64,000 bases of DNA from an uncultured Tateyamaria sp. (lineage in GTDB: Bacteria; Pseudomonadota; Alphaproteobacteria; Rhodobacterales; Rhodobacteraceae): the NCBI RefSeq assembly GCF_947503045.1, contig NZ_CANNCF010000001.1, forward strand, positions 1,116,001 through 1,180,000, given 5' to 3'. Shown piece by piece: positions 1-64,000 of the stretch. Under the pieces are notes generated by a model. It saw nothing but the letters and a program-made list of their open reading frames with translations. It was not told the DNA's origin and made no database searches. The first letter of the stretch is position 1, and every line of letters starts with the position of its first letter. Position numbers and translations under genes: made by a program.

Positions 1-3000
1 TCGAGCAGAGTTTCGACGGGCACATCTGCCGCTGCACCGGCTATCGCCCCATTCTGGACGGGTTTAAGACCTTTGCCGATGACTACAACGCCCCTGACAC
101 GCCCCAGCAGATCGAAGTGGCCAAGGGCTGGTTACCTGCCGTCGATCTTGGCGACCGGGCCTTGCCGCCGCCAGGCAAGTTCGTGGGCTATATGCGGACC
201 CCGAACCTCGCGCTCTATGAGAACGGCTATCAAAGCTATGCGCGCGCCACGGATCACGACACATTGCTGGGCCTGCTGTCGGAGCCTGCGCCTTATCCGG
301 GCGGGCGGCGGCTGGTTCTGGGCAACACCAGCATCGGGATTTACAAAACCGTGGCGATCTATGGCGAGGCGGCGATCAGCCCGCCCAACCATGTCGATGT
401 TTCGCGCGTGGCCAGCCTGCAGGGCGTGGCACCGCTCAGCACCGAAGCAGACGGCGCAAACCTGCTTGATATCGGCGCAGGGGTGACGCTTGCGCAACTG
501 ATCGACACGCTGGAAGCGCAGGTCGCCGCCGCGCCCGAAGGCCATGTGCGCGCCTATGTCGGCATGCTGCGCCACTTGCGCATCGTCGCCAACCTGCAGG
601 TGCGGGCCGTGGCATCCGTCGGCGGCAATATCGCGATGGCAACGAATTACGGCTTTGCCTCGGATGTCATTGTGCTGCTGGCCGCCCTGCGCAGCATGGT
701 GACGGTGCACGCTGTGGGCACGACGGACGCACCCAGGCAGGTGCCGGTTCTGGACCTGCCGCAACAGGACCCCGAGGCTGAAACGTTCCATGTCTACACC
801 CGCTTTGCCCCCACCACCGGGGTTGGGCCGGACTGGTATTTCTCCAGCCACAAGGTGCGCGCGCGCCCCGACAACTCTCATGCAATCGTCAACAACGCGT
901 TGTCTGTCAAGCTGAGCGGTGGGCAGGTGAGCGAAGCCTCGTTGGTCTTCAATGGGCTCAAGCCCATGCTGCAGGACGGCGTTGTGCGCAGCTTTGGCGG
1001 CAACCCTGCGTTTCAGGCCGTGCAGATGGAGGCGGTCGAAGAGGCACTCATCTGCCACGCCTGGGACGACACCGCTTTGCAAGCCGGGCTGGCCGCCCTA
1101 GAGGCGGAGTTGGAGCGCGTGGTTCCGAATGACTTGCCACCTGTCGAAACGGTGCCTTGGGCCTATCGCAAGTCGCTGGCGCGGGCGTTGTTTTTCAAAT
1201 CCTTTGTCGAGATCGCAGATCAGGCCGGGGCACAGGTGAGCGAGGCCAGTCAGAGTGCGGCAGGCCCGATCCTGCGCGGTGTGTCGGGCGGGCGGCAAAG
1301 CTATAATGATTACCCCGAGGAATTGCCGCTATCGGCGCCGCTGATCAAGCTGTCGGCCTTCATGCAGACCACCGGTGAGGCGGAATACACCCAGACGCTG
1401 GAGGCCCCGCAGGCCACCTGGGACGGGGCCTATGTTTATTCCCGCGCGCCTTTGGGGCGATTTCATTTCCAGACGTCCGACGGCAAACGCGCGACGCCCG
1501 CCGAAGTGGTGGCGGACATGCAGGCGCAGGGCTTTGAGCAGCTTTTGGGCATGGTTACTTATGACGATGTGCCCAACAAGGTGGGCAACTGGGCGGGCAT
1601 GGGTTTTGACGAGCCGATTTTTGTGCCCGCCGATGGGACGGAACTCCCGAATTCTGTGACAAAGGCCGCGGCGCAAGAGGCGACGTTCCAGCCCGGCGCG
1701 TTTACCTCATCCGGTGCGCCGCTCGCGCTGGTCTTTGCCAAGGACGCGCAAACGGCGCGGCAATTGGCGGCCTATATCCGGTTCAACCACGTGGTCGAAT
1801 TGCCGGACGATGCGCCTGTGTTGTCGCTGGAAGAGGCAATTGCCCAGGACAAGGCATTCCCCGACGACCCCGTGACAAGCCCGACGCTCAGCCATATCCA
1901 GTCCATCACCCGGCCCGGCAGCGACCGCGACTGGCTCGACAGCCCGGACAAGACCATTGCGGGGTGCACCACTATCACCGGCAGCCACAGCACCGGGGCG
2001 CAGAACCACTTTTACCTCGAAACCCAGACGACGCTGGCCATTCCCGGCGAACACGGGGCGATGACGCTGTTTGCCTCGACCCAGAACCTGGCTGACAACC
2101 AGTATGGCGCGGCGCACGCGCTGGGCGTGTCGGCCAACAAGGTGGCTGTGAAACTGACCCGCGTGGGCGGCGGCTTTGGCGGCAAGCAGATGCGCACGGC
2201 CTTTACCTCGACGGCAGCGGCAGTGGCGGCGGCGGCGCTGAACCGGCCCGTGCGCCTCGCCCTTGATCGCAACACAAACATGATTATGCAGGGCAACCGG
2301 CACCCGTTCCATGCGGATTACCGCGTGTCCTTTGATCCCAACGGCAAGATCATGGGCACGGAGGTCGATTTCAAATCCGATGGCGGCTGCACCTATGACA
2401 TCTCGTTCAATGTCATGGATTTTGTCCAGCTTCTGGCCGAGAACATCTATGACATCCCCACATGGCGTACGACCGGTAACGTGTTTCGGACAAACAAGAT
2501 TTCTTCCACCGCCTATCGTGGTTTCGGCATCATCCAGTGCATGAATATCATCGAGGGGATCATCGCCCACGTCGCCCATGATGCAGGGCTGAGTGTCGAA
2601 GCGGTGCGCGCGCAGAACATGTATGTGCGAGGTCGCGATGTCGCCGGTCCGTTTGCTTTGAGCGCGCAGGCGCTTGCTGCACTGACGACGATGGACGTGT
2701 TTTCAAAAGAACAGATGGCGGCGCTGGCAAGCATCGGCGATGCTCCTTACGCCAGCGAGCCGGACTTTCGCGCCGCCGTTGAAGCGGTGATCAGCCCAAG
2801 CCCGGCGCAAATGATGCTGCTTTTGGATTTTGCCACACAGGCGCATGGGTTCACGCCCTATATGCAGCCGCTCGACAAGTTCAACATCGACACGACCTAT
2901 CAGGAACTGGTGCGCGACCCGGAATATGCTCAGCGCGTACAGGCCGTGGCCGATTTCAATGCCGCCAACCGCTGGAAAAAACGGGGCATTTTCTCGATGC

Positions 3001-4130
3001 CGCTGAAGTATGGCAATGCGTTTACCGGCCCGCGTGGGGCGCTCAATCAGGGCGGGGCTTATGTGGTGGCCTATTCCGATGACGGATCAGTTTTGGTGCG
3101 CCACGGCGGGGTTGAATTGGGGCAGGGACTGCAGACCCAGATGGCCCAGATCGCTGCGCGCACGCTGGGCATTCCGCTTGAAAAGATCCAGATGGGATCG
3201 ACCACAACCGAGGTGGTCGCCGACGCCTCACCCACCGCCGCTTCGACAGCTTCCGACCTCAATGGCGGGGCGGTGGAGCTGGCTTGTCGGGACCTGCGTG
3301 CCCGGCTTGAGGACTTCTGCCGCAATCTCGAACAGTTCAGCTACCGCGACATCCAGCACAATCGCACCCCGGCCGAGGCGGGCTACAAGGACATGGTCGA
3401 GGCGGTGGTGAACAACTGGCGCACCCGTTGGGCCGACTGCTGGGACATGGTCGTGAGCCTTGCCTTTCAGAACCGGATCAACCTGGCCTGCAGTGCGCGC
3501 TACGCGGTGCCGGACTATACGGCAGTGGATGGTCGCCACCCCATCGGCAACCCGTTCCTCTACCACCTCTATTCCGCAGCCATATCCGAGGTCGAACTCG
3601 ATGTGCTGACCGGCGAGTGGAACTTTGTCCGCGCCGACATTCGCGGCGACATCGGCAAGTCGCTGAACCCGCTTTTGGACGTGGGCCAGATCGAGGGCGC
3701 ATTCATTCAGGGCCTCGGCTATCTCACCACCGAAGAGATGCTATGGCAGACCGCCGATCAAGCTCCCATTGAAGGTTTCGAGACCGGTGCGCTGCTGACC
3801 TATGGCACGTGGGCCTACAAACCGCCCACAATCAACTCGATCCCCGAAGATTTCCGGGTCAGCATCGTCAATAACGCAGGCACAAATGCCACGGGCATGA
3901 ACGAAACCGGGCCAGCACCTGCGGATTCCGGCGTTAAAGCCTCCAAAGGGGCCAGCGAGTTTGGCCTGGTCCTGGCCAACTCGGCCTTTTACGCGCTGCA
4001 TGCCGCCGTGATGGCCGCGCGCAAGGATGCAGGTGTGACCGATTGGGTCGACATCCCGGCGCCTGCGACCGTTCCACGCCTGTTCATGGCCTCTCATCCC
4101 ACATGTGACCAGTTTTCCATCGGTTCATAA
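1..4130 (+). CDS. xanthine dehydrogenase-type molybdoenzyme, single chain, 5' end missing
   Basis: Family role: oxidative hydroxylation of purines such as hypoxanthine and xanthine, using Moco, FAD and two 2Fe-2S clusters. The reading frame is already open at base 3 with the second iron-sulfur motif (CRCTGYRPIL), so the true start lies upstream. Then come an FAD-binding domain (GGNIAMATNYG near 640-660), the small Ald/Xan domain (near 1320-1500) and the Moco domain, with GGGFGGKQMR near 2170, ELGQGLQTQM near 3115 and the glutamate of the terminal SEFGLVLA near 3955. Having all domains on one chain is the eukaryotic-type arrangement, while most bacterial enzymes split them as XdhA/XdhB. About 75 extra residues follow the NMYVRGRDVAG segment (near 2640-2870). 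A nucleoside hydrolase follows 28 bases later, which supports a purine-salvage role. The substrate is not proven. Confidence 0.85.
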   Translation, partial: EQSFDGHICRCTGYRPILDGFKTFADDYNAPDTPQQIEVAKGWLPAVDLGDRALPPPGKFVGYMRTPNLALYENGYQSYARATDHDTLLGLLSEPAPYPGGRRLVLGNTSIGIYKTVAIYGEAAISPPNHVDVSRVASLQGVAPLSTEADGANLLDIGAGVTLAQLIDTLEAQVAAAPEGHVRAYVGMLRHLRIVANLQVRAVASVGGNIAMATNYGFASDVIVLLAALRSMVTVHAVGTTDAPRQVPVLDLPQQDPEAETFHVYTRFAPTTGVGPDWYFSSHKVRARPDNSHAIVNNALSVKLSGGQVSEASLVFNGLKPMLQDGVVRSFGGNPAFQAVQMEAVEEALICHAWDDTALQAGLAALEAELERVVPNDLPPVETVPWAYRKSLARALFFKSFVEIADQAGAQVSEASQSAAGPILRGVSGGRQSYNDYPEELPLSAPLIKLSAFMQTTGEAEYTQTLEAPQATWDGAYVYSRAPLGRFHFQTSDGKRATPAEVVADMQAQGFEQLLGMVTYDDVPNKVGNWAGMGFDEPIFVPADGTELPNSVTKAAAQEATFQPGAFTSSGAPLALVFAKDAQTARQLAAYIRFNHVVELPDDAPVLSLEEAIAQDKAFPDDPVTSPTLSHIQSITRPGSDRDWLDSPDKTIAGCTTITGSHSTGAQNHFYLETQTTLAIPGEHGAMTLFASTQNLADNQYGAAHALGVSANKVAVKLTRVGGGFGGKQMRTAFTSTAAAVAAAALNRPVRLALDRNTNMIMQGNRHPFHADYRVSFDPNGKIMGTEVDFKSDGGCTYDISFNVMDFVQLLAENIYDIPTWRTTGNVFRTNKISSTAYRGFGIIQCMNIIEGIIAHVAHDAGLSVEAVRAQNMYVRGRDVAGPFALSAQALAALTTMDVFSKEQMAALASIGDAPYASEPDFRAAVEAVISPSPAQMMLLLDFATQAHGFTPYMQPLDKFNIDTTYQELVRDPEYAQRVQAVADFNAANRWKKRGIFSMPLKYGNAFTGPRGALNQGGAYVVAYSDDGSVLVRHGGVELGQGLQTQMAQIAARTLGIPLEKIQMGSTTTEVVADASPTAASTASDLNGGAVELACRDLRARLEDFCRNLEQFSYRDIQHNRTPAEAGYKDMVEAVVNNWRTRWADCWDMVVSLAFQNRINLACSARYAVPDYTAVDGRHPIGNPFLYHLYSAAISEVELDVLTGEWNFVRADIRGDIGKSLNPLLDVGQIEGAFIQGLGYLTTEEMLWQTADQAPIEGFETGALLTYGTWAYKPPTINSIPEDFRVSIVNNAGTNATGMNETGPAPADSGVKASKGASEFGLVLANSAFYALHAAVMAARKDAGVTDWVDIPAPATVPRLFMASHPTCDQFSIGS

Positions 4131-4158
4131 GCCGTCCTTAAATTTTCGGAGACCACAG

Positions 4159-5157
4159 ATGAACAAAACCCCATTGCTTGTGACCCATGATGGATCGGTG
4201 GACGAATTTGCCTCGATTGCGCTGCTGTGCGGGGCTGACTTTCAGGCGCGCTTTGACATCAAGGGGGTCGTGGTCATCAACGGGGACACGCTGGGTGTGC
4301 CTGCCTATTATTGCACCAAGCGCATTCTGAATATGTGTGGACAGGGGCAGGTGCCCGTGGGCCTGAGTGCCGCGCGGGCCATCAACGGCTTTCCCTGGGC
4401 CTACCGGCAGTTTCCGCTGATCCTGAACACGCTGCCTGCCTTGCCCGAAATCCAAGGCCTTGAGGGCCAATGCATCCCGGACGGCGACGAGTTGCTGGCC
4501 AACGTCATGATGGAGGCCGGCGACGGCGAGTTGGTGGTGCTGAACCTGGGCGGGTTGACCCCGTTTGCGCAAGTGGCAGGCAAGTTGAACCTGTGGCACA
4601 AGGTCAAATCAATGTTCTGGATGGGCGGGGTGCTTGACGGCGTGGAGGGCAATATCGACGGCGGCATTGTGCCCGGAGCCCCAGGTTTTTCGGAATGGAA
4701 CGTGTTCTTTGATCCGCCTGCCGTGCAGGAGGTTTATGACAACTGCAAACCGGCTGAAATCTATCAATTTCCACTGAATGTCACCAACGCCTATCCCAAC
4801 AGCGCCAAATGGATACGCAACAGCCTGAACCCGTCGGCGCGCGCGGGCCATCAGGTTGTGGATTTTCTGGCCAATGCTTATGCGGCTGTGGTTCCGCAGG
4901 GGGGCGCGTCGCTCTGGGATGTGGTCACGACGATTGGCCTGATGAACAGCGGCAACGCGGCGGGTGTCACATTTTATGAGTATACGCAGGCGGATGTCTG
5001 GGTAGAGTCGGCCTATGGCCCGAACGAAGGACGGCTGATGCCCGCGACCTCGGGTGGCGGACGCACGATCAACGTGGCCACGGAAAATGAGCCAGCAGAC
5101 GTGGTCAGCGCCTATGCGCTCCAGCAATGGGAGACGATTCCGAACCATGGGACCTGA
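4159..5157 (+). CDS. nucleoside hydrolase family protein
   Basis: Probable hydrolysis of the N-glycosidic bond of a nucleoside to base plus ribose. The N-terminal metal/ribose motif reads THDGSVDEFAS, a variant of the usual DPGxDD signature, and the mid-protein DGVEGNIDGG segment also fits the family. The ATG at 4159 is chosen because it has GGAG about 7 bases upstream; an upstream in-frame start would overlap the xanthine dehydrogenase. The product is 332 residues, typical for the family, with no signal peptide. It follows the xanthine dehydrogenase directly, so the pair could release and oxidise purine bases. The altered acidic motif makes substrate and activity uncertain. Confidence 0.75.
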   Translation: MNKTPLLVTHDGSVDEFASIALLCGADFQARFDIKGVVVINGDTLGVPAYYCTKRILNMCGQGQVPVGLSAARAINGFPWAYRQFPLILNTLPALPEIQGLEGQCIPDGDELLANVMMEAGDGELVVLNLGGLTPFAQVAGKLNLWHKVKSMFWMGGVLDGVEGNIDGGIVPGAPGFSEWNVFFDPPAVQEVYDNCKPAEIYQFPLNVTNAYPNSAKWIRNSLNPSARAGHQVVDFLANAYAAVVPQGGASLWDVVTTIGLMNSGNAAGVTFYEYTQADVWVESAYGPNEGRLMPATSGGGRTINVATENEPADVVSAYALQQWETIPNHGT

Positions 5158-5193
5158 GATGAATGATTGGTTGAAGTCGGGGGAGGGCGCGTG

Positions 5194-5937
5194 ATGGGCA
5201 TAGCGCGCAGAACCCTCATCGGGGCGGTTGCCGCGCTTTGGCTGGGGGCCGGAGGTGTCTGGGCGGCCGAGATCACGATGACCTTCGGAGATTCCACGCC
5301 GCCTTACGCCTTCAGTGACACCGGCACCGGCCTTGAGGTCGACATCGTGCGCGAGGCACTGGCCCATCGGGGCCACACCCTTGTGCCCAGTTTTGTGCCC
5401 GCCGCCCGGGTCGAGCGGCAGTTCAAGCGCGGACTGGTCGATGCGGCCTCCAAGGATCCGGGTAAGACGCTCGAAGGGCCGGACGCGTTCTATGCAGATG
5501 TCTCGGTTGATTTCTACGACGTACTTATCTCACTGTCCGAGCGCGATTTGACGCTTGCGGCACCCGAGGATCTGGATGGGTTGCAAGTTCTGGCCTTTCA
5601 GAACGCGTGGATGTTCTTTCCAAATTGGTTGGGGCGGGTGCGCGACGAGGGGCGCTATTCCGAGACTTCCGACCAGTCCGAACAGGTCCGCGCCCTGGCA
5701 AGCGGGCTGGTCGACGTGGTGGTGGCGGATCGCTCGATCTTTAACTACCACGCGCGCCAATGGGCCAGCGACAACGCCGAGACGATGCCAGCACTGACGA
5801 TTAGCGAATTTCAGCCCCCCTTGCGCGTGCGCCCGGTGTTTCGGGATGCCGCGATCCGTGACGATTTCAACGCCGGTCTGGCGCATCTCAAACAGACGGG
5901 GCGGTATGATGAACTTGTCGACATGTATCTTGAGTAG
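5194..5937 (+). CDS. family-3 solute-binding protein (paralogue 1)
   Basis: Exported binding protein of the amino-acid/polar-solute type (SBP_bac_3). A signal peptide is evident (MGIARRTLIGAVAALWLGAG, then WAAE), followed by the ITMTFGDSTPPYAF opening shared with the next gene. The ATG at 5194 follows a GGGGGAGGG ribosome-binding site; a TTG at 5167 is in frame but would spoil the signal peptide. The mature part is about 225 residues, a single-SBP length. No ABC permease or ATPase lies nearby. Instead a second paralogue and a hybrid kinase follow on the same strand, so a sensory rather than transport role is plausible. Ligand unknown. Confidence 0.8.
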   Translation: MGIARRTLIGAVAALWLGAGGVWAAEITMTFGDSTPPYAFSDTGTGLEVDIVREALAHRGHTLVPSFVPAARVERQFKRGLVDAASKDPGKTLEGPDAFYADVSVDFYDVLISLSERDLTLAAPEDLDGLQVLAFQNAWMFFPNWLGRVRDEGRYSETSDQSEQVRALASGLVDVVVADRSIFNYHARQWASDNAETMPALTISEFQPPLRVRPVFRDAAIRDDFNAGLAHLKQTGRYDELVDMYLE

Positions 5938-6009
5938 CGGATCTGTGAACGCGCCTGCATGGCGCTGTCTGACCAAGTTGTGCACACATTTTTGGAAAGG
6001 AGTGACCCG

Positions 6010-6762
6010 ATGACTTTGGCAACACGCAGTGTCACCGCGCTGGCAGCAGCCCTTTTCGCGGTCGCAAGCTGGACGCAAGAGGTCGGGGCCGAGGCGCTGA
6101 CCATGACATTCGGGGCCTCTATCCCACCTTATGCCTTTCCCGACACCGGGCGTGGGATCGAAGTTGATATCATCCGCGAGGCGCTGGCGCTGTCGGGGAT
6201 CGAACTTGAACCCGTTTACGTTCCCGCGCGCCGCATCGCCTTTGAGTTTATCCAGGGCAAGGTCGATGCGGCCTCAAAGGATCAGGGCGAGGATCTGGCC
6301 GCGCATGGCGGCATCTACGGCGAGGTGTCGGTGCAGTTTCAGGACGTGATCTTTACCCTTGAGGAACGCGCGCTGGACGTCACTGATCCGAGTGATCTGG
6401 AGGGGCTGCGGGTGGTGGCGTTCCAAAACGCGTCCAAACACTATTCCGACTGGCTGTCGCCGCTGCAGGGCAGCGCGAATTACACCGAAACCGCCGATCA
6501 AAGCCTGCAGGTCAAAATGCTGCACCGGGGCCGGGCGGATGTGATCGTGGCCGACCGCAACATCGTGCAATACCTCACCAAACTGGTGGCCGAAGAGGGC
6601 AAGATCGAGATCAAGCCCGTGCAGACCACCAGTTTTGCCGATCCCTGGGGCTATCGCCCCGCCTTCCGCACCGAAGAGCTGCGCGACAAGTTCAATGCCG
6701 GTCTCAAGACGCTGATCGACTCGGGCCGCTATCAGGAGATTGTCGATAGCTACGTCAACTGA
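6010..6762 (+). CDS. family-3 solute-binding protein (paralogue 2)
   Basis: Second SBP_bac_3 protein, clearly a duplicate of the preceding one: both mature proteins open with TMTFG-S-PPYAF and share VDIxREAL, VDAASKD, VAFQNA and the C-terminal DxFNAGL blocks. The ATG at 6010 has GGAAAGGAG upstream and begins a signal peptide of about 28 residues ending near GAEA. The gene overlaps the start of the histidine kinase by 23 bases, so the two are probably translationally coupled. This supports periplasmic presentation of a ligand to that kinase. Ligand unknown. Confidence 0.8.
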   Translation: MTLATRSVTALAAALFAVASWTQEVGAEALTMTFGASIPPYAFPDTGRGIEVDIIREALALSGIELEPVYVPARRIAFEFIQGKVDAASKDQGEDLAAHGGIYGEVSVQFQDVIFTLEERALDVTDPSDLEGLRVVAFQNASKHYSDWLSPLQGSANYTETADQSLQVKMLHRGRADVIVADRNIVQYLTKLVAEEGKIEIKPVQTTSFADPWGYRPAFRTEELRDKFNAGLKTLIDSGRYQEIVDSYVN

Positions 6763-9700
6763 TCCTCCACGGGCGCGGCCGCGCCTGCGCACGCTGCGTG
6801 CCAAGTTCCTGCTGTATATCGTGCCGCTGGTCCTGTCGGCCATTGTCGTGGTGTTTGGCCTGTTTGAATACAGCGCCAACCAGCGCGCCAGCCAGCAATT
6901 GCTGAACCGGCTGGACCAGTTGCTGACCATGCAGGTGCAGGTCCTGTCCCGCCCGCTGTGGAACCTGTCTCAGGAACAGATCGAGCTGATCGTGTCGGCC
7001 ATTGAGGTGGACAATGACGTGCTTGGGGTCGCGGTCTATGACGAGGCGGGCGATCTGCTGGCCCACAAGGGCCAGATCGAGGGGATGGAGGGCAACCGGT
7101 TTTTCGGGGAACGCGACATCGTGCAGGCCAGTGCCTCTGCCGAACAGGTGGTTGGAACGCTTGCCATTTCCCTGACCCCGGCCAGCGTGCGCGATGAACG
7201 CAACACGCGCCTGATTTTTGCAGCCGGTCTTGCCGCCGTGCTGATGGGGGCCATCATCATCAGTGCGCTGGTCGCCAATCGACGCACCATCGGCGTGCCG
7301 CTTGACCTCTTGCTGGGCTCGATCAATCAGCTGCGTCAGGGCAAGGGGCGCAGGCCCGTTGACTGGTCCAGCGGCGACGAGATGGGTGAAGTGATCATGG
7401 CCTATAACGAAATGCTCGCCCGTCAGGCCTCGGACGAGCAAAGCCTACGCACTGCCAATGACGAATTGGAAGCCCGCGTTGAAATGCGCACCCACGAGTT
7501 GTCCGTGGCAAGCCAACAACTGACCGACGCCATCGAAAGCATGTCCGAGGGTTTTGCCCTTTATGATGCGCAGGACAGGCTGGTGCTGTGCAACACGACC
7601 TACCGCGAAAACATCTACACCGCCCCGTCCGAGACGCTGAAACTGGGCATGACCTTTGAAGAGGTGGTCGACCAGATTGCCAGCTCGGGCGAGGTGCGCA
7701 AAGCGACCGAAGACCCCGAAGGCTGGGCCAAACAGCGCATCGCCCATCACCGCACACCCGGCAAGCCGCTGCTCGAACAACGCCGCGATGGCAGTTGGAT
7801 TCAGATCACCGAATACCCCACGGCTGTGGGCGGCGTGGTGGGCATTTACTCTGACCTTACCGAACTCAAACGCCTATCCGTCGAGTTGGAAGAGGCCAAG
7901 AACGTGGCCGAGGCCGCGAACGATGCCAAGAGCACCTTTTTGGCCACAATGAGCCATGAAATCCGCACCCCGATGAACGGGGTCATCGGCATGTCGAACC
8001 TGTTGTTGGACACAGAACTTGATGACGAACAGCGCGACTTCACCGAAACCATCAACAAATCTGCCGAGGATTTGCTGAACATTATCAACGATATCCTCGA
8101 CTTCAGCCGGGTGGACAGTGGCAAGCTGGAACTTGAGCGGCTGCCATTTGATCTGCGCACCTGCATGGAAGAGTCGGTGGACCTCGTGGCCGTAATCGCC
8201 GCCGAAAAAGGGCTCGATCTGGCCTATGAAATGGGCCCCGATGTCCCTGCGATGATCGTGGGTGATCCGATGCGGCTGCGTCAGGTTCTGCTGAACCTGC
8301 TCAACAATGCGATCAAATTCACCCAGAAGGGTGATGTGGTTCTGAGCGTTGTGATGACTGGCAAAGGGGCAGCGGCAGGCACGCGGCGCCTGCAGTTCTC
8401 GGTGCGCGATTCCGGGATCGGCATCCCCGAGGACCGGATGGACAGCCTGTTCCGTTCGTTCAGCCAGGTCGATGCCTCGACCACGCGCCGTTATGGCGGT
8501 ACCGGGTTGGGGCTGGCGATTTCCAAACGGCTGGTCGAGTTGATGGGCGGGCGCATCTGGGTCGACAGTGCGGTGGGCAAGGGCACGATCTTTCACTTTG
8601 CCATCGATTTCGAGATGGGCGCGCTGCCCAGCCCCAATGCCAAGGAAGAAGCGCGCACCGGGCTGGCCGGGCGCCATGTGCTCATCGTCGATGACAACGC
8701 CACCAACCGGCGCATTCTGGACGTGCAGACCCGCGACTGGGGCATGCTGCCCAGTGTCGTGACGACCGGTCGCGAGGCAATGGACCTGCTGCACGGTGCG
8801 GGGCGGTTTGATGCGGTGATCCTTGATCTGTCGATGCCGGAAGAGGACGGGCTGACGTTGGCGGCGCGTATCCGCGAAATCCCGGCCCGCAAAGATGTTC
8901 CGCTGATCCTGCTCAGCTCCATCGGGCGGGCGGTCACCGGACGTCAGGACGAATTCGACGCCATCGGCTTTGCCAGCGTACTGCAGAAACCGATCAAGCC
9001 ATCGCCGCTGCTGAATGCTCTGGTGTCCGAATTCGGCATTCAGACCACCGCCCCGGACTTGGAGACCGCAGCGGCCCGCACGACGCTGGACACCGAGATG
9101 GCCAAGCGGCTGCCTTTGCGGATATTGCTGGTGGATGATCACCCCACCAACCAGAAACTGGCACAGATGCTGCTGTCACGCCTCGGCTACCGGTCAGACG
9201 TGGCCTCCAACGGGGTCGAGGCACTTGAGGCGATGCGCCTGCAGGCCTATGACGTGATCCTGATGGATATAGAAATGCCCGAGATGGACGGGATGGAGGC
9301 CACGCGCCGCATTCACAAGGAATGGGGCAACCGTGCGCCCAAGATCGTCGCCATGACCGCCAATGCGATGCGCGGGGATCGCGACAAATACCTGTCGATG
9401 GGTATGGATCAATACATCTCCAAACCGATCCGGGTGGCTGCCCTTGTGCGCGCGCTTGAGGCCGTGGCGTCCTCGATTGCCCCGGCACCGCCGCCCAAAC
9501 CGGCAGGCTACGAGATCACGGCTGTGCCGCGTGACAATAGCCCTTGTCTCGATGATGCTGCGCTCAAGAACCTTTTGGATGTGATTGGTGGCGACAAGGT
9601 GGCGTTGACCGAATTGATCGACAGCTTTCTCGGGGAAGGGGTCAGACTGATGGCACAGATGCGCGAAGCCTATGCGGGCGAGGATGTCGACACGTTGCGC

Positions 9701-9895
9701 CGCGCGGCCCATTCGATGAAATCGAGCAGCACCGATTTCGGCGCCAAGTCGCTGGCCGCGCTGACCCGCGAACTGGAAGCGCGGGCCCGCGATCTGGACC
9801 TGACGGGTGGCGACGAATTGCTGAACGAAATCGAGACGACCTTCAATCGCGTCAGCATGGCCTTGCAAAAACTGCGCGTCACGGGGGCGAGTTGA
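6740..9895 (+). CDS. hybrid histidine kinase (TM-HAMP-PAS-HisKA-HATPase-REC-REC-HPt)
   Basis: Membrane sensor kinase of 1051 residues with a full phosphorelay. TM1 is about residues 22-43, a periplasmic domain about 45-157 and TM2 about 158-180. HAMP/coiled coil follows, then a PAS domain about 262-375. HisKA carries the phosphoacceptor His406 (MSHEIRTPMNG). The ATPase boxes are NAIKFT, DSGIGIP and GTGLGLAI. Two receivers have Asp696 (ILDLSMP) and Asp843 (LMDIEMP), and the HPt domain has His991 (AHSMKSS). The only sensible start is TTG at 6740, inside the end of the solute-binding gene; no ATG precedes TM1. The next gene overlaps its stop and encodes the likely output, a receiver-cyclase. Confidence 0.9.
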   Translation: MSIATSTDPPRARPRLRTLRAKFLLYIVPLVLSAIVVVFGLFEYSANQRASQQLLNRLDQLLTMQVQVLSRPLWNLSQEQIELIVSAIEVDNDVLGVAVYDEAGDLLAHKGQIEGMEGNRFFGERDIVQASASAEQVVGTLAISLTPASVRDERNTRLIFAAGLAAVLMGAIIISALVANRRTIGVPLDLLLGSINQLRQGKGRRPVDWSSGDEMGEVIMAYNEMLARQASDEQSLRTANDELEARVEMRTHELSVASQQLTDAIESMSEGFALYDAQDRLVLCNTTYRENIYTAPSETLKLGMTFEEVVDQIASSGEVRKATEDPEGWAKQRIAHHRTPGKPLLEQRRDGSWIQITEYPTAVGGVVGIYSDLTELKRLSVELEEAKNVAEAANDAKSTFLATMSHEIRTPMNGVIGMSNLLLDTELDDEQRDFTETINKSAEDLLNIINDILDFSRVDSGKLELERLPFDLRTCMEESVDLVAVIAAEKGLDLAYEMGPDVPAMIVGDPMRLRQVLLNLLNNAIKFTQKGDVVLSVVMTGKGAAAGTRRLQFSVRDSGIGIPEDRMDSLFRSFSQVDASTTRRYGGTGLGLAISKRLVELMGGRIWVDSAVGKGTIFHFAIDFEMGALPSPNAKEEARTGLAGRHVLIVDDNATNRRILDVQTRDWGMLPSVVTTGREAMDLLHGAGRFDAVILDLSMPEEDGLTLAARIREIPARKDVPLILLSSIGRAVTGRQDEFDAIGFASVLQKPIKPSPLLNALVSEFGIQTTAPDLETAAARTTLDTEMAKRLPLRILLVDDHPTNQKLAQMLLSRLGYRSDVASNGVEALEAMRLQAYDVILMDIEMPEMDGMEATRRIHKEWGNRAPKIVAMTANAMRGDRDKYLSMGMDQYISKPIRVAALVRALEAVASSIAPAPPPKPAGYEITAVPRDNSPCLDDAALKNLLDVIGGDKVALTELIDSFLGEGVRLMAQMREAYAGEDVDTLRRAAHSMKSSSTDFGAKSLAALTRELEARARDLDLTGGDELLNEIETTFNRVSMALQKLRVTGAS

Positions 9896-10947
9896 TGGAT
9901 CAGACCCACGCAGGGGCGTCGATCCTTGTGGTCGATGATAACCTGACCAGCCGACTGAAAATGTCCATGGCTGTCAAGCAGTTGGGCCACCTGACCGAAG
10001 CCGCGCAAGATGGGCGAGAGGCGCTGGCGCTGCTCAATGACGGGCTGTTTGATCTGGTGCTTCTGGACATCGAAATGCCCGTGCTGGATGGCTACGCCGT
10101 GCTTGAGGCGATGAAGGCGGACCCTGCCTTGCGCGACATTCCGGTCATCGTCATCTCGGCGGTCGAGGATATGGAGGCCATCGTCAAGGGGATCGAACTG
10201 GGCGCGCAGGATTTTCTGCCCAAGGATTTCGACCGGGTTCTCTTTGCCGCGCGGGTCGGCGCCTGCCTTGCCCAAAAGCAATTGCGCGATCAGGAGGCGA
10301 CCTATCTGGCCCAAATCGAAACCGAGCGCCGCCGCGCCGACGATCTGCTACATGCGACCCTGCCTGCGCGCGCGGTGAGCGAACTCAAGGCTACAAACGA
10401 GGTCAAACCCCGCCGCTATGAAGACGTTGTGGTGATGATGGTCGATGTGGTGAACTTTACCGATTATTGCGACAAGAACCCGCCCGAACTGGCCGTGCGC
10501 CATCTGCAAAACCTTGTTTCGCGTTTCGAGGAAATCACGTTTTCCCACGGGTTGGAAAAGATCAAGACGATGGGCGATGCCTATATGGCGACGGCCGATC
10601 TGTTGCTGCCCCATGCCGATGCGGCGCTTGCCACGGCCGCCTGCGCGCTCGACATGCGCCGGGTGGCGGCCAGCGTCACGAACGGCTGGCAGGTGCGCAT
10701 CGGCTTTCACATCGGCCCCGTCGTGGCCGGGGTGATCGGCCAGCACCAGCACCTGTTCGATCTGTGGGGCGACACGGTCAACACCGCCGCGCGTATCACC
10801 TCGATGGCCAGCCCCGATACCGTCTACGCCAGTGCGGATATCTGGGCCCGGATTGAGGGCAAATGCACAGGCCAAAGCAAGGGCGCATTGCCTGCCAAGG
10901 GCAAGGGCGAATTGGATGTTTTCCAGATCGACGGGCTGGTGAGTTAG
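9895..10947 (+). CDS. response regulator with class III adenylate/guanylate cyclase domain
   Basis: 350-residue cytoplasmic protein. The N-terminal receiver (ILVVDDN, phosphoacceptor in VLLDIEMPVLDG) is joined by a short helical linker to a class III cyclase domain with the metal-binding MVDVVNFTDY motif, the KTMGDAYMA block and HIGPVVAGVIGQ. It would make cAMP or cGMP under control of phosphorylation. The ATG overlaps the TGA of the kinase by one base (TGATG), so the two are coupled and very probably cognate. The 3' end runs into the stop of dddL on the opposite strand; the two stops interlock at 10944-10947. Which nucleotide is cyclised cannot be told with confidence. Confidence 0.88.
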   Translation: MDQTHAGASILVVDDNLTSRLKMSMAVKQLGHLTEAAQDGREALALLNDGLFDLVLLDIEMPVLDGYAVLEAMKADPALRDIPVIVISAVEDMEAIVKGIELGAQDFLPKDFDRVLFAARVGACLAQKQLRDQEATYLAQIETERRRADDLLHATLPARAVSELKATNEVKPRRYEDVVVMMVDVVNFTDYCDKNPPELAVRHLQNLVSRFEEITFSHGLEKIKTMGDAYMATADLLLPHADAALATAACALDMRRVAASVTNGWQVRIGFHIGPVVAGVIGQHQHLFDLWGDTVNTAARITSMASPDTVYASADIWARIEGKCTGQSKGALPAKGKGELDVFQIDGLVS

Positions 10948-11642
10948 GACGGTTGGCGCGCCTTGCGCGTCGCCGTCAGCTTCATATCCGGGGCAGCCAG
11001 CCGCGCCTCGGGGCCGCACCACGCATAGGCCAGCAGGCAGGGGTCGCGATCCCCGGTGGTGATGCGGTGTTCGTGCCCGGAGCGGTTCAGGATCAGCGAC
11101 CCGGGCGCAAAGACGGCCGCATTGTTTTCTGACCACGCGCCCGAGATCGAAATATAGCTTTCCTCGATATCCGTGTGGCTGTGCTGGGGATAGGTCGTGT
11201 TCGGCGCAAACAGGACAAAGCCGAGGATCAGTGTGTCACATTGCACAGGCCCCTTGGGGCCAAGCACTTCGCAATAGGCGTATTTCTGGGCCAGCGCACG
11301 CGACAGTTTTTCATAGCCGTATTCCCAGCTCAGATCGTCACGCACTTCGCGCAGGGCCCGCGCCATGCCCTGCATTGCGCCCCGTTCACCCAAATCGAGC
11401 GCGCGAGCGAAATGGGCCGTGACGGGCTTTTCCGCAGGCTCTGGTGCCAGCATCGCGGGGTTCGCGGCGATGGTGGCTGACAAGCGATCCCGCACCCGTT
11501 TGCGGTGACTACGGATTGCGGCGCTGCCTCCGGCTGAACCAAGGCGGTAAAGCGCGTCGAATTCGCGCAACAGATAGAGCCAGTTGGGGCGATCCGTCAG
11601 GCGAACGGTGCCATCGGTTGTGGGGGCAGGCAAGCTGGTCAA
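10944..11642 (-). CDS. dddL: DMSP lyase, DddL-type cupin
   Basis: Cleaves dimethylsulfoniopropionate to acrylate and dimethyl sulfide, a marine roseobacter trait. I recognise the DddL pattern: NWLYLLREFDALYR at the N-terminus, GYEKLSRALAQKYA in the middle, and a C-terminal cupin with HSHTDIEESY (two His, Glu, Tyr) and a later His in SGHEHRI as metal ligands. The TTG at 11642 is chosen because AGGAGA sits 8 bases upstream and it gives 232 residues, close to characterised DddL length as I recall it; upstream codons do not look like protein. It stands alone, with carB downstream of it on the same strand. DddQ is a related alternative, but DddL fits better. Confidence 0.75.
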   Translation of the reverse strand: MTSLPAPTTDGTVRLTDRPNWLYLLREFDALYRLGSAGGSAAIRSHRKRVRDRLSATIAANPAMLAPEPAEKPVTAHFARALDLGERGAMQGMARALREVRDDLSWEYGYEKLSRALAQKYAYCEVLGPKGPVQCDTLILGFVLFAPNTTYPQHSHTDIEESYISISGAWSENNAAVFAPGSLILNRSGHEHRITTGDRDPCLLAYAWCGPEARLAAPDMKLTATRKARQPS

Positions 11643-11762
11643 CGCGCATTTCTCCTGACGCTGGCATGAGGCAGTTGCACTTGCGCTAACGGCTGCGTGG
11701 CCCGCGCGCAATGGTTTCGCACGTCGCCCCGGTGAGCAGGGCACCATCTGCCTGTTTCTGTG

Positions 11763-15095
<3,333 letters not shown>

Positions 15096-15236
15096 CCCTG
15101 GCCCCCCGGATGTGACACGTGGCTGCGCCACCGGGCGCAAGCAAATTGTCTGCGTTATAGGCATGGTGCGGGAAGGTGCAAGGGGGGGCAGGCGCATTCG
15201 CGGCGCACCTGCGAAATTGGCACCAGCCACGCATGT

Positions 15237-15258
15237 AAAAGGGGGCCATATGGCCCCC
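15237..15258 (-). terminator. intrinsic terminator of the small Pro/Ala-rich gene
   Basis: A perfect 18-base palindrome (GGGGGCCAT and its complement) at 15241-15258 is followed on the minus strand by TTTT (AAAA on plus at 15237-15240). It lies between the stop at 15300 and the carB start, so it should end the upstream transcript and leave carB to its own promoter. Confidence 0.7.
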
Positions 15259-15299
15259 GATAGTGCTTAAATGCGATCCTATTTGGAAAGGGAGGAGAT

Positions 15300-15698
15300 T
15301 TACCGTCCGATCAGGCGCGACAGGAGCGAGCGCGATTGTTCCGAAGCGGCAGCAATCGGCGCGCCGACGGGCACTGCTGTTGCGGCAGGGGTCGGAGTTT
15401 GCGCATGAGCCGGGGCCGCAGCTGGTGCCGGAGCCGGTTTGCTGGGCGCACTCATCGCGCCGCGCAAATGCGGGGGACGCTGTACGCCGCCACGTTCTGC
15501 AGCGCAGGCTGCCGTCGCCGCACCGGGCATGGGGCGGGGCGGCATTGTTGCTGCTTCGCTTGCAGACTCAAAGTTGGCGTCATCCAGAAGGTGGGCCTGG
15601 CCCTGTTCTTCCAGAATTTCGCGAACAGACCGCATCATACGCGTGGTGCGTTCGCTTGCAGGTTCGCTTTTCAGTTCCTGGCGCTGTCCGTATTCCAT
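15300..15698 (-). CDS. hypothetical Pro/Ala-rich protein
   Basis: 132-residue cytoplasmic protein of unknown function. The N-terminal third is charged and helical (RMMRSVREILEEQGQAHLL). The rest is a low-complexity Ala/Pro stretch, ending in a short amphipathic tail (SLLSRLIGR). The ATG at 15698 has GGAGG upstream; an earlier in-frame ATG at 15788 lies at the end of the neighbouring synthase and is less likely. It sits 86 bases downstream of the cyclopropane synthase and has its own terminator. No domain recognised. Confidence 0.6.
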   Translation of the reverse strand: MEYGQRQELKSEPASERTTRMMRSVREILEEQGQAHLLDDANFESASEAATMPPRPMPGAATAACAAERGGVQRPPHLRGAMSAPSKPAPAPAAAPAHAQTPTPAATAVPVGAPIAAASEQSRSLLSRLIGR

Positions 15699-15784
15699 GT
15701 CTTGCGACCTCCGTTCTGGACCCGGACGGGCATACGTCCTGTCCGTTTCATCCACGATGGCCGTCGAACATGGCGAGAATGTGG

Positions 15785-17053
15785 TCAAATCTGGGTCAAT
15801 GCGTGCTGATTGTGCGCATTCTGCCTTGATCGCGCTTGTGCGGGCATCACAGTCTCGGGCGGATAGAGATAGTCCCGCGTCAGCGGCACCGCATCGCGCT
15901 TGTGTGCCAGTTGCAGGTGATAGACCCCTTGCATCTGATGTTCGAAGGCGAGGATGCAGATTGTCAGGTAATAGCGGAACATGCGCACAAACCGGTCGTC
16001 ATACATCGCGCTGATCCGGGGCAGGTTGGCCTCGAACCGCTCGCGCCAGTGGCGGATCGTCTTGGCATAGTGCAGCCGCCACACCTCGATATCCGCCTGC
16101 CACAGGCCCGAGCGTTCGACGGCGGGGGCAAGTTCGGACAAAGACGGGACATAGCCGCCGGGAAAGATGTATTTGGTGATCCAGCTTGATTGCGCCATGG
16201 GTGGGCCGGAGCGTCCGATGGTGTGGATCAGCGCGATCCCGTTCGGGTCCAGCAATTCGGCCACGCGGGCAAAGTAGGTGTCGAAATTGGGCACACCCAC
16301 ATGTTCCAGCATCCCTACCGACACGATCCGGTCAAACCTGCCGTCGACATGGCGGTAGTCCTGCAACTCGAACTGCGCCAGCGGCGACAGCCCTTCGGCG
16401 GCGGCCCTTTTGCGTGCTGTGGACAGTTGATTTTCGCTCAGTGTGATCCCCGTGACCGCACAGCCGTAATCGCGTGCAAGGGTCAGCGCCATGCCGCCCC
16501 AGCCACAGCCGATATCCAGCACCCGCATGCCCGGTTCCAGCCGCAGCTTGGCGGCGATATGGGCCTTTTTTGCGACTTGGGCCTCTTCCAGCGTCATGTC
16601 CGGGTCGCGGAAATAGGCACAGGAATACTGCATGTCCGCATCCAGAAAGAGGCGGTAGAGATCGTCGGAGATATCGTAGTGATGCGCCACATTGCGCCGC
16701 GCCGTTTGCGGCGCATTGCGCTGAAGAAAGCCGCGTACATGAAACCGAGCGCGGTTGGCGATCAGCACCCAAGGCGGTATCCGCCCTTTGAACCGGTTGC
16801 GCACGATGACGGTCATCACCTCTTCGAGCGTGCAGTTGCGCGGTGTCACACGCCCGTCCATGTACCCCTCGCCAAGGCCGAGGTCCGGGTTCAGGATGAT
16901 CGCACGCACAGACGCAGTATCAGCAAAGTGCAGATGCGCATGCGCGCCGGTTTCGGGTCCGTAATGGCGCGTCTCGCCATTTGGATAGGTGATGGACAGA
17001 CGGTCCTCGACCATCATGCCAGTTAGAAATCGATCAAGCAGCTGGTCCCACAT
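15785..17053 (-). CDS. cyclopropane-fatty-acyl-phospholipid synthase family methyltransferase
   Basis: 422-residue SAM-dependent enzyme expected to methylenate or methylate unsaturated acyl chains of membrane phospholipids. The SAM-binding motif is VLDIGCGWGGMALTLA. The family-typical NVAHHYDISDDLYRLFLD, MQYSCAYF and SVGMLEHVG segments, with the IFPGGYVPSL region, are all present. An N-terminal domain of about 100 residues precedes the catalytic core, as in Cfa. No membrane segment. The next gene upstream on the same strand is a hydrolase, 64 bases away. CfaB-type homologues with other lipid substrates exist, so I leave the symbol blank. Confidence 0.9.
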   Translation of the reverse strand: MWDQLLDRFLTGMMVEDRLSITYPNGETRHYGPETGAHAHLHFADTASVRAIILNPDLGLGEGYMDGRVTPRNCTLEEVMTVIVRNRFKGRIPPWVLIANRARFHVRGFLQRNAPQTARRNVAHHYDISDDLYRLFLDADMQYSCAYFRDPDMTLEEAQVAKKAHIAAKLRLEPGMRVLDIGCGWGGMALTLARDYGCAVTGITLSENQLSTARKRAAAEGLSPLAQFELQDYRHVDGRFDRIVSVGMLEHVGVPNFDTYFARVAELLDPNGIALIHTIGRSGPPMAQSSWITKYIFPGGYVPSLSELAPAVERSGLWQADIEVWRLHYAKTIRHWRERFEANLPRISAMYDDRFVRMFRYYLTICILAFEHQMQGVYHLQLAHKRDAVPLTRDYLYPPETVMPAQARSRQNAHNQHALTQI

Positions 17054-17117
17054 TGCGCCACTCCTCTTGCCACTTCCTGCTGTAAAAGTGGGGCGGGCGA
17101 GGGGGTTACGTCAAGGA

Positions 17118-17882
17118 TCAGCCCGCGATTGTGTCCAGATATGCCCTCACGGTCGCTTCAAAAGCGCGTGGGTTGTCCGCGTGCAACCAGTGTCCTGCGC
17201 CCGGGATCTTGGCAAAACGGGCCTCTGGGAACAGTCCCTTGATCGTGGGGCGATGGTCGTGCGTGACGTAATCCGACTCGGCGCCTTTCAGGAATAGGGT
17301 CGGCCCCTCGTGGCTGGCCTCGAGCGTCGGAAAGCCAATAATACTGTCCATATTCGCCGCCAGCGCGTCGAGGTTCAGTCGCCAACGCTGTTCCTTGATA
17401 TCGAGAGACTGGGTCAGAAAACTGGTCAGCGCAGGTTCGACCCCAAGGCGGGCCAATTGCTCGTTGGCCTCGGAACGGCGGGTCAAGAGGGACAGGTCCA
17501 CCGCGCGCATAGCCGTGATGAACTGCATCTGTGTGTGTATATACCCGATCGGCGCGATGTCAGCGATGATCAGACGGCGCAGCGTGTGGGGCCGGGTCAG
17601 GGCCAGCACCATCGCGGCCTTGCCGCCCATGGAATGACCAACCACATCCATTGGAGCACCGAGGTGATCAATGACCTGCGCCAGGTCTCCGGCCAGCGCG
17701 GCATAGCTGTTGTCATCGTCCCAAAAGCTGGTGCCGTGGTTGCGCATGTCCACCGTGACAACGCGCCGTGTGTCCGACAGCCGTTTGGCGATCACACCCC
17801 AGTTGCGCCCCGACCCGTAAAGGCCGTGGACAATCAACAGCGGTGTGCCGGGGCCATCCCCGTGGGTTGTATAGGCAAGCAT
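17118..17882 (-). CDS. alpha/beta hydrolase (YbfF-like esterase)
   Basis: 254-residue cytoplasmic alpha/beta-hydrolase. The nucleophile elbow is GHSMGG, the oxyanion-side motif is VHGLYGSGRNW, and the catalytic His is probably in GAGHWLHADNP. The RNHGTSFWDD and AAMVLALTRP segments resemble the YbfF/acyl-CoA thioesterase-like branch. The start ATG at 17882 gives a compact, complete fold. It lies upstream of the cyclopropane synthase in the same direction and may be cotranscribed. Natural substrate unknown. Confidence 0.85.
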   Translation of the reverse strand: MLAYTTHGDGPGTPLLIVHGLYGSGRNWGVIAKRLSDTRRVVTVDMRNHGTSFWDDDNSYAALAGDLAQVIDHLGAPMDVVGHSMGGKAAMVLALTRPHTLRRLIIADIAPIGYIHTQMQFITAMRAVDLSLLTRRSEANEQLARLGVEPALTSFLTQSLDIKEQRWRLNLDALAANMDSIIGFPTLEASHEGPTLFLKGAESDYVTHDHRPTIKGLFPEARFAKIPGAGHWLHADNPRAFEATVRAYLDTIAG

Positions 17883-17954
17883 GGGGCAGGCTTAGCCCGG
17901 AAATGTCGCGTGAACCAGAGGGATTGAACTGGCAGGCATCGCTGGGGTAGTGCG

Positions 17955-18335
17955 ATGCGGATGGTAAGCGAAGACAGCATCAAAAAGCACAGCGCGCGCA
18001 TTCAAAGCGCGTTGACCGGGGCCTTTGGCGTCCGCGCCAAATCGCTGTCTTCCGCCTTGCGCAAGACGGGGCGGCGGCTGCCCAAGCGGCTTCACGCGCA
18101 GGCCCGGCTGATCGTGGATGCAGAAGGTCTTGGTGGCAACCCGCGGCTGCTGCGCCAAGTCGACGGCGCGGCCCTCGCACAGGCCGAGGACGCCGTGGTC
18201 CGCTGGCTCGACACCATCGACCGGGCGGATCGGCGTAAAGGGTTCTGGATTTGGGTCGGTGCGATGATCGGGTTCAATCTGTTGCTGATCGTCGCCGCGG
18301 TGGTGGTCTGGATGTGGTGGACCGGCCGGGTCTGA
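17955..18335 (+). CDS. small membrane-anchored hypothetical protein
   Basis: 126 residues: a basic, helical N-terminal region, a central segment containing DGAALAQAEDAVVRWLDTIDRAD, and one strongly hydrophobic C-terminal helix (about residues 98-122, WIWVGAMIGFNLLLIVAAVV). The likely topology is a cytoplasmic domain with a tail anchor. The start is ATG at 17955 or 17961; no strong ribosome-binding site separates them. It is divergent from the hydrolase. No family recognised. Confidence 0.6.
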   Translation: MRMVSEDSIKKHSARIQSALTGAFGVRAKSLSSALRKTGRRLPKRLHAQARLIVDAEGLGGNPRLLRQVDGAALAQAEDAVVRWLDTIDRADRRKGFWIWVGAMIGFNLLLIVAAVVVWMWWTGRV

Positions 18336-19089
18336 GGGCTGCGCAGGCGCTCCTGCGATCTTCGGGCGACGGGTGCTGGCCCAACTCCGACAATTCTCAA
18401 AGCTAATGGGTTAAGGCGCATAGAGATGGTCTCTGTCCGTCGATGACGATCCGAAACAGGCCGCGGTTTATCATAGCGTCAGATTATTACACGTGTGAAA
18501 GAAATGCGCGTATTTTGACATGAGTTGGGGCTGCGCAGCAGGGGTTTCGCTGTTTTTTGGGGTGAAAGGGCGGGCTGCGCTGCACCAGAAGTTTTCGCGA
18601 TGAAAGAACGCCAGCCATCTGGCTGATGTGTTGTGATTCGTTCGATTCGGCGCTGCTGTTTGTATTTGGGGCAGGGGTGCTTGAGTCCACAAAACAAGGT
18701 CTGTCGTGCAAATGGCATCATGGCGCGGGCGCGGACAAACGTGTCCGAACGTGCTTTTGTTGATGATCCAAGGCCATTTCAGGCCATGGCGGGGCGTTTA
18801 CAGGCTCTCCTTTGCCACATGAACGGTGTTTACAGATTCGCGCAAAGGTCGGTTTTTCACGGAAATGCCCGTGGAAAGGCAGGCGGATCGCCCTAGTTCA
18901 TTGATATGGAAAGCAATGTGAGGAGGCAGCGCTTTGCGGAGTCTGCCTTTAGAATCAATAGGTCGGCCCTGATCAAGCGTAAGACCATGCGTGCCGCGCA
19001 GTGCCCGGTTTTTGAGCGTTAAGAAAATCTCTTGACCTGTAGTCATCTTTACGCAATTCTTTCCGTGTGTAAAAAAGGGAGGACACTTA
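18336..19089. other. long intergenic region before the polyol operon
   Basis: About 750 bases with no convincing gene on either strand; short open frames here have poor composition and no ribosome-binding site. It holds an imperfect inverted repeat at 18854-18877 (TTTTCACGG / CCGTGGAAA, six-base loop) that could be an operator or an upstream terminator, and a possible -35 (TTGACC near 19032) ahead of smoE. An AGGGAGGA ribosome-binding site directly precedes the ATG at 19090. No regulator gene is present. Confidence 0.4.
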
Positions 19090-20403
19090 ATGTCTATCAA
19101 ACGCACTCTGCTGAGTACGGTGGTCGGCCTTGGCCTGACAGCTGGCATCGCAGCAGCCGATGGCCACTCGGCCACGATCACGATCGCAACTGTCAACAAC
19201 GGCGACATGATCCGTATGCAGGGCTATACTGATCAATTCACCGCTGAATCCGGCATCGCCGTCGAGTGGGTCACACTGGAAGAGAACGTTCTGCGTTCGC
19301 GTGTGACAACGGACATCACCACCAAGGGTGGCCAGTTCGACATCATGACAATCGGCATGTACGAAACACCCATCTGGGGCGCCAATGGCTGGCTTGTGCC
19401 GCTGGACGATCTGTCCGCCGAATACGACGCCGGTGACATCCTGCCCGCAATGGCCGGTGGCCTGAGCCATGACGGCACGCTCTATGCCGCACCGTTCTAC
19501 GGTGAATCCTCGATGGTCATGTATCGCACCGACCTGATGGAAAAAGCCGGCATGGAAATGCCTGCAGCCCCCACATGGGAATTCATCCGCGACGCGGCGG
19601 CTGCCATGACCGACCGCGACAACGAGATCAACGGCATCTGCCTGCGCGGCAAGGCCGGTTGGGGTGAGGGCGGTGCGTTCATCACAGCGATGTCCAACTC
19701 GTTTGGCGCACGCTGGTTCGACATGGAGTGGAACGCGCAGTTTGACACCGACGCATGGGCCAACACTCTTAACTTCTTCAAGGACATGATGGATGCATCC
19801 GGCCCGTCCGGTTACGCCACCAATGGCTTCAACGAAAACCTGAACCTGTTCAACCAGGGTAAATGCGGCATGTGGATCGACGCCACAGTTGCGGCGTCCT
19901 TCGTGACAGGCGACGGTTCCACTGTTGCAGATTCGGTTGGTTTTGCACTGGCACCCGACAACGGTCTGGGCAAACGCTCCAACTGGCTCTGGGCATGGGC
20001 GCTGGCGATCCCTGCGGGCACACAGCAAGAAGCTGAAGCCAAGCAGTTCATCGAATGGGCCACAGGCAAAGGCTATATCGAGCTGGTCGCAGCCAACGAA
20101 GGCTGGGCAAACGTGCCTCCGGGCGCACGCACATCGCTGTACGAGAACCCAGAGTACCAGAAGGTACCGTTCGCACAGATGACACTGGACTCCATCCTGT
20201 CGGCCAATCCCAACGAGTCGACTGTGGAACCAAGCCCCTATGTGGGTGTCCAGTTCGCCGCGATCCCGGAGTTTGCGGGCATCGCGACACAAGTCAGCCA
20301 GGAATTCTCGGCGGCTTATGCAGGTCAACAGACCGTAGAAGAAGCGTTGGCGAAGGCTCAGGCCATCACTGACGAAGCTATGGAAGCGGCTGGCTACAAG
20401 TAA
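19090..20403 (+). CDS. smoE: sorbitol/mannitol ABC transporter, substrate-binding protein
   Basis: Periplasmic binding protein of 437 residues for a polyol ABC importer (SBP_bac_1 type). A signal peptide ends near GIAAADGHS. The mature protein starts ATITIATVNNGDM and has the SmoE-like DIMTIGMYETPIWGANGW block and a C-terminal VEEALAKAQAITDEAM helix. The ATG has AGGGAGGA a few bases upstream. It is the first gene of smoE-F-G-K-mtlK, with a stable hairpin after it that would let it be expressed above the permeases. Family and gene order agree with the Rhodobacter polyol operon. Confidence 0.9.
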   Translation: MSIKRTLLSTVVGLGLTAGIAAADGHSATITIATVNNGDMIRMQGYTDQFTAESGIAVEWVTLEENVLRSRVTTDITTKGGQFDIMTIGMYETPIWGANGWLVPLDDLSAEYDAGDILPAMAGGLSHDGTLYAAPFYGESSMVMYRTDLMEKAGMEMPAAPTWEFIRDAAAAMTDRDNEINGICLRGKAGWGEGGAFITAMSNSFGARWFDMEWNAQFDTDAWANTLNFFKDMMDASGPSGYATNGFNENLNLFNQGKCGMWIDATVAASFVTGDGSTVADSVGFALAPDNGLGKRSNWLWAWALAIPAGTQQEAEAKQFIEWATGKGYIELVAANEGWANVPPGARTSLYENPEYQKVPFAQMTLDSILSANPNESTVEPSPYVGVQFAAIPEFAGIATQVSQEFSAAYAGQQTVEEALAKAQAITDEAMEAAGYK

Positions 20404-20420
20404 GCCCTGCTTCACTAAAC

Positions 20421-20451
20421 CAGAGGGCGGCGGTGTTCGCGTCGCCCTCTG
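20421..20451 (+). terminator. intercistronic hairpin smoE/smoF
   Basis: A perfect 9-bp stem (CAGAGGGCG with CGCCCTCTG, 13-base loop) lies between smoE and smoF without a T-run. Such hairpins after binding-protein genes commonly act as partial terminators or protect the upstream message from 3' exonucleases. Here it would give more SmoE than SmoF/G/K. Confidence 0.6.
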
Positions 20452-20532
20452 TATAACAAGTGCCAAACAAGCTAACCTTTTCCATCTGGCAGCGCCGTGA
20501 CAGGCCGCTGCTCATAGAGGAGACGTGTCAAA

Positions 20533-21396
20533 ATGGCTACCAAAGCTTCCCGATCCGCCGCCCGCGCCATGATGGCCCCTGCCGTCGTATTGCTGCTGGG
20601 CTGGATGCTGGTCCCCCTGATCATGACCCTGTGGTTCTCGTTCCGCACCTACCTGCCACTGCGCGGTGGAGATCAGGGCTGGACCGGGTTCGACAACTAT
20701 GTCCGTTTCGTCACCTCCAGTTCGTTCTGGCCCGCGATCTCGACCACGCTGATCCTGTTGATCGGGGTTCTGGTCATCACCATCGTGCTGGGCGTTCTGC
20801 TCGCGATCCTGCTGGATCAGCCAATGTGGGGGCAGGGGGTTGTGCGTATCCTCGTAATCGCCCCGTTCTTTGTGATGCCGACCGTGTCCGCGCTGGTGTG
20901 GAAGAATATCTTTATGGATCCCACCAACGGGCTGTTTGCGCACCTGTGGAAATTCTTCGGGGCTGAGCCGGTCAGTTGGCTGTCAGATGCGGCGATGCCG
21001 TCGATCATCCTGATCGTAAGCTGGCAATGGCTGCCCTTTGCGACTCTGATCCTGCTGACGGCCATCCAGTCGCTGGACGGCGAACAGATGGAAGCGGCCG
21101 AAATGGACGGGGCCTCCGTCCTGTCGCGGTTCTTCTTTATCGCGCTGCCGCACCTCAGCCGCGCGATCACTATTGTGATCCTGATCCAGACGATTTTCCT
21201 TCTGGCCATCTTTGCCGAGATTTTCGTGACCACCGGTGGCGCCTTTGGCACCCGAACGCTGAGTTACCTGATCTTCCAGCGTGTGCTTGAAAGTCAGAAC
21301 ATCGGACTTGGGTCTGCGGGCGGCGTTTACGCCATCATCCTTGCCAACATCGTTGCCATCTTCCTGATGCGCATCGTCGGCAAGAACCTCGATTGA
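20533..21396 (+). CDS. smoF: sorbitol/mannitol ABC transporter, permease 1
   Basis: 287-residue inner-membrane permease of the carbohydrate MalF/UgpA type with about six hydrophobic helices. The EAA loop (EQMEAAEMDGASVLSRFFFI) before the last helices is the contact site for the ATPase. The ATG at 20533 is preceded by AGAGGAG about 10 bases away. It follows smoE after a hairpin and precedes smoG by 18 bases. Confidence 0.9.
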   Translation: MATKASRSAARAMMAPAVVLLLGWMLVPLIMTLWFSFRTYLPLRGGDQGWTGFDNYVRFVTSSSFWPAISTTLILLIGVLVITIVLGVLLAILLDQPMWGQGVVRILVIAPFFVMPTVSALVWKNIFMDPTNGLFAHLWKFFGAEPVSWLSDAAMPSIILIVSWQWLPFATLILLTAIQSLDGEQMEAAEMDGASVLSRFFFIALPHLSRAITIVILIQTIFLLAIFAEIFVTTGGAFGTRTLSYLIFQRVLESQNIGLGSAGGVYAIILANIVAIFLMRIVGKNLD

Positions 21397-21414
21397 ACAA
21401 GGGAGGACGACATT

Positions 21415-22245
21415 ATGGCACGTGCTGTGACAAACCAACGTAAGGCGATCAATACCGCCGCGGCCTGGATTATCGGTCTGCTGATCTTCTTCCCGATCCT
21501 GTGGACGATCCTGACCAGCTTCAAGACCGAAGCCCAGGCGATCAGTGACCCACCGGTGTTCCTGTTCTTTCAGTGGACCACCGAGAACTATTCCACCGTG
21601 ATGGAGCGGTCCAACTATGGCCGGTTCCTGTGGAACTCGATCTTCATCGCGGGGGGCTCTACTATCCTCGGGCTGATCATCGCGATCCCTGCAGCCTGGT
21701 CGATGGCCTTTGTGCCGTCCCGCCGGACCAAGGACATCCTGCTCTGGATGCTCTCGACCAAGATGCTGCCAGCGGTGGGCGTGCTTTACCCGATCTACCT
21801 GTTGTTCATTCAGTTTGGGCTGCTCGACAATGTCTATGGGCTGACCTTCATCCTGATGTTGATCAACCTGCCGATTATCGTGTGGATGCTGTACACCTAC
21901 TTCCGTGAAATTCCGGGCGAGATCCTGGAAGCGGCGCGGATGGACGGGGCCAACCTCAAATCCGAGATCCTCTATGTGCTGACGCCGATGGCGATCCCGG
22001 GCATCGCCTCGACCATGCTGCTCAACTTCATCCTGGCCTGGAACGAAGCGTTCTGGACGCTGAACCTGACGGCGGCCAAAGCGGCCCCCCTGACGGCCTT
22101 CATCGCCAGTTACTCAAGCCCCGAGGGCTTGTTCTACGCCAAATTGAGTGCGGCCTCGACCATGGCCATCGCACCCATCCTGATCATGGGCTGGTTCAGC
22201 CAGAAACAACTCGTCCGGGGTCTCACCTTCGGCGCAGTGAAATAA
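21415..22245 (+). CDS. smoG: sorbitol/mannitol ABC transporter, permease 2
   Basis: 276-residue inner-membrane permease (MalG/UgpE type) with about six transmembrane helices and the EAA loop [20 protein letters not shown]. It starts at ATG 21415 after GGGAGGA and ends 11 bases before smoK. Together with SmoF it forms the translocation pore. Confidence 0.9.
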
Positions 22246-22256
22246 GGAGCACCACT

Positions 22257-23261
22257 ATGGGACGTATTCAGCTCAAGCAGGTTCAGAAGAAATTCGGTGA
22301 CGTCGAAGTCATCCCGCCTCTGGACCTTGAAATCAACGATGGCGAGTTCGTGGTCTTTGTTGGCCCGTCGGGCTGCGGCAAATCCACCCTGCTGCGTCTG
22401 ATCGCGGGACTTGAGGACACAACCTCTGGCCTGATCGAGATCGACGGCGCGGACGCAACGGCCCTACCACCGGCCAAGCGGCGCCTCGCGATGGTGTTCC
22501 AGTCCTATGCGCTTTATCCGCATATGACGGTGCGCAAGAACATCGCCTTTCCGATGCGGATGGCGGGCATGGATCAGGCCGAACAGGAAAAGCGGATCGC
22601 TTCGGCGGCCAAGGCGCTGAACCTGACCGACTACCTTGATCGCCGCCCCGGCCAGTTGTCCGGCGGTCAGCGTCAGCGGGTAGCCATTGGACGCGCCATT
22701 GTGCGTGAACCGGCGGCCTTCCTCTTTGACGAGCCTCTGTCCAACCTCGACGCTGCCCTGCGGGTCGGCATGCGGATGGAGATTTCCGAACTGCACAAGA
22801 AACTGGCCACCACCATGGTCTATGTGACCCACGATCAGGTCGAAGCCATGACCATGGCCGACAAGATCGTTGTCCTGCAGGCCGGCGTGATCGAACAGGT
22901 GGGCAGCCCGCTTGAGCTCTATCACACGCCGCGCAACAAGTTCGTTGCCGGTTTCATCGGCAGCCCCAAGATGAACCTCATCGAAGGGCCCGAAGCGGCC
23001 AAGCACGACGCCCACACCATCGGCATCCGCCCCGAGCACATCGAGGTATCCACGACCGAAGGACAATGGCAGGGCACCGTTGGTGTGGCCGAGCATCTGG
23101 GGTCCGACACGTTCATCCACATTCATGGCATTCCCGGCTGTGATCCGATGACCGTGCGCGCCAGCGGTGACGTGTCGGTGCGCCATGGCGACACTGTTCA
23201 TCTCACACCGATTGCCTCGCAAATCCACAAGTTCGGGGCAGACGGTTTGCGCATGTCATGA
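22257..23261 (+). CDS. smoK: sorbitol/mannitol ABC transporter, ATP-binding protein
   Basis: 334-residue ATPase of the MalK/UgpC class. Walker [11 protein letters not shown]-loop [10 protein letters not shown], signature [14 protein letters not shown] and Walker [15 protein letters not shown] are all intact, and a C-terminal TOBE/OB region follows ([11 protein letters not shown]). The ATG is preceded by AAGGAG. It powers the SmoFG pore. In the Rhodobacter operon the next gene is usually the sorbitol dehydrogenase smoS; here 118 non-coding bases lead straight to mannitol dehydrogenase. Confidence 0.92.
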
Positions 23262-23379
23262 GGCAGCGAATGCAACAGCAGTTCCGCGTGACGGACACGG
23301 CGCGCGGGACAGACAGACCGATGCGGGGTCTGCTGATCCCGCAGGCGGAACCCGTGCAAAGTGGCAAGTGGATGAACTG

Positions 23380-24861
23380 ATGTTGGACTCGATACAAAAG
23401 CTTTCGAACTCCGGTCTGCGTGACCTGCCCACCGCTGTAAATGTGCCGGCCTATGATCGCTCTGCGATCCGTCCGGGCATCGTGCATATTGGTCTGGGCA
23501 ACTTTCACCGCGCGCATCAGGCGTGGTATCTGCACCGCCTGATGCAGCAGGGTGACGCGATGGACTGGGGCATCATCGGCGCTGGTGTGCGCGCCGGCGA
23601 CGAGGCGCAGCGCAAACGTCTCGAGGCGCAGGACTACCTCACCACGCTGATCGAACTGGACCCGACAGGCCGCTCTGCCGAAGTGACGGGGTCGATGATC
23701 GGCTTTGTCCCGGTCGAGGCGGACAATGCCGCCCTGATCGCACAGATGGCCGACCCGATGATCCGCATCGTGGCCCTGACCGTGACCGAAGGCGGGTATT
23801 ATATCGACCCGGTCACCAAGGCCTTTGATGCCGCGCACCCGGATATGGTCCACGACGCGACCAACCCCGACACGCCCCGCACCGCCTTTGGTGCGATGAT
23901 TGCCGCATTGCGCCTGCGCCGCGATGCAGGCACCGGTCCGTTCACAGGGCAAAGCTGTGACAACCTGCAGGGCAACGGTCGCATCCTGCGCCAGACTCTG
24001 GTGTCGCTGGCCCGTCTGTCGGACCCGACCCTTGCGGATTGGATCGACGCCAACTGCACCTTCCCGGATTCGATGGTCGATTGCATTGTGCCCGCCACCG
24101 GCCCGAAAGAGCTGGAGCTGGTGCGCAGCTTTGGCATCGACGACGCCGCCCCGGTGACACACGAAAACTACCGCCAATGGGTGATCGAGGATTCCTTTTG
24201 CGCAGGCCGCCCCGACTGGGACAAGGCAGGCGCGACGTTCACGGATGATGTGCACGCATTCGAAGCGATGAAGATCCGTATCCTCAATGGCGGTCACCAG
24301 CTGATTGCAGATGCGGGCGAGGTCTGTTCGGTCGAGTTCATCGCAGGCTGCATGGCCCACCCGCTGATCGGCGACTACTTTCGCCGCGTGGCCGGAACCG
24401 AGATCGCGTTGCAGGTCGACCCGGTGCCCGGCATGACGCCGGAAACTTACGTCAACCTGATTGACCGGCGCTTTTCCAACCCCGAAATCGTCGACACGGT
24501 GCGCCGCGTGGCCTTTGATGGCTCCTCGCGCCAGACCGGGTTCATCCTGCCCACCCTGCGCGATGCATTGGCCAAGGGCGACCCCATCGAGGGACTGTCC
24601 CTGTCGCAAGCCATCTGGGCGCGCATGTGCGAGGGCACACGGCAGGACGGCAGCGCAATAGCCGCCAACGATCCCATCTGGGACAGCCTGAACGCTGCCG
24701 CCAAAGCGGCCAAGACCCGCCCCGTGATATGGTTGGACCAGCGCGAGCTGTACGGTGATCTGTCTGACAACGCGGTGTTCCGGGACAGCTTTACGCGCTG
24801 GCTGACGCTGATCTGGGATCAAGGGGTTGAGGCGGCGTTGACGGCCTATCTGAAGGGGTAG
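23380..24861 (+). CDS. mtlK: mannitol 2-dehydrogenase family (polyol dehydrogenase)
   Basis: 493-residue NAD-dependent long-chain polyol dehydrogenase converting mannitol (also arabinitol/sorbitol in relatives) to the ketose. The N-terminal Rossmann segment is IVHIGLGNFHRAHQAWY, and the catalytic Lys/Asn/His motif is KIRILNGGHQLI. The ATG at 23380 starts the conserved LDSIQKLSNSGL region; the frame is open 71 codons upstream, but that part overlaps smoK and is unlike protein. It is the last gene of the polyol operon and the last chromosomal gene before the mobile element. Confidence 0.9.
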   Translation: MLDSIQKLSNSGLRDLPTAVNVPAYDRSAIRPGIVHIGLGNFHRAHQAWYLHRLMQQGDAMDWGIIGAGVRAGDEAQRKRLEAQDYLTTLIELDPTGRSAEVTGSMIGFVPVEADNAALIAQMADPMIRIVALTVTEGGYYIDPVTKAFDAAHPDMVHDATNPDTPRTAFGAMIAALRLRRDAGTGPFTGQSCDNLQGNGRILRQTLVSLARLSDPTLADWIDANCTFPDSMVDCIVPATGPKELELVRSFGIDDAAPVTHENYRQWVIEDSFCAGRPDWDKAGATFTDDVHAFEAMKIRILNGGHQLIADAGEVCSVEFIAGCMAHPLIGDYFRRVAGTEIALQVDPVPGMTPETYVNLIDRRFSNPEIVDTVRRVAFDGSSRQTGFILPTLRDALAKGDPIEGLSLSQAIWARMCEGTRQDGSAIAANDPIWDSLNAAAKAAKTRPVIWLDQRELYGDLSDNAVFRDSFTRWLTLIWDQGVEAALTAYLKG

Positions 24862-24941
24862 GGGCGCGGCTTTGTTCGACCATCAACCCGTTCGCTGTCG
24901 GACGATGCGCGAACGAAATACGTAATCGCGAAACACATCCA

Positions 24942-25029
24942 CCGGGTTCCTCGCAGGAGCTCGGAACATTCATTTCCGAATTTCGATCCACTGGATCGAA
25001 CTTTTTGCTTCGCAAAATGGAAATGAATG
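24942..25029. repeat. folded palindromic element beside the integration site
   Basis: A 10-bp hairpin with two G-T pairs (24942-24964) is followed two bases later by a three-way structure. Its closing stem CATTCATTTCC / GGAAATGAATG is perfect over 11 bp (24967-24977 with 25019-25029). Inside it are a hairpin TTCGATCC / GGATCGAA (24982-25000) and a hairpin TTTTGC / GCAAAA (25003-25017). In the ancestral chromosome it lay directly downstream of tRNA-Tyr on the minus strand, so it may be a tRNA terminator or a repetitive extragenic palindrome. Its last three bases overlap the attachment core. Confidence 0.6.
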
Positions 25030-25033
25030 GTGG
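25027..25033. other. attL core
   Basis: The heptamer ATGGTGG matches 44560-44566 exactly. To its left is chromosomal sequence with the folded element; to its right is the displaced 3' end of the recombinase gene. Short core identity without long direct repeats is normal for large serine recombinases, which exchange over a two-base centre. Confidence 0.7.
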
Positions 25034-25044
25034 ACCTCACTGTA

Positions 25045-25127
25045 GTAGAATCGAACCGTTTGTTCGAGGCTCTACAGGACTGGGAAAGCCAGCTCGCACA
25101 ACATGATCTAAGTGATCTGTGGTGCGA
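25045..25127. other. candidate oriT: inverted repeats upstream of mobC
   Basis: Two inverted repeats lie between the left end of the element and the mobilization genes: GTAGA-AT-CGAAC with GTTCG-AGGC-TCTAC at 25045-25075, and TCGCACAACA with TGTGGTGCGA (9 of 10 paired) at 25094-25127, ending two bases before the mobC start codon. Position next to mobC/relaxase and the repeat layout suggest an origin of transfer and/or MobC operator. The same bases also code for the detached recombinase tail, so selection on protein could confuse the picture. No nic consensus is recognised. Confidence 0.4.
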
Positions 25128-25129
25128 CA

Positions 25130-25531
25130 ATGACAATATCGCGCCATAATTTCAATGACATAGCCGCTGGCAATGATGCCAAGAAACGGGAAGCCCCTTT
25201 CTCGCTGCGGCTGTCCTTTGCCGAAAAAGCTGCTCTGCGTGATCTCGCAGGCGATATGCCCCTTGGTGCCTACATCAAGGCTGTCTTGAAGGATGCCATC
25301 CAGAACAAGAAGAAGATCGCGCCAAGCGCTAATCCCAAAGCTTTGGGCCGTGTTCTTGGCCAGCTTGGTAAAAGCAAACTATCCCAAAACGTCAATCAGC
25401 TCGCCAAAGCGGTGAATGTTGGCGCTCTGCCTGTCACACCGGAGACCGAAAGCGAGTTGCGCCAAGCCTGCGCGGATATTGCCGCGATGCGCCAAGAGTT
25501 GATGCGCGCCCTCAAATATGGAGGGCCATAA
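25130..25531 (+). CDS. mobC: MobC-like relaxosome accessory protein
   Basis: 133-residue DNA-binding partner of the relaxase. The SLRLSFAEKAALRDLAGDMPLGAYIK segment (written in part) looks like a ribbon-helix-helix region, and the C-terminal half (LGQLGKSKLSQNVNQLAKA) matches the bacterial mobilization protein MobC pattern. The ATG at 25130 is chosen over an in-frame GTG at 25112 because the latter lies inside the inverted repeat. The stop overlaps the relaxase ATG by one base (TAATG), so the two are coupled. Confidence 0.8.
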   Translation: MTISRHNFNDIAAGNDAKKREAPFSLRLSFAEKAALRDLAGDMPLGAYIKAVLKDAIQNKKKIAPSANPKALGRVLGQLGKSKLSQNVNQLAKAVNVGALPVTPETESELRQACADIAAMRQELMRALKYGGP

Positions 25532-26901
25532 TGATCCTCAAAGCCAAAGAACGCGGAAACGCGCCCCAACTTGCAAGATACCTCATGTCTATGAAGGACA
25601 ATGAGCATGTTGAACTACATGATTTACGTGGGTTCGTAAGCGATGATTTGGATTCGGCCTTCGATGAAGCGGAAGCGCTGGCAAAAGGCACGAAGTGCAA
25701 AAATCACCTGTTCTCAATGAGCCTGAACCCGCCGCAGGACAAACAGGTGGAATGCCACGTTTTCGAAGCAGCGATTGACCGGATTGAGCGCAAGCTTGAT
25801 CTGACCGATCATCAACGCGCCATCGTCTTCCATGAAAAGGAAGGCAGACGCCATGCCCATGCCGTATGGAGCCGTATCGACAGTGATGCGATGCGCGCCA
25901 AAAACATGGCCTTTTTCAAGCAAAAGCTGATGGATGTATCGCGCGATATCTATCTGGAAAACGGATGGGACATGCCAAAGGGCATGCTGGATCGCTCGAT
26001 GCGCAATCCTCTCAACTATTCCCGCGAAGAATGGCAACAGGCCAAACGCGCCAAGCAAGACTCGAAGCTGATCAAGGCGGCTATTCAGGACGCCTGGAAG
26101 AATTCGGATAGTGCCGAAGCCCTGAAGGCTGCGCTGGAAGAAAAAGGCTTCTTCCTTGCAAAGGGTGATCGCAGATCAGCCGTTGCCATTGATGTGCGCG
26201 GTGAAACCTTCTCGCTGTCCCGCTGGTCGGGCGTGAAGGCAAAGGATGTGCGCGAGCGTCTGGGCAAGGATGCTGATCTGCCTAGCGTTGATCAGACTAA
26301 GGCGCAAATCGCCTCGCGCATGACGGACAAGCTAAAATCCTATCTGAATGACGTCGATGCTGGCTATCGCCGTGCCTCCCCGGCTGTGGAGATGAAACGG
26401 CAAGAGCTGATCGCGCGCCATCAGCAGCAACGCGATGAGGCGACAAAACGTATCCAGCTTCGCGAACAGCGCGAGATGGCAGAACGTGCTGCCCGTTTGC
26501 CGAAGGGTTTCAGCGGAATCTGGTCTCGCCTGACGGGCAAGCTTTCACAGATCAAACAGGACAATGAGTTTGAAGCCTTGCGTGCATGGCAGCGTGACCG
26601 CGCCGAGAAGGATGCGCTCGTCCAGCGCCAGCTTGATGAAAGGCAAAGGCTACAGACGGCTATCAACAAAATGCGCGAAGACCGCGCTCGCGAAGTATCC
26701 GAAATCCGCAAGGAGATTGCAGCCTATATCGCCATGAAGCGTGGGGATGTGCCGAGTCTTGATGCTGCACAAAAAGCAAAGGACATCGCCAAGGACAAGC
26801 AACAGACGCGAAAGCGTGATGACCAGCTTGAACGGGTGCGCCGTGAGCGTTCCCGCGAGAGGAGTCGTGATCGTGGTTTTGATCACGGCCCTGAATTTTA
26901 A
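25531..26901 (+). CDS. relaxase/mobilization nuclease (VirD2-like)
   Basis: 456-residue relaxase expected to nick oriT and pilot the single strand. The metal-binding histidine triad is in VFHEKEGRRHAHAVWSRID (His101, His108, His110). A tyrosine near the N-terminus (RYLMS) is the likely nucleophile. The relaxase domain spans about residues 1-260; the C-terminal part is a charged coiled coil (about 280-450) rich in Arg/Glu and ending DHGPEF. It is coupled to mobC by an overlapping stop/start. No helicase or primase domain is fused. Confidence 0.88.
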   Translation: MILKAKERGNAPQLARYLMSMKDNEHVELHDLRGFVSDDLDSAFDEAEALAKGTKCKNHLFSMSLNPPQDKQVECHVFEAAIDRIERKLDLTDHQRAIVFHEKEGRRHAHAVWSRIDSDAMRAKNMAFFKQKLMDVSRDIYLENGWDMPKGMLDRSMRNPLNYSREEWQQAKRAKQDSKLIKAAIQDAWKNSDSAEALKAALEEKGFFLAKGDRRSAVAIDVRGETFSLSRWSGVKAKDVRERLGKDADLPSVDQTKAQIASRMTDKLKSYLNDVDAGYRRASPAVEMKRQELIARHQQQRDEATKRIQLREQREMAERAARLPKGFSGIWSRLTGKLSQIKQDNEFEALRAWQRDRAEKDALVQRQLDERQRLQTAINKMREDRAREVSEIRKEIAAYIAMKRGDVPSLDAAQKAKDIAKDKQQTRKRDDQLERVRRERSRERSRDRGFDHGPEF

Positions 26902-26925
26902 CGAGCAAACGAAAGGAGGTCGCCC

Positions 26926-27156
26926 ATGACTACCAACATGCGACATACATTAATGCTCAATCTGGACGCGGCACACGCCGCACAACTAAACGATCTGGCC
27001 AAGCACTTTCGGCTTGCCGCTGAGGACACTATCCGGCTGGCCATTCGGCTGACCCATGCCCGATTGGGAAAGCCCGATGTGCTGGTACCGGAGTTCAAAC
27101 CGAGCGCAGAGCGTGAAGAATGGCATGACGACGAAGATGACCACACGCCAAGCTAG
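26926..27156 (+). CDS. small ribbon-helix-helix-like protein of the mob operon
   Basis: 76 residues. The LMLNLDAAHAAQLNDLAKHFRL opening followed by AEDTIRLAIRLTHARLG resembles a ribbon-helix-helix DNA-binding fold, with an acidic tail (EEWHDDEDDH). The ATG at 26926 has AAAGGAGG about 6 bases upstream. It follows the relaxase by 24 bases and is probably cotranscribed, possibly as a copy or transfer regulator. Family assignment is by pattern only. Confidence 0.6.
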   Translation: MTTNMRHTLMLNLDAAHAAQLNDLAKHFRLAAEDTIRLAIRLTHARLGKPDVLVPEFKPSAEREEWHDDEDDHTPS

Positions 27157-27209
27157 CAAATCGGGCGTCAGTCAGCATAACCTAACGGTTACACAGAGAG
27201 GACACAGTG

Positions 27210-27485
27210 ATGATTGACTATGACGACGATTGGCAGGAAGTTTATCACTCTTATCATAATGATCATCTAGAGGAAGAATGTGATACGATCATCAAAAGCT
27301 TAGGTCCGGATGGCGCAAACTTCTTGCACCTCAGAGTGACACCGAAAGGCTGCCGCATCATCGAATTAATTGATCATTACAAAGGCGTAACGCTAACCAA
27401 GGATCAGCTTGATCGCTTCATTGAAGAATTGAAGCTGATATCTGATGAGTTGGGAAAACAGGAGCCGTGGCAAGAAGGCAGCTGA
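27210..27485 (+). CDS. hypothetical acidic protein
   Basis: 91-residue acidic protein of unknown function (MIDYDDDWQEVYHSYHNDH...), predicted alpha/beta with no membrane segment. The ATG at 27210 has AGAGAGGA upstream; a GTG immediately before it is in frame. It is the last plus-strand gene before a two-way terminator, and its codon use is more A+T-rich than the mob genes. No family recognised. Confidence 0.55.
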   Translation: MIDYDDDWQEVYHSYHNDHLEEECDTIIKSLGPDGANFLHLRVTPKGCRIIELIDHYKGVTLTKDQLDRFIEELKLISDELGKQEPWQEGS

Positions 27486-27543
27486 ATTGCCACAAACTTG
27501 CGCGATTTGCGAAGATGAATTCGAGCATAAATAGAACAATAAG

Positions 27544-27573
27544 AAAGAACCGCCCCATCTGAGGCGGCTCTTT
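27544..27573. terminator. bidirectional intrinsic terminator
   Basis: AAAGAACCGCC at 27544-27554 pairs with GGCGGCTCTTT at 27563-27573 with a single mismatch. The A- and T-rich ends serve as U-tracts on both strands. It separates the converging genes ending at 27485 (+) and 27576 (-). Confidence 0.75.
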
Positions 27574-27575
27574 AC

Positions 27576-28025
27576 TTAAAGTAAATCAAGCAGATTAATC
27601 TGCTGAGGCGTTTCTTCTTCAGACGGAAGAAAGATGACGCTTGGTCCGATCAAGACGTAGGGCCGCTTGCCGTGCTGGACGTGCATACCGTGATAGAAAC
27701 CTTCTTGGCGCTGTCCTGCTGCTGTGTTGCTACGGACAATCTGGCCATAAGTTTGCGGCTCTCCATCGAAGAATTTTGCAGGGATGAGTTGGTAAGCTTC
27801 AACGGAGCGTGACTTGCCATTGGAAACCATTCCGGTGTTCACCCACATGGCGTTTTGCCATTTGAACGGCTTTCTCACGGCACCTTCGAGTCCGATCTTA
27901 TCGGCGCTGTAGGAGGCGGCGATATCACCTTCGCCGATGATCTTATCCCTCTTGTGGCACCAGGTGCCTGATTCAAAGCGGGATGGATCGATGCGAAATT
28001 CTTTCTTTGCGATGGGAGCGCTCAT
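27576..28025 (-). CDS. hypothetical protein, second gene of a coupled pair
   Basis: 149-residue soluble protein of unknown function (MSAPIAKKEFRIDPSRFESG...), with a conserved-looking WQNAMWVNTGMVSNGKSRSV core and an acidic tail. The ATG at 28025 overlaps the stop of the upstream 78-residue gene (ATGA), so the two are translationally coupled. The longer open frame upstream of this ATG only repeats that neighbour in another frame. No domain recognised. Confidence 0.6.
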   Translation of the reverse strand: MSAPIAKKEFRIDPSRFESGTWCHKRDKIIGEGDIAASYSADKIGLEGAVRKPFKWQNAMWVNTGMVSNGKSRSVEAYQLIPAKFFDGEPQTYGQIVRSNTAAGQRQEGFYHGMHVQHGKRPYVLIGPSVIFLPSEEETPQQINLLDLL

Positions 28026-28258
28026 GAGCGCCCCGCTTCGTTTGAGGTTTCTGGAGTATCTGCCAGCGGCAGGCGCAGGACGATACGGCCATTGATTGGG
28101 CAGGTTTCCAGTTGGAGTGTGTATCCCCGCCCGTCCTTGTGCTTCCATGCGGCTCCGACGTTGGTCCAGAAGGACTTTTCGCCCTTTTGATTCACGTGCC
28201 ATGCCAGATAATCCGGCGCGTTCAATGGGAGTGTTTGGTTGGTTTTTTCGCGTGCCAT
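28022..28258 (-). CDS. hypothetical small protein, first gene of a coupled pair
   Basis: 78 residues (MAREKTNQTLPLNAPDYLAW...), with a compact beta-rich look: FWTNVGAAWKHKDGRGYTLQLETCPINGRIVLRLP. Small proteins of this style occur on alphaproteobacterial plasmids and islands as I recall them, but I cannot name a family. A GGAGAAAC ribosome-binding site precedes the ATG at 28258. Coupled by ATGA overlap to the 149-residue gene. Confidence 0.6.
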   Translation of the reverse strand: MAREKTNQTLPLNAPDYLAWHVNQKGEKSFWTNVGAAWKHKDGRGYTLQLETCPINGRIVLRLPLADTPETSNEAGRS

Positions 28259-28321
28259 GTTGTTTCTCCTTTGTTTGGGTCTTGCTTGCTAACGCCCTCC
28301 CGACAAGCCGGAGGCAAAGGA

Positions 28322-28510
28322 TCAGACTTCATGTTCAACACGGATTTTTGGAGCGGGCAGGACATTGAAGGCTGAGCTGCATCCGGTCAGGGATTCATGG
28401 GCTTTTGTTGCAAGCCAGACCGAGACAACGGATAGAAAGACGGCGCGAGATAGAAGAAATCCGGCCAGACCATGACGACCCGCGCTCACGGTTAAAGCTG
28501 CCGCGTGCAT
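28322..28510 (-). CDS. possible small single-span membrane protein
   Basis: 62 residues with one hydrophobic stretch (GLAGFLLSRAVFLSVVSVWL) followed by a polar tail ending KIRVEHEV. The ATG at 28510 has AGAGGA correctly spaced upstream, which is the main reason to accept it; an earlier in-frame ATG at 28546 lacks one. The surrounding 28.26-28.73 kb holds no other candidate gene. Confidence 0.4.
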   Translation of the reverse strand: MHAAALTVSAGRHGLAGFLLSRAVFLSVVSVWLATKAHESLTGCSSAFNVLPAPKIRVEHEV

Positions 28511-28744
28511 TAGTCCTCTAGCGATAATCCGTAACTGGGGCGGCAACGTGCCGCGCTTGCCAGATCAAGACGGGCGGCTGACAGGCATATACAGACCATT
28601 TGTAATCAAGGCCGCGTTGCTCCAGCAGTGCTGGACGCGATGTCCGTCTCAAACCGTCTAAGCGCTTCATACCCATCCACCATTTCGCATTTCAAACAGA
28701 CACCCGAACACACCAGGGGCCTTTGCTGGGCCGATGATGTGCGT

Positions 28745-28794
28745 GGGGCCGAAAGGCCCTGAGTGGTTCGGGGCCTCCTTGAAGCAAAAGGAGG
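28745..28794 (+). promoter_or_regulatory. leader with mutually exclusive hairpins over a ribosome-binding site
   Basis: Three hairpins compete ahead of the gene at 28800. Hairpin 1 is GGGCC-GAAA-GGCCC (28746-28759, GNRA loop). Hairpin 2 is AGGCCC with GGGCCT (28754-28776), which reuses the right arm of hairpin 1. Hairpin 3 is CCTCCTT with AAGGAGG (28774-28794), which overlaps hairpin 2 and pairs the whole ribosome-binding site. Forming 1 favours 3 (site hidden); forming 2 frees the site. The same bases are also an in-frame open extension of the gene (ATG at 28734), so a coding role is the alternative. Confidence 0.5.
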
Positions 28795-28799
28795 ATACG

Positions 28800-28979
28800 A
28801 TGAAACTCGTCTCACGCTTTGAAGCAGCATCCCGCAATACCGCCGAGCTGCACGGCCTTCTCAAGCAGGCCTTTAATGCCTTTGCCGCTGCCCCGCGCGG
28901 CTCAGAGCAGCGCCGCGATGCCTTGGCATCGATGCGCAATATCGAGAATGAACTTAGCTCTCGTCAGCCAGGCTTCTAA
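28800..28979 (+). CDS. hypothetical small protein
   Basis: 59 residues, helical and basic (MKLVSRFEAASRNTAELHGL...), with the pattern RGSEQRRDALASMRNIENEL near the end. The ATG at 28800 follows AAGGAGG by 5 bases. Start codons at 28734/28737 are in frame but lie in the hairpin leader. Function unknown; from memory, proteins of this type are common on alphaproteobacterial mobile elements. Confidence 0.55.
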   Translation: MKLVSRFEAASRNTAELHGLLKQAFNAFAAAPRGSEQRRDALASMRNIENELSSRQPGF

Positions 28980-29103
28980 CCTCATCGCGGTCAACTATCA
29001 GGTTGGCCGTGATAACCTTTTCGTCGCCGGATGGCAGAGGTGACTTCTGACCTGGTTTCTGGTAAAATTTTGCCAATGAAACGGAAAACAATCGGGGTAG
29101 ATC

Positions 29104-29373
29104 ATGGAGCGAGATGTCTATTATTATCAATTCTATACACAGCAAGGCACAGTGAGCATCTTGCCTGAGCCCGCCGGGCGCTGGAAGGTGATGTACGGTG
29201 AAGACAATCTTGGTTCTTATCACTCGCCAGAGGCAGCGGCAGATGATGTAAGCGGTGGGCACACATTTGAGCCGTCCAACGGCGTTGATCTCGGCGAGCT
29301 TGGCATTCCAGATGATCTTGGAGACTGGACCAAAAAGCTCTTTGCGAGCATCAGCCGTTTGCGTCCGGCCTAG
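29104..29373 (+). CDS. hypothetical protein
   Basis: 89 residues (MERDVYYYQFYTQQGTVSIL...), resembling a small beta-strand-rich domain (VSILPEPAGRWKVMYGEDNLGSYHSPEAA, written in part) similar in feel to DUF-type domains that carry a GxY-S-E-AA pattern. The ATG at 29104 lacks a strong ribosome-binding site (GGGGTAGATC). It converges on the RES gene. Not recognised. Confidence 0.5.
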   Translation: MERDVYYYQFYTQQGTVSILPEPAGRWKVMYGEDNLGSYHSPEAAADDVSGGHTFEPSNGVDLGELGIPDDLGDWTKKLFASISRLRPA

Positions 29374-29386
29374 CCAACATGCTGCC

Positions 29387-30862
29387 CTAAAATGGCGGGT
29401 CTTTCTTTTCCCATCTGTGCCGTTTAACCGAATAACTGCCCGTGTCGATACGGACAGAGCGAACTTCGTGAACCGTGACTGAATCAAGGTCTATTTCAAG
29501 CGTTTTCTCACGCGGGTCGTAATCTGCATAATCTTCCCAATCCATGCCGAGCATGTCGGAGAAACGTGGTCCGGTTTTCTTGCGCTCGTCAGCCTCATCA
29601 GCATCTTCTTCGGGCGGGGTTTCCTCAATGACCGTATAATCCGGCTCGGGGCCGTCTTCATACTGGGTGTAGGTGCGCGCACTGATCTCTGTGCCTTTCG
29701 GGATATCTATTTCGCGTGTCCGCGAAGCCTTGTGAAACAGCACAAGATTGACCCCATCACCACCAACCTGAACCGAGGGGAACAAGATGCCATCCAGCTG
29801 CATCTTGTTTTCAGTTGCAAGGTAATCGGAAATGGCCTGCGTCGGCAGGTACGCCATTTCCTGATCGTCGGGCATGACGGGCTTAGCCATCCGGTTACTC
29901 AGAGTCTGGAGAAACGCCATGCGACCGAGCCTGTTGGCATATTCGGCATCAAAAATGCTGCCGCTCTCGTGAACGTTATCCAGTGCGCTCAGATCAAGCA
30001 GTTTCAATGGGCGAATGATGTTGAAGCGCGCAAGAGCGACTTTGCTGCCTACTGGAGGGCGGACTTCTGCGAGAACTATGTCTGGTGAGGTAGCCCCATA
30101 GAAAACAGAGATACCGCGCGCATTCATGCGGCCCGCTCCTGCCGCCGAAGCGGGCGGCGCGGCCAAGCCGCGATCTGGACGGGAAATCGCTTCTTCAAGC
30201 GGCTCGTCGGACTGGAACATCCGCCCGCGATATAGATGGGTAATGTCGCTCTTCGGTCCGGCAGATACAACCAAAGGAGTGCCGTCTGCCGTACGCATAT
30301 TTTCGATTTTGTCGAAAAGTTCTCCCAGATAACCAGATGCGGTACGGCTGAAGAACCGCGCCTCCGTCTTGATCAGCGATTCAAAGTAATCCCAGCGCTC
30401 CCGCCAATCACTATCACCCGGCATGACCTCCTCATAGTGGGCATCCGAGGAGAATTCGCACTCATCATCCAGGGCCGCTTCTTCGAAGTCGAAATTCCGG
30501 TATTCCAGAATGTTTTGGACATCGTGCGCCGCTTCTTCCGATATGTCTGCCGCGTCCATAATCGCATAGACGGTTTGCTGACCATCGCGATCCCAATCGT
30601 AGTCGATCTCTTTGTCCCGAAGCATGGCATATTGATACGAGTTCGGCTGGTTTGCAGTGCGCTCAAAATGGCTCTCGAAGGCGGTCTCGACTGCGTCGGC
30701 TAGTGCTTCCAGCGTGAGACATGGAGCCTCCTCTCCGCAATATGAGCAAAGTTGTTCAGACTCGTGTTTTTCAACGAGTGCCGAGAGGTAGGCTTCGCCG
30801 ATACAAGAGGAGCAAATCGTCTCCTCTTGCAACTCTTCAATCTCGTGTCTTTCCTTTACCAT
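29387..30862 (-). CDS. RES-domain protein with HEPN/RES N-terminal domain
   Basis: 491-residue cytoplasmic protein. The N-terminus has a cysteine cluster (CSSC at 17-20, CSYC at 39-42, Cys48) and an acidic helical region typical of HEPN/RES N-terminal domains. The RES fold follows, with LYRGRM, the FYGATSPDIVLAEVRPPVG block and a later PTQAISDYL segment, and then a long acidic C-terminal extension. RES domains in toxin-antitoxin systems degrade NAD+; solo HEPN-RES proteins are suspected abortive-infection factors. No Xre-type antitoxin is adjacent. The Arg and Glu positions expected for NAD+ attack are present. Confidence 0.8.
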   Translation of the reverse strand: MVKERHEIEELQEETICSSCIGEAYLSALVEKHESEQLCSYCGEEAPCLTLEALADAVETAFESHFERTANQPNSYQYAMLRDKEIDYDWDRDGQQTVYAIMDAADISEEAAHDVQNILEYRNFDFEEAALDDECEFSSDAHYEEVMPGDSDWRERWDYFESLIKTEARFFSRTASGYLGELFDKIENMRTADGTPLVVSAGPKSDITHLYRGRMFQSDEPLEEAISRPDRGLAAPPASAAGAGRMNARGISVFYGATSPDIVLAEVRPPVGSKVALARFNIIRPLKLLDLSALDNVHESGSIFDAEYANRLGRMAFLQTLSNRMAKPVMPDDQEMAYLPTQAISDYLATENKMQLDGILFPSVQVGGDGVNLVLFHKASRTREIDIPKGTEISARTYTQYEDGPEPDYTVIEETPPEEDADEADERKKTGPRFSDMLGMDWEDYADYDPREKTLEIDLDSVTVHEVRSVRIDTGSYSVKRHRWEKKDPPF

Positions 30863-30935
30863 TCCGACACTCTAGCGCGCCATAACATGTTGTAAAGCAT
30901 AATCAAAAGTGACTTTTTAGAGATGGAAGAGTCCT

Positions 30936-30966
30936 CAAAAACGGCTGGCTAGTCAGGCCAGCCTAA
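30936..30966 (-). terminator. terminator downstream of ardC
   Basis: GGCTGGC pairs with GCCAGCC over 7 bp (30943-30963, seven-base loop). On the minus strand it is followed by GTTTTTG. It lies between the ardC stop and the RES start, separating the two minus-strand transcripts. Confidence 0.65.
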
Positions 30967-30990
30967 ATTTTTCTCTTGCAAGGTGCCGCC

Positions 30991-31896
30991 TTATGCGGCG
31001 GCTCCTTGCTGCTCTTCCTCAATCATAGGCTGGCACCCATGCAAAAAATCAGCGGCGCGCTGCGCATGGGCAGCAGCGGAAAAGATCGCCCGCTTGTCTT
31101 CCTTCAAAACCTTCAACCAGTTCTGAATATAGGCGGCGTGATCGCTTCGGACCTTGGGTGTCAGTTCAAGATCAGCGCAAAGAAATGCTGCGCCCAACTC
31201 GGCAACCAACTCTTCACGGGCATAGCCTTCATCACCCCATTTCTTGCGCCCAAACTCACGGTCAAGGCGGCTCTTGTGCTTTGTCCAGTGCGTGAGTTCA
31301 TGCGCTAAAGTTGCGTAGTATGCTTCTGGGCTGCGGAATGTCTCGAAATACGGCATTTGCACATGATCGCTGCCACCACTGTAAAAAGCGCGGTTGCCGC
31401 CATGCCTGATATCGGCGCGGGTGTGATTGAAAAATTCCTCCGCATGATCGATCCGCAAATCCGGATCAATGATCGGCTCGGGCTTGGAATAGTAGTGCTC
31501 GGGCAAGCCTTCGATCTGATCGACATTGAACACGCTGTAACCCTTCATGAACGGAATTTTCCGCTTTTCGTCCTGCCCGTTCTCGCCTTCCTCAGTTTTG
31601 GTGATGGTGTTGGCGTAAACTACCAGATTGCCGCACTCGCCCTTCTTCACATGCGCGCCCAACTCCTTGGCTTGGCGGAAGGTCATCCAGTACGGGGAGA
31701 GATATCCGGCCTCGACCGATGCGCCCCACAGCATCAAAATGTTGATTCCGTTATAGGGCATGCCGTTATGCCGTAGCGGCTTGGTGATCTTGCCCTCCAG
31801 ATTTCCGCTGCTCCAAGGCTTGAGCCAGCTCAGCTCGCCTTGCTCCAGATCAGCGATGATCTTGTCTGTTACTTTCTGATAAATATCTATCTTCAT
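30991..31896 (-). CDS. ardC: ArdC-like antirestriction protein (zincin domain)
   Basis: 301 residues. The N-terminal ssDNA-binding domain (MKIDIYQKVTDKIIADLEQG, then PYNGINILMLWG and YWMTFRQAKELGAHVKKGE) is followed by a C-terminal metallopeptidase-like domain with HELTHW. ArdC proteins coat incoming single-stranded DNA and protect it from restriction during conjugation, which suits a mobilizable element. A ribosome-binding site GGGAAAAG lies just upstream of ATG 31896. The protein is complete. Confidence 0.88.
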   Translation of the reverse strand: MKIDIYQKVTDKIIADLEQGELSWLKPWSSGNLEGKITKPLRHNGMPYNGINILMLWGASVEAGYLSPYWMTFRQAKELGAHVKKGECGNLVVYANTITKTEEGENGQDEKRKIPFMKGYSVFNVDQIEGLPEHYYSKPEPIIDPDLRIDHAEEFFNHTRADIRHGGNRAFYSGGSDHVQMPYFETFRSPEAYYATLAHELTHWTKHKSRLDREFGRKKWGDEGYAREELVAELGAAFLCADLELTPKVRSDHAAYIQNWLKVLKEDKRAIFSAAAHAQRAADFLHGCQPMIEEEQQGAAA

Positions 31897-32047
31897 TGGT
31901 CTTTTCCCTTCATTGGATAGTCAGTTGCGCATGCAACTGGACTAGGCCTGTGCCAATGAGCAGGGGGATGGCCGTCAATGATCCGCGAAGGCGCGAGGGG
32001 GATCACCCGCCCTGCACGAACGAAGAGAGGAAGGACGGGGATACACG

Positions 32048-32215
32048 CCAAAGCGCGCCCAACGGGCGCTTGGGTCTTGATGGTCAGGGGCTGCAAGCCC
32101 CAAACTAAAGGAAAGAAGTGTCAGCCGTTCACGGCTGTCCATGTCCCGCGCAAGGGATGGACGCCGCGAGGCCGAGACTACAGGCTCGGTTCACGACAGC
32201 CCGATCCGCAAGGAT
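32048..32215. ncRNA. candidate structured RNA or leader (seven tandem hairpins)
   Basis: Seven compact hairpins in about 170 bases between ardC (-) and the methyltransferase operon (+): GCGCCC-AAC-GGGCGC inside CCAA/TTGG (32048-32073), GGGGCT-GCA-AGCCCC (32087-32101), CAGCCGT/ACGGCTG (32122-32137), a bulged 9-bp stem (32137-32162), GCC-GCGA-GGC (32163-32172), CCGAG/CTCGG (32172-32189) and ATCC-GCAA-GGAT (32204-32215). Two loops are GNRA tetraloops. No convincing protein is encoded on either strand. Strand and function are unknown; a 5' leader of either neighbour is possible. Confidence 0.45.
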
Positions 32216-32293
32216 GCGCCAAACTCGGGCACTTTACACTTGACGTAACGCGGAAGAAAACTGACGTTGCCGCTGACATCTACGAGGATACTC

Positions 32294-32626
32294 ATGAATA
32301 TTTCTGATATTCGGCGGGTGCCGCACCCAGGGCAGACATTAAGACAACGCTTGAAAACCGCTGGTCTCAGCGCTGCGGCACTATCTCGTCGATTGAATGT
32401 TCCAACAAACCGCGTCACAAGCATCATGAATGGACAGCGTTCTATCAGCGGTGACACTGCATTGAGATTAGCGCATTTCTTTCAAACATCCCCCGACTAT
32501 TGGTTGGGACTACAGGTGGAGTATGAATTGTTTAAGGCTGTAAAAGAAAAAGGGCGCGAAATTGTCGATCTTCCGACCATTCAATCTACTGGGAACGATA
32601 TTGAAAACGGCTGGAAGCAAGTATGA
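32294..32626 (+). CDS. HigA-family HTH regulator heading the restriction operon
   Basis: 110-residue Xre/HigA-type helix-turn-helix protein. PHPGQTLRQRLKTAGLSAAALSRRL followed by NRVTSIMNGQRSISGDTALRLAHFF (both written in part) is the HigA pattern, with the SPDYWLGLQ block after it. No HigB toxin gene is adjacent; the next gene overlaps by four bases (ATGA) and is a DNA methyltransferase. It is therefore more likely an operon control protein, comparable to the C-proteins of restriction systems. The ATG at 32294 has GAGG upstream. Confidence 0.8.
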   Translation: MNISDIRRVPHPGQTLRQRLKTAGLSAAALSRRLNVPTNRVTSIMNGQRSISGDTALRLAHFFQTSPDYWLGLQVEYELFKAVKEKGREIVDLPTIQSTGNDIENGWKQV

Positions 32627-33639
32627 CCATTAATCCAGCCAATCAAGACGAAGTCTCCGATGGTTTGCACCCCACTGTTTACGAAACGGCAAAGGGCCGC
32701 CTCATAAATAGTCGGATTGAAGATTTTATTGATGGTGACCTCGGCCAGCAATATGCCGAACAAGTCGATCTGATTGTTACCTCACCGCCTTTTCCGCTTC
32801 TTACCAAGAAGAAATACGGTAATGAGTCAGGGGAGCAATACCTCAACTGGCTCAGTGAGCTTGCCCCAAAACTGACCAGTCTTTTGAAGCCTGAAGGCTC
32901 CATTGTGATCGAGATCGGGAATGCTTGGGAACGCGGCGAGCCTGTCATGTCTACGCTTCCGCTGGAGGCGCTTCTGGCCTTCAAGAAAGCTGCGGGCCTG
33001 CATCTTTGCCAGCAAGTCATCTGTCACAACCCGGCGCGACTTCCAAGTCCTGCGGAATGGGTGACGGTCAATCGCTGGCGGCTCAAGGATTCCTATACGC
33101 ATGTGTGGTGGATGTCCAAAACACCAAGACCGAAAGCTGATAACAAGAAGGTTCTTGTCCCCTACAGCAAGGGCATGAAGCAACTTCTCAAGAAACAATC
33201 CTACAATGCTGGCAAGCGGCCATCTGGCCATGATATTTCCAAGACAGGGTTCCTCAAAGATCACGGCGGTGCCATCGCGCCCAATGTTGTTGATCTTACT
33301 GACGCGGCCTTAATTCCTGAGTCTTTGCTTCGGTTTAGTAATACCGGATGGGATGCAGGCTATAGAAAATACTGCGAAGACAATGGCCATGAAGCACACC
33401 CGGCGCGCATGCAAGCAGGGCTTGCCGCGTTCTTCATTCAACTGCTCACCGAAGAGGATAATCTGATCATGGACCCGTTTGCTGGCTCCAATACCACCGG
33501 GGCGGTTGCCGAGGGGCTTGGCCGTTCGTGGCTGGGGGTTGAAGCGCACCGTGATTATGCGGAAGGATCGCGTGGCCGACTTCTGGAGCAAATCGTTGGC
33601 GGCGACATTACTGGTGAAGACGGAGACAAAGATCAATGA
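32623..33639 (+). CDS. site-specific DNA methyltransferase (amino-methylating, beta class)
   Basis: 338 residues. Catalytic motif IV TSPPF (residues 53-57) comes before the SAM-binding motif DPFAGSNTTG (from residue 284), the beta-class order. SPPF favours N4-cytosine methylation, though N6-adenine cannot be excluded. A target-recognition region lies between (about 150-260). It starts four bases inside the regulator and overlaps the GHKL ATPase by four bases, so the operon is tightly coupled. It probably protects host DNA from the nuclease encoded downstream. Confidence 0.88.
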   Translation: MTINPANQDEVSDGLHPTVYETAKGRLINSRIEDFIDGDLGQQYAEQVDLIVTSPPFPLLTKKKYGNESGEQYLNWLSELAPKLTSLLKPEGSIVIEIGNAWERGEPVMSTLPLEALLAFKKAAGLHLCQQVICHNPARLPSPAEWVTVNRWRLKDSYTHVWWMSKTPRPKADNKKVLVPYSKGMKQLLKKQSYNAGKRPSGHDISKTGFLKDHGGAIAPNVVDLTDAALIPESLLRFSNTGWDAGYRKYCEDNGHEAHPARMQAGLAAFFIQLLTEEDNLIMDPFAGSNTTGAVAEGLGRSWLGVEAHRDYAEGSRGRLLEQIVGGDITGEDGDKDQ

Positions 33640-35210
33640 GCGATGCACTTGAAGCCGAACTGTCAATTGGTCCGCAAGCCTTAAGTGCCTATAGCCGTCT
33701 AAGCTATACGATGTGGCATGCCTTGGCAGAGTTCATCGATAACTCGACGCAATCGCGTTTGAACTATGAGGGCATTATTGATGATGTGCTTCAAGAAGAA
33801 GGCACGCCTCTTGTTGTGGACATTGTTTACAACAGGTTAGAGCGACTGATCCGCATTTCCGATAACTCTATTGGAATGACGAATGCTGATCTTGTTGAAG
33901 CGCTCCGCGTCGCGCATCCGACAAATGACAGCAAAGGCCGCTCCAAATACGGCATGGGTATGAAAACCGCTGCGTGCTGGATTGGCAAAAGCTGGCGGGT
34001 CATTACATCTGAATGGGGCAGTCCCGAAGAATGGACCGCAGAGATCGATGTAGAGGCCATTGCCCATCAAGGTGCGCGCGTGCCGCTTTCAAAGAAGGAT
34101 GTATCGACCGATAGCCATTACACGATCATCGAGATTTTTGATCTGAACAGAAATATTCAAAAACGCACCGAGGAGAACATCCGGGCCTATCTCGGCTCGA
34201 TGTACCGAAATGATATCATGGCTGGCACGATGAAGCTGCTTTACGGCGGCGAAGAAATTTCCCCGCCAGATGAAGCGCCTTTTGATACAGACGCAGAAGG
34301 CCGTCCCATGAAGCTGGAGCTGGACGGTCTTGTGATTGGCGGAAAGCCGATTACAGGCTGGGTCGGTGTATTGAAGAAGGGTGGCCGTAAATATGGCGGC
34401 TTTTCCCTGTTTCAGAACGGTCGTCAGATTCAGGGCTTCCCGAATGCGTGGAAGCCGCGCAGCATCTTCGGCGGCGTTGATGACGAAGGTGCAAACAACC
34501 TTGTTGCACAGCGACTTACAGGTGTCCTGAATCTGGATGGATTTGATGTATCGCATACCAAAGATGCGATCTTGTTTCAGGGAGATGAGGAAGAAGATCT
34601 GGAAACAAGCCTCGCGAAGATCACGCAAGACTATCGAGCCTATGCTACCAAGCGGCGCGGCGAGCGCACGCAGGTCTGGTCGCGTGAGAAAATCAGAGAC
34701 CTTGTGAAAACGATGAGCAAGGAGTTCGCAAGCTCTGAGATGAGCGATGCGGTCAACAATACTGTCTTGCCGCCTCTTGAGGCTATACTCGCCAACAACC
34801 AGCGTCAGGTTTCAGCGCTGAGTGAAGATGATTACCTTGCCAACTTTACGGTTGGCGGGCAGATCAATATCAGGGTCGCACTACAAGAGCGCAGTGAGCA
34901 TGATCCATATGTTTCTATTGTTGCGGCAGCAGAGCCGGATACAATCAATATCGTTATCAACCGCCTGCACCCTTACTACGAGTCCTTGGAGACATCCGAG
35001 GCGATTGATGAATGCATCCGCCAGTATATTTATGATGCGATTTCAGAGTATAAGGTTCATAAGCAGCAAGCCGCAGTCAATCCTGATAGCGTGCGCCGTG
35101 GCAAAGATACACTGCTGCGGGTGCAAGAACTAAAAATCGAGAACAGTGCCGCCGCACTGGAGCGAGAAGTCATAGTCGCCACCGTGCCGGGAACCGAGAG
35201 TGGCGGGTAG
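33636..35210 (+). CDS. MORC-like GHKL ATPase of the restriction operon
   Basis: 524 residues. The GHKL ATP-binding fold shows the N-box EFIDNSTQS (Glu32, Asn36), G1-box SDNSIGM (Asp76) and G2-box GRSKYGMGMKTAA (from 101), followed by an S5-like transducer segment up to about residue 300 and a helical C-terminal half. There is no histidine-kinase phosphoacceptor domain. Prokaryotic MORC/MutL-type GHKL proteins were described in restriction-modification neighbourhoods with helicases and nucleases (Iyer and Aravind's work), matching this context. It overlaps the methyltransferase by ATGA and precedes the helicase by only a few bases. Confidence 0.8.
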   Translation: MSDALEAELSIGPQALSAYSRLSYTMWHALAEFIDNSTQSRLNYEGIIDDVLQEEGTPLVVDIVYNRLERLIRISDNSIGMTNADLVEALRVAHPTNDSKGRSKYGMGMKTAACWIGKSWRVITSEWGSPEEWTAEIDVEAIAHQGARVPLSKKDVSTDSHYTIIEIFDLNRNIQKRTEENIRAYLGSMYRNDIMAGTMKLLYGGEEISPPDEAPFDTDAEGRPMKLELDGLVIGGKPITGWVGVLKKGGRKYGGFSLFQNGRQIQGFPNAWKPRSIFGGVDDEGANNLVAQRLTGVLNLDGFDVSHTKDAILFQGDEEEDLETSLAKITQDYRAYATKRRGERTQVWSREKIRDLVKTMSKEFASSEMSDAVNNTVLPPLEAILANNQRQVSALSEDDYLANFTVGGQINIRVALQERSEHDPYVSIVAAAEPDTINIVINRLHPYYESLETSEAIDECIRQYIYDAISEYKVHKQQAAVNPDSVRRGKDTLLRVQELKIENSAAALEREVIVATVPGTESGG

Positions 35211-35216
35211 TATGTG

Positions 35217-36371
35217 ATGCCAGCCCAGGAACTCAGGCGTTGGCAGCATGAAGCTATGGATGCTTGGCTCGCAAACCAGAAACGTGGCATTGTTGGCGCG
35301 GTCACGGGCGGCGGCAAAACAGTCTTTGCACTGGCCAGCATTCTGCGCACGCGGCCTGAAACAACGCTTATTGTTGTTCCGACTGTCGCATTGCTGGATC
35401 AGTGGTGGGAGGAAACAACCAGCTTTTTCGGTTTGCGGCTGGACGATGTAAATCTCATCACTGGCCGAAAAAAGCTGGTGCGCGGCACTATCAATATCAG
35501 TGTTCTCAATACTGCGGCCAAGCTGAAACCAAACTGGCCCGCCCAAGACGCTATGCTCGTTATTGATGAGTGCCATAAGGCAGCAAGCGATAAATTCAGC
35601 GCTGTTCTTGATCTACCTGCGGAACAACGCTTGGGGCTGTCTGCAACGCCAGAGCGCCCCTATGATGACGGCTTATCCGAAAAGCTCATTCCGACCCTTG
35701 GAGACGTCATCTACCAATACACTTATGCCGACGCGTTGCGCGACAAGGTGATCGTTCCGTTCGTTCTTGAAAACGTGGTCTTTGAACTTGAGGAAGACCG
35801 CGAAGCGTCTTACGCGAAGCTCACACGAATGATTGCCCGCGCGATCTCGGAACATGGGGCGGAAGCGCCCGAGACAATCAGCCTGTTCTTGCGGCGATCC
35901 CGTATCCTGAATTTGAGCCCTTCAAGGGTGGAAATAACACTGCGTCTTGTTGCAGCGCATAGAAGCGAACGCATTCTTGTTTTTCATGAAGATGTCGAGG
36001 CTTGCACGGTCATCCATGAAGTTTTGAAGGCGAGCGGTGTTCGGGCAGAGCTTTATCACGCCGGACTGCCAGCAAAGACCAGAGCGCAAGCGCTTGCCGA
36101 TTTTCGCCAAGGGCGCGCTAGTGTGCTTGTGACGTGCCGCGCCCTTGATGAAGGCTTCAACGTGCCGGAAACTGAAGTTGGAATTATTGCCGCCAGCACA
36201 GCAACGCGCAGGCAGCGCATCCAAAGGTTGGGCCGGGTCTTACGCCCTGCCAAGGGTAAGGACACTGCGCGAATCTACACGCTCGTTGCAACCAAAGCAG
36301 AGATTGACCGATTGCAAGCCGAAGAAGACGAACTTGAGGGTGTCGCCAGCGTTTCGTGGAGTCACGCATGA
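35217..36371 (+). CDS. SF2 DEAD/DEAH-type helicase of the restriction operon
   Basis: 384-residue minimal two-lobe superfamily 2 helicase. Motif I TGGGKT (30-35), motif II DECH (117-120), motif III SATPER and motif VI QRIQRLGRVLRP are all intact, resembling the Res/SSL2-type helicases of restriction systems. The ATG at 35217 is preferred over a GTG three bases earlier. It overlaps the nuclease gene by ATGA. No nuclease or methylase domain is fused. Confidence 0.85.
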   Translation: MPAQELRRWQHEAMDAWLANQKRGIVGAVTGGGKTVFALASILRTRPETTLIVVPTVALLDQWWEETTSFFGLRLDDVNLITGRKKLVRGTINISVLNTAAKLKPNWPAQDAMLVIDECHKAASDKFSAVLDLPAEQRLGLSATPERPYDDGLSEKLIPTLGDVIYQYTYADALRDKVIVPFVLENVVFELEEDREASYAKLTRMIARAISEHGAEAPETISLFLRRSRILNLSPSRVEITLRLVAAHRSERILVFHEDVEACTVIHEVLKASGVRAELYHAGLPAKTRAQALADFRQGRASVLVTCRALDEGFNVPETEVGIIAASTATRRQRIQRLGRVLRPAKGKDTARIYTLVATKAEIDRLQAEEDELEGVASVSWSHA

Positions 36372-37144
36372 GAAAAATGATGATCTCCCCGTGCCAGCCA
36401 GATCATATATTCTCGATGTGTGATCCGGAACTGCCAAGCGAGACCGAGTTTGAGGCAATAACGCTGCGCGCCTTCGGATGCCTGTTTCCTCAATATCAAT
36501 GCGTCGTCTTTGGTGGGCGTTTCTCATACGAGGACGAAAACCGCAAACCGGATTTGGCGATGATCGCGCGCGATAATTCGCACTGGTTTGTTGTGGAAGT
36601 AGAACTGGTTTCGCATTCGTTAGAAGGTCACGTACTGCCGCAAGTTCGGACCTTTCGCTATGGAGAGCCACAAAAAGAATGTGCCAGCATCTTGTCGCGG
36701 GAGCTTAGCGTTGATCTGGGGGCTGCGCAGACCTTGATTGATAGAGTGCCGCGCGCTGTAGTCGTTGTCGTGAACAAATCACGGTCGGATTGGCATCATG
36801 CGATGCGCGCACATCAAATACAGCTTCTGACGGTAACGCGGTTTGTCTCTGAAGAAGGACGTGAGGCCTTCGAGATTGACGGGACATTGGCTGCCGCGAA
36901 AGAAAGCATAGGATTTGGCGTCTATAGCGCACCGGACGCAATGATCCGGTTTCTGGCCAACGTAAATTTGCCGGACGGACACATTCAGATGGACAGCCTC
37001 GGCGGCGGCGCAAGCCTCTGGCGGGTTATTCGCGACGAGCGCCACGCATGGGTTTCGAAAGACAGTGGTCGTCCAGACATTCCGGATGGAGCGCATGTGC
37101 AATTGCTTCGCACTTATGATGGGCGCATTACGATGCGACTTTGA
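36368..37144 (+). CDS. PD-(D/E)XK-like nuclease, last gene of the restriction operon
   Basis: 258 residues. The central strand-turn-strand ENRKPDLAMIARDNSHWFVV followed by EVEL gives Asp62 and Glu77-x-Glu79, the arrangement of a PD-(D/E)XK active site with Glu in place of Lys. Arg and His residues follow in HVLPQVRTFRYG. The C-terminal part (180-258) is a separate small beta domain (SLWRVIRDERHAWVSKDSG). Its position in a coupled methyltransferase/GHKL/helicase operon makes an endonuclease role the best reading. The family was not recognised by name. Confidence 0.65.
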   Translation: MRKMMISPCQPDHIFSMCDPELPSETEFEAITLRAFGCLFPQYQCVVFGGRFSYEDENRKPDLAMIARDNSHWFVVEVELVSHSLEGHVLPQVRTFRYGEPQKECASILSRELSVDLGAAQTLIDRVPRAVVVVVNKSRSDWHHAMRAHQIQLLTVTRFVSEEGREAFEIDGTLAAAKESIGFGVYSAPDAMIRFLANVNLPDGHIQMDSLGGGASLWRVIRDERHAWVSKDSGRPDIPDGAHVQLLRTYDGRITMRL

Positions 37145-37668
37145 AGGCGAGCGTGGCACAATGATCTTGATGAAGTCATCTCCATGACATGGCGGCATCC
37201 AAACGGCGGACGGTTGGTCTCGATGAAATCGTCTGGATGAAATCCTCATGGGGGTATCGGCCGGGAGCAGGAACGCTCCCCTGATTGGTGGTCAAACGGG
37301 CAGCGGTTTGTGCATGGTTCGGTGTTGGTGGAGAGGCACGTCTCCAAGCCCAACGACTGAAAGAACGGGGATACGTTCTACTGGCTCTGGAATGGGCTCT
37401 ATGCCCTGATCTGAGCCATGGGCTGGGGGGATGCAACGGGGGCGCGCAAGTCTGTAAGACTGGAGCGGGCCCCCTTGCCAAGATGTATGTGGTAGTACCA
37501 CGTACACATCTTGCAGGGCTCAAATTTCGAAGATTTCACCGTCCGTGTTGGTACTACACTGGACTTTGATTCAATCAGAGAACATCTTACATACTGGGTT
37601 TTAGTGTCAGATGTCAGGTGTTGACACTCAACGAGGCGAGAAGCGTGCCAATCTTAAACCAAGCTCCT
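37145..37668. ncRNA. gene-free, hairpin-rich segment after the restriction operon
   Basis: No protein gene is convincing. From 37264 to 37474 nearly every stretch folds locally: GGGAGC/GCTCCC (37264-37281), GTTGG-GGAGA with TCTCC-CCAAC (about 37328-37356), GAAC/GTTC around GGGGATAC, GGCTC-GGGC with GCCC-GAGCC (37383-37417) and GGGGGC-AGTCT with AGACT-GCCCCC (37438-37474). The last ends in TT and could close a transcript. Directly after it, 37480-37512 is a long palindrome (AAGATGT ... GTGGTAGTACCAC ... ACATCTT). This is a candidate structured RNA; strand is most likely plus if the 37438 stem is its 3' end. Confidence 0.4.
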
Positions 37669-38226
37669 TTATTCAGCACAACAAAAGGGCCAGCCCAAAG
37701 AGAAGAACCACACCCCCGCCCGCCGAACCGACACAACATCGATCTGCGGCTGCTCAACCGATGCCTCATCAGCGGCAGAGGCCAACATCAAGTAAAGAGA
37801 CGGTCCTACCGCCTCCAGCATACTTTCAACAGACGGCTCGACGCCTTGTTCCTCGAGTTGATCCACAACATCAATAATCGAAGCGGCGACCAGCATTCTC
37901 GCGCCTACTGAAATGGACGGCCATTCTTCGACCCTGGGCAAAGAGAAAAAACGTTGCTCAAGCAAGGTCGGGTCATAGACTTCGGACAGTATCTGAGACT
38001 CAATTATTAGGTCTGAATTTCGAGCACCCTCGGCCCTAGTCAAAATCTGGGCAAAAAGATCATCTTGGTCAATCGCCACGTCGCCGCTCCGCATTAACTC
38101 GACAAGTTCAAGTGCACTGGCGACATAAGGGTTTCCAAGAGCTTCTTGGATATCAGTTGTCTGGGCAAAAGAAGGTCCGACGAACAACAATGAGAACATC
38201 GCACCAAAAAAATGAAGGCGAATCAT
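37669..38226 (-). CDS. hypothetical exported protein
   Basis: 185 residues with a clear Sec signal peptide (MIRLHFFGAMFSLLFVGPSFA, cut before QTTD) and an acidic helical mature part. The ATG at 38226 is preferred to an in-frame TTG one codon earlier. It follows a small four-helix membrane protein by only a few bases, so the two are probably one operon. A+T-rich compared with the mob genes. No family recognised. Confidence 0.6.
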   Translation of the reverse strand: MIRLHFFGAMFSLLFVGPSFAQTTDIQEALGNPYVASALELVELMRSGDVAIDQDDLFAQILTRAEGARNSDLIIESQILSEVYDPTLLEQRFFSLPRVEEWPSISVGARMLVAASIIDVVDQLEEQGVEPSVESMLEAVGPSLYLMLASAADEASVEQPQIDVVSVRRAGVWFFSLGWPFCCAE

Positions 38227-38230
38227 CAAG

Positions 38231-38584
38231 TTAACTCACTTTTCTAATGATTGTTAAAATAAGACAGATACCGCCAGAAAGAAAAGAGCCGAGCTGCAAT
38301 ATGCCATTTGTTACGATGACGCCCGAATATGCATCGAACGACTCAGAGTTATAGCTTGCAATTACGCCGCCGAAAGCAAGATAGCCGAAAAATATGCTCA
38401 AGCTAAAAAGCGCTAACGCCCAACCTACCAGCGGCTTACTCAACGCTCCGGGAGAGGCAGAGCTCGCAAATCCTGCAAAAATAGCAAACACCCCAGCTGA
38501 CATGATCATCAACTGAAGTATCAAGTCTTTTGCTGAGCCCAGAGCCTCAACATGGCCATTTGTGACTAAAGACACTTCCTGCAT
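38231..38584 (-). CDS. hypothetical membrane protein
   Basis: 117 residues with about three to four hydrophobic helices (LILQLMIMSAGVFAIFAGFA, PLVGWALALFSLSIFFGYLA, GILQLGSFLSGGICLILTII). The ATG at 38584 has AGGAAG immediately upstream. It lies just before the exported protein in the same direction. Function unknown; both could belong to a membrane-directed cargo or defence module, but nothing here proves that. Confidence 0.55.
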   Translation of the reverse strand: MQEVSLVTNGHVEALGSAKDLILQLMIMSAGVFAIFAGFASSASPGALSKPLVGWALALFSLSIFFGYLAFGGVIASYNSESFDAYSGVIVTNGILQLGSFLSGGICLILTIIRKVS

Positions 38585-38654
38585 GATCTGAACTCAGCAA
38601 CGATTGCGGCTTGTGTCGAAGGCTAGCAGCTTGGCGATGATTGTCAAAGTATCG

Positions 38655-38894
38655 TTAGCTTGGCGTCGGTGGCTCGTCGACGTTTGATTTTGCTGCGTTC
38701 TTGATGAGCAGCGCGGCAATCGTCGCCGCCGAAGCAACAGCCGTAAATTGAGCAGCAGACTCGGCCACGTTATTTGAAGTTCCTATTGCGTTTGCGGCAT
38801 GGAAAACGATGTTTGTTGGGATGACACTAGAAAATGTTGCAAAAATTGCTGTCAGCGGAGTGTTGTTTCCAATTCTATTGAGTGTGTTTTTCAT
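38655..38894 (-). CDS. hypothetical small hydrophobic protein
   Basis: 79 residues, Ala/Thr-rich, with two weakly hydrophobic stretches (TAIFATFSSVIPTNIVFHAA and AVASAATIAALLI) and a polar proline tail (DEPPTPS). The ATG at 38894 has TGAGG upstream. It is the first gene of the A+T-rich minus-strand cluster and has its own promoter/operator-like sequence upstream. No family recognised. Confidence 0.5.
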   Translation of the reverse strand: MKNTLNRIGNNTPLTAIFATFSSVIPTNIVFHAANAIGTSNNVAESAAQFTAVASAATIAALLIKNAAKSNVDEPPTPS

Positions 38895-38924
38895 TGAGAC
38901 CTCAGAGTAATAGTTAAATTAAAA

Positions 38925-38967
38925 CAATTAACTTAGTCGAATTAATATGTCAACATTACTGACATAT
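38925..38967 (-). promoter_or_regulatory. promoter with overlapping palindromic operator
   Basis: On the minus strand TTGACA (38953-38948) and TAATTG (38930-38925) are separated by 17 bases, ahead of the gene at 38894. A perfect inverted repeat, ATATGTCA and TGACATAT with a seven-base spacer (38945-38967), overlaps the -35 box. A protein bound there would repress; the HTH-like protein encoded next door is a candidate. Confidence 0.5.
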
Positions 38968-38994
38968 TTTGGAATTGCGCCTTGGGATTGGATG

Positions 38995-39828
38995 CTAAAT
39001 TGATACAAATCGAATAGCTGGATTAATTTTCATACTGATCCTTATCGCACATTGATTATTTTTACCTTTTTTCTTACGATTAAGCATTCTCTGGCGTGCG
39101 TGTTTTCTGCGCCATGCTGAAACCGAGAACCCTCGCTTTGACCATTGCTCGGGTTCGGGCAGATGGAAGTTCGCATAGGGAAATTTGTAAGGTTCGATCC
39201 GTATCCAAGAGTGGGGATTACCGTCAGGTTCCATTGGGTCATCCTGCATGTCATCCAGAATATGCTTCATCATGATCTTGATATGCTGTTGATCTATTTG
39301 ATCTCGCGGCAACCCTCCCGGTGACTCTGTGCGATAGCAGGCGAGACCGACATCAGCACGCGCATCCGTCATACCCTTATGAGCGACCAGCAGTGCTCGA
39401 ATCTCCATATGAAAGACGTCATCGGGCGTTCCGACGTTTTCGCTGCTGACCAGTGCATGGAAACTCTCCAAAGACATGGCGTCCCTCGCGTTCTGAATCA
39501 GGTTGTGTGCTGTGTCATCCAGAAAGCGTTGATAGGCATCCTGCCCCTGATCCAGATGATGTTGGCATATTCCCGCATCGCTTCGCCAAAGCTGCGGTTC
39601 GACAAATTTGTGAAAGATGTAGCGACCCATGCAGCGAAAGAGCTTCGCAATCGTCTTCTCACTGGGAGGCATTGGGATGTGTGGGTTGCGAAAAAGCAAG
39701 TAACGCGCGCGCGCGTTGGCAGCTGATCGCCCCTGCAGGAACAGCTCCAGCAGCCAGACAAACTCCTGTTCGGAGAGCTTGGAGCGCCGCGCGAAGCGGT
39801 TTTTTGGTGTGTAAATCACGCGGCCCAT
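38995..39828 (-). CDS. hypothetical protein with IS1595-like helix-turn-helix start
   Basis: 277 residues. The first 70 (KLSEQEFVWLLELFLQGRSA, then PSEKTIAKLFRCMGRYI) resemble the N-terminal HTH of IS1595/ISXO2-type transposases, but no DDE catalytic region follows. The middle is helical, and the end is very basic (RRKHARQRMLNRKKKGKNNQ). It may be a DNA-binding regulator or a transposase relative turned to another use. It ends close to the operator upstream of the 38894 gene. No ribosome-binding site stands out at ATG 39828. Confidence 0.5.
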   Translation of the reverse strand: MGRVIYTPKNRFARRSKLSEQEFVWLLELFLQGRSAANARARYLLFRNPHIPMPPSEKTIAKLFRCMGRYIFHKFVEPQLWRSDAGICQHHLDQGQDAYQRFLDDTAHNLIQNARDAMSLESFHALVSSENVGTPDDVFHMEIRALLVAHKGMTDARADVGLACYRTESPGGLPRDQIDQQHIKIMMKHILDDMQDDPMEPDGNPHSWIRIEPYKFPYANFHLPEPEQWSKRGFSVSAWRRKHARQRMLNRKKKGKNNQCAIRISMKINPAIRFVSI

Positions 39829-40023
39829 AATTTTATATGGGTCCTCAAGGCCTTATTGCAAAGTCGTACACTCAACTTCCTGAGTTTACAGCTACGTTCT
39901 GGCGCGAGCCTTTTTTCGAACGCGTGCAATGGTCAAATGTCGATCACCCCAAACGAAATGCAGCCCTCGCTGCACGGGGGATCGGGGAAAGACTTACCCT
40001 CGACAACTATACGCAAACTCACC

Positions 40024-40045
40024 CGCTGAAACACCCGTTTCAGCG
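40024..40045. promoter_or_regulatory. inverted repeat in the 39.83-40.10 kb gap
   Basis: CGCTGAAA pairs perfectly with TTTCAGCG (8 bp, six-base loop) about 57 bases before the start of the small membrane gene at 40103. There is no T-run, so an operator or message-stabilising hairpin is likelier than a terminator. The rest of the roughly 270-base gap shows nothing else. Confidence 0.45.
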
Positions 40046-40102
40046 ATTCCAACAACTCACCCTGCTGTCAGGCGGGGCATCAAAACGGAGGATGAGAAGA
40101 TA

Positions 40103-40399
40103 ATGATGAACCCAAACCAACACGGCCCAAATGGTCAGGGCGGCGGCATGAATATGAAGGACGGCTTTGCCAGCACGCTTGCTGCGATGATCTCGGTTCT
40201 TCTCAGCGCACCGCTTAACGAGTTCACCCAGCCATACGTCATTTTGTATGCGCAGCGAACTTATGCACCTGAACTGGTCAATCTGATCGCCATCGTCTGG
40301 ATGATCCTGTGCTGGCCGCTCGTCTTCTTCGCGGCGCGCGCAAGCATCATCGCAGGCCTCACAGCGGCAGGCGTCTACCTCGCCTATCGCTTTATCTAA
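40103..40399 (+). CDS. small two-helix membrane protein upstream of the coupling protein
   Basis: 98 residues: a Gly/Asn-rich start (MNPNQHGPNGQGGGMNMKDG), then two hydrophobic helices (LVNLIAIVWMILCWPLVFFA and IIAGLTAAGVYLAYRFI) after an amphipathic segment. The ATG at 40103 follows GGAGG at a rather long distance; ATG 40106 is equally possible. With the next gene it lies directly before a coupling protein that lacks its own membrane anchor, so it may provide that anchor (inference). Confidence 0.6.
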   Translation: MMNPNQHGPNGQGGGMNMKDGFASTLAAMISVLLSAPLNEFTQPYVILYAQRTYAPELVNLIAIVWMILCWPLVFFAARASIIAGLTAAGVYLAYRFI

Positions 40400-40429
40400 T
40401 CCCTGAAACCAATCATGAAAGGAAGCATC

Positions 40430-40654
40430 ATGCCCCATGTCCCTGAGGAAAAAGAAATCCCTGGCCGCGTTGCTTTACGCAACCGGGTTATTGGAATTGG
40501 CCTGATCTGCGCACTGTTTGCCGTTGCAACGGTAAGCAAAGGTGATGGAGGAGCGTTCCTCTTCTGGAGCATCCCAGCAGGTTTGCTGCTGTTCATTGCT
40601 AGCAAGATCAGAACCCACAAAAAGCTGACCGCCTATGGCGGAACCTATCGCTAA
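40430..40654 (+). CDS. second small membrane protein upstream of the coupling protein
   Basis: 74 residues with two adjacent hydrophobic helices (VIGIGLICALFAVATV and GGAFLFWSIPAGLLLFIA) and a basic C-terminus (KIRTHKKLTAYGGTYR). The ATG at 40430 has AAAGGA 9 bases upstream; an in-frame ATG at 40415 would include that ribosome-binding site in the coding part. It is between the other two-helix protein and the coupling protein, all on one strand with short gaps. Confidence 0.6.
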   Translation: MPHVPEEKEIPGRVALRNRVIGIGLICALFAVATVSKGDGGAFLFWSIPAGLLLFIASKIRTHKKLTAYGGTYR

Positions 40655-40726
40655 ACGACCGGACGGCCTCGCTGCTCTTTGAGGCCGTCCACCACTCACC
40701 AAATTAGAAACCCGGAAAGCTCAACC

Positions 40727-42361
40727 ATGCTCGCACATGATCATCCATACGGCTCGGCGCGTTTCGCCTCCGACCTTGAAGTGCACCAAGCATTCAAGAG
40801 CCAGGGTGGTGTACCGTTTGGCTTCTATAATGGCCGTAAGCTGTTCCACTCCAAGAAAGCAGGTATGCTGCTGATCGGCGGCGCGGGCTCCGGCAAGTTC
40901 ACGAGCGTTCTTTCCCACATCATCAATGCGAGCGGACGGGACGGCGAGCCTGCCCGCTATGCTATCTTCGATCCCAAGCGCGAGCTGCGCGCAGTGCTGG
41001 AGCCATATCTGGCGAGCATTGGCGCTGCTGTGTATGAAATCAATCCCTACGGCGTGCATGGCGCGCAAGGCAATCGTCTCTCGCTTCTTGCGCATCTCAC
41101 GCCGGACTCCCCAAGGCTGGTGGCCGATAGCAGGCGTGTAGCCCGCACCTTTATCCCCGAGAGCGAAGGGGGACGCGATCAGTTCTTTGAGCAAAAGGCC
41201 CAGAACTGGCTGGACGCGCTAATTCGCGGCCTTGTCCATCTGGATGGCGGGGTTTCTCCTGCCTCGATCTACAAACTGCTTGGCACGATCCGCGCCGCGC
41301 CTGAAGCGTGGGATGAAATGGCAGAGATCATGGCCGCGATGGGCGAGCCTGATCTGGCTGTCGCCTATGCCGAGATGCGTGAAATGCGCCTTGAGAGTGA
41401 GCGCACCTATCAATCCGTCATGGGCGAGTTGTCCAATCGCCTGTCGTTCATGGCGGACGGCGCTTTACAAGACGCCTTCGTCTCGGGCACTGAGGCCGAG
41501 TTCTCACTGGATATTTTATGCGAAGACACAAACCAGCCTGTTTTCGTGTTCTTCGTTATGCCGCCGGAACTGACCGAACAGAACGCGCCACTGATCCGGC
41601 AGTTCTTTTCGAGCCTTCGCACAATCAAGCAGCAGCACCCCAGATCTCCAACGCTCATTCTGGTGATTGATGAAGCGGCGCAGCTTGGTAGTTTCCCTGA
41701 GGTTGCGGATTTCTATTCCATCGGCAGAGGCTTTGGCCTGTGCCCGATCACGGTCTATCAGGACCTTGGCCAGATCAGAAAGAACCTTGGGCCAACGGGC
41801 GCGATGACGCTCTCGGCCAGCAGCGATCTGGAAGTCTATCTGGGCGGCGGTATCTCTGATCTGGATACCGCGCGGCATTTAAGCGCCAAGCTCGGAAATC
41901 AGACCTTATCCCTTGATGATCCGCTGACGCAGCAGCGCGCTGGCCGCGCCAAGCGTGAAGCCATTCTGGCAGCGTTCCGTGGACAGGCCGATCCATACAA
42001 GACAGGCGCTGCTTTGCGCGCCCTTGATTACGAGATGAGCCACCAGCGCAAGCAGGCGCGCCCCTTGCGCACGCCCGAAGAGATATTGGCCATGCCGCAT
42101 AACCAGGCTTTGGTCATGCCATCAGGCTACGGCATCCCGCCCTTCATCGCGCAGAAGAAGCCGTATTTTGAGGTGAAGGACTACACAGGCCTCTATGGCC
42201 CGAACCCGTATTTTGATCGCGATATGGACAGCGTTTCTGTGCCGGGCTGGCCGTGGCGCAAGCGCCTCAAGATGATCCGCGAGGCCGTCCCATCCAGCCA
42301 TGCTCATCTACCGCAATACGCAAACGGCACATGGACGTTTGTGCAAGGGTATCGCCCTTAA
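40727..42361 (+). CDS. VirD4/TraG-type coupling protein without membrane anchor
   Basis: 544-residue DNA-translocating ATPase that would deliver the relaxosome to a conjugation channel. The nucleotide site is LLIGGAGSGKFTSV (Lys57), followed by YAIFDPKRE. Walker B is LILVIDEAAQLGSFPE, with the family-typical YSIGRGFGLCPITVYQDLGQ and a C-terminal APQ-like block. Normal VirD4/TraG proteins carry two N-terminal transmembrane helices; this one begins directly in the soluble part (SARFASDLEVH). The ATG at 40727 has GGAAAG upstream. Two small membrane proteins precede it. Confidence 0.88.
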   Translation: MLAHDHPYGSARFASDLEVHQAFKSQGGVPFGFYNGRKLFHSKKAGMLLIGGAGSGKFTSVLSHIINASGRDGEPARYAIFDPKRELRAVLEPYLASIGAAVYEINPYGVHGAQGNRLSLLAHLTPDSPRLVADSRRVARTFIPESEGGRDQFFEQKAQNWLDALIRGLVHLDGGVSPASIYKLLGTIRAAPEAWDEMAEIMAAMGEPDLAVAYAEMREMRLESERTYQSVMGELSNRLSFMADGALQDAFVSGTEAEFSLDILCEDTNQPVFVFFVMPPELTEQNAPLIRQFFSSLRTIKQQHPRSPTLILVIDEAAQLGSFPEVADFYSIGRGFGLCPITVYQDLGQIRKNLGPTGAMTLSASSDLEVYLGGGISDLDTARHLSAKLGNQTLSLDDPLTQQRAGRAKREAILAAFRGQADPYKTGAALRALDYEMSHQRKQARPLRTPEEILAMPHNQALVMPSGYGIPPFIAQKKPYFEVKDYTGLYGPNPYFDRDMDSVSVPGWPWRKRLKMIREAVPSSHAHLPQYANGTWTFVQGYRP

Positions 42362-42400
42362 ACCACCAAGACCCGTAACCTCAACCAAAAGGAGAACACC

Positions 42401-42997
42401 ATGATTGCAAAGACAAAAATATCGCCGCGAGGCGGCAGAATTTGTGAATCACGCATAAAATATGTTAAAATGAAGTATGAGGTGAATGAAGGCTCACAGC
42501 CACTTGGCGAGCCGAACGTCATTCATCCAGCCGCCTCTGTTGATCAACGAGAGGCACCTTCAAGGGCAGACGGAAATCATGCACATCCGGTAATTTCGGA
42601 TGAGGAAACGCGCACGCCAAAAACCAGTGTGGGAAAGGAGAGTGCGACCATGACAGAGTATAACGATGTCACAGTCGAAGACGAAAGCAAGCTAAGCGAT
42701 GCGCTGGACGCTGCTCTCGAAAAAGCACCAATGAAGTCCGTTGGGATCGATGTCGAGAAGTATCAGGCGTATCTAGATGATCCTGACCTATCTGATGAAG
42801 AAAGAGAGCAGCTCGTTCTTTTGATCTGGCAGATCATGATGGCTTTCGTAGACCTTGGCTTTGGCGTGCATCCAGTTCAGCAAGCCTGTGGACAAGTTCC
42901 CGAAAGCGTTGATGAGACGGGCAATCGGGATTCAAGCATGCTAAGTTCAAGCTCAACCACGTTGAGTGACACATTTAACCACATTGCGGCAGAGTAA
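42401..42997 (+). CDS. hypothetical protein upstream of the recombinase
   Basis: 198 residues. The first half is polar and disordered; the second half has a conserved-looking helical block (DVEKYQAYLDDPDLSDEERE, then LVLLIWQIMMAFVDLGFGVH) and a Ser-rich tail. The ATG at 42401 has AAAAGGAGA upstream; an in-frame ATG at 42650 could give a shorter product. It ends 26 bases before the recombinase and is probably cotranscribed, possibly as a recombination accessory factor (inference from position only). Confidence 0.55.
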   Translation: MIAKTKISPRGGRICESRIKYVKMKYEVNEGSQPLGEPNVIHPAASVDQREAPSRADGNHAHPVISDEETRTPKTSVGKESATMTEYNDVTVEDESKLSDALDAALEKAPMKSVGIDVEKYQAYLDDPDLSDEEREQLVLLIWQIMMAFVDLGFGVHPVQQACGQVPESVDETGNRDSSMLSSSSTTLSDTFNHIAAE

Positions 42998-43023
42998 GTC
43001 TCGCCGCCAGATAAGGAGGAGTC

Positions 43024-44679
43024 ATGAATCATGCAGTAACACATAAGACCGAAGCGCAGAGTGCGCTGATCTATTGCCGTGTCTCTGACAAAAAACAGAA
43101 GACCGATGGCCATGGCTTGGAAAGCCAGGAGCATCGTTGCCGACAGTATGCCGATGAGCGCGGCTATGAGGTCGATATGGTCTTTCCCGACGATATTACG
43201 GGCGGGACAGATTTCATGGAAAGACCCGGTATGCGCGCCATGTTGGCATATCTCGACGCCAAGCAGGGTCAATCCTACGTCGTCATTTTCGACGATTTGA
43301 AGCGCTTTGCGCGTAACACGGAATTCCATATCAAGCTGCGCCGGGAGTTTGCCGAGCGCGGTGCCCGTGTCGAATGCCTGAACTTCAAGTTTGAAGACAG
43401 CCCCGAAGGCCGCTTCATCGAAACTATTATTGCCGCGCAAGGCCAGCTTGAGCGCGAACAAAACAGCCGTCAGGTTGTTCAGAAGATGAAGGCCCGCGTG
43501 GAAAAAGGCTATTATGTGTTTTATCCACCAGTCGGTTATCGCTACTCCAAGGACCGCCAGCACGGCAAACTGCTTGTGCGCGAGGAGCCTGTGGCAACTG
43601 TCATTGCTGAGGCTCTCGAAGGCTATGCCTCTGGCCGTTTTCGCTCCCAGGTCGAAGTAAAACGGTTTCTGGAATCCAGACCAGAGTTTCCCAAAAGTGG
43701 CTCTAGTGGATATGTGCATCCTTCTAAAGTGAAAGACATGCTGATGAAGCCTGTCTATGCGGGCTATGTCGAAGCCCCCAACTGGGGCGTTAGTGTTCGC
43801 AAAGGCCACCACGAACCACTAATAGATTTTGAAACACACGAGCGCATCCAGACTATCTTGAACGGAAAGGTCTATGCGCCCGCGCGAAAAGATATCAATG
43901 AAGATTTCCCACTGCGTGGATTTGTGGCTTGTGATGATTGTGGCGAGCCGATGACCTCCTGCTGGTCGAAAGGCCGCAAGAAGCACTACGCTTACTACCT
44001 TTGCGATACTCCAAATTGCGCCTCCAAACGCAAGTCTATCCCACGTGCCAAGATTGAAGACGGAGCAGAGGCCGTTCTGCAAACGCTACAGCCTGCTCGA
44101 CCGCTTGTTGAGATGGCACGCGCCATGTTCAAAGACCTGTGGGCTCTTCGGCTATCTGAGGCCGAACAGGCGAAGGTTACGCTCCAGGCACAGATCAAAG
44201 GCTTAGAGAAGCAAACGCAGGCACTGCTTGACCGCATCGTAGACGCCACAAGCGAGTCTGTGATCAAGGCTTACGAGGATCGCATTGATAAGCTGGAGCG
44301 TCAGAAGTTCGCTCTGCTGGAAAAGTCTGACAACTTGGCTCCAACACATAGGGACCAGAGTGTAGTTATCGAACCAGCTTTGAATTTCTTGGCAAACCCT
44401 TGGAATATTTATAAAAAAGGCAGCTTCACTGTACGCCAGACAGTGCTTCGATTGGCTCTTTCAGAGCCGTTGAGGTTCTGCCGTAATGAGGGTTATCGAA
44501 CCGCTAAAACTACCTTTCCATTCAAGGTGTTAGCGGATTTTTCAACACAAAAGTGTGAGATGGTGGGCGACCCTGGAATCGAACCAGGCGTGCGTCTCCG
44601 CGAGGGAGTTACAGTCCCCTGCCACACCTTGCGGCCTGTCGCCCACTGCGCCATTAGGGTAAGAAACCCGGCAGCGTGA
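43024..44679 (+). CDS. large serine recombinase (integrase), 3' end replaced by host sequence
   Basis: 551 codons as they stand. The resolvase domain has YCRVSDKKQ with nucleophile Ser21 and the RFARN arginine block. The recombinase domain follows (PPVGYRYSKD, RFLESRPEFP), then a zinc ribbon (CDDCGEPMTSC, YYLCDTPNC) and a coiled coil (about 375-440). The natural coding sequence ends at the attachment core: from codon 513 (44560) the frame reads antisense tRNA-Tyr (VGDPGIEPGVRLREG...) to a chance stop at 44677. The proper tail is at 25027-25149. The start ATG has AAGGAGG upstream. Confidence 0.9.
   Translation: MNHAVTHKTEAQSALIYCRVSDKKQKTDGHGLESQEHRCRQYADERGYEVDMVFPDDITGGTDFMERPGMRAMLAYLDAKQGQSYVVIFDDLKRFARNTEFHIKLRREFAERGARVECLNFKFEDSPEGRFIETIIAAQGQLEREQNSRQVVQKMKARVEKGYYVFYPPVGYRYSKDRQHGKLLVREEPVATVIAEALEGYASGRFRSQVEVKRFLESRPEFPKSGSSGYVHPSKVKDMLMKPVYAGYVEAPNWGVSVRKGHHEPLIDFETHERIQTILNGKVYAPARKDINEDFPLRGFVACDDCGEPMTSCWSKGRKKHYAYYLCDTPNCASKRKSIPRAKIEDGAEAVLQTLQPARPLVEMARAMFKDLWALRLSEAEQAKVTLQAQIKGLEKQTQALLDRIVDATSESVIKAYEDRIDKLERQKFALLEKSDNLAPTHRDQSVVIEPALNFLANPWNIYKKGSFTVRQTVLRLALSEPLRFCRNEGYRTAKTTFPFKVLADFSTQKCEMVGDPGIEPGVRLREGVTVPCHTLRPVAHCAIRVRNPAA
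44560..44566. other. attR core at the tRNA-Tyr 3' end
   Basis: ATGGTGG, identical to 25027-25033. On the tRNA strand it reads CCACCAT, covering the encoded CCA end, so insertion leaves tRNA-Tyr whole. The left side is recombinase coding sequence and the right side is tRNA. Confidence 0.7.
44561..44644 (-). tRNA. tRNA-Tyr (GUA)
   Basis: An 84-base class II tRNA folds on the minus strand. The acceptor GGGCGAC pairs with GTCGCCC and is followed by A and an encoded CCA. The anticodon stem is GGGGA/TCCCT around CTGTAAC (anticodon GTA), the variable arm is long, and the T-arm is CCTGG-TTCGATT-CCAGG. It is the integration target of the mobile element, whose right end touches its 3' end. Confidence 0.95.
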
Positions 44680-44764
44680 GCGCGTGAGTATCGCCACCCA
44701 ATTGAAGGGTCAAGGCAGAAATTCAGCACCCGCGCCGCACAGGCAGACCCCGAATGAGGACACC

Positions 44765-45541
44765 ATGAAAAAACCCAAATGGGTCGTGCAGAAAGAGCAG
44801 GCGAAAAAGGCGGATGCGGCGGCGACAGTGTGGCTGTTTGGCCTGCATGCGGTGCGCGACGCACTGATGAACCCAAGTCGTGAAAAACTGCAACTCATCG
44901 TCACTCTGAACGCACAGACCAAGCTGGAAGAGGCCATCGCGGCGGCAGGGATCGAACCAACAGTTGTCGATGCCCGCAAGTTCACCGCGCCACTTGATCC
45001 CGGATCGGTGCATCAGGGGGCGGCGCTCGAGGTCAAACCACTGGAATGGGGCAATCTGGCGGACGTGGCCATCGGCGCGGACACCCCGCGCCTGATCCTG
45101 CTGGATCGGGTGACGGACCCGCACAATGTCGGCGCGATCCTGCGCTCGGCTGAAGTGCTGGGGGCGTCCGCGGTGATCGGCATGCGCCATCACGCAGCGC
45201 CCGAGACTGGCGCGCTGGCCAAGACGGCCTCGGGCGCGCTTGAACGCCAGCCCTATCTGCGGGTGCGCAATCTGGCAGACGCCATCATCGAATTACAGGG
45301 CATGGGATATCTGGTGCTGGGGCTGGATGGCGAGGCCGAACAGACCATCGAATCTGCGCTGTCGGGGCAAAAGGACCGTGCGGTTGCGCTGGTGCTGGGC
45401 GCCGAAGGGCCGGGATTGCGCCAAAAGACGCGCGAAACCTGCGATATGCTGGTGCGCATTGACGCAAGCAGCGGATTTGGATCACTCAACGTCTCAAATG
45501 CGGCGGCCATCGCCCTATATGCATCCAAGGACCATAGCTAA
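44765..45541 (+). CDS. rlmB: TrmH/SpoU-family 23S rRNA 2'-O-methyltransferase (RlmB-like)
   Basis: 258 residues. An N-terminal substrate-binding domain (VWLFGLHAVRDALMNPSREK) is followed by the knotted SPOUT core with LLDRVTDPHNVGAILRSAE, LVLGAEGPGLR and SLNVSNAAAIALY, the three SpoU motifs. It is expected to methylate G2251 of 23S rRNA. The ATG at 44765 is preferred over a GTG near 44684, which adds an unrelated N-terminus. It follows tRNA-Tyr divergently, the original chromosomal context. Confidence 0.9.
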   Translation: MKKPKWVVQKEQAKKADAAATVWLFGLHAVRDALMNPSREKLQLIVTLNAQTKLEEAIAAAGIEPTVVDARKFTAPLDPGSVHQGAALEVKPLEWGNLADVAIGADTPRLILLDRVTDPHNVGAILRSAEVLGASAVIGMRHHAAPETGALAKTASGALERQPYLRVRNLADAIIELQGMGYLVLGLDGEAEQTIESALSGQKDRAVALVLGAEGPGLRQKTRETCDMLVRIDASSGFGSLNVSNAAAIALYASKDHS

Positions 45542-45857
45542 GAGGCCGACCATCGCCTACCCGACGAAAATCGCCACATGCTGTTACTGCGGCACCCGCG
45601 CCGCCCTTGTGATGAAGGCCAGCGGGCGACACGAACTGGCTTGCTCCAAATGCGGCGCGCCCCTGCATGACCTGAAAATGCTGCCCCGCGACAGATCAGG
45701 GGATCGCGAGGTCGTGCGGGCCTCACCCCTGCGACAGAAATCGCATAATAAGACCAAACCACCCAAACCGGTCAAAAAATCCCGAAAACGCAAAAAATCC
45801 CGGTGGGGCGATCTGTTCGAAGACGCCTTTGACATCATTGAAGATATTTTTGACTGA
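45519..45857 (+). CDS. zinc-ribbon protein overlapping rlmB
   Basis: 112 residues. A zinc-ribbon (CCYCGTRAALVMKASGRHEL, then ACSKCGAPLHD) is followed by a basic lysine-rich linker (KPPKPVKKSRKRKKSRWGD) and a short acidic tail (FEDAFDIIEDIFD). The only suitable ATG is 45519, giving a 23-base overlap with rlmB in another frame; an unusual start within the overlap is possible. Zinc finger, basic linker and acidic end suggest nucleic-acid or ribosome contact. Seen from memory next to rlmB in other Rhodobacterales; function unknown. Confidence 0.65.
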   Translation: MHPRTIAKRPTIAYPTKIATCCYCGTRAALVMKASGRHELACSKCGAPLHDLKMLPRDRSGDREVVRASPLRQKSHNKTKPPKPVKKSRKRKKSRWGDLFEDAFDIIEDIFD

Positions 45858-45934
45858 CCGCTTCGGCGCGCGGAAATTCGCCGATATCGGTTAAGGTTTC
45901 GTTCACAGATTTGAGAGAGACACTTTTACAGAGC

Positions 45935-46048
45935 CGAGATGACCTTATCTCGTGTTGTGAGCCACAGGTCTGGAACTCCTGTGGATATTCACTGTCCCTC
46001 GTTCCGCACTTTAACGCCCCTTTCGCTTTGCGATCGGGGCGTTTTTTT
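45935..46048 (+). ncRNA. candidate small RNA or attenuating leader
   Basis: The 215-base gap before the CoA-binding gene contains two hairpins, CGAGAT/ATCTCG (45935-45952) and CCACAGG/CCTGTGG (45962-45984), followed by a strong intrinsic terminator, AACGCCCC/GGGGCGTT with seven T (46013-46048). The terminator stops only 25 bases before the ATG, so this is either an independent short RNA or a transcription-attenuation leader. It does not match 6S, SRP, tmRNA or RNase P signatures that I know. No promoter is clear. Confidence 0.5.
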
Positions 46049-46072
46049 GTCAGAGGGGGCATAGCAGGGAGA

Positions 46073-46552
46073 ATGCGTGTGGCAGAAACCTATTCGGATC
46101 AGGACTTGCGGGATGTGCTGCGGCGTACAAAATCCGTGGCCGTTGTGGGTATGTCCGCCAATTCGGTCCGCCCAAGCTATTTCGTGGCCCGTTATCTGTC
46201 GCTGAAAGGGTTCAATGTCTATCCTGTGAATCCGGGATATGCCGGGCAAAGCCTGTTTGGCCAGAAGATTGTGGGCCAGCTGTCGGACTTGCCGGAGCCC
46301 GTGGACATGGTCGATATCTTTCGCCGCTCAGAGGCCGTGCCCGAGATCGTAGATGAGGCCCTTGCGACGCTGCCTGACCTCAAAACCATCTGGATGCAGA
46401 TCGGTGTCTCTCACCCCGAGGCCGCGGAAAAAGCGCGCGCCCGCGGCATCACCGTCATCCAGAATCGCTGCCCCAAGATCGAATACCAGCGCCTGTTCGG
46501 TGAATTGCGCATGGGCGGGTTCAACACCGGAATCATCTCGTCCAAGCTGTAG
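46073..46552 (+). CDS. CoA-binding domain protein (YccU-like)
   Basis: 159 residues forming a single CoA-binding Rossmann-like domain. VAVVGMSANSVRPSYFVARYL, then NVYPVNPGYAGQSLFGQ and TIWMQIGVSHPEAAEKARA (in part) and a conserved NRCPKIEYQRL end match the YccU family. The ATG at 46073 has CAGGGAGA upstream. The family's cellular role is poorly defined. It is preceded by a terminator-bearing leader. Confidence 0.85.
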   Translation: MRVAETYSDQDLRDVLRRTKSVAVVGMSANSVRPSYFVARYLSLKGFNVYPVNPGYAGQSLFGQKIVGQLSDLPEPVDMVDIFRRSEAVPEIVDEALATLPDLKTIWMQIGVSHPEAAEKARARGITVIQNRCPKIEYQRLFGELRMGGFNTGIISSKL

Positions 46553-46567
46553 GCGGGACCGGGGTAG

Positions 46568-46972
46568 CTATTGCAGGCGTGTCCAGACCTGGCTTTGACA
46601 GACCGGGCCAAGGCATCCGCTGACCGTCATCCTATTGCCGGCAACCGACAAACGGCCGCGATACTCGCGCTGATGGGCGGGGACAAAGGCGCGGCCGACA
46701 TAATCCGTGCCTTGCCGCGCCATATCCCAGAACACCTTTTGACCCACCGTGGGGGCCGCGATAGGTGTACCACCCCTGTCATAGACCTTGACGATTGTGC
46801 CGCAGATCGCGCTGCCGCAGGGCGTGGCCTTCACATTGGCCACTTGCCCCTTTTGGTCGGGCTGGGTGCGCCACAGGCCAACCGGATCGGCCGCCAGCGC
46901 CGTTGGTGCACCGAGCGTAAATACAACGCTCATCGCCGCAAGATGTGGTTTGATGTCAATTGGTCTGGTCAC
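46568..46972 (-). CDS. DUF2147 exported protein (paralogue 1)
   Basis: 134 residues. A signal peptide (about residues 1-29, ending PTALAAD) is followed by a DUF2147 domain: GLWRTQPDQKGQVANVKATP, CGSAICGTIV and a CLGPVCQSQVWTRL end with paired cysteines. The GTG at 46972 has GAGGGG upstream; no ATG gives a complete signal peptide with a good site. A paralogue with the same pattern lies 164 bases upstream on the same strand, separated by a terminator. Periplasmic; function unknown. Confidence 0.75.
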   Translation of the reverse strand: MTRPIDIKPHLAAMSVVFTLGAPTALAADPVGLWRTQPDQKGQVANVKATPCGSAICGTIVKVYDRGGTPIAAPTVGQKVFWDMARQGTDYVGRAFVPAHQREYRGRLSVAGNRMTVSGCLGPVCQSQVWTRLQ

Positions 46973-47082
46973 TTTTGCACCCCTCTCGACCCTGTCATGG
47001 TCTGTTCGGTGCACCCTCGTGGGGTCTGCACCCGAGTTCGGGACCACAGGATAGAGAACTGCGGGCGCCGTTCAAGCCAAAC

Positions 47083-47110
47083 AAAAACCCGCGCCAAAAG
47101 ACGCGGGTTT
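47083..47110 (-). terminator. terminator between the two DUF2147 genes
   Basis: AAACCCGCG (47085-47093) pairs with CGCGGGTTT (47102-47110); on the minus strand it is followed by TTTTTGTTT. It ends transcription from the 47517 gene before the 46972 gene. Confidence 0.8.
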
Positions 47111-47136
47111 CAGCCGATTACAACCGGATGGGCGCC

Positions 47137-47517
47137 TTAGTTGACGCGGGTCCACGTCTGTTTCTTGCAGAAGGGGCCAACACAGCCAGACACATTCAGT
47201 GTATTGCCGTTGAGCGACATCTTGGATTTGAACACCTTGCCCGTTGAAGGCTGCCAGATCTTGCCCGAGCCATAGCTGCCGTCGCCTGCGGGCACCATGT
47301 CCCAGACCAACTGCTTGCCGATGTTTTCGGATGCGATTGGGCCGCTTGCGTCAAAGGCCTTGGCGATCGTGCCGCAGATATTGGCGCCACATGGTTTCAT
47401 CGCGATATGGGCATAAGCCCCATCATCGACTTCGGTTTTCCATGTCCCGGCGACCGGGTCTGCAAATGCGGTGCTGGCCAAAAGCGTCATGGCCGCAGCG
47501 ATCATCAGTCGTTTCAT
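47137..47517 (-). CDS. DUF2147 exported protein (paralogue 2)
   Basis: 126 residues. The Sec signal peptide MKRLMIAAAMTLLASTAFA is cut before DPVAG, and the DUF2147 domain has GTWKTEVDDGAYAHIAMKPC, CGANICGTIAKAF, LSVSGCVGPFC-type cysteines and QTWTRVN at the end. The ATG at 47517 follows AGGAGAAC. Gene duplication with the 46972 protein is clear from shared motifs. Function unknown. Confidence 0.8.
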   Translation of the reverse strand: MKRLMIAAAMTLLASTAFADPVAGTWKTEVDDGAYAHIAMKPCGANICGTIAKAFDASGPIASENIGKQLVWDMVPAGDGSYGSGKIWQPSTGKVFKSKMSLNGNTLNVSGCVGPFCKKQTWTRVN

Positions 47518-47651
47518 GCGTGTTCTCCTCCACTACGTGGGCAATTGTGCGGTATCGACCCGGTTCAGATCAACAATGACCTAGGGTCGCGTTGCATTTC
47601 GTGACGCAAGGTGACAGACGGGCGGCGTCATCTGAAAAAGGCCAATATCCC

Positions 47652-48371
47652 ATGATCCTCTACCCCGCCATCGACCTCAAGGACGGACAGGCCGTGCGCC
47701 TCGTGCATGGGGATATGGAGCGTGCGACCGTCTTCAATGACGACCCCGCCGCACAGGCCCGCACCTTTGTTGAGGCCGGGTGTGCATGGCTGCATCTGGT
47801 GGACCTCAACGGCGCCTTTGCCGGTGCTCCCGTGAATGCGGCCCCGGTCGAGGCGATCCTCAAGGCCTGCCCGGTCCCCGCCCAGTTGGGGGGCGGCATC
47901 CGCGACATGGGCACAATCGAGATGTGGCTCGACAAGGGGCTGGAACGGGTGATCCTCGGCACCGTGGCCGTCGAAAACCCTGATCTTGTGCGCGAAGCGG
48001 CGCGCGCTTTTCCCGGCCATGTCGCCGTCGGCATTGATGCGCGCGGTGGCAAGGTGGCGACCAAGGGCTGGGCGACAGAAACGGATGTGGATGTCACGGA
48101 CCTTGCCAAATCCTTCGAAGACGCGGGGGTTTCGGCGATCATTTACACGGACATCAACCGCGACGGGGCGATGGGAGGGCCAAACATCGAGGCCACACAA
48201 AGCCTCGCGCGCGCCGTGTCTATCCCGGTGATTGCCTCCGGTGGCGTATCGTCACTGGAGGATCTGAGCGCGCTCAAGGCCACCGGCGTGATCGCAGGGG
48301 CGATTTCGGGGCGGGCGCTATATGACGGGGCCATTGATCTGGCCGCCGCCTTGTCGTTGCTTGAGGGGTAG
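47652..48371 (+). CDS. hisA: 1-(5-phosphoribosyl)-5-[(5-phosphoribosylamino)methylideneamino]imidazole-4-carboxamide isomerase
   Basis: 239-residue histidine-pathway isomerase with a TIM-barrel fold. The N-terminal [19 protein letters not shown] carries the catalytic Asp, and [12 protein letters not shown] the second; phosphate-binding loops are QLGGGIRD and [12 protein letters not shown]. The ATG at 47652 is the conserved start; 20 upstream codons are open but not family-like. It is in the order hisA-hisF-hisE, interrupted by an opposite-strand DUF302 gene. Confidence 0.96.
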
Positions 48372-48374
48372 GGC

Positions 48375-48827
48375 CTACTTGGCCACCCCGTCCGTGAATT
48401 TGCCCAACGCGCCGGTCATGACCTTGAGGTAAGGTGCATCGCCGGATACACCGCCCAGGCGGGTCAGCATTTCGGTGGGGTCTTCATAGGCAATCATGGT
48501 CTTGCCGGTGCTGTCTTCATAGACCAGCACCTTGAGTGGCAGAAACAGGCCCGACACCGGATCGTCCTTGATTGCGGGCGTGCCGACCTTGGGGTTGCCA
48601 AAGATCAGCAGTTGCGAGGCGCCGATATCCTCATCAATCGATGCTGCACCAGCCCCGTGATCCACGCGGGCAAAGATTTTCAGCCCGGCGCCTTCCATCG
48701 TAGCGACCAATTGATCCACCGTTTCGACCACACCTGTTGCGGCCTCCTTGCGAATGATCCCACTGTCTCCTGCCATTGCTGTCCCCGCCATGGCGATGAT
48801 CACCGCCGCTGTTGCTAGAATTTTCAT
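48375..48827 (-). CDS. DUF302 exported protein
   Basis: 150 residues. The signal peptide MKILATAAVIIAMAGTAMAG precedes a DUF302 domain (VDQLVATMEGAGLKIFARVDH, in part; LLIFGNPKVGTPAI; PLKVLVYEDSTGKTMIAYEDP, in part). The ATG at 48827 has AAGGATGAG upstream. It is inserted between hisA and hisF on the opposite strand and converges with hisA, with stops three bases apart. Function unknown. Confidence 0.8.
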   Translation of the reverse strand: MKILATAAVIIAMAGTAMAGDSGIIRKEAATGVVETVDQLVATMEGAGLKIFARVDHGAGAASIDEDIGASQLLIFGNPKVGTPAIKDDPVSGLFLPLKVLVYEDSTGKTMIAYEDPTEMLTRLGGVSGDAPYLKVMTGALGKFTDGVAK

Positions 48828-49083
48828 AAACTCATCCTTCCGTTTACGCGCGCCATCATGCGGATATGTCCGTGCGCTGCCAGCAAAATTCCCGTGATCG
48901 GTGTTGGACCGCCGATGGGGCAGGGCATACCGGGTCCCGGGTCCCGTGCTTCTCTGTTTTCAAAAAATCCCGGGGTGAGCCCGCAGGGCGAGGGGCAGAG
49001 CCCCTCATTTTCACTTGATGCGCATCAGGTGCGGTGACCACAGCCCCTTTCCACGCCCCACAAACCGCACTATCAGGGCGCTC

Positions 49084-49845
49084 ATGTTGAAAACCCGCAT
49101 CATCCCCTGTCTCGACGTCGCCGACGGGCGTGTGGTCAAGGGCGTGAACTTTGTCGACTTGATCGACGCAGGCGACCCGGTCGCCGCCGCACAGGCCTAT
49201 GATGCTGCGGGCGCGGACGAGTTGTGCTTTCTCGACATTCACGCCACCCATGAAAACCGTGGCACCATGTTTGATCTGGTGCGGCGCACGGCCGAGCAAT
49301 GCTTTATCCCCCTGACGGTCGGGGGCGGCGTGCGCACGGTGGCCGATGTGCGGGCGCTTCTGCTCGCGGGCGCGGACAAGGTGTCGTTCAACTCCGCGGC
49401 CGTGGCTGACCCCGACGTGCTGACACGTGCGGCGGACCAGTTCGGCAGCCAGTGCATCGTCTGCGCTATCGATGCCAAGACGGTTGAGCCTGGACGCTGG
49501 GAAATCTTCACCCATGGCGGGCGCAAATCCACAGGCATTGATGCAGTCGAATTCGCGCTCACCGCGGCGGCCAAAGGGGCAGGGGAGATCCTGCTGACCT
49601 CCATGGACCGCGACGGCACGCGCGCCGGGTTTAACCTGCCACTCACCCGCGCGATTTCGGATGCCGTGCCGATCCCTGTGATCGCCTCCGGAGGAGTCGG
49701 CACGCTCGACCACCTCGTGGACGGGGTTACCCAAGGTGGTGCCTCGGCGGTGCTGGCCGCTTCGATCTTTCACTTCGGTGATTTCACGATTGCGCAGGCC
49801 AAGGCCCACATGGCCGCCGCCGGCATCCCGATGAGGTTGACATGA
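49084..49845 (+). CDS. hisF: imidazole glycerol phosphate synthase, cyclase subunit
   Basis: 253-residue TIM barrel closing the imidazole ring with ammonia from HisH. The start [20 protein letters not shown] contains catalytic Asp11; DRDGTRAGF holds the second Asp; phosphate loops are VGGGVRTV and [10 protein letters not shown]. The ATG at 49084 is the conserved start. Its stop overlaps an ATG that begins a tandem 28-base repeat leading to hisE. Confidence 0.96.
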
Positions 49846-49897
49846 CACACACGATTTCAGGCAAGCGCAATGACGCACATGGTTTCAGGCAAGCGCT
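49842..49897 (+). repeat. two 28-base tandem repeats between hisF and hisE
   Basis: 49842-49869 and 49870-49897 match at 24 of 28 bases. Each begins ATGACRCACA and ends TTTCAGGCAAGCGC plus one base. A third ATGACGC begins hisE itself at 49898. The first ATG overlaps the hisF stop (ATGA). The three ATGs are in three different frames, and only the last opens hisE. Confidence 0.85.
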
Positions 49898-50206
49898 ATG
49901 ACGCTTGACGATCTCTTCTCCACGATCGAGGCCCGTAAGGGCGCGGACCCGGACACGTCCTGGACGGCCAAGCTGCTCTCAATGGGGCCGGAAAAATGCG
50001 CCGAGAAGTTTGGCGAAGAGGCGGTGGAGGCCATTATCGAGGCCGTAAAAGGCGACAAGGTCGCGCTGACCGGCGAAGCGGCGGATGTGCTCTATCATCT
50101 GCTGGTGATGCTGTCCGCGCGTGATGTGGCGCTGGCAGATGTGATGGCCGAACTGGCCCGTCGCCAGGGCACATCCGGCATTGATGAAAAAGCGGCGCGC
50201 GGCTGA
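49898..50206 (+). CDS. hisE: phosphoribosyl-ATP pyrophosphatase
   Basis: 102-residue MazG-like enzyme that hydrolyses PR-ATP to [35 protein letters not shown] and [13 protein letters not shown] hold the acidic metal-binding residues. The ATG at 49898 is the only start in frame that gives the family N-terminus. The upstream ribosome-binding site is weak, and two decoy ATGs in other frames precede it because of the tandem repeat. Confidence 0.93.
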
Positions 50207-50323
50207 GGCGCAGGGCAACTGTGCCTTGCGGGACTTTACCCAGAACTACGAGTTGTTCACGTCGCGTAAACGTCTTATGAATTGCTGCAACTGCACAATA
50301 GCCCGTCCGGAGAACCCCGTCCT

Positions 50324-53300
50324 ATGTCCGATTTCAAGAAAATCCTGATTGCAAACCGGGGTGAGATCGCCATCCGCATCATGCGCGCCGCCAACGAGAT
50401 GGGCAAGAAAACGGTCGCCGTTTTTGCCGAGGAAGACAAGTTGGGCCTGCACCGTTTTAAGGCGGACGAAGCCTACCGCATCGGTGAGGGGCTGGGACCA
50501 GTGGCGGCGTACCTCTCTATCGACGAGATGATCCGCGTTGCCCGCGAAAGTGGAGCCGATGCGATCCACCCGGGCTATGGCCTCTTGTCCGAAAACCCCG
50601 AATTCGTGGATGCCTGCGAAAAAAGCGGCATCACCTTCATCGGCCCACGCTCTGAAACCATGCGCGCTCTGGGCGACAAGGCCAGCGCCCGTCGCGTCGC
50701 CATCGAAGCGGGTGTGCCCGTGATCCCGGCGACCGAAGTGCTGGGCGACGACATGAAAGCGATCAAGAAAGAGGCCAAGGAGGTCGGCTATCCCCTGATG
50801 CTCAAGGCGTCCTGGGGCGGCGGAGGCCGGGGCATGCGCCCGATCATGTCCGAAGACGAGGTCGAGGAAAAAGTCCTCGAAGGCCGCCGCGAGGCCGAGG
50901 CCGCCTTCGGCAACGGCGAAGGGTATCTCGAAAAGATGATCCTCAAGGCCCGCCACGTCGAGGTGCAGATCCTCGGCGACAAACATGGCGGCATGTATCA
51001 CCTGTTCGAGCGCGACTGCTCGGTGCAGCGCCGCAACCAGAAGGTGGTCGAACGCGCCCCTGCGCCTTACCTGAGCGAAGACCAGCGTGCCGAGATTTGC
51101 GAGCTTGGCTACAAGATATGCAAACACGTCAATTATGAATGCGCGGGCACCGTCGAATTCCTGATGGATATGGACGACGGCAAATTCTATTTCATCGAGG
51201 TGAACCCGCGCGTGCAGGTCGAGCATACTGTCACAGAAGAAGTGACAGGTATCGACATTGTACAGGCCCAAATCCTGATCGCCGAAGGCAAGACCATCGC
51301 CGAGGCCACCGGCAAGCCGACTCAAAAAGACGTCGTCCTGACCGGGCACGCCCTGCAGACGCGGATCACCACCGAGGATCCACAAAACAACTTCATCCCC
51401 GATTATGGCCGCATCACCGCGTACCGCGAGGCGACCGGTATGGGTATTCGCCTTGATGGCGGTACCGCCTATGCCGGCGGCGTCATCACGCGCTACTACG
51501 ACAGCCTGCTGACCAAGGTGACGGCCAAGGCGCCGACCCCGGAAATGGCCATTGCCCGCATGGACCGGGCCCTGCGCGAATTCCGCATCCGCGGCGTGTC
51601 CACCAACATCGCCTTTGTCGAAAACCTGCTGAAACACCCGACATTCCTCGACAACACCTATCACACCAAGTTCATCGACGAGACGCCGGAACTCTTCACC
51701 TTCAAACGTCGCCGTGACCGCGGCACCAAGGTGCTGACCTATATCGCCGACATCACCGTAAACGGGCATCCGGAGGTCAAGGACCGCCCGCGCCCCCGCG
51801 CGGACCTGAAACAACCCAAACCGCCCGCCTTGCAGGCCGACCCCTCCCATCAGATGGGCACCCGCAACCTGCTCGAACAGAAGGGCCCGCAGGCGGTGGC
51901 GGACTGGATGAAACAGCAGCAACAACTGCTGATCACCGACACCACCATGCGCGACGGGCACCAGTCGCTCTTGGCCACGCGCATGCGCAGCCATGACATG
52001 ATCAAGGTGGCCCCCGCCTATGCCGCCAACCTGCCGCAACTGTTCTCGGTCGAATGCTGGGGTGGCGCGACCTTTGACGTGGCCTATCGCTTCTTGCAGG
52101 AATGCCCCTGGCAGCGCCTGCGCGATTTGCGCGAGCGGATGCCGAACCTGATGACCCAGATGCTGCTGCGCGGCGCGAACGGGGTGGGCTACACCAATTA
52201 TCCCGACAATGTGGTGCAGGAATTCGTGCGCGTCGCGGCCCAAACAGGTGTGGATGTCTTCCGCGTCTTTGACAGCCTCAACTGGGTGGAAAACATGCGC
52301 GTCGCGATGGACGCGGTGATCGAGAACAACAAGATCTGCGAAGGCACCGTTTGCTATACCGGCGATATCCTGAACCCGGACCGCGCCAAATATGACCTCA
52401 AATACTACGTGGACATGGGCAACCAGCTGAAAGACGCGGGTGCGCACATACTGGGCCTCAAGGATATGGCAGGACTTCTGAAACCTGCCGCCGCCCGCGT
52501 GCTGGTCAAGGCGCTGAAACAAGAGGTCGGCCTGCCGATTCACTTTCATACCCATGACACGGCCGGCATCGCCAGCGCCACCATTCTGGCCGCGGCTGAG
52601 GCGGGCGTGGATGCGGTGGATTGCGCCATGGACGCGCTGTCGGGGAACACGAGCCAAGCCACCCTCGGCACCGTAGTGGGGGCGTTGCAGAACACCGACC
52701 GCGACACCGGTCTGTCGGTCGATGCGATCCGCGACATCTCGGATTACTGGGAATCGGTGCGCGATCACTACGCCGCGTTTGAAAGCGGCATGCAGGCCCC
52801 ATCCTCCGAAGTGTACTTGCACGAAATGCCGGGTGGGCAGTTCACCAACCTCAAGGCGCAGGCGCGCTCGCTTGGCCTCGAAGAACGCTGGCACGAGGTC
52901 GCGCGGACCTATGCGGATGTAAACCAGATGTTCGGCGATATCGTGAAAGTGACGCCATCGTCCAAGGTTGTTGGGGACATGGCGCTGATGATGGTTAGCC
53001 AGAACCTGACCCGGGCCGAAGTTGAGGATCCGGACAAGGACGTCGCCTTTCCGGACTCGGTTGTGGACATGATGCGCGGCAATCTCGGTCAGCCTCCGGG
53101 CGGCTTCCCGGTTGGCATCCAGACCAAGGCGCTCAAGGGAGAGGCCCCGAACACGAAACGCCCCGGCGCAGATGTGCCTGCCGTCGATATCGAAGCCACC
53201 CGCGCGGACCTGTCGGTGCAGCTTGAGGGGCGCGAGGTGGATGATGAGGACCTGAACGGCTATCTGATGTATCCCAAGGTGTTCCTCGACTATATGGGCC

Positions 53301-53770
53301 GTCACCGCACATACGGCCCCGTCCGTGTCTTGCCGACCAAGACTTTTTTCTACGGGATGGAACCGGGTGAAGAGATCACTGCCGAGATCGACCCGGGCAA
53401 GACGCTCGAGATCCGACTGCAAGCGGTGGGTGAAACCAACGAGGACGGCGAGGCCAAGGTTTTCTTTGAACTCAACGGCCAGCCCCGCGTGATCCGCGTG
53501 CCCAACCGTCTGGTGAAATCGACCACGGTGCAGCGGCCCAAGGCCGAGGTTGGCAACGCCAATCACATCGGCGCGCCCATGCCGGGTGTTGTGGCGAGCG
53601 TTGGCGTGCAGGTCGGCCAGGAGGTCTGTGAAGGTGATCTGCTGTTGACCATCGAGGCAATGAAGATGGAGACCGGCATCCACGCCGAGCGGGACGCGGT
53701 GGTCAAGGCCGTGCATGTCGGCCCCGGCGGGCAGATCGACGCCAAGGACCTGCTGGTCGAGCTGGAGTGA
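50324..53770 (+). CDS. pyc: pyruvate carboxylase
   Basis: 1148-residue biotin enzyme making oxaloacetate from pyruvate and bicarbonate. Order: biotin carboxylase (KKILIANRGEIAIRI at the start, SWGGGGRGM ATP loop, FIEVNPRVQVEHTVTEE), then carboxyltransferase (TDTTMRDGHQSLLATRMR, HFHTHDTAG), then a linker domain and the biotinyl domain with Lys1114 in EAMKMETG. The ATG at 50324 follows CCGGAGAA. All key motifs are intact. It is followed by an overlapping APH-like gene (GTGA). Confidence 0.97.
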   Translation: MSDFKKILIANRGEIAIRIMRAANEMGKKTVAVFAEEDKLGLHRFKADEAYRIGEGLGPVAAYLSIDEMIRVARESGADAIHPGYGLLSENPEFVDACEKSGITFIGPRSETMRALGDKASARRVAIEAGVPVIPATEVLGDDMKAIKKEAKEVGYPLMLKASWGGGGRGMRPIMSEDEVEEKVLEGRREAEAAFGNGEGYLEKMILKARHVEVQILGDKHGGMYHLFERDCSVQRRNQKVVERAPAPYLSEDQRAEICELGYKICKHVNYECAGTVEFLMDMDDGKFYFIEVNPRVQVEHTVTEEVTGIDIVQAQILIAEGKTIAEATGKPTQKDVVLTGHALQTRITTEDPQNNFIPDYGRITAYREATGMGIRLDGGTAYAGGVITRYYDSLLTKVTAKAPTPEMAIARMDRALREFRIRGVSTNIAFVENLLKHPTFLDNTYHTKFIDETPELFTFKRRRDRGTKVLTYIADITVNGHPEVKDRPRPRADLKQPKPPALQADPSHQMGTRNLLEQKGPQAVADWMKQQQQLLITDTTMRDGHQSLLATRMRSHDMIKVAPAYAANLPQLFSVECWGGATFDVAYRFLQECPWQRLRDLRERMPNLMTQMLLRGANGVGYTNYPDNVVQEFVRVAAQTGVDVFRVFDSLNWVENMRVAMDAVIENNKICEGTVCYTGDILNPDRAKYDLKYYVDMGNQLKDAGAHILGLKDMAGLLKPAAARVLVKALKQEVGLPIHFHTHDTAGIASATILAAAEAGVDAVDCAMDALSGNTSQATLGTVVGALQNTDRDTGLSVDAIRDISDYWESVRDHYAAFESGMQAPSSEVYLHEMPGGQFTNLKAQARSLGLEERWHEVARTYADVNQMFGDIVKVTPSSKVVGDMALMMVSQNLTRAEVEDPDKDVAFPDSVVDMMRGNLGQPPGGFPVGIQTKALKGEAPNTKRPGADVPAVDIEATRADLSVQLEGREVDDEDLNGYLMYPKVFLDYMGRHRTYGPVRVLPTKTFFYGMEPGEEITAEIDPGKTLEIRLQAVGETNEDGEAKVFFELNGQPRVIRVPNRLVKSTTVQRPKAEVGNANHIGAPMPGVVASVGVQVGQEVCEGDLLLTIEAMKMETGIHAERDAVVKAVHVGPGGQIDAKDLLVELE

Positions 53771-54432
53771 ACCCGCCGCTGGCCGCGTGGGATTTGTCGG
53801 GCGATGCGCGTCCGCTGCCCGGCGGCCATCGCAACACGGTGCTGCGCGTCGGGAACCATGTGCTGAAGACAACCCGGCGGTCCGAAGCCGCCTTGCGCTG
53901 GTTGGAGCCGGTGCAGACGGGTGCCGCGACTTGCGGGCTGTACGCGCCGCGTCTGTTGCCGAGCCGCGATGGCAGTTTGAATGTCGAGGGCTGGACCTGC
54001 GAGCCGTATTGCGCGGGTGTTCCGACCTCGCCGTGTGACATAGCCGGAAACATGCGCGACTTTCATGCGCTTGGCGGGGACATCCCGCAACGTCCGGGTT
54101 TTGCCTCGGCGCGGGATTTGCTTGAGCGCGATGCCGGAGGAGACGTAGACCTGTCGGCCATGCCAGGCGAGTTGGCGGCGTCCCTGCGCGCAGTATGGTC
54201 GGACCTTGCAGGCGCCGAAACTGCCATCCACGCCGATCTCAACCCTTCGAACATCCTGCGCGATGCCGACGGGCGCGTCACGCTCATCGACTGGGACGAA
54301 GCGCGCCGCGATGTGACCTTGTTTGACAGCGCCGATGCCGCGCACCCGGCGCGACAGGCCTGGGAAGTCGCCTGTTGCTGGCACATCGAACCGGATCGCG
54401 CCCGCACCCTCGCACATCTGTTTTCACTCTGA
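53767..54432 (+). CDS. aminoglycoside-phosphotransferase-like small-molecule kinase
   Basis: 221 residues with an APH/choline-kinase-type C-lobe: the catalytic loop AIHADLNPSNIL and metal site LIDWDEARRD. The N-lobe is short (GGHRNTVLRVGNHVLKTTRR). The GTG at 53767 overlaps the pyc stop, so translation is coupled. Substrate unknown; the family also covers homoserine, fructosamine and tRNA-maturation kinases, so resistance should not be assumed. Confidence 0.7.
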   Translation: MNPPLAAWDLSGDARPLPGGHRNTVLRVGNHVLKTTRRSEAALRWLEPVQTGAATCGLYAPRLLPSRDGSLNVEGWTCEPYCAGVPTSPCDIAGNMRDFHALGGDIPQRPGFASARDLLERDAGGDVDLSAMPGELAASLRAVWSDLAGAETAIHADLNPSNILRDADGRVTLIDWDEARRDVTLFDSADAAHPARQAWEVACCWHIEPDRARTLAHLFSL

Positions 54433-54541
54433 AACAAAACCGTCAAAGCGGTTTGAAACGGGCTTGCACCGGGTGATCAACTCGGCAAGGGCTGGTGCGT
54501 GGCGCTGATGCGTCCCGACCCGTTCAACGCAGGAGAGGCTG

Positions 54542-55690
54542 ATGACCCCGCCCAGCAATCGCGCCACATGGATGGCTGTGTCGGCCATGTTCATCCTGAA
54601 CGGCGCGCTTTATGGCATCTGGGCCTCGCGCATTCCGGCAATGGCGGTGCGCCATGATCTCGATGCGGGCGCGTTGGGTCTTTTGCTGTTGCTGCTGGCC
54701 GGGGGTGCGATTGCGGCGTTTCCACTGGCCGGACGCTTTGCAGATCGCTTTGGTGCGGCCATGATCACGCTGCGCATCGCGGTGGCCTATACCGTCGCGC
54801 TGGCGCTCACCGCGCTGGCTCCGAACGTGGCAAGCCTTGCCTTTGCGCTGATGATCTTTGGCGCGACCCATGGCGCAATGGATGTCGCGATGAACACATG
54901 GGCGGGCGAGGCCGAGCGGCATATCGCGCGTCCCGTCATGTCCTCGTTTCACGCGATGTTCAGCCTTGGTGCCGGGCTGGGGGCGGCGAGCGGGTTCGCG
55001 GCTGAGCATTGGGGTGTTGGTATACCGCTGCATTTCATTGTGACCGGCGCAGGCGTGGCTGTGGTCACCCTTGCTTTTGCGCGCATCGGCTGGGTCTCTC
55101 CCACCCGCGACAGCCTGTCCGACACGCCGCTGTTCCCGCTGCCCAAGGGGCCACTCATCGCTGTGGGCCTCATCGCCTTTTGCACCTCGATGGGCGAAGG
55201 CGCGATGGTGGACTGGAGCGCGCTGTTGCTGATCGAAACCGCAGGTGTGACCGCAGCCCATGCGGCGCTTGGCTATTCGGTGTTTTCGGTGGCCATGGTG
55301 ATCACGCGTCTGCTGGGCGATCAGGCCACGCGCGCCTTTGGACCGACCCCCACGGCGCGCGTGGCCGGGGTGATCGCGACCCTTGGCGCGGTCAGTGCCG
55401 TGGCCTCGACCAGTTACGGCGTGACGCTTGTGGGCTTCGCGCTGATGGGCATTGGCTATGCGGTGATCATGCCGCTGGCCTTTTCCCGCGCCGCGCGGGA
55501 CCCGCATTTGCCGCCCGGTACAGCCATCGCGAGTGTGTCCACCTTAGGCTATGGCGGCTTGCTGCTGGGCCCGCCGCTGATCGGGTTTGTCGCCCATGCC
55601 ACCACTTTGCGCACCGGCTTTGGGCTGCTGGCGGTGCTGGCCGCCCTGATCGTCGTGCTGGCCGGAGCGGTGCGGGCGCGCAAAGACTAG
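54542..55690 (+). CDS. MFS transporter
   Basis: 382-residue inner-membrane protein with about 12 hydrophobic helices. The motif-A-like segment AGRFADRFGAAMITLR lies after helix 2, and GAALGATHGAMDVAMNTW-like residues (FGATHGAMDVAMN) resemble the YbjJ branch. The ATG at 54542 follows CAGGAGAGG. A hydrophilic loop of about 20 residues separates helices 6 and 7. Substrate unknown. Confidence 0.85.
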   Translation: MTPPSNRATWMAVSAMFILNGALYGIWASRIPAMAVRHDLDAGALGLLLLLLAGGAIAAFPLAGRFADRFGAAMITLRIAVAYTVALALTALAPNVASLAFALMIFGATHGAMDVAMNTWAGEAERHIARPVMSSFHAMFSLGAGLGAASGFAAEHWGVGIPLHFIVTGAGVAVVTLAFARIGWVSPTRDSLSDTPLFPLPKGPLIAVGLIAFCTSMGEGAMVDWSALLLIETAGVTAAHAALGYSVFSVAMVITRLLGDQATRAFGPTPTARVAGVIATLGAVSAVASTSYGVTLVGFALMGIGYAVIMPLAFSRAARDPHLPPGTAIASVSTLGYGGLLLGPPLIGFVAHATTLRTGFGLLAVLAALIVVLAGAVRARKD

Positions 55691-55730
55691 GCTCTTGTGC
55701 ACTATGGCGCGTTGCGGCAAGGGAGAAGGC

Positions 55731-56108
55731 ATGCAACTTGCCGCCGTCTCTCTCATCGTGCCTGATTATGATGCCGCCATCGCCTTTTATTGCGGGGTCT
55801 TGGGGTTTGAACTGGTCGCAGACATCGATCAGGGCCGCAAACGCTGGGTCGAAGTGCGCCCGCAAGGGGGCGGTGCATCCTTTGTGCTGGCGCGGGCGGA
55901 TGGGCCAGACCAGCGGGCCGCGATCGGCGCCCAAGGCGCGGGCCGTGTCTGGCTGTTCCTGCAAACCGACAATTTTGCGGCTGACCAAGCGCGTCTGATC
56001 AAGGCCGGTGTCAGTTTCGAAGAAACGCCGCGCGTCGAATCCTACGGCACCGTTGCCGTGTTTCGCGACAGCTTCGGCAACCGCTGGGACCTGATCGAGC
56101 GGCGCTAG
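55731..56108 (+). CDS. VOC-family (glyoxalase/bleomycin-resistance fold) protein
   Basis: 125 residues with two beta-alpha-beta-beta-beta modules: VSLIVPDYDAAIAFYCGVLG at the start and YGTVAVFRDSFGNRWDLIE at the end. The final Glu fits a metal ligand. The ATG at 55731 has GGGAGAAGG upstream; the frame is open 12 codons further. Substrate unknown. Confidence 0.85.
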   Translation: MQLAAVSLIVPDYDAAIAFYCGVLGFELVADIDQGRKRWVEVRPQGGGASFVLARADGPDQRAAIGAQGAGRVWLFLQTDNFAADQARLIKAGVSFEETPRVESYGTVAVFRDSFGNRWDLIERR

Positions 56109-56114
56109 TACCGC

Positions 56115-56594
56115 TCAGTTGGTCTTGGCCGTATCAAAGGCCTGCATCATCGCGTTGGTGAACCCACTGTCTTTCATCTGGCGCAGGGGGATGTCGAACA
56201 GGCCACAGGACTTTTCGATCTGGACGGAAACACGGTCGCTGATTGCGTCGGGCCGGAACGTCAGTTGCGCAAGGCTTTCAGCCGTAGCGAGTTGGGGCAG
56301 GGCGGCCTCCATCCTGTCCAGCATCTCGTCCGTGCCCTGGGTGCCGGCGGCAGTGTTGTACTGTTCGAGCACACAGGCCCCCGCTACGCGGTCCTCGTCC
56401 CCCCAACCGGTGTCGGGCAGGGTCGCCTGCATGTCGCGCGCATCTCCACCGATCGCCTCCATCTCGCGCACCAGCAGGCGGGCGCGTTCAAGGTTGATCT
56501 GCTCTGAGAGGGCTTCGAACCGTTCAAGCTGGCTTTGGGCAAACGCGGCCACTGGGGACAGCAACAACAGCGCGACGAGGGCAGGGCGGATCAA
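56115..56594 (-). CDS. hypothetical exported protein
   Basis: 159 residues. The Sec signal peptide MIRPALVALLLLSPVAAFA precedes a helical mature part starting QSQLERFEALSEQINLERAR and one cysteine pair (Cys in VAGACVLEQY and KSCGLFD). A ribosome-binding site GGAGAGTCC is upstream of ATG 56594. It converges on the VOC gene with stops six bases apart. Not recognised. Confidence 0.7.
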   Translation of the reverse strand: MIRPALVALLLLSPVAAFAQSQLERFEALSEQINLERARLLVREMEAIGGDARDMQATLPDTGWGDEDRVAGACVLEQYNTAAGTQGTDEMLDRMEAALPQLATAESLAQLTFRPDAISDRVSVQIEKSCGLFDIPLRQMKDSGFTNAMMQAFDTAKTN

Positions 56595-56792
56595 GGGACT
56601 CTCCTTCGGGACGGGAACTCGCGCGCGACCTTTTCCTGTCTTTGGCGGGACTGCAAGGGCGCGTGAGCGCCTTTGGTGACTCCGTGACCTGTCGCGAGCG
56701 GGCGTGTACGGCGGAGCGGTCAGAACGCAGGCTGCGTTGTGCTTTCTCCGGGTGATTTTTGTATCTCGCCCAAAAGCGTGCGCTGCGCACCT

Positions 56793-56927
56793 TCAACCCG
56801 TCTGGACGTGGCACACCCCATATGGGGCATTGCGCACCTCGGGCATGGCCTTGGCGCTGAGTGCGAGGCCCAGAAGGATCGCAACGGCCAGCGCAATAGA
56901 TTTGAGCGGAAGCGGAAGGTTGGTCAT
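56793..56927 (-). CDS. possible 44-residue exported/membrane peptide
   Basis: ATG at 56927 with AAAAGGA correctly placed upstream, only 16 bases after the preceding gene on the same strand. The product has one hydrophobic helix (SIALAVAILLGLALSAKA) like a signal peptide, then a short tail (MPEVRNAPYGVCHVQTG) with one Cys and one His. It is too short for a family call, but its spacing and site favour a real gene. Confidence 0.45.
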   Translation of the reverse strand: MTNLPLPLKSIALAVAILLGLALSAKAMPEVRNAPYGVCHVQTG

Positions 56928-56943
56928 ATCGTGTCCTTTTCCA

Positions 56944-57354
56944 TCAATCCGTGCCCGCCAACTGTCCGGGCACAGGCATCACCGCAATCTCGGCCGCACC
57001 CACGGGGCCAAAATCGAGCGACAGGGTAAACGCCGCCGGCGGAGGCGCGGCAAAAGTCAGGTGCGTGGTGATCCGCGCGTCTTCGGCGAAGTTCACATAG
57101 ATCGGCGCAATCGGCGCGGCGCGCGCACCGGGGGCAGAGAGTGCAACCAGCACCAGCGGCCCGCCAAGCCCCGTCAGCTCAAGCGTGACGGCCACCCGAT
57201 TGCCCTGCTGCACCGCCGCCACAACCCGGGCCAGCATGTCGGGCGCGTGGAGCCCGTCATGGGCGCTGACCTGCGCAGACCAGATCAACAGCAGGACAGG
57301 CCACCCCAGACCCCGGATATTTCTCAGTGCACGGCTCATAAAAGCGATACGCAT
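56944..57354 (-). CDS. hypothetical exported protein
   Basis: 136 residues if started at ATG 57354 (AGGGAG is only one or two bases before it), or 131 from ATG 57339. A signal peptide (RGLGWPVLLLIWSAQVSA) is cut before HDGLHAPDM. The mature protein is a small beta-sandwich-like domain (VAVTLELTGLGGPLVLVALS, APIYVNFAED). This resembles periplasmic copper-related small proteins in general look, but no family is certain. Confidence 0.5.
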   Translation of the reverse strand: MRIAFMSRALRNIRGLGWPVLLLIWSAQVSAHDGLHAPDMLARVVAAVQQGNRVAVTLELTGLGGPLVLVALSAPGARAAPIAPIYVNFAEDARITTHLTFAAPPPAAFTLSLDFGPVGAAEIAVMPVPGQLAGTD

Positions 57355-57471
57355 CTCCCTTCGCTTTCCGTCGCTGTCGGCACCATGACGGCACAAGATT
57401 TTTGCGAGGCGGCGTAATTTTCCACTTGCAGCGCGGGGCGGGGATAAGTATCTGACGCCTTACCCAAGGAA

Positions 57472-57546
57472 GCGGGCGTAGCTCAGGGGTAGAGCATAAC
57501 CTTGCCAAGGTTAGGGTCGGGCGTTCGAATCGCCTCGCCCGCTCCA
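57472..57546 (+). tRNA. tRNA-Gly (GCC)
   Basis: A standard cloverleaf: acceptor GCGGGCG/CGCCCGC, D-arm GCTC-AGGGGTA-GAGC, anticodon arm TAACC-TTGCCAA-GGTTA (anticodon GCC), T-arm GGGCG-TTCGAAT-CGCCT with one G-T pair, and encoded CCA. Confidence 0.97.
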
Positions 57547-57576
57547 AATTCCCACATTGCCTATGTGGATTTCATC

Positions 57577-57608
57577 AAGGCCGCCTTCGGGCGGTCTTTG
57601 TTGTTTTG
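57577..57608 (+). terminator. terminator after tRNA-Gly
   Basis: AAGGCCGCC-TTCG-GGCGGTCTT forms a 9-bp stem with a UUCG loop and is followed by TGTTGTTTT. It lies 30 bases past the tRNA 3' end. Confidence 0.8.
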
Positions 57609-57674
57609 GGGTTGGGGTGAGCGGTGCATTCGCGAGAATGGGCTCAGCCTTCGAAGAGCGACATGCTGCTGCGC

Positions 57675-58613
57675 TCAGGCAGGCTTGCGCCCTGTCCACA
57701 CAACAATTGTGACACCGAACAACAACAGCAGTCCCTTGATTGTGGAAAAGCTCGCGTCGCTCCAGCCCAGCAGCGCTCCGCCACGGATCAGAACCGCGAT
57801 GATCGCAACGCCCACAATGGTGCCCAGAATATTTGGCTTGCCGATTTTCAGCATCGTGCCGCCCAGCAACACCGCCGTCAGACCATCCAGAAACAGCGAC
57901 TGCGCAATGGACGGCTGACCGGAGGACAATTGCACGGCGAGCAATATGCCTGCAACCCCGCTGCACAAGGCGGCAAAGACACAGAGCATGATGGTGATGC
58001 GCGCGGTGGGGATGCCTGCCTCGCGGGCTGCGGCCGGGTTGGTGGCCATCGAAAAGATGTAGTGGCCGAGGGTCAACCGCTCCTGCACGTACCAGCACAG
58101 CGCGACCAGCACGACAATCAGGACCACCAGCAAGGACACGATGCCGAACCTGACGTCAAACAGCACCTGCAAATAGCCCGGCTGATCGATCCCCATGGAG
58201 GATCCCTTGCCAATCGCTGCCGCCAGTGCGGAAGCCATGCCGCCGGTTGCGATTGTGGTGACAAGGGAGGGCAGGCCGAGCTTGGCAATCAGAACGCCGT
58301 TGAGGACCCCGATCGCAAAGGCTGCCAGCATGGCCAGGGTGGTGGCTGCCCCCCAGGAATAGCCCGCAATGACCAGCCCCGCAGTGATCATGTTGGCCAG
58401 CGCGGCCACGGCGACAAAGCTCACATCCATCTCACCGATGGTGAACACCCAAGTCAGGCCCAGAAACATCAAAGCCGATATCGCAAAGGACAGGATCATG
58501 CTTTCGAGGTTGGCCGCCGTCAGGAAACTGTCGGACAGGCCGGTAAAGACCGTAAAGGCGATGATCAGGATGACCGGCAGCCCCAGCGTGCTCAGAACGC
58601 GTTGCACGCTCAT
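57675..58613 (-). CDS. ribose-type ABC transporter permease 2
   Basis: 312-residue inner-membrane permease (RbsC/AraH family, BPD_transp_2) with about nine to ten helices. The family segment TIGEMDVSFVAVAALANMIT sits near residue 60, and the conserved GGTMLKIGKPNILGTIVGV near the end. The start overlaps the stop of permease 1 (ATGA at 58610-58613). It is the last gene of a five-gene operon with a RuBisCO-like enzyme. Confidence 0.88.
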   Translation of the reverse strand: MSVQRVLSTLGLPVILIIAFTVFTGLSDSFLTAANLESMILSFAISALMFLGLTWVFTIGEMDVSFVAVAALANMITAGLVIAGYSWGAATTLAMLAAFAIGVLNGVLIAKLGLPSLVTTIATGGMASALAAAIGKGSSMGIDQPGYLQVLFDVRFGIVSLLVVLIVVLVALCWYVQERLTLGHYIFSMATNPAAAREAGIPTARITIMLCVFAALCSGVAGILLAVQLSSGQPSIAQSLFLDGLTAVLLGGTMLKIGKPNILGTIVGVAIIAVLIRGGALLGWSDASFSTIKGLLLLFGVTIVVWTGRKPA

Positions 58614-59569
58614 CCCGTCACCAGCCTGCGTGGCGATTTGAGGTAGATCAGGATGCGCGGATCAAAGAGGACAATCGCCGTGATCAGGACAAGGCTGACA
58701 ACCGCATCGCTGTAGTAATAGGGCACCGACATCAGCGTGAAACCGTTGAGCAGCATGGTCATGACCAGCGATCCGGCAATGGTGGCAGGAATGGAGGCCC
58801 GGCCGAGCAGTGCCGCCCCCAGATAGACCGAAGTGTAGGCCGGCAACAGGATTTGCCCGCCTGCCGTCACGCGGCTCGACCCAATGCCCGAGATCTGGAT
58901 CAGCATGGCCAGACCCACCAACGCGCCGCACAGGGCATAACCTGCAATCATCATGCGGTTGACCGAGATGCCGGAAAAGCGCGTCGCAACCGGGTTTTCG
59001 CCCGCCGCATAGAACGCCTGCCCATAGCGCGTCATGTGCAGCAGGAACCCGGTAAAGATCGCCGTCATCAACAGCAACAGGATGGGCACTTTCATCCCCA
59101 GAACCTTGGTGTAGTTCATCGCGACAATTCCGGACGAAAAGAAGTTCTTGGAAAAATCCGCACCGCCATTGTACACAAAGGCCATGCCGTAAGCGATTGA
59201 TCCAACTGCAATTGTTGTCACTACATCCGGCAGACGACCATAGCCGACTAGGGCGCCATTGATGGCGCCGCAAATCACGCCCACTCCGATGCAGGCCACC
59301 ACGGCGATCCACAAGTTGCCGTAGAGAAACAGCGCAAAGCCAAGGGTCATCGCGCTCAGCGAGGCGATCCCGGCCAGCGAAAGATCGAACTTTCGCAGCA
59401 CAATCACAAAGGTCAGCCCCATCGCAACGATCCCCGATATGGCCATCGCGCTGAGCATGCCGCCCAGATTGCGCAGGGACAGATAATTCGGTGTGAGGCT
59501 CTGAAAGACGACGGCAATCACCGCGACAAGGCCGATCAGGATAAAGGTTCTTGGGTGCAGGATCTTCAT
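58610..59569 (-). CDS. ribose-type ABC transporter permease 1
   Basis: 319-residue permease of the same family. FVIVLRKFDLSLAGIASLSA is the counterpart of the substrate-pathway segment, and GAALLGRASIPATIAGSLVM the C-terminal family block. Its start overlaps the stop of the ATPase gene (ATGA at 59566-59569). It would form a heteromeric pore with the other permease. Confidence 0.88.
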   Translation of the reverse strand: MKILHPRTFILIGLVAVIAVVFQSLTPNYLSLRNLGGMLSAMAISGIVAMGLTFVIVLRKFDLSLAGIASLSAMTLGFALFLYGNLWIAVVACIGVGVICGAINGALVGYGRLPDVVTTIAVGSIAYGMAFVYNGGADFSKNFFSSGIVAMNYTKVLGMKVPILLLLMTAIFTGFLLHMTRYGQAFYAAGENPVATRFSGISVNRMMIAGYALCGALVGLAMLIQISGIGSSRVTAGGQILLPAYTSVYLGAALLGRASIPATIAGSLVMTMLLNGFTLMSVPYYYSDAVVSLVLITAIVLFDPRILIYLKSPRRLVTG

Positions 59570-61071
59570 GCAGCGGTTCCCATGAGGCCTGCGGACAGCA
59601 CCTCGTCCCGGGTGATGTCGCGCGACAGGGGCTGCGTCATGCGACCGCGATAAAGCGAAGTGACCCGGTCGGCCACGCCAAAGACCTCATCGCAATCTGA
59701 TGACATCACGATGACAGCGGCGTCTTTGCTGAGCGCGCGCATCTGCCGGTAAATCGTGGCCCGCGCGCCGACATCGACGCCGACCGTGGGCTCCACAAAG
59801 ATGTAGATATCGCTTTGGGAATAAAGGCCTTTTGCAATCACGATCTTTTGCTGGTTGCCGCCGGAAAACGCCTGCGCGGGGCGGTTCAGAGTTGGCGGCG
59901 ACAGGTCCACCTTGCCCGACAGGTCGCGCGCATCGCGGAAGGCCTGCCGGAACCGCCGGACGCCGAACACAGAGGCCCTGTCGTGATTGGCCAGCGTCGT
60001 GTTGAACGTGACATCATCGGCCAGCACCAACCCTTCGGTGCGCCGATCCCCGGGCACCAGAAAGATACCTGCCTTGAGGGCGTCCGCAGGGGAGGCAAAG
60101 GCGTGCGGCGTGCCCTTCAGACGTATCTCGCCCGCAGTGGGGCGCAGCGCGCCGAACAGCACCTTGCCGAGTTCGTCAATGCCGGACCCGACAAGGCCGT
60201 AAAACCCAATGATTTCATTCTTATGCACCTCAAAGCTGATGTCCTGAAATGCGTTTGTCAGGCTCAACCCTTCGACACTCAAGAACACGTCGCCCGCAGG
60301 TTCGGTTGCCTTGGGCGGGAACAGCGCACCCATTTCGTCATCCAGCATCAATTGCGGGATCGACACATCACCCTGTCGCGCATCCTCTGACGTCATCGTC
60401 GCGATATTCCGGCCGCCCCGGAACACGGTGAACCGATCGGCGATCTCGAACACTTCCTCAAGCCGATGAGTGATGTAGATGATCGCGACGCCCACGTCTT
60501 TGAGAACGCGCATCATCTTGAACAATTGCTCTTTCTCAACCCGGGTGAGGGTCGAGGTCGGCTCATCCAGAATCAGCACCTTGACGTTTTCCTGCTTGAG
60601 CGCATGCAGCACGGCGATGATCTCTTTTTCGACGCTGGCGAGGTCCTGCACCTTGACGTCCAGATCAATTGGCACTGGCAGACGTTTGAGCAGTTCCTGC
60701 GCCTTGGCCCGCATCGCGCCATGTTCGACGCGGCGGAACAGGCCGGGACGCCTGGCCTCATTGCCGAGAAAGATGTTTTCGTACCCCGTCAGATCGCCAA
60801 CCAGTTCGGGATGCTGTTGCACCGAGGCGATACCGGCCCTGATCGCATCCGCCGGGCTTTGCAGTGACACGGGTTGTCCGGCGATCTCGATCTGCCCGTC
60901 ATCTGCTTGATAAAGGCCCGATAAGATCTTGATCAACGTGGATTTTCCGGCCCCGTTCACACCAAGCAGAGCATGGATTTCTCCATGCTCCACGGCAAAG
61001 TCCACATTGTCCAAGGCTGTCACAGGACCAAAACGCTTTTGGATCCCGCGCATGTCCAGAACGGTCGTCAT
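59566..61071 (-). CDS. ribose-type ABC transporter ATPase (two cassettes)
   Basis: 501 residues with tandem ABC domains as in RbsA. The first has Walker A GVNGAGKST and Walker B KVLILDEPTSTL with signature-like residues ASVEKE in place of LSGGQ. The second has a degenerate Walker A (GLVGSGIDE) but an intact FSGGNQQKIVIAK signature. The ATG at 61071 follows GGAGG by four bases; upstream open sequence overlaps the binding-protein gene. Confidence 0.9.
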   Translation of the reverse strand: MTTVLDMRGIQKRFGPVTALDNVDFAVEHGEIHALLGVNGAGKSTLIKILSGLYQADDGQIEIAGQPVSLQSPADAIRAGIASVQQHPELVGDLTGYENIFLGNEARRPGLFRRVEHGAMRAKAQELLKRLPVPIDLDVKVQDLASVEKEIIAVLHALKQENVKVLILDEPTSTLTRVEKEQLFKMMRVLKDVGVAIIYITHRLEEVFEIADRFTVFRGGRNIATMTSEDARQGDVSIPQLMLDDEMGALFPPKATEPAGDVFLSVEGLSLTNAFQDISFEVHKNEIIGFYGLVGSGIDELGKVLFGALRPTAGEIRLKGTPHAFASPADALKAGIFLVPGDRRTEGLVLADDVTFNTTLANHDRASVFGVRRFRQAFRDARDLSGKVDLSPPTLNRPAQAFSGGNQQKIVIAKGLYSQSDIYIFVEPTVGVDVGARATIYRQMRALSKDAAVIVMSSDCDEVFGVADRVTSLYRGRMTQPLSRDITRDEVLSAGLMGTAA

Positions 61072-61084
61072 TCGGCCTCCGGGC

Positions 61085-62140
61085 TTACAGCGCCCGGACC
61101 CAGCCAAGCGATGCAGCAACCCCGACCTTGTCATAATTGTCGGCCTCGGGTCCAGTCGCATCAAGCAGCGCCTTGTCCACGGCATAGACCGGGTTGATGA
61201 CCATGCGCGGCACCGCTTCGCCCTGCAGGTGCTGATGCGCAAAGGCCAGCAGATCATAGGCCTGTGCGTAAAAGGACTGTGCGCAGGTAAAGGAAAACGG
61301 CCCACCCGAGCGGAGGACTTCGAACGCGGCAGGTCCGCCATCGGTGCCCGTGGTGAACACGCGGTCCGCCATGCCTGCGGCGAGAATGGCCAATGAGGCC
61401 TCCATCGCCGCATTGTCCCAGGCGCACCAGATGGCGTCCAGATCTGGGTGGGCGGCAAGGAAACCATCGGCCGCCGAGCGCGGTGTGGTTTTGCCCGTTG
61501 GATCAAACGCCCATGAGGCGACGATCTCAATGTCGGGATAGCGTTTCAACACCGCCCGACGGCCCAGATCGCGGGCACCCCATGCCTCGTTGATGGGCAA
61601 TTCCATGACGGCGATCTTGCCTTTGCCGCCCAGCCGGTTGGCCATGTATTCCATGGCGATTTCGCCCATGCCAAAGTTGTTGTGGAACCCGGCGGTCACG
61701 GCCGTGGCGTTTGGCACATAGCTGTCCATCAGAAAAATCGGCACACCGGACTTTGCGGCGGCATCAACGGCGTTCGACACACCGACCGGATCGACGGGCA
61801 GGATGATCAGCGCGTCCGGCTTGGACGCAGCAAGCGCCGAAATCTGGTCATTCTGTTTCTTCAGATCAAAGCTGGCATCGGCAATCGTCAACTCGCCGCC
61901 GAAATCCTTGATGCCCTGATTGAGGCCACCGATCTGGCCGGAAAATGAATCCTGTCCCGAGAACGGTGTGGAAAAGGCGAATTTCATATCTGCGGCGGCC
62001 TTGGATTGCGCGCGTGCGATCCCGGGAGTGAACAGCCCCACACCGCCCGCTGTCGTGGCCGCTGCCGCGACGGAGGCGGCGGTCAGAAACGTTCGGCGGT
62101 TCACGCCGCCCGTGTCGTCAGTATCTGAAAAATCTGTCAT
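61085..62140 (-). CDS. ribose-type ABC substrate-binding protein with Tat signal
   Basis: 351 residues of the periplasmic-binding 4/RbsB type. The N-terminus has a twin-arginine signal (NRRTFLTAASVAAAA), cut near GIARAQS. The mature protein has MKFAFSTPFSGQDSF and ALIILPVDPVGVSNAVDAA, typical of sugar/polyol binders. The ATG at 62140 follows AGGGAGGAAG. It is second in the operon behind the RuBisCO-like enzyme, so the ligand is probably the precursor of that pathway, such as a branched or short sugar acid. Confidence 0.88.
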   Translation of the reverse strand: MTDFSDTDDTGGVNRRTFLTAASVAAAATTAGGVGLFTPGIARAQSKAAADMKFAFSTPFSGQDSFSGQIGGLNQGIKDFGGELTIADASFDLKKQNDQISALAASKPDALIILPVDPVGVSNAVDAAAKSGVPIFLMDSYVPNATAVTAGFHNNFGMGEIAMEYMANRLGGKGKIAVMELPINEAWGARDLGRRAVLKRYPDIEIVASWAFDPTGKTTPRSAADGFLAAHPDLDAIWCAWDNAAMEASLAILAAGMADRVFTTGTDGGPAAFEVLRSGGPFSFTCAQSFYAQAYDLLAFAHQHLQGEAVPRMVINPVYAVDKALLDATGPEADNYDKVGVAASLGWVRAL

Positions 62141-62164
62141 GTCTTCCTCCCTAAATGTTGTTGC

Positions 62165-63292
62165 TTATCCGCCCGTTAGCGCGGCCTTGAGCTCCCGAAT
62201 GCCGCTTGCAATCTCGTCCTTGTATCGCATCGCGCCCCCCCCAAAGAGGAACACGGCTTCGGGGCCGTACATCTCGCGAAGCAAAGGCGCGAGTTCGAGG
62301 TTCATTCCGCCGCCCGGGGACGGCAGAATGGGTATGAAGGGCCCGTTTGGGTCCCGGCAGTCCTGCGCGACCTGCACGCACAACTCCTTGGAAAATCCGT
62401 AGCGACCGCCAAAGCTGGGGTAGATCGATATGTCCGCGCCCATCAGCCGTGGATATGATGCATACATCACCGAATGGCTCAGTCCGTTCAGACCGGCATT
62501 GGTGAACGATCCCATGCCGGACGGGTGGAACATGATCGGTCGCGACAGCTCGGGCGTTCCGGCCAGAAAGCGGACCGAGTCAAAACCGGTAAGCCCCGGC
62601 ATGACCAGATATCCGCCTGCTCCGGCTTCCACCGCAAAGCGTGCCCGTTCTTCCAGCTTGTCAACCGGGCACAGCATGGACGGCGCATAGATCGTGGTAT
62701 TTCCGGTCTCTGCATTGGCTTTTGCGACGGCCTTGGAAATGGCTTCGACCCGGGGCTCGAACGGGGCCCAGTGCTGCATCGCAAGACTATGGTCGTCCTT
62801 GATCAGGTCGATCCCACCCAGCACGCATTGATAGGCCCGCTCGGCCAGTTCGTCCGCTGACAGTCCCATCGGCTTGAGGACGGCACAGACCATCGGGCCG
62901 GACCCGCCGACAATGTCGCGCACGCCCTTGGCGCCGAATTGCGGGCCGGGGAACATCGACTGCACCTCGGCGGACAGCTCGATCCCGACCAGCTTGACGG
63001 CGACATGGATCGAACAATTGCCGTACAGCACATTCATCATCTGGGGCAACTCACCCCCCGTGATGTCGGAGCGATAGCGGATGCGGGCGCGGTAGATGCC
63101 GCCGCCCTGATCCTCGACCGTCTCGACCTGCGCCAGCACGTAGTCGAGGATAAATCCATGCGGCACAGCTTCGTCGATGCATTCGATCGTCTGTTCGCGC
63201 GCAATACTGCGCGCCCAGCCGTCTGCGTCTGACGGGCTGTCTGCTTTGAATTCGTAAGTTCCCCAGAACTCGGCCATAGGCTGGTCCGTCAC
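62165..63292 (-). CDS. RuBisCO-like protein (type IV), OiaX-like
   Basis: 375 residues of the RuBisCO large-subunit superfamily. The conserved AVLKPMGLSADELAERAY corresponds to loop 1 with its Lys, and GGIDLIKDDHSL to the carbamate-Lys/Asp/Asp-acid motif, here KDDH instead of KDDE. That change excludes carbon fixation. Proteins of this kind next to sugar ABC transporters include 3-oxo-isoapionate-4-phosphate decarboxylase (OiaX) of D-apiose/apionate catabolism; this match is by pattern and context. The start is GTG 63292 or ATG 63277. It is first in the operon, divergent from a GlpD/EryB-like gene. Confidence 0.8.
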   Translation of the reverse strand: MTDQPMAEFWGTYEFKADSPSDADGWARSIAREQTIECIDEAVPHGFILDYVLAQVETVEDQGGGIYRARIRYRSDITGGELPQMMNVLYGNCSIHVAVKLVGIELSAEVQSMFPGPQFGAKGVRDIVGGSGPMVCAVLKPMGLSADELAERAYQCVLGGIDLIKDDHSLAMQHWAPFEPRVEAISKAVAKANAETGNTTIYAPSMLCPVDKLEERARFAVEAGAGGYLVMPGLTGFDSVRFLAGTPELSRPIMFHPSGMGSFTNAGLNGLSHSVMYASYPRLMGADISIYPSFGGRYGFSKELCVQVAQDCRDPNGPFIPILPSPGGGMNLELAPLLREMYGPEAVFLFGGGAMRYKDEIASGIRELKAALTGG

Positions 63293-63316
63293 CCTGCATT
63301 CAGTGTCTTGTCAAAG

Positions 63317-63333
63317 AGATCAACAAATGATCT
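63317..63333. promoter_or_regulatory. palindromic operator in the divergent promoter region
   Basis: AGATCA and TGATCT form a perfect inverted repeat with a five-base spacer (ACAAA). It sits between the RuBisCO-like operon (-) and the FAD dehydrogenase (+), and is flanked by two TTGTCAAA copies 31 bases apart (63309 and 63339). One regulator could control both directions. Confidence 0.5.
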
Positions 63334-63338
63334 TCTTT

Positions 63339-63367
63339 TTGTCAAACACAATTTGCATTTGTAAATT
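63339..63367 (+). promoter_or_regulatory. sigma-70-type promoter of the FAD dehydrogenase gene
   Basis: TTGTCA (63339-63344) and TAAATT (63362-63367) are spaced by exactly 17 bases. Transcription would start near 63374, only about ten bases before the TTG start codon, so the leader is very short. On the other strand TTGACA at 63345-63340 could serve the opposing operon. Confidence 0.55.
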
Positions 63368-63383
63368 CAAAGGCGAGGGCCCG

Positions 63384-64000
63384 TTGAAACTGAGACAAGA
63401 GGCGATTGCCCGGCTGGACAATCTGCGCACGCCAGACGTTCTGATCCTGGGCGGTGGCGTGAACGGGATTGCGACCTTGCGTGATCTCGCGCTCAACGGG
63501 GTGTCCGCCGTCTTGATCGAGCGCGGCGATTTTTGCCGGGGGGCCAGCGGGGCCTCCAGCCGGATGGCCCATGGCGGGTTGCGCTATCTGGAAAACCGCG
63601 AATTCGATTTGGTGCGCGACGCGCTGGAGGAGCGCGATCTGCTGCTCAAACACGCCCCGCATGCCGTTGTGCCGCAGGCCTTCCTGTTGCCGGTCGAGCA
63701 CCGTCTGCGCGGCACATTTGGTGCGGCGCTCAAGTTCCTCGGGATGGGCGGGCGCACGTCCCAGCCCTCCGCGCTTGGGATGAAGGCGGCGCTGATGATC
63801 TATGACAGGTTTCAGACCAGTGCCGCGTTGCCACGCCACAAGATGACCTTGTCGCGCGTGGATTTGCCCATCGGGACGCAGGCCCGCTTTGGCGCGTCGC
63901 TCAGCTATTTCGATGGCAAGTTCTGCAACCCCGAGGGGTTGGTGTTTGAACTGTTGCAAGAGGCGCTGGACCAGTCCTCCGATGTCACCGCGCTGAACCA
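63384..64000 (+). CDS. GlpD/EryB-like FAD-dependent polyol-phosphate dehydrogenase, 3' end missing
   Basis: At least 205 residues before the window ends. The FAD-binding start is DVLILGGGVNGIATLRDLAL, followed by VLIERGDFCRGASGASSRMAHGGLRYLE (in part), the glycerol-3-phosphate dehydrogenase pattern. No ATG precedes the Rossmann motif; TTG at 63384 with AGGCGAGGG upstream is the best start. Divergent from the RuBisCO-like/ABC operon and sharing its control region, it may oxidise a tetritol or glycerol phosphate from that pathway (EryB-like) rather than serve general glycerol use; this is inference. Confidence 0.75.
   Translation, partial: MKLRQEAIARLDNLRTPDVLILGGGVNGIATLRDLALNGVSAVLIERGDFCRGASGASSRMAHGGLRYLENREFDLVRDALEERDLLLKHAPHAVVPQAFLLPVEHRLRGTFGAALKFLGMGGRTSQPSALGMKAALMIYDRFQTSAALPRHKMTLSRVDLPIGTQARFGASLSYFDGKFCNPEGLVFELLQEALDQSSDVTALN

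Follow-up and report, generated by a model that had tools for sequence, protein, structure and literature searches.

The window, the whole 64,000-nucleotide stretch of DNA that was analysed, carries a putative integrative mobilizable element whose attachment site (attP) appears to lie inside the 3' end of the element's own large serine recombinase gene. In the circular form, the recombinase, a mobC-like gene and a relaxase would make up one same-strand run in which the first two genes overlap, and the recombinase would carry a conserved 40-residue tail. Crossover is predicted within TGGTGG at the 3' end of a tRNA gene, after which the recombinase body would stand at attR and read into antisense tRNA. 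On the sequence evidence, the tail, the mobC-like gene and the relaxase are left at attL, some 19.5 kb from the recombinase body and separated from whatever drives that gene. We think it likely that the element has attP within this gene, and that the integrity of gene and operon reports the state of the element.

Architecture of the element

The features of the window, given with strand where one applies, are as follows.

24949..25026: chromosomal flank at attL, with a hairpin sequence and, at 24982-25000 (+), a terminator-like site
25027..44566: integrated element, from attL core to attR core (from the core repeats and tRNA; related elements are laid out alike)
25027..25033, +: attL core; the common crossover region TGGTGG is 25028-25033
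25027..25149, +: final 40 codons of the native recombinase with their stop, predicted to be stranded at attL (from translation, homologues, codon bias and phase)
25130..25531, +: mobC-like gene, with its ATG inside the tail gene (20-nt overlap); assigned by position and sub-threshold MobC/NikA-like Pfam matches
25531..26901, +: relaxase, MobA/VirD2 type (PF03432, E 1.5e-12)
40679..42361, +: type IV coupling protein, VirD4/TraG type (PF02534, E 6e-34)
42401..42997, +: conserved gene directly upstream of the recombinase; its position alone makes it a possible regulator or directionality factor
43024..44559, +: large serine recombinase, residues 1-512 (PF00239, PF07508, PF13408; Foldseek matches to serine integrases)
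44560..44566, +: attR core, at the tRNA-Tyr 3' end (from the core repeat and tRNA call)
44560..44679, +: replacement tail, antisense tRNA-Tyr and beyond (from the ORF translation; predicted disordered)
44561..44644, -: target gene, tRNA-Tyr(gta) (tRNA call)

An earlier note on this DNA had reported ATGGTGG at both ends of the element, and the heptamer is present at 25027-25033 and 44560-44566. In relatives the core is usually TGGTGG, with TGGTGC in one tRNA-Thr pair and one tRNA-Leu pair. At attL the base preceding the core is of chromosomal origin and differs among 21 attL sequences, whose first codon is ATG in nine, TTG in five, GTG in three, CTG in three and another codon in one (L134, judged to match by chance, was excluded). 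Because this base is chromosomal and variable, the A common to both ends here is incidental. Pfam searches found an integrase, a relaxase and a coupling protein in the element, part of whose ORFs were searched for pore genes.

The recombinase domains PF00239, PF07508 and PF13408 all score above cut-off, identifying a large serine recombinase; the match to the CcrB model is sub-threshold. Long helices are predicted at residues 359-438, and Foldseek matches the protein to full-length serine integrases (rows with internal stops were excluded from the structure alignment). In the integrated state the ORF spans 43024-44679 and encodes 551 aa. Its frame from codon 513 was said to be antisense tRNA-Tyr, and this is seen in the ORF as far as a TGA at 44677-44679. 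The accompanying proposals, that joining the ends gives one gene and that integration exchanges the last 40 codons of the recombinase for antisense-tRNA codons, also held, the joined gene having 512 + 40 = 552 codons. We regard a recombinase gene that spans attP as supported, and the att cores together with an exact empty site (below) fit the view that this recombinase would catalyse attP x attB recombination.

Across the surveyed recombinase loci, integrated-state tails range from 2 to 468 codons (median 21); they are therefore not conserved and are unlikely to have a specific function. In two relatives (L027 and L065) a stop falls within a few codons past the junction, so, provided that those copies are active, the integrated form can manage with next to no tail. 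The gene directly upstream of the recombinase has a homologue in 61 of the 73 loci with at least 400 bp of upstream sequence, and its product gave no match in Pfam or NCBIfam.

Coding status of the left-end peptide

Translation of 25027-25149 gives MVDLTVVESNRLFEALQDWESQLAQHDLSDLWCDNDNIAP followed by a stop codon, a 40-residue tail with the motif SNxLFxxLxxWxxxL that ends in NIAP, without an ssrA-like AA end. Judged from sequence, it is a real coding sequence for a conserved protein. Homologues of it accompany related recombinases, on the same strand, in phase and showing codon bias. Tail homologues (E 1e-3 or better) occur in 18 of 46 relatives' genomes, and the homologue lies upstream of a related recombinase on the same strand in all 17 same-contig pairs. 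Ten of these pairs came from peptide matches at E 1e-3 or better and seven from weaker ones (E 0.0025-0.65), and the members of a pair were matched by the length of their contig; for the L031 pair two records differing by 100 bases were treated as one contig. Further genomes contributed five additional same-contig, same-strand pairs. The tail is in phase with the recombinase in 15 of 15 testable pairs, two of the 17 without a called tRNA being omitted from this test. Of 13 genomes having a long recombinase match, six gave no tail match; some tails have therefore diverged, been lost or fallen outside the assembly. One tail (C6) was scored poorly by the tail profile and recovered through core and phase.

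Two other readings of this sequence were weighed. If the tail were conserved as DNA only, as a non-coding right arm of attP, then constraint on a binding site would be consistent with codons 1-8, closest to the core, where substitutions by codon position number 14/14/19 and show little bias. Codons 9-23, however, change mainly at third positions (15/16/52), and the tail frame is stop-free in 21 of 21 sequences, whereas both remaining forward frames are interrupted by one or more stops in all 21. Pure attP conservation was rejected on codon-position bias; it is largely refuted and we hold it to be extremely improbable. The last third of the tail has no codon bias (38/29/38). Alongside the codon-position bias, dN is below dS in 171 of 172 usable pairs. 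We also think it very improbable that the peptide at attL is translated from its own start as an independent small protein, such as a directionality factor. An ATG does open the peptide in the window, and ATG, GTG or TTG does so in 17 of the 21 attL sequences; against this, the first base is chromosomal, three of the 21 have CTG and one has no start, the recombinase frame is kept in every testable pair, and joined natural forms exist. The standalone protein was rejected on the chromosomal, variable first base of its start codon.

Junctions and tRNA targets across the clade

The survey comprised 78 recombinase loci (the window's own, two others of its genome and 75 from other genomes), mostly from alphaproteobacteria. 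The host of the element is itself a marine-type alphaproteobacterium. At 66 of the junctions there is a tRNA gene, on the strand opposite to the recombinase in all 66, and none was called at the other 12. The tRNA 3' end falls at a constant recombinase codon, with the recombinase frame entering the tRNA, in 65 of the 66 tRNA-bearing loci. Although a 7-base repeat 19.5 kb apart proves nothing when taken alone, the position of the repeat at a tRNA 3' end, this constant junction codon and the conserved tail take it beyond chance.

The target tRNAs represent 10 isotypes, with at least 24 target switches on a quick tree without bootstrap (8 of the 78 loci were left out, and 9 of its 70 rows had no tRNA label). 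The other clade members of the window's own genome sit in tRNA-Leu and tRNA-Ser. The earlier note had called attP inside the integrase gene unusual for large serine recombinases; it is instead the standard layout of this clade, with dsiB (see Discussion) as a precedent.

Empty sites and joined genes

An empty site had been predicted, and an exact one was found in one related genome (L212), for the element of another relative (L111); for the window's own site no uninterrupted one was found. The left flank of L111 was matched in 15 of 19 genomes and 11 loci were examined. Besides L212, one locus (L213) has both L111 flanks and no element, but 174 bases separate the flank match from the tRNA; another (L211) has the left end of the element at the L111 position; and tRNA-Tyr was not found in the other eight. 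With the left flank of L028 there was no tRNA in the six loci examined, and for that of L114 its own locus was the sole full-length match, so neither gave an empty site. Within the window's genus, the right flank lies at tRNA-Tyr in 10 of 10 matched loci, where the left flank does not adjoin it, and one genome (G009) has both window flanks with a different insert of about 4 kb between them.

Natural loci with joined recombinase and tail exist, but they are decayed, being partial or frameshifted, and no intact unsplit recombinase gene was present among the matches listed. Nor was an unsplit copy found on plasmids: all 95 matching plasmid records were below 60% identity, and the one examined (H3), on a replicon of 1.19 Mb, is a fragment of a recombinase gene whose frame enters tRNA-Thr. 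All 444 matching phage records were likewise under 60% identity, and a scan of viral contigs gave one relative, with a C-terminus differing from the native tail.

Link with the mobilization genes

The mobC-like gene and then the relaxase adjoin the tail in 30 of 31 attL stretches (L132, without these genes, is counted in the denominator), and in 20 of those 30 the mobC alignment begins at residue 1, ahead of the tail stop codon. Since the tail overlaps the mobC-like gene and the relaxase is next, integration also severs the recombinase-mobC-relaxase run, whose parts the circle would bring together again. This cut between the recombinase and its mobilization genes is new here and was absent from the earlier account. 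Against gating by this cut, mobC could be served by a promoter within the recombinase or tail gene, on which the promoter scan is weak evidence.

Discussion

We propose that the integrity of gene and operon would act as a signal of the element's state. The complete enzyme, and expression of mobC and relaxase coupled to the recombinase, would be confined to the circle, which would favour mobilization following excision and, in the recipient, integration by the native enzyme. The recombinase made in the integrated state would end in an arbitrary and probably disordered stretch, and this enzyme would still have to support excision if the element excises unaided. We infer that the split may gate transfer, or may separate integration from excision.

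The latter idea, raised in the earlier note, makes the enzyme state-dependent: the native tail would be needed for integration, and an arbitrary tail would shift the enzyme to excision or disable it. Protein-level constraint on a tail whose complete gene would exist in the circle only speaks for this, as does the lack of conservation among integrated-state tails of such varied length (2-468 codons, median 21). However, serine integrases usually reverse by means of a separate directionality factor, which the conserved upstream gene (42401..42997) could encode, and we consider the idea possible but unlikely. We are equally doubtful that the arrangement is a neutral by-product, in which a compact layout puts attP at the gene's end, the tail is a structural extension of minor importance whose loss on integration carries no regulatory meaning, and the operon cut is incidental. 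Weak constraint on the far third of the tail, and the near absence of a tail in L027 and L065 (if active), fit such an origin; arguing the other way are the strong constraint at codons 9-23 and the layout, mobC-like gene and relaxase included, which persists in 30 of 31 stretches despite differing targets and hosts. More tentative still is a state-sensing recombinase, encoded by the circle with its conserved tail in a form competent to integrate, and given by each tRNA a tail that blocks re-integration or permits excision, the same cut silencing the relaxase genes until excision. If true, directionality and transfer licensing would both be encoded in one attachment site.

The reading that we favour, in which gene and operon integrity report the state of the element, can be set beside known systems. 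In Dehalococcoides ssrA islands, the 3' end of dsiB, whose product is called a CcrB homologue, always overlaps att, and the gene runs on into the target or adjacent DNA; the authors suggest that full function is perhaps found only in the circle. DsiB alignments diverge beyond the junction, and the section on this gene describes neither a conserved tail nor a link to a relaxase gene (McMurdie et al. 2011, PMC3146451). The 3' end of the window's large serine recombinase gene likewise overlaps att, making dsiB a partial precedent for such a gene overlapping its att site. Unlike DsiB, with its ssrA target, the enzymes described here use tRNA genes of 10 isotypes and have a conserved tail with a mobC-like gene and relaxase next to it.

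Integration partitions the gene of the SSV-type suicidal archaeal tyrosine integrases, and excision would need the split or a complete copy (PMC8371274). The integrase gene is partitioned here too, but the enzyme is a bacterial serine recombinase that loses only its last ~7%; it works like an SSV-type suicidal integrase without being one. In the integration-dependent immunity of mycobacteriophages, attP lies in the repressor gene and integration removes a 3'-end degradation tag (PMC9934374). There, as here, attP is inside a gene and integration strips its 3' end and alters the protein; unlike that repressor, it is the recombinase that is split, and its end is NIAP, not an ssrA-like AA. The transfer genes of Tn916 come under an element promoter only once the element is circular, with a terminator insulating the integrated end and an antiterminator RNA (PMC11658703). 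In contrast to that terminator and antiterminator RNA, the join predicted here lies inside an overlapping reading frame. Regulated gene integrity by integrative elements makes the integrity of host genes depend on integration state; here, the element cuts its own genes.

For this recombinase clade, a remark on one serine recombinase, dsiB, becomes a general design, in which integration alters the C-terminus of the enzyme and severs the mobilization genes from it, while the target tRNA changes freely. The bearing of C-terminal identity on serine-integrase directionality, and the licensing of relaxase expression by excision, are now testable. Chromosomal gene predictions for the clade end in antisense tRNA, and enzymes derived from them are therefore without the native tail.

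Integration splits the recombinase gene

The element spans 25027-44566, and a short core repeat stands at its left end (attL) and at its right end (attR). The features that define its ends are:

25027-25033, left copy of the core repeat sequence ATGGTGG
25027-25149, tail frame of 40 codons, beginning at the left core copy
43024-44679, recombinase ORF, running through the core and on into the antisense tRNA
44560-44566, right copy of ATGGTGG, adjoining the tRNA-Tyr(gta) 3' end
44561-44644, minus strand, tRNA-Tyr(gta)

The earlier note had proposed that integration into tRNA-Tyr split the recombinase gene, and its coordinates and phase for the repeats, tRNA, ORF and tail frame proved correct. 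The sequence shows that integration has stranded the native end of the gene, the tail, at attL. The 551 aa ORF encodes resolvase, recombinase and zinc-ribbon domains; its closest curated models, XisF and CcrB, are both far under cut-off. A predicted structural model (input alignment of 46 rows) has a mean pLDDT of 78 and a pTM of 0.36, with pLDDT <50 at residues 508-551, which contain the tRNA-derived tail. Top Foldseek matches were the full-length serine integrase complexes 9dxf, 9dxd and 9dxh, followed by Bxb1, phiC31 and A118 chains; because TM-scores by query were low (about 0.2-0.4), the model's domain arrangement is untrustworthy.

The tRNA junction recurs among related recombinases

Loci matching the recombinase body numbered 78 (75 from a genome scan, the window's own and two more from the genome that holds it). 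A tRNA lay within the junction zone in 66 of them, always on the minus strand, and none was called in the other 12. In 65 of these 66 the recombinase frame extends one codon or more into the tRNA; at the sole exception, L032, the tRNA 3' end falls at -21 nt and the frame ends before the tRNA. Relative to one fixed alignment position of the recombinase, the tRNA 3' end was 2 nt off in 52 loci and 3 nt off in 13. Ten tRNA isotypes are represented, requiring at least 24 isotype changes on a quick tree (70 rows, 61 tRNA-labelled). When 394 genomes from the family of the window were probed with the recombinase end joined to the tail, at least 120 matched, and most of the matches listed span just one half. 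By sequence, this layout is the rule across the recombinase clade.

The tail has homologues upstream of related recombinases

The earlier note's reading of the left-end peptide held in related elements, where its homologues lie upstream of recombinases. Searched against the genomes of 46 relatives, the 40 aa peptide matched 31 when E values up to 10 were admitted, and 18 with a threshold of 1e-3. Seventeen of the 30 attL loci fetched share a contig with a recombinase, and all 17 are upstream of it on the same strand; ten rest on peptide matches at E 1e-3 or better, and seven on weaker matches (E 0.0025-0.65) that are consistent by place, strand and phase. Of the 15 pairs whose span could be measured, 14 cover 14.5-35.5 kb; L078/L128, at 2.3 kb, is perhaps a remnant. 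The core mostly agrees with the target tRNA (TGGTGG, or TGGTGC in Thr and Leu pairs), and at L043 (tRNA-Glu) the stretch common to both ends is CGTCCC. Wherever a tRNA was called (15 pairs), phase through the common stretch was consistent, and this holds for L040, of the other phase class, as well.

A profile of 22 tails detected tails in 11 of 61 relatives of the window's own genome. Five are paired with a recombinase by contig and strand (G022 has two such tails; G023, G026 and G045 have one apiece). When the two search outputs were compared by eye, the 13 genomes with a long recombinase match divided into seven with a tail match and six without (G007, G011, G014, G016, G017 and G021); a tail match stood without a long recombinase match in G029, G035, G037 and G008, the last of which has a partial recombinase match.

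Codon analysis of 21 attL sequences (the window and 20 others) gave parsimony steps at codon positions 1/2/3 of 14/14/19 for tail codons 1-8, 15/16/52 for codons 9-23 and 38/29/38 for codons 24-38. Constraint falls on the SNxLFxxLxxWxxxL stretch and is weak at the far end of the tail. dN was below dS for 171 of 172 usable pairs, which are not independent (median ratio 0.36). These substitution patterns show that the tail is conserved.

Joined forms and empty sites

In G089 (taken, from its length, as the same contig as G214 C12), a decayed recombinase remnant continues in-frame into a tail. On contigs C27 and C31 of G240, recombinase C-termini run on into tails whose stops are each overlapped by an ATG (read by eye), which on C27 begins a mobC-like frame. 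All three joined loci are partial or frameshifted; an intact unsplit gene was not seen.

The empty site that the earlier note expected in a related genome was found exactly for one relative, L076/L111 (Roseobacter sp. MH60115). At L212 in G497, of the same genus, the left flank (87%) directly joins tRNA-Tyr and the right flank (91%) is continuous through ATGGTGGGCGACC, the exact predicted join. For the window's own site, G009 retains the same left gene, tRNA-Tyr and right gene, but with ~4 kb of other DNA between them; it supports the integration locus, though not as an uninterrupted site. This unrelated insert (L154 1263-5334) occupies the same tRNA-Tyr site as the window element, and the site is therefore reused by other elements.

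An operon cut at attL

The mobC-like gene, which takes its label from its position and from Pfam matches below threshold (MobC and NikA-like), has a possible start at 25130, within the tail gene, and the relaxase follows at 25531. Across 31 attL stretches (the window, a second member on contig C6 of its genome and 29 relatives), all except L132, which lacks both, encode a mobC-like homologue and a relaxase on the same strand as the tail (30 of 31 for each). In 20 of 30 stretches the mobC alignment runs from residue 1, ahead of the tail stop codon. Since the mobC-like gene starts before that stop, no intergenic space would exist in the circle, the proposed excised form joining recombinase body and tail. 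Integration thus cuts an operon, leaving the mobC-like gene behind chromosomal DNA. On that side of attL in the window, 24982-25000 is a candidate terminator-like hairpin (3 such sites in the scanned stretch against 1.1 expected), and a sequence scan of 24700-25600 found no plus-strand promoter-like site; scans of this kind do not count as evidence of function.

The chromosomal side (24949-25034) matches L152 818-1105 and L153 1170-1254 at 84-86%, directly 3' of tRNA-Ala ends or fragments (twice, G006) and tRNA-Met (G007); it is a hairpin repeat that accompanies tRNA 3' ends in the window's genus.

Just 5' of the recombinase, the gene at 42401-42997 has a homologue in 61 of the 73 relatives whose upstream DNA was long enough, and no Pfam or NCBIfam match; its position makes it a candidate directionality factor.

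We infer that the native recombinase would be expressed in the circle only, as would the recombinase-linked mobC and relaxase, on the model of Tn916 (PMC11658703). The tail may have a role in integration, and the split might affect excision. The nearest precedent is dsiB, for which circle-only function was already proposed (PMC3146451); a literature search by title and abstract opening found no description of this split-recombinase family.

Further family members and cargo

Two further members (L002/L156 and L003/L243; tRNA-Leu and tRNA-Ser) and a decayed match (L004) occur in the window's own genome. The C6 member has its tail starting at 80471 and its core at tRNA-Leu(tag), near 102638. The C5 recombinase sits in tRNA-Ser(gct) and has TGGCGGA in common with a likely tail on C3 at 499688; because the halves are on different contigs, we infer rather than observe that they form one pair. 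On C4 a decayed recombinase match adjoins tRNA-Ser(cga).

The window element also carries:

29387-31896, minus strand, gene pair: ArdC-type anti-restriction protein (metallopeptidase domain) and RES-domain protein
32267-37144, defence-like cargo: N6/N4 DNA methylase, HATPase_c_3 ATPase, ResIII helicase and 262 aa protein

The helicase resembles PbeA in PADLOC, and no family was found for the 262 aa protein. Elsewhere, a family recombinase fragment (L197 4001-4745) runs into tRNA-Thr(ggt); its Tritonibacter mobilis replicon, 1.19 Mb long, is catalogued as a plasmid. A 12.9 kb contig from a viral collection encodes a recombinase (L190 1623-3113) that is 74% identical and whose end, MVGDPGI..., resembles that of a tRNA-Tyr-integrated copy rather than the native tail.
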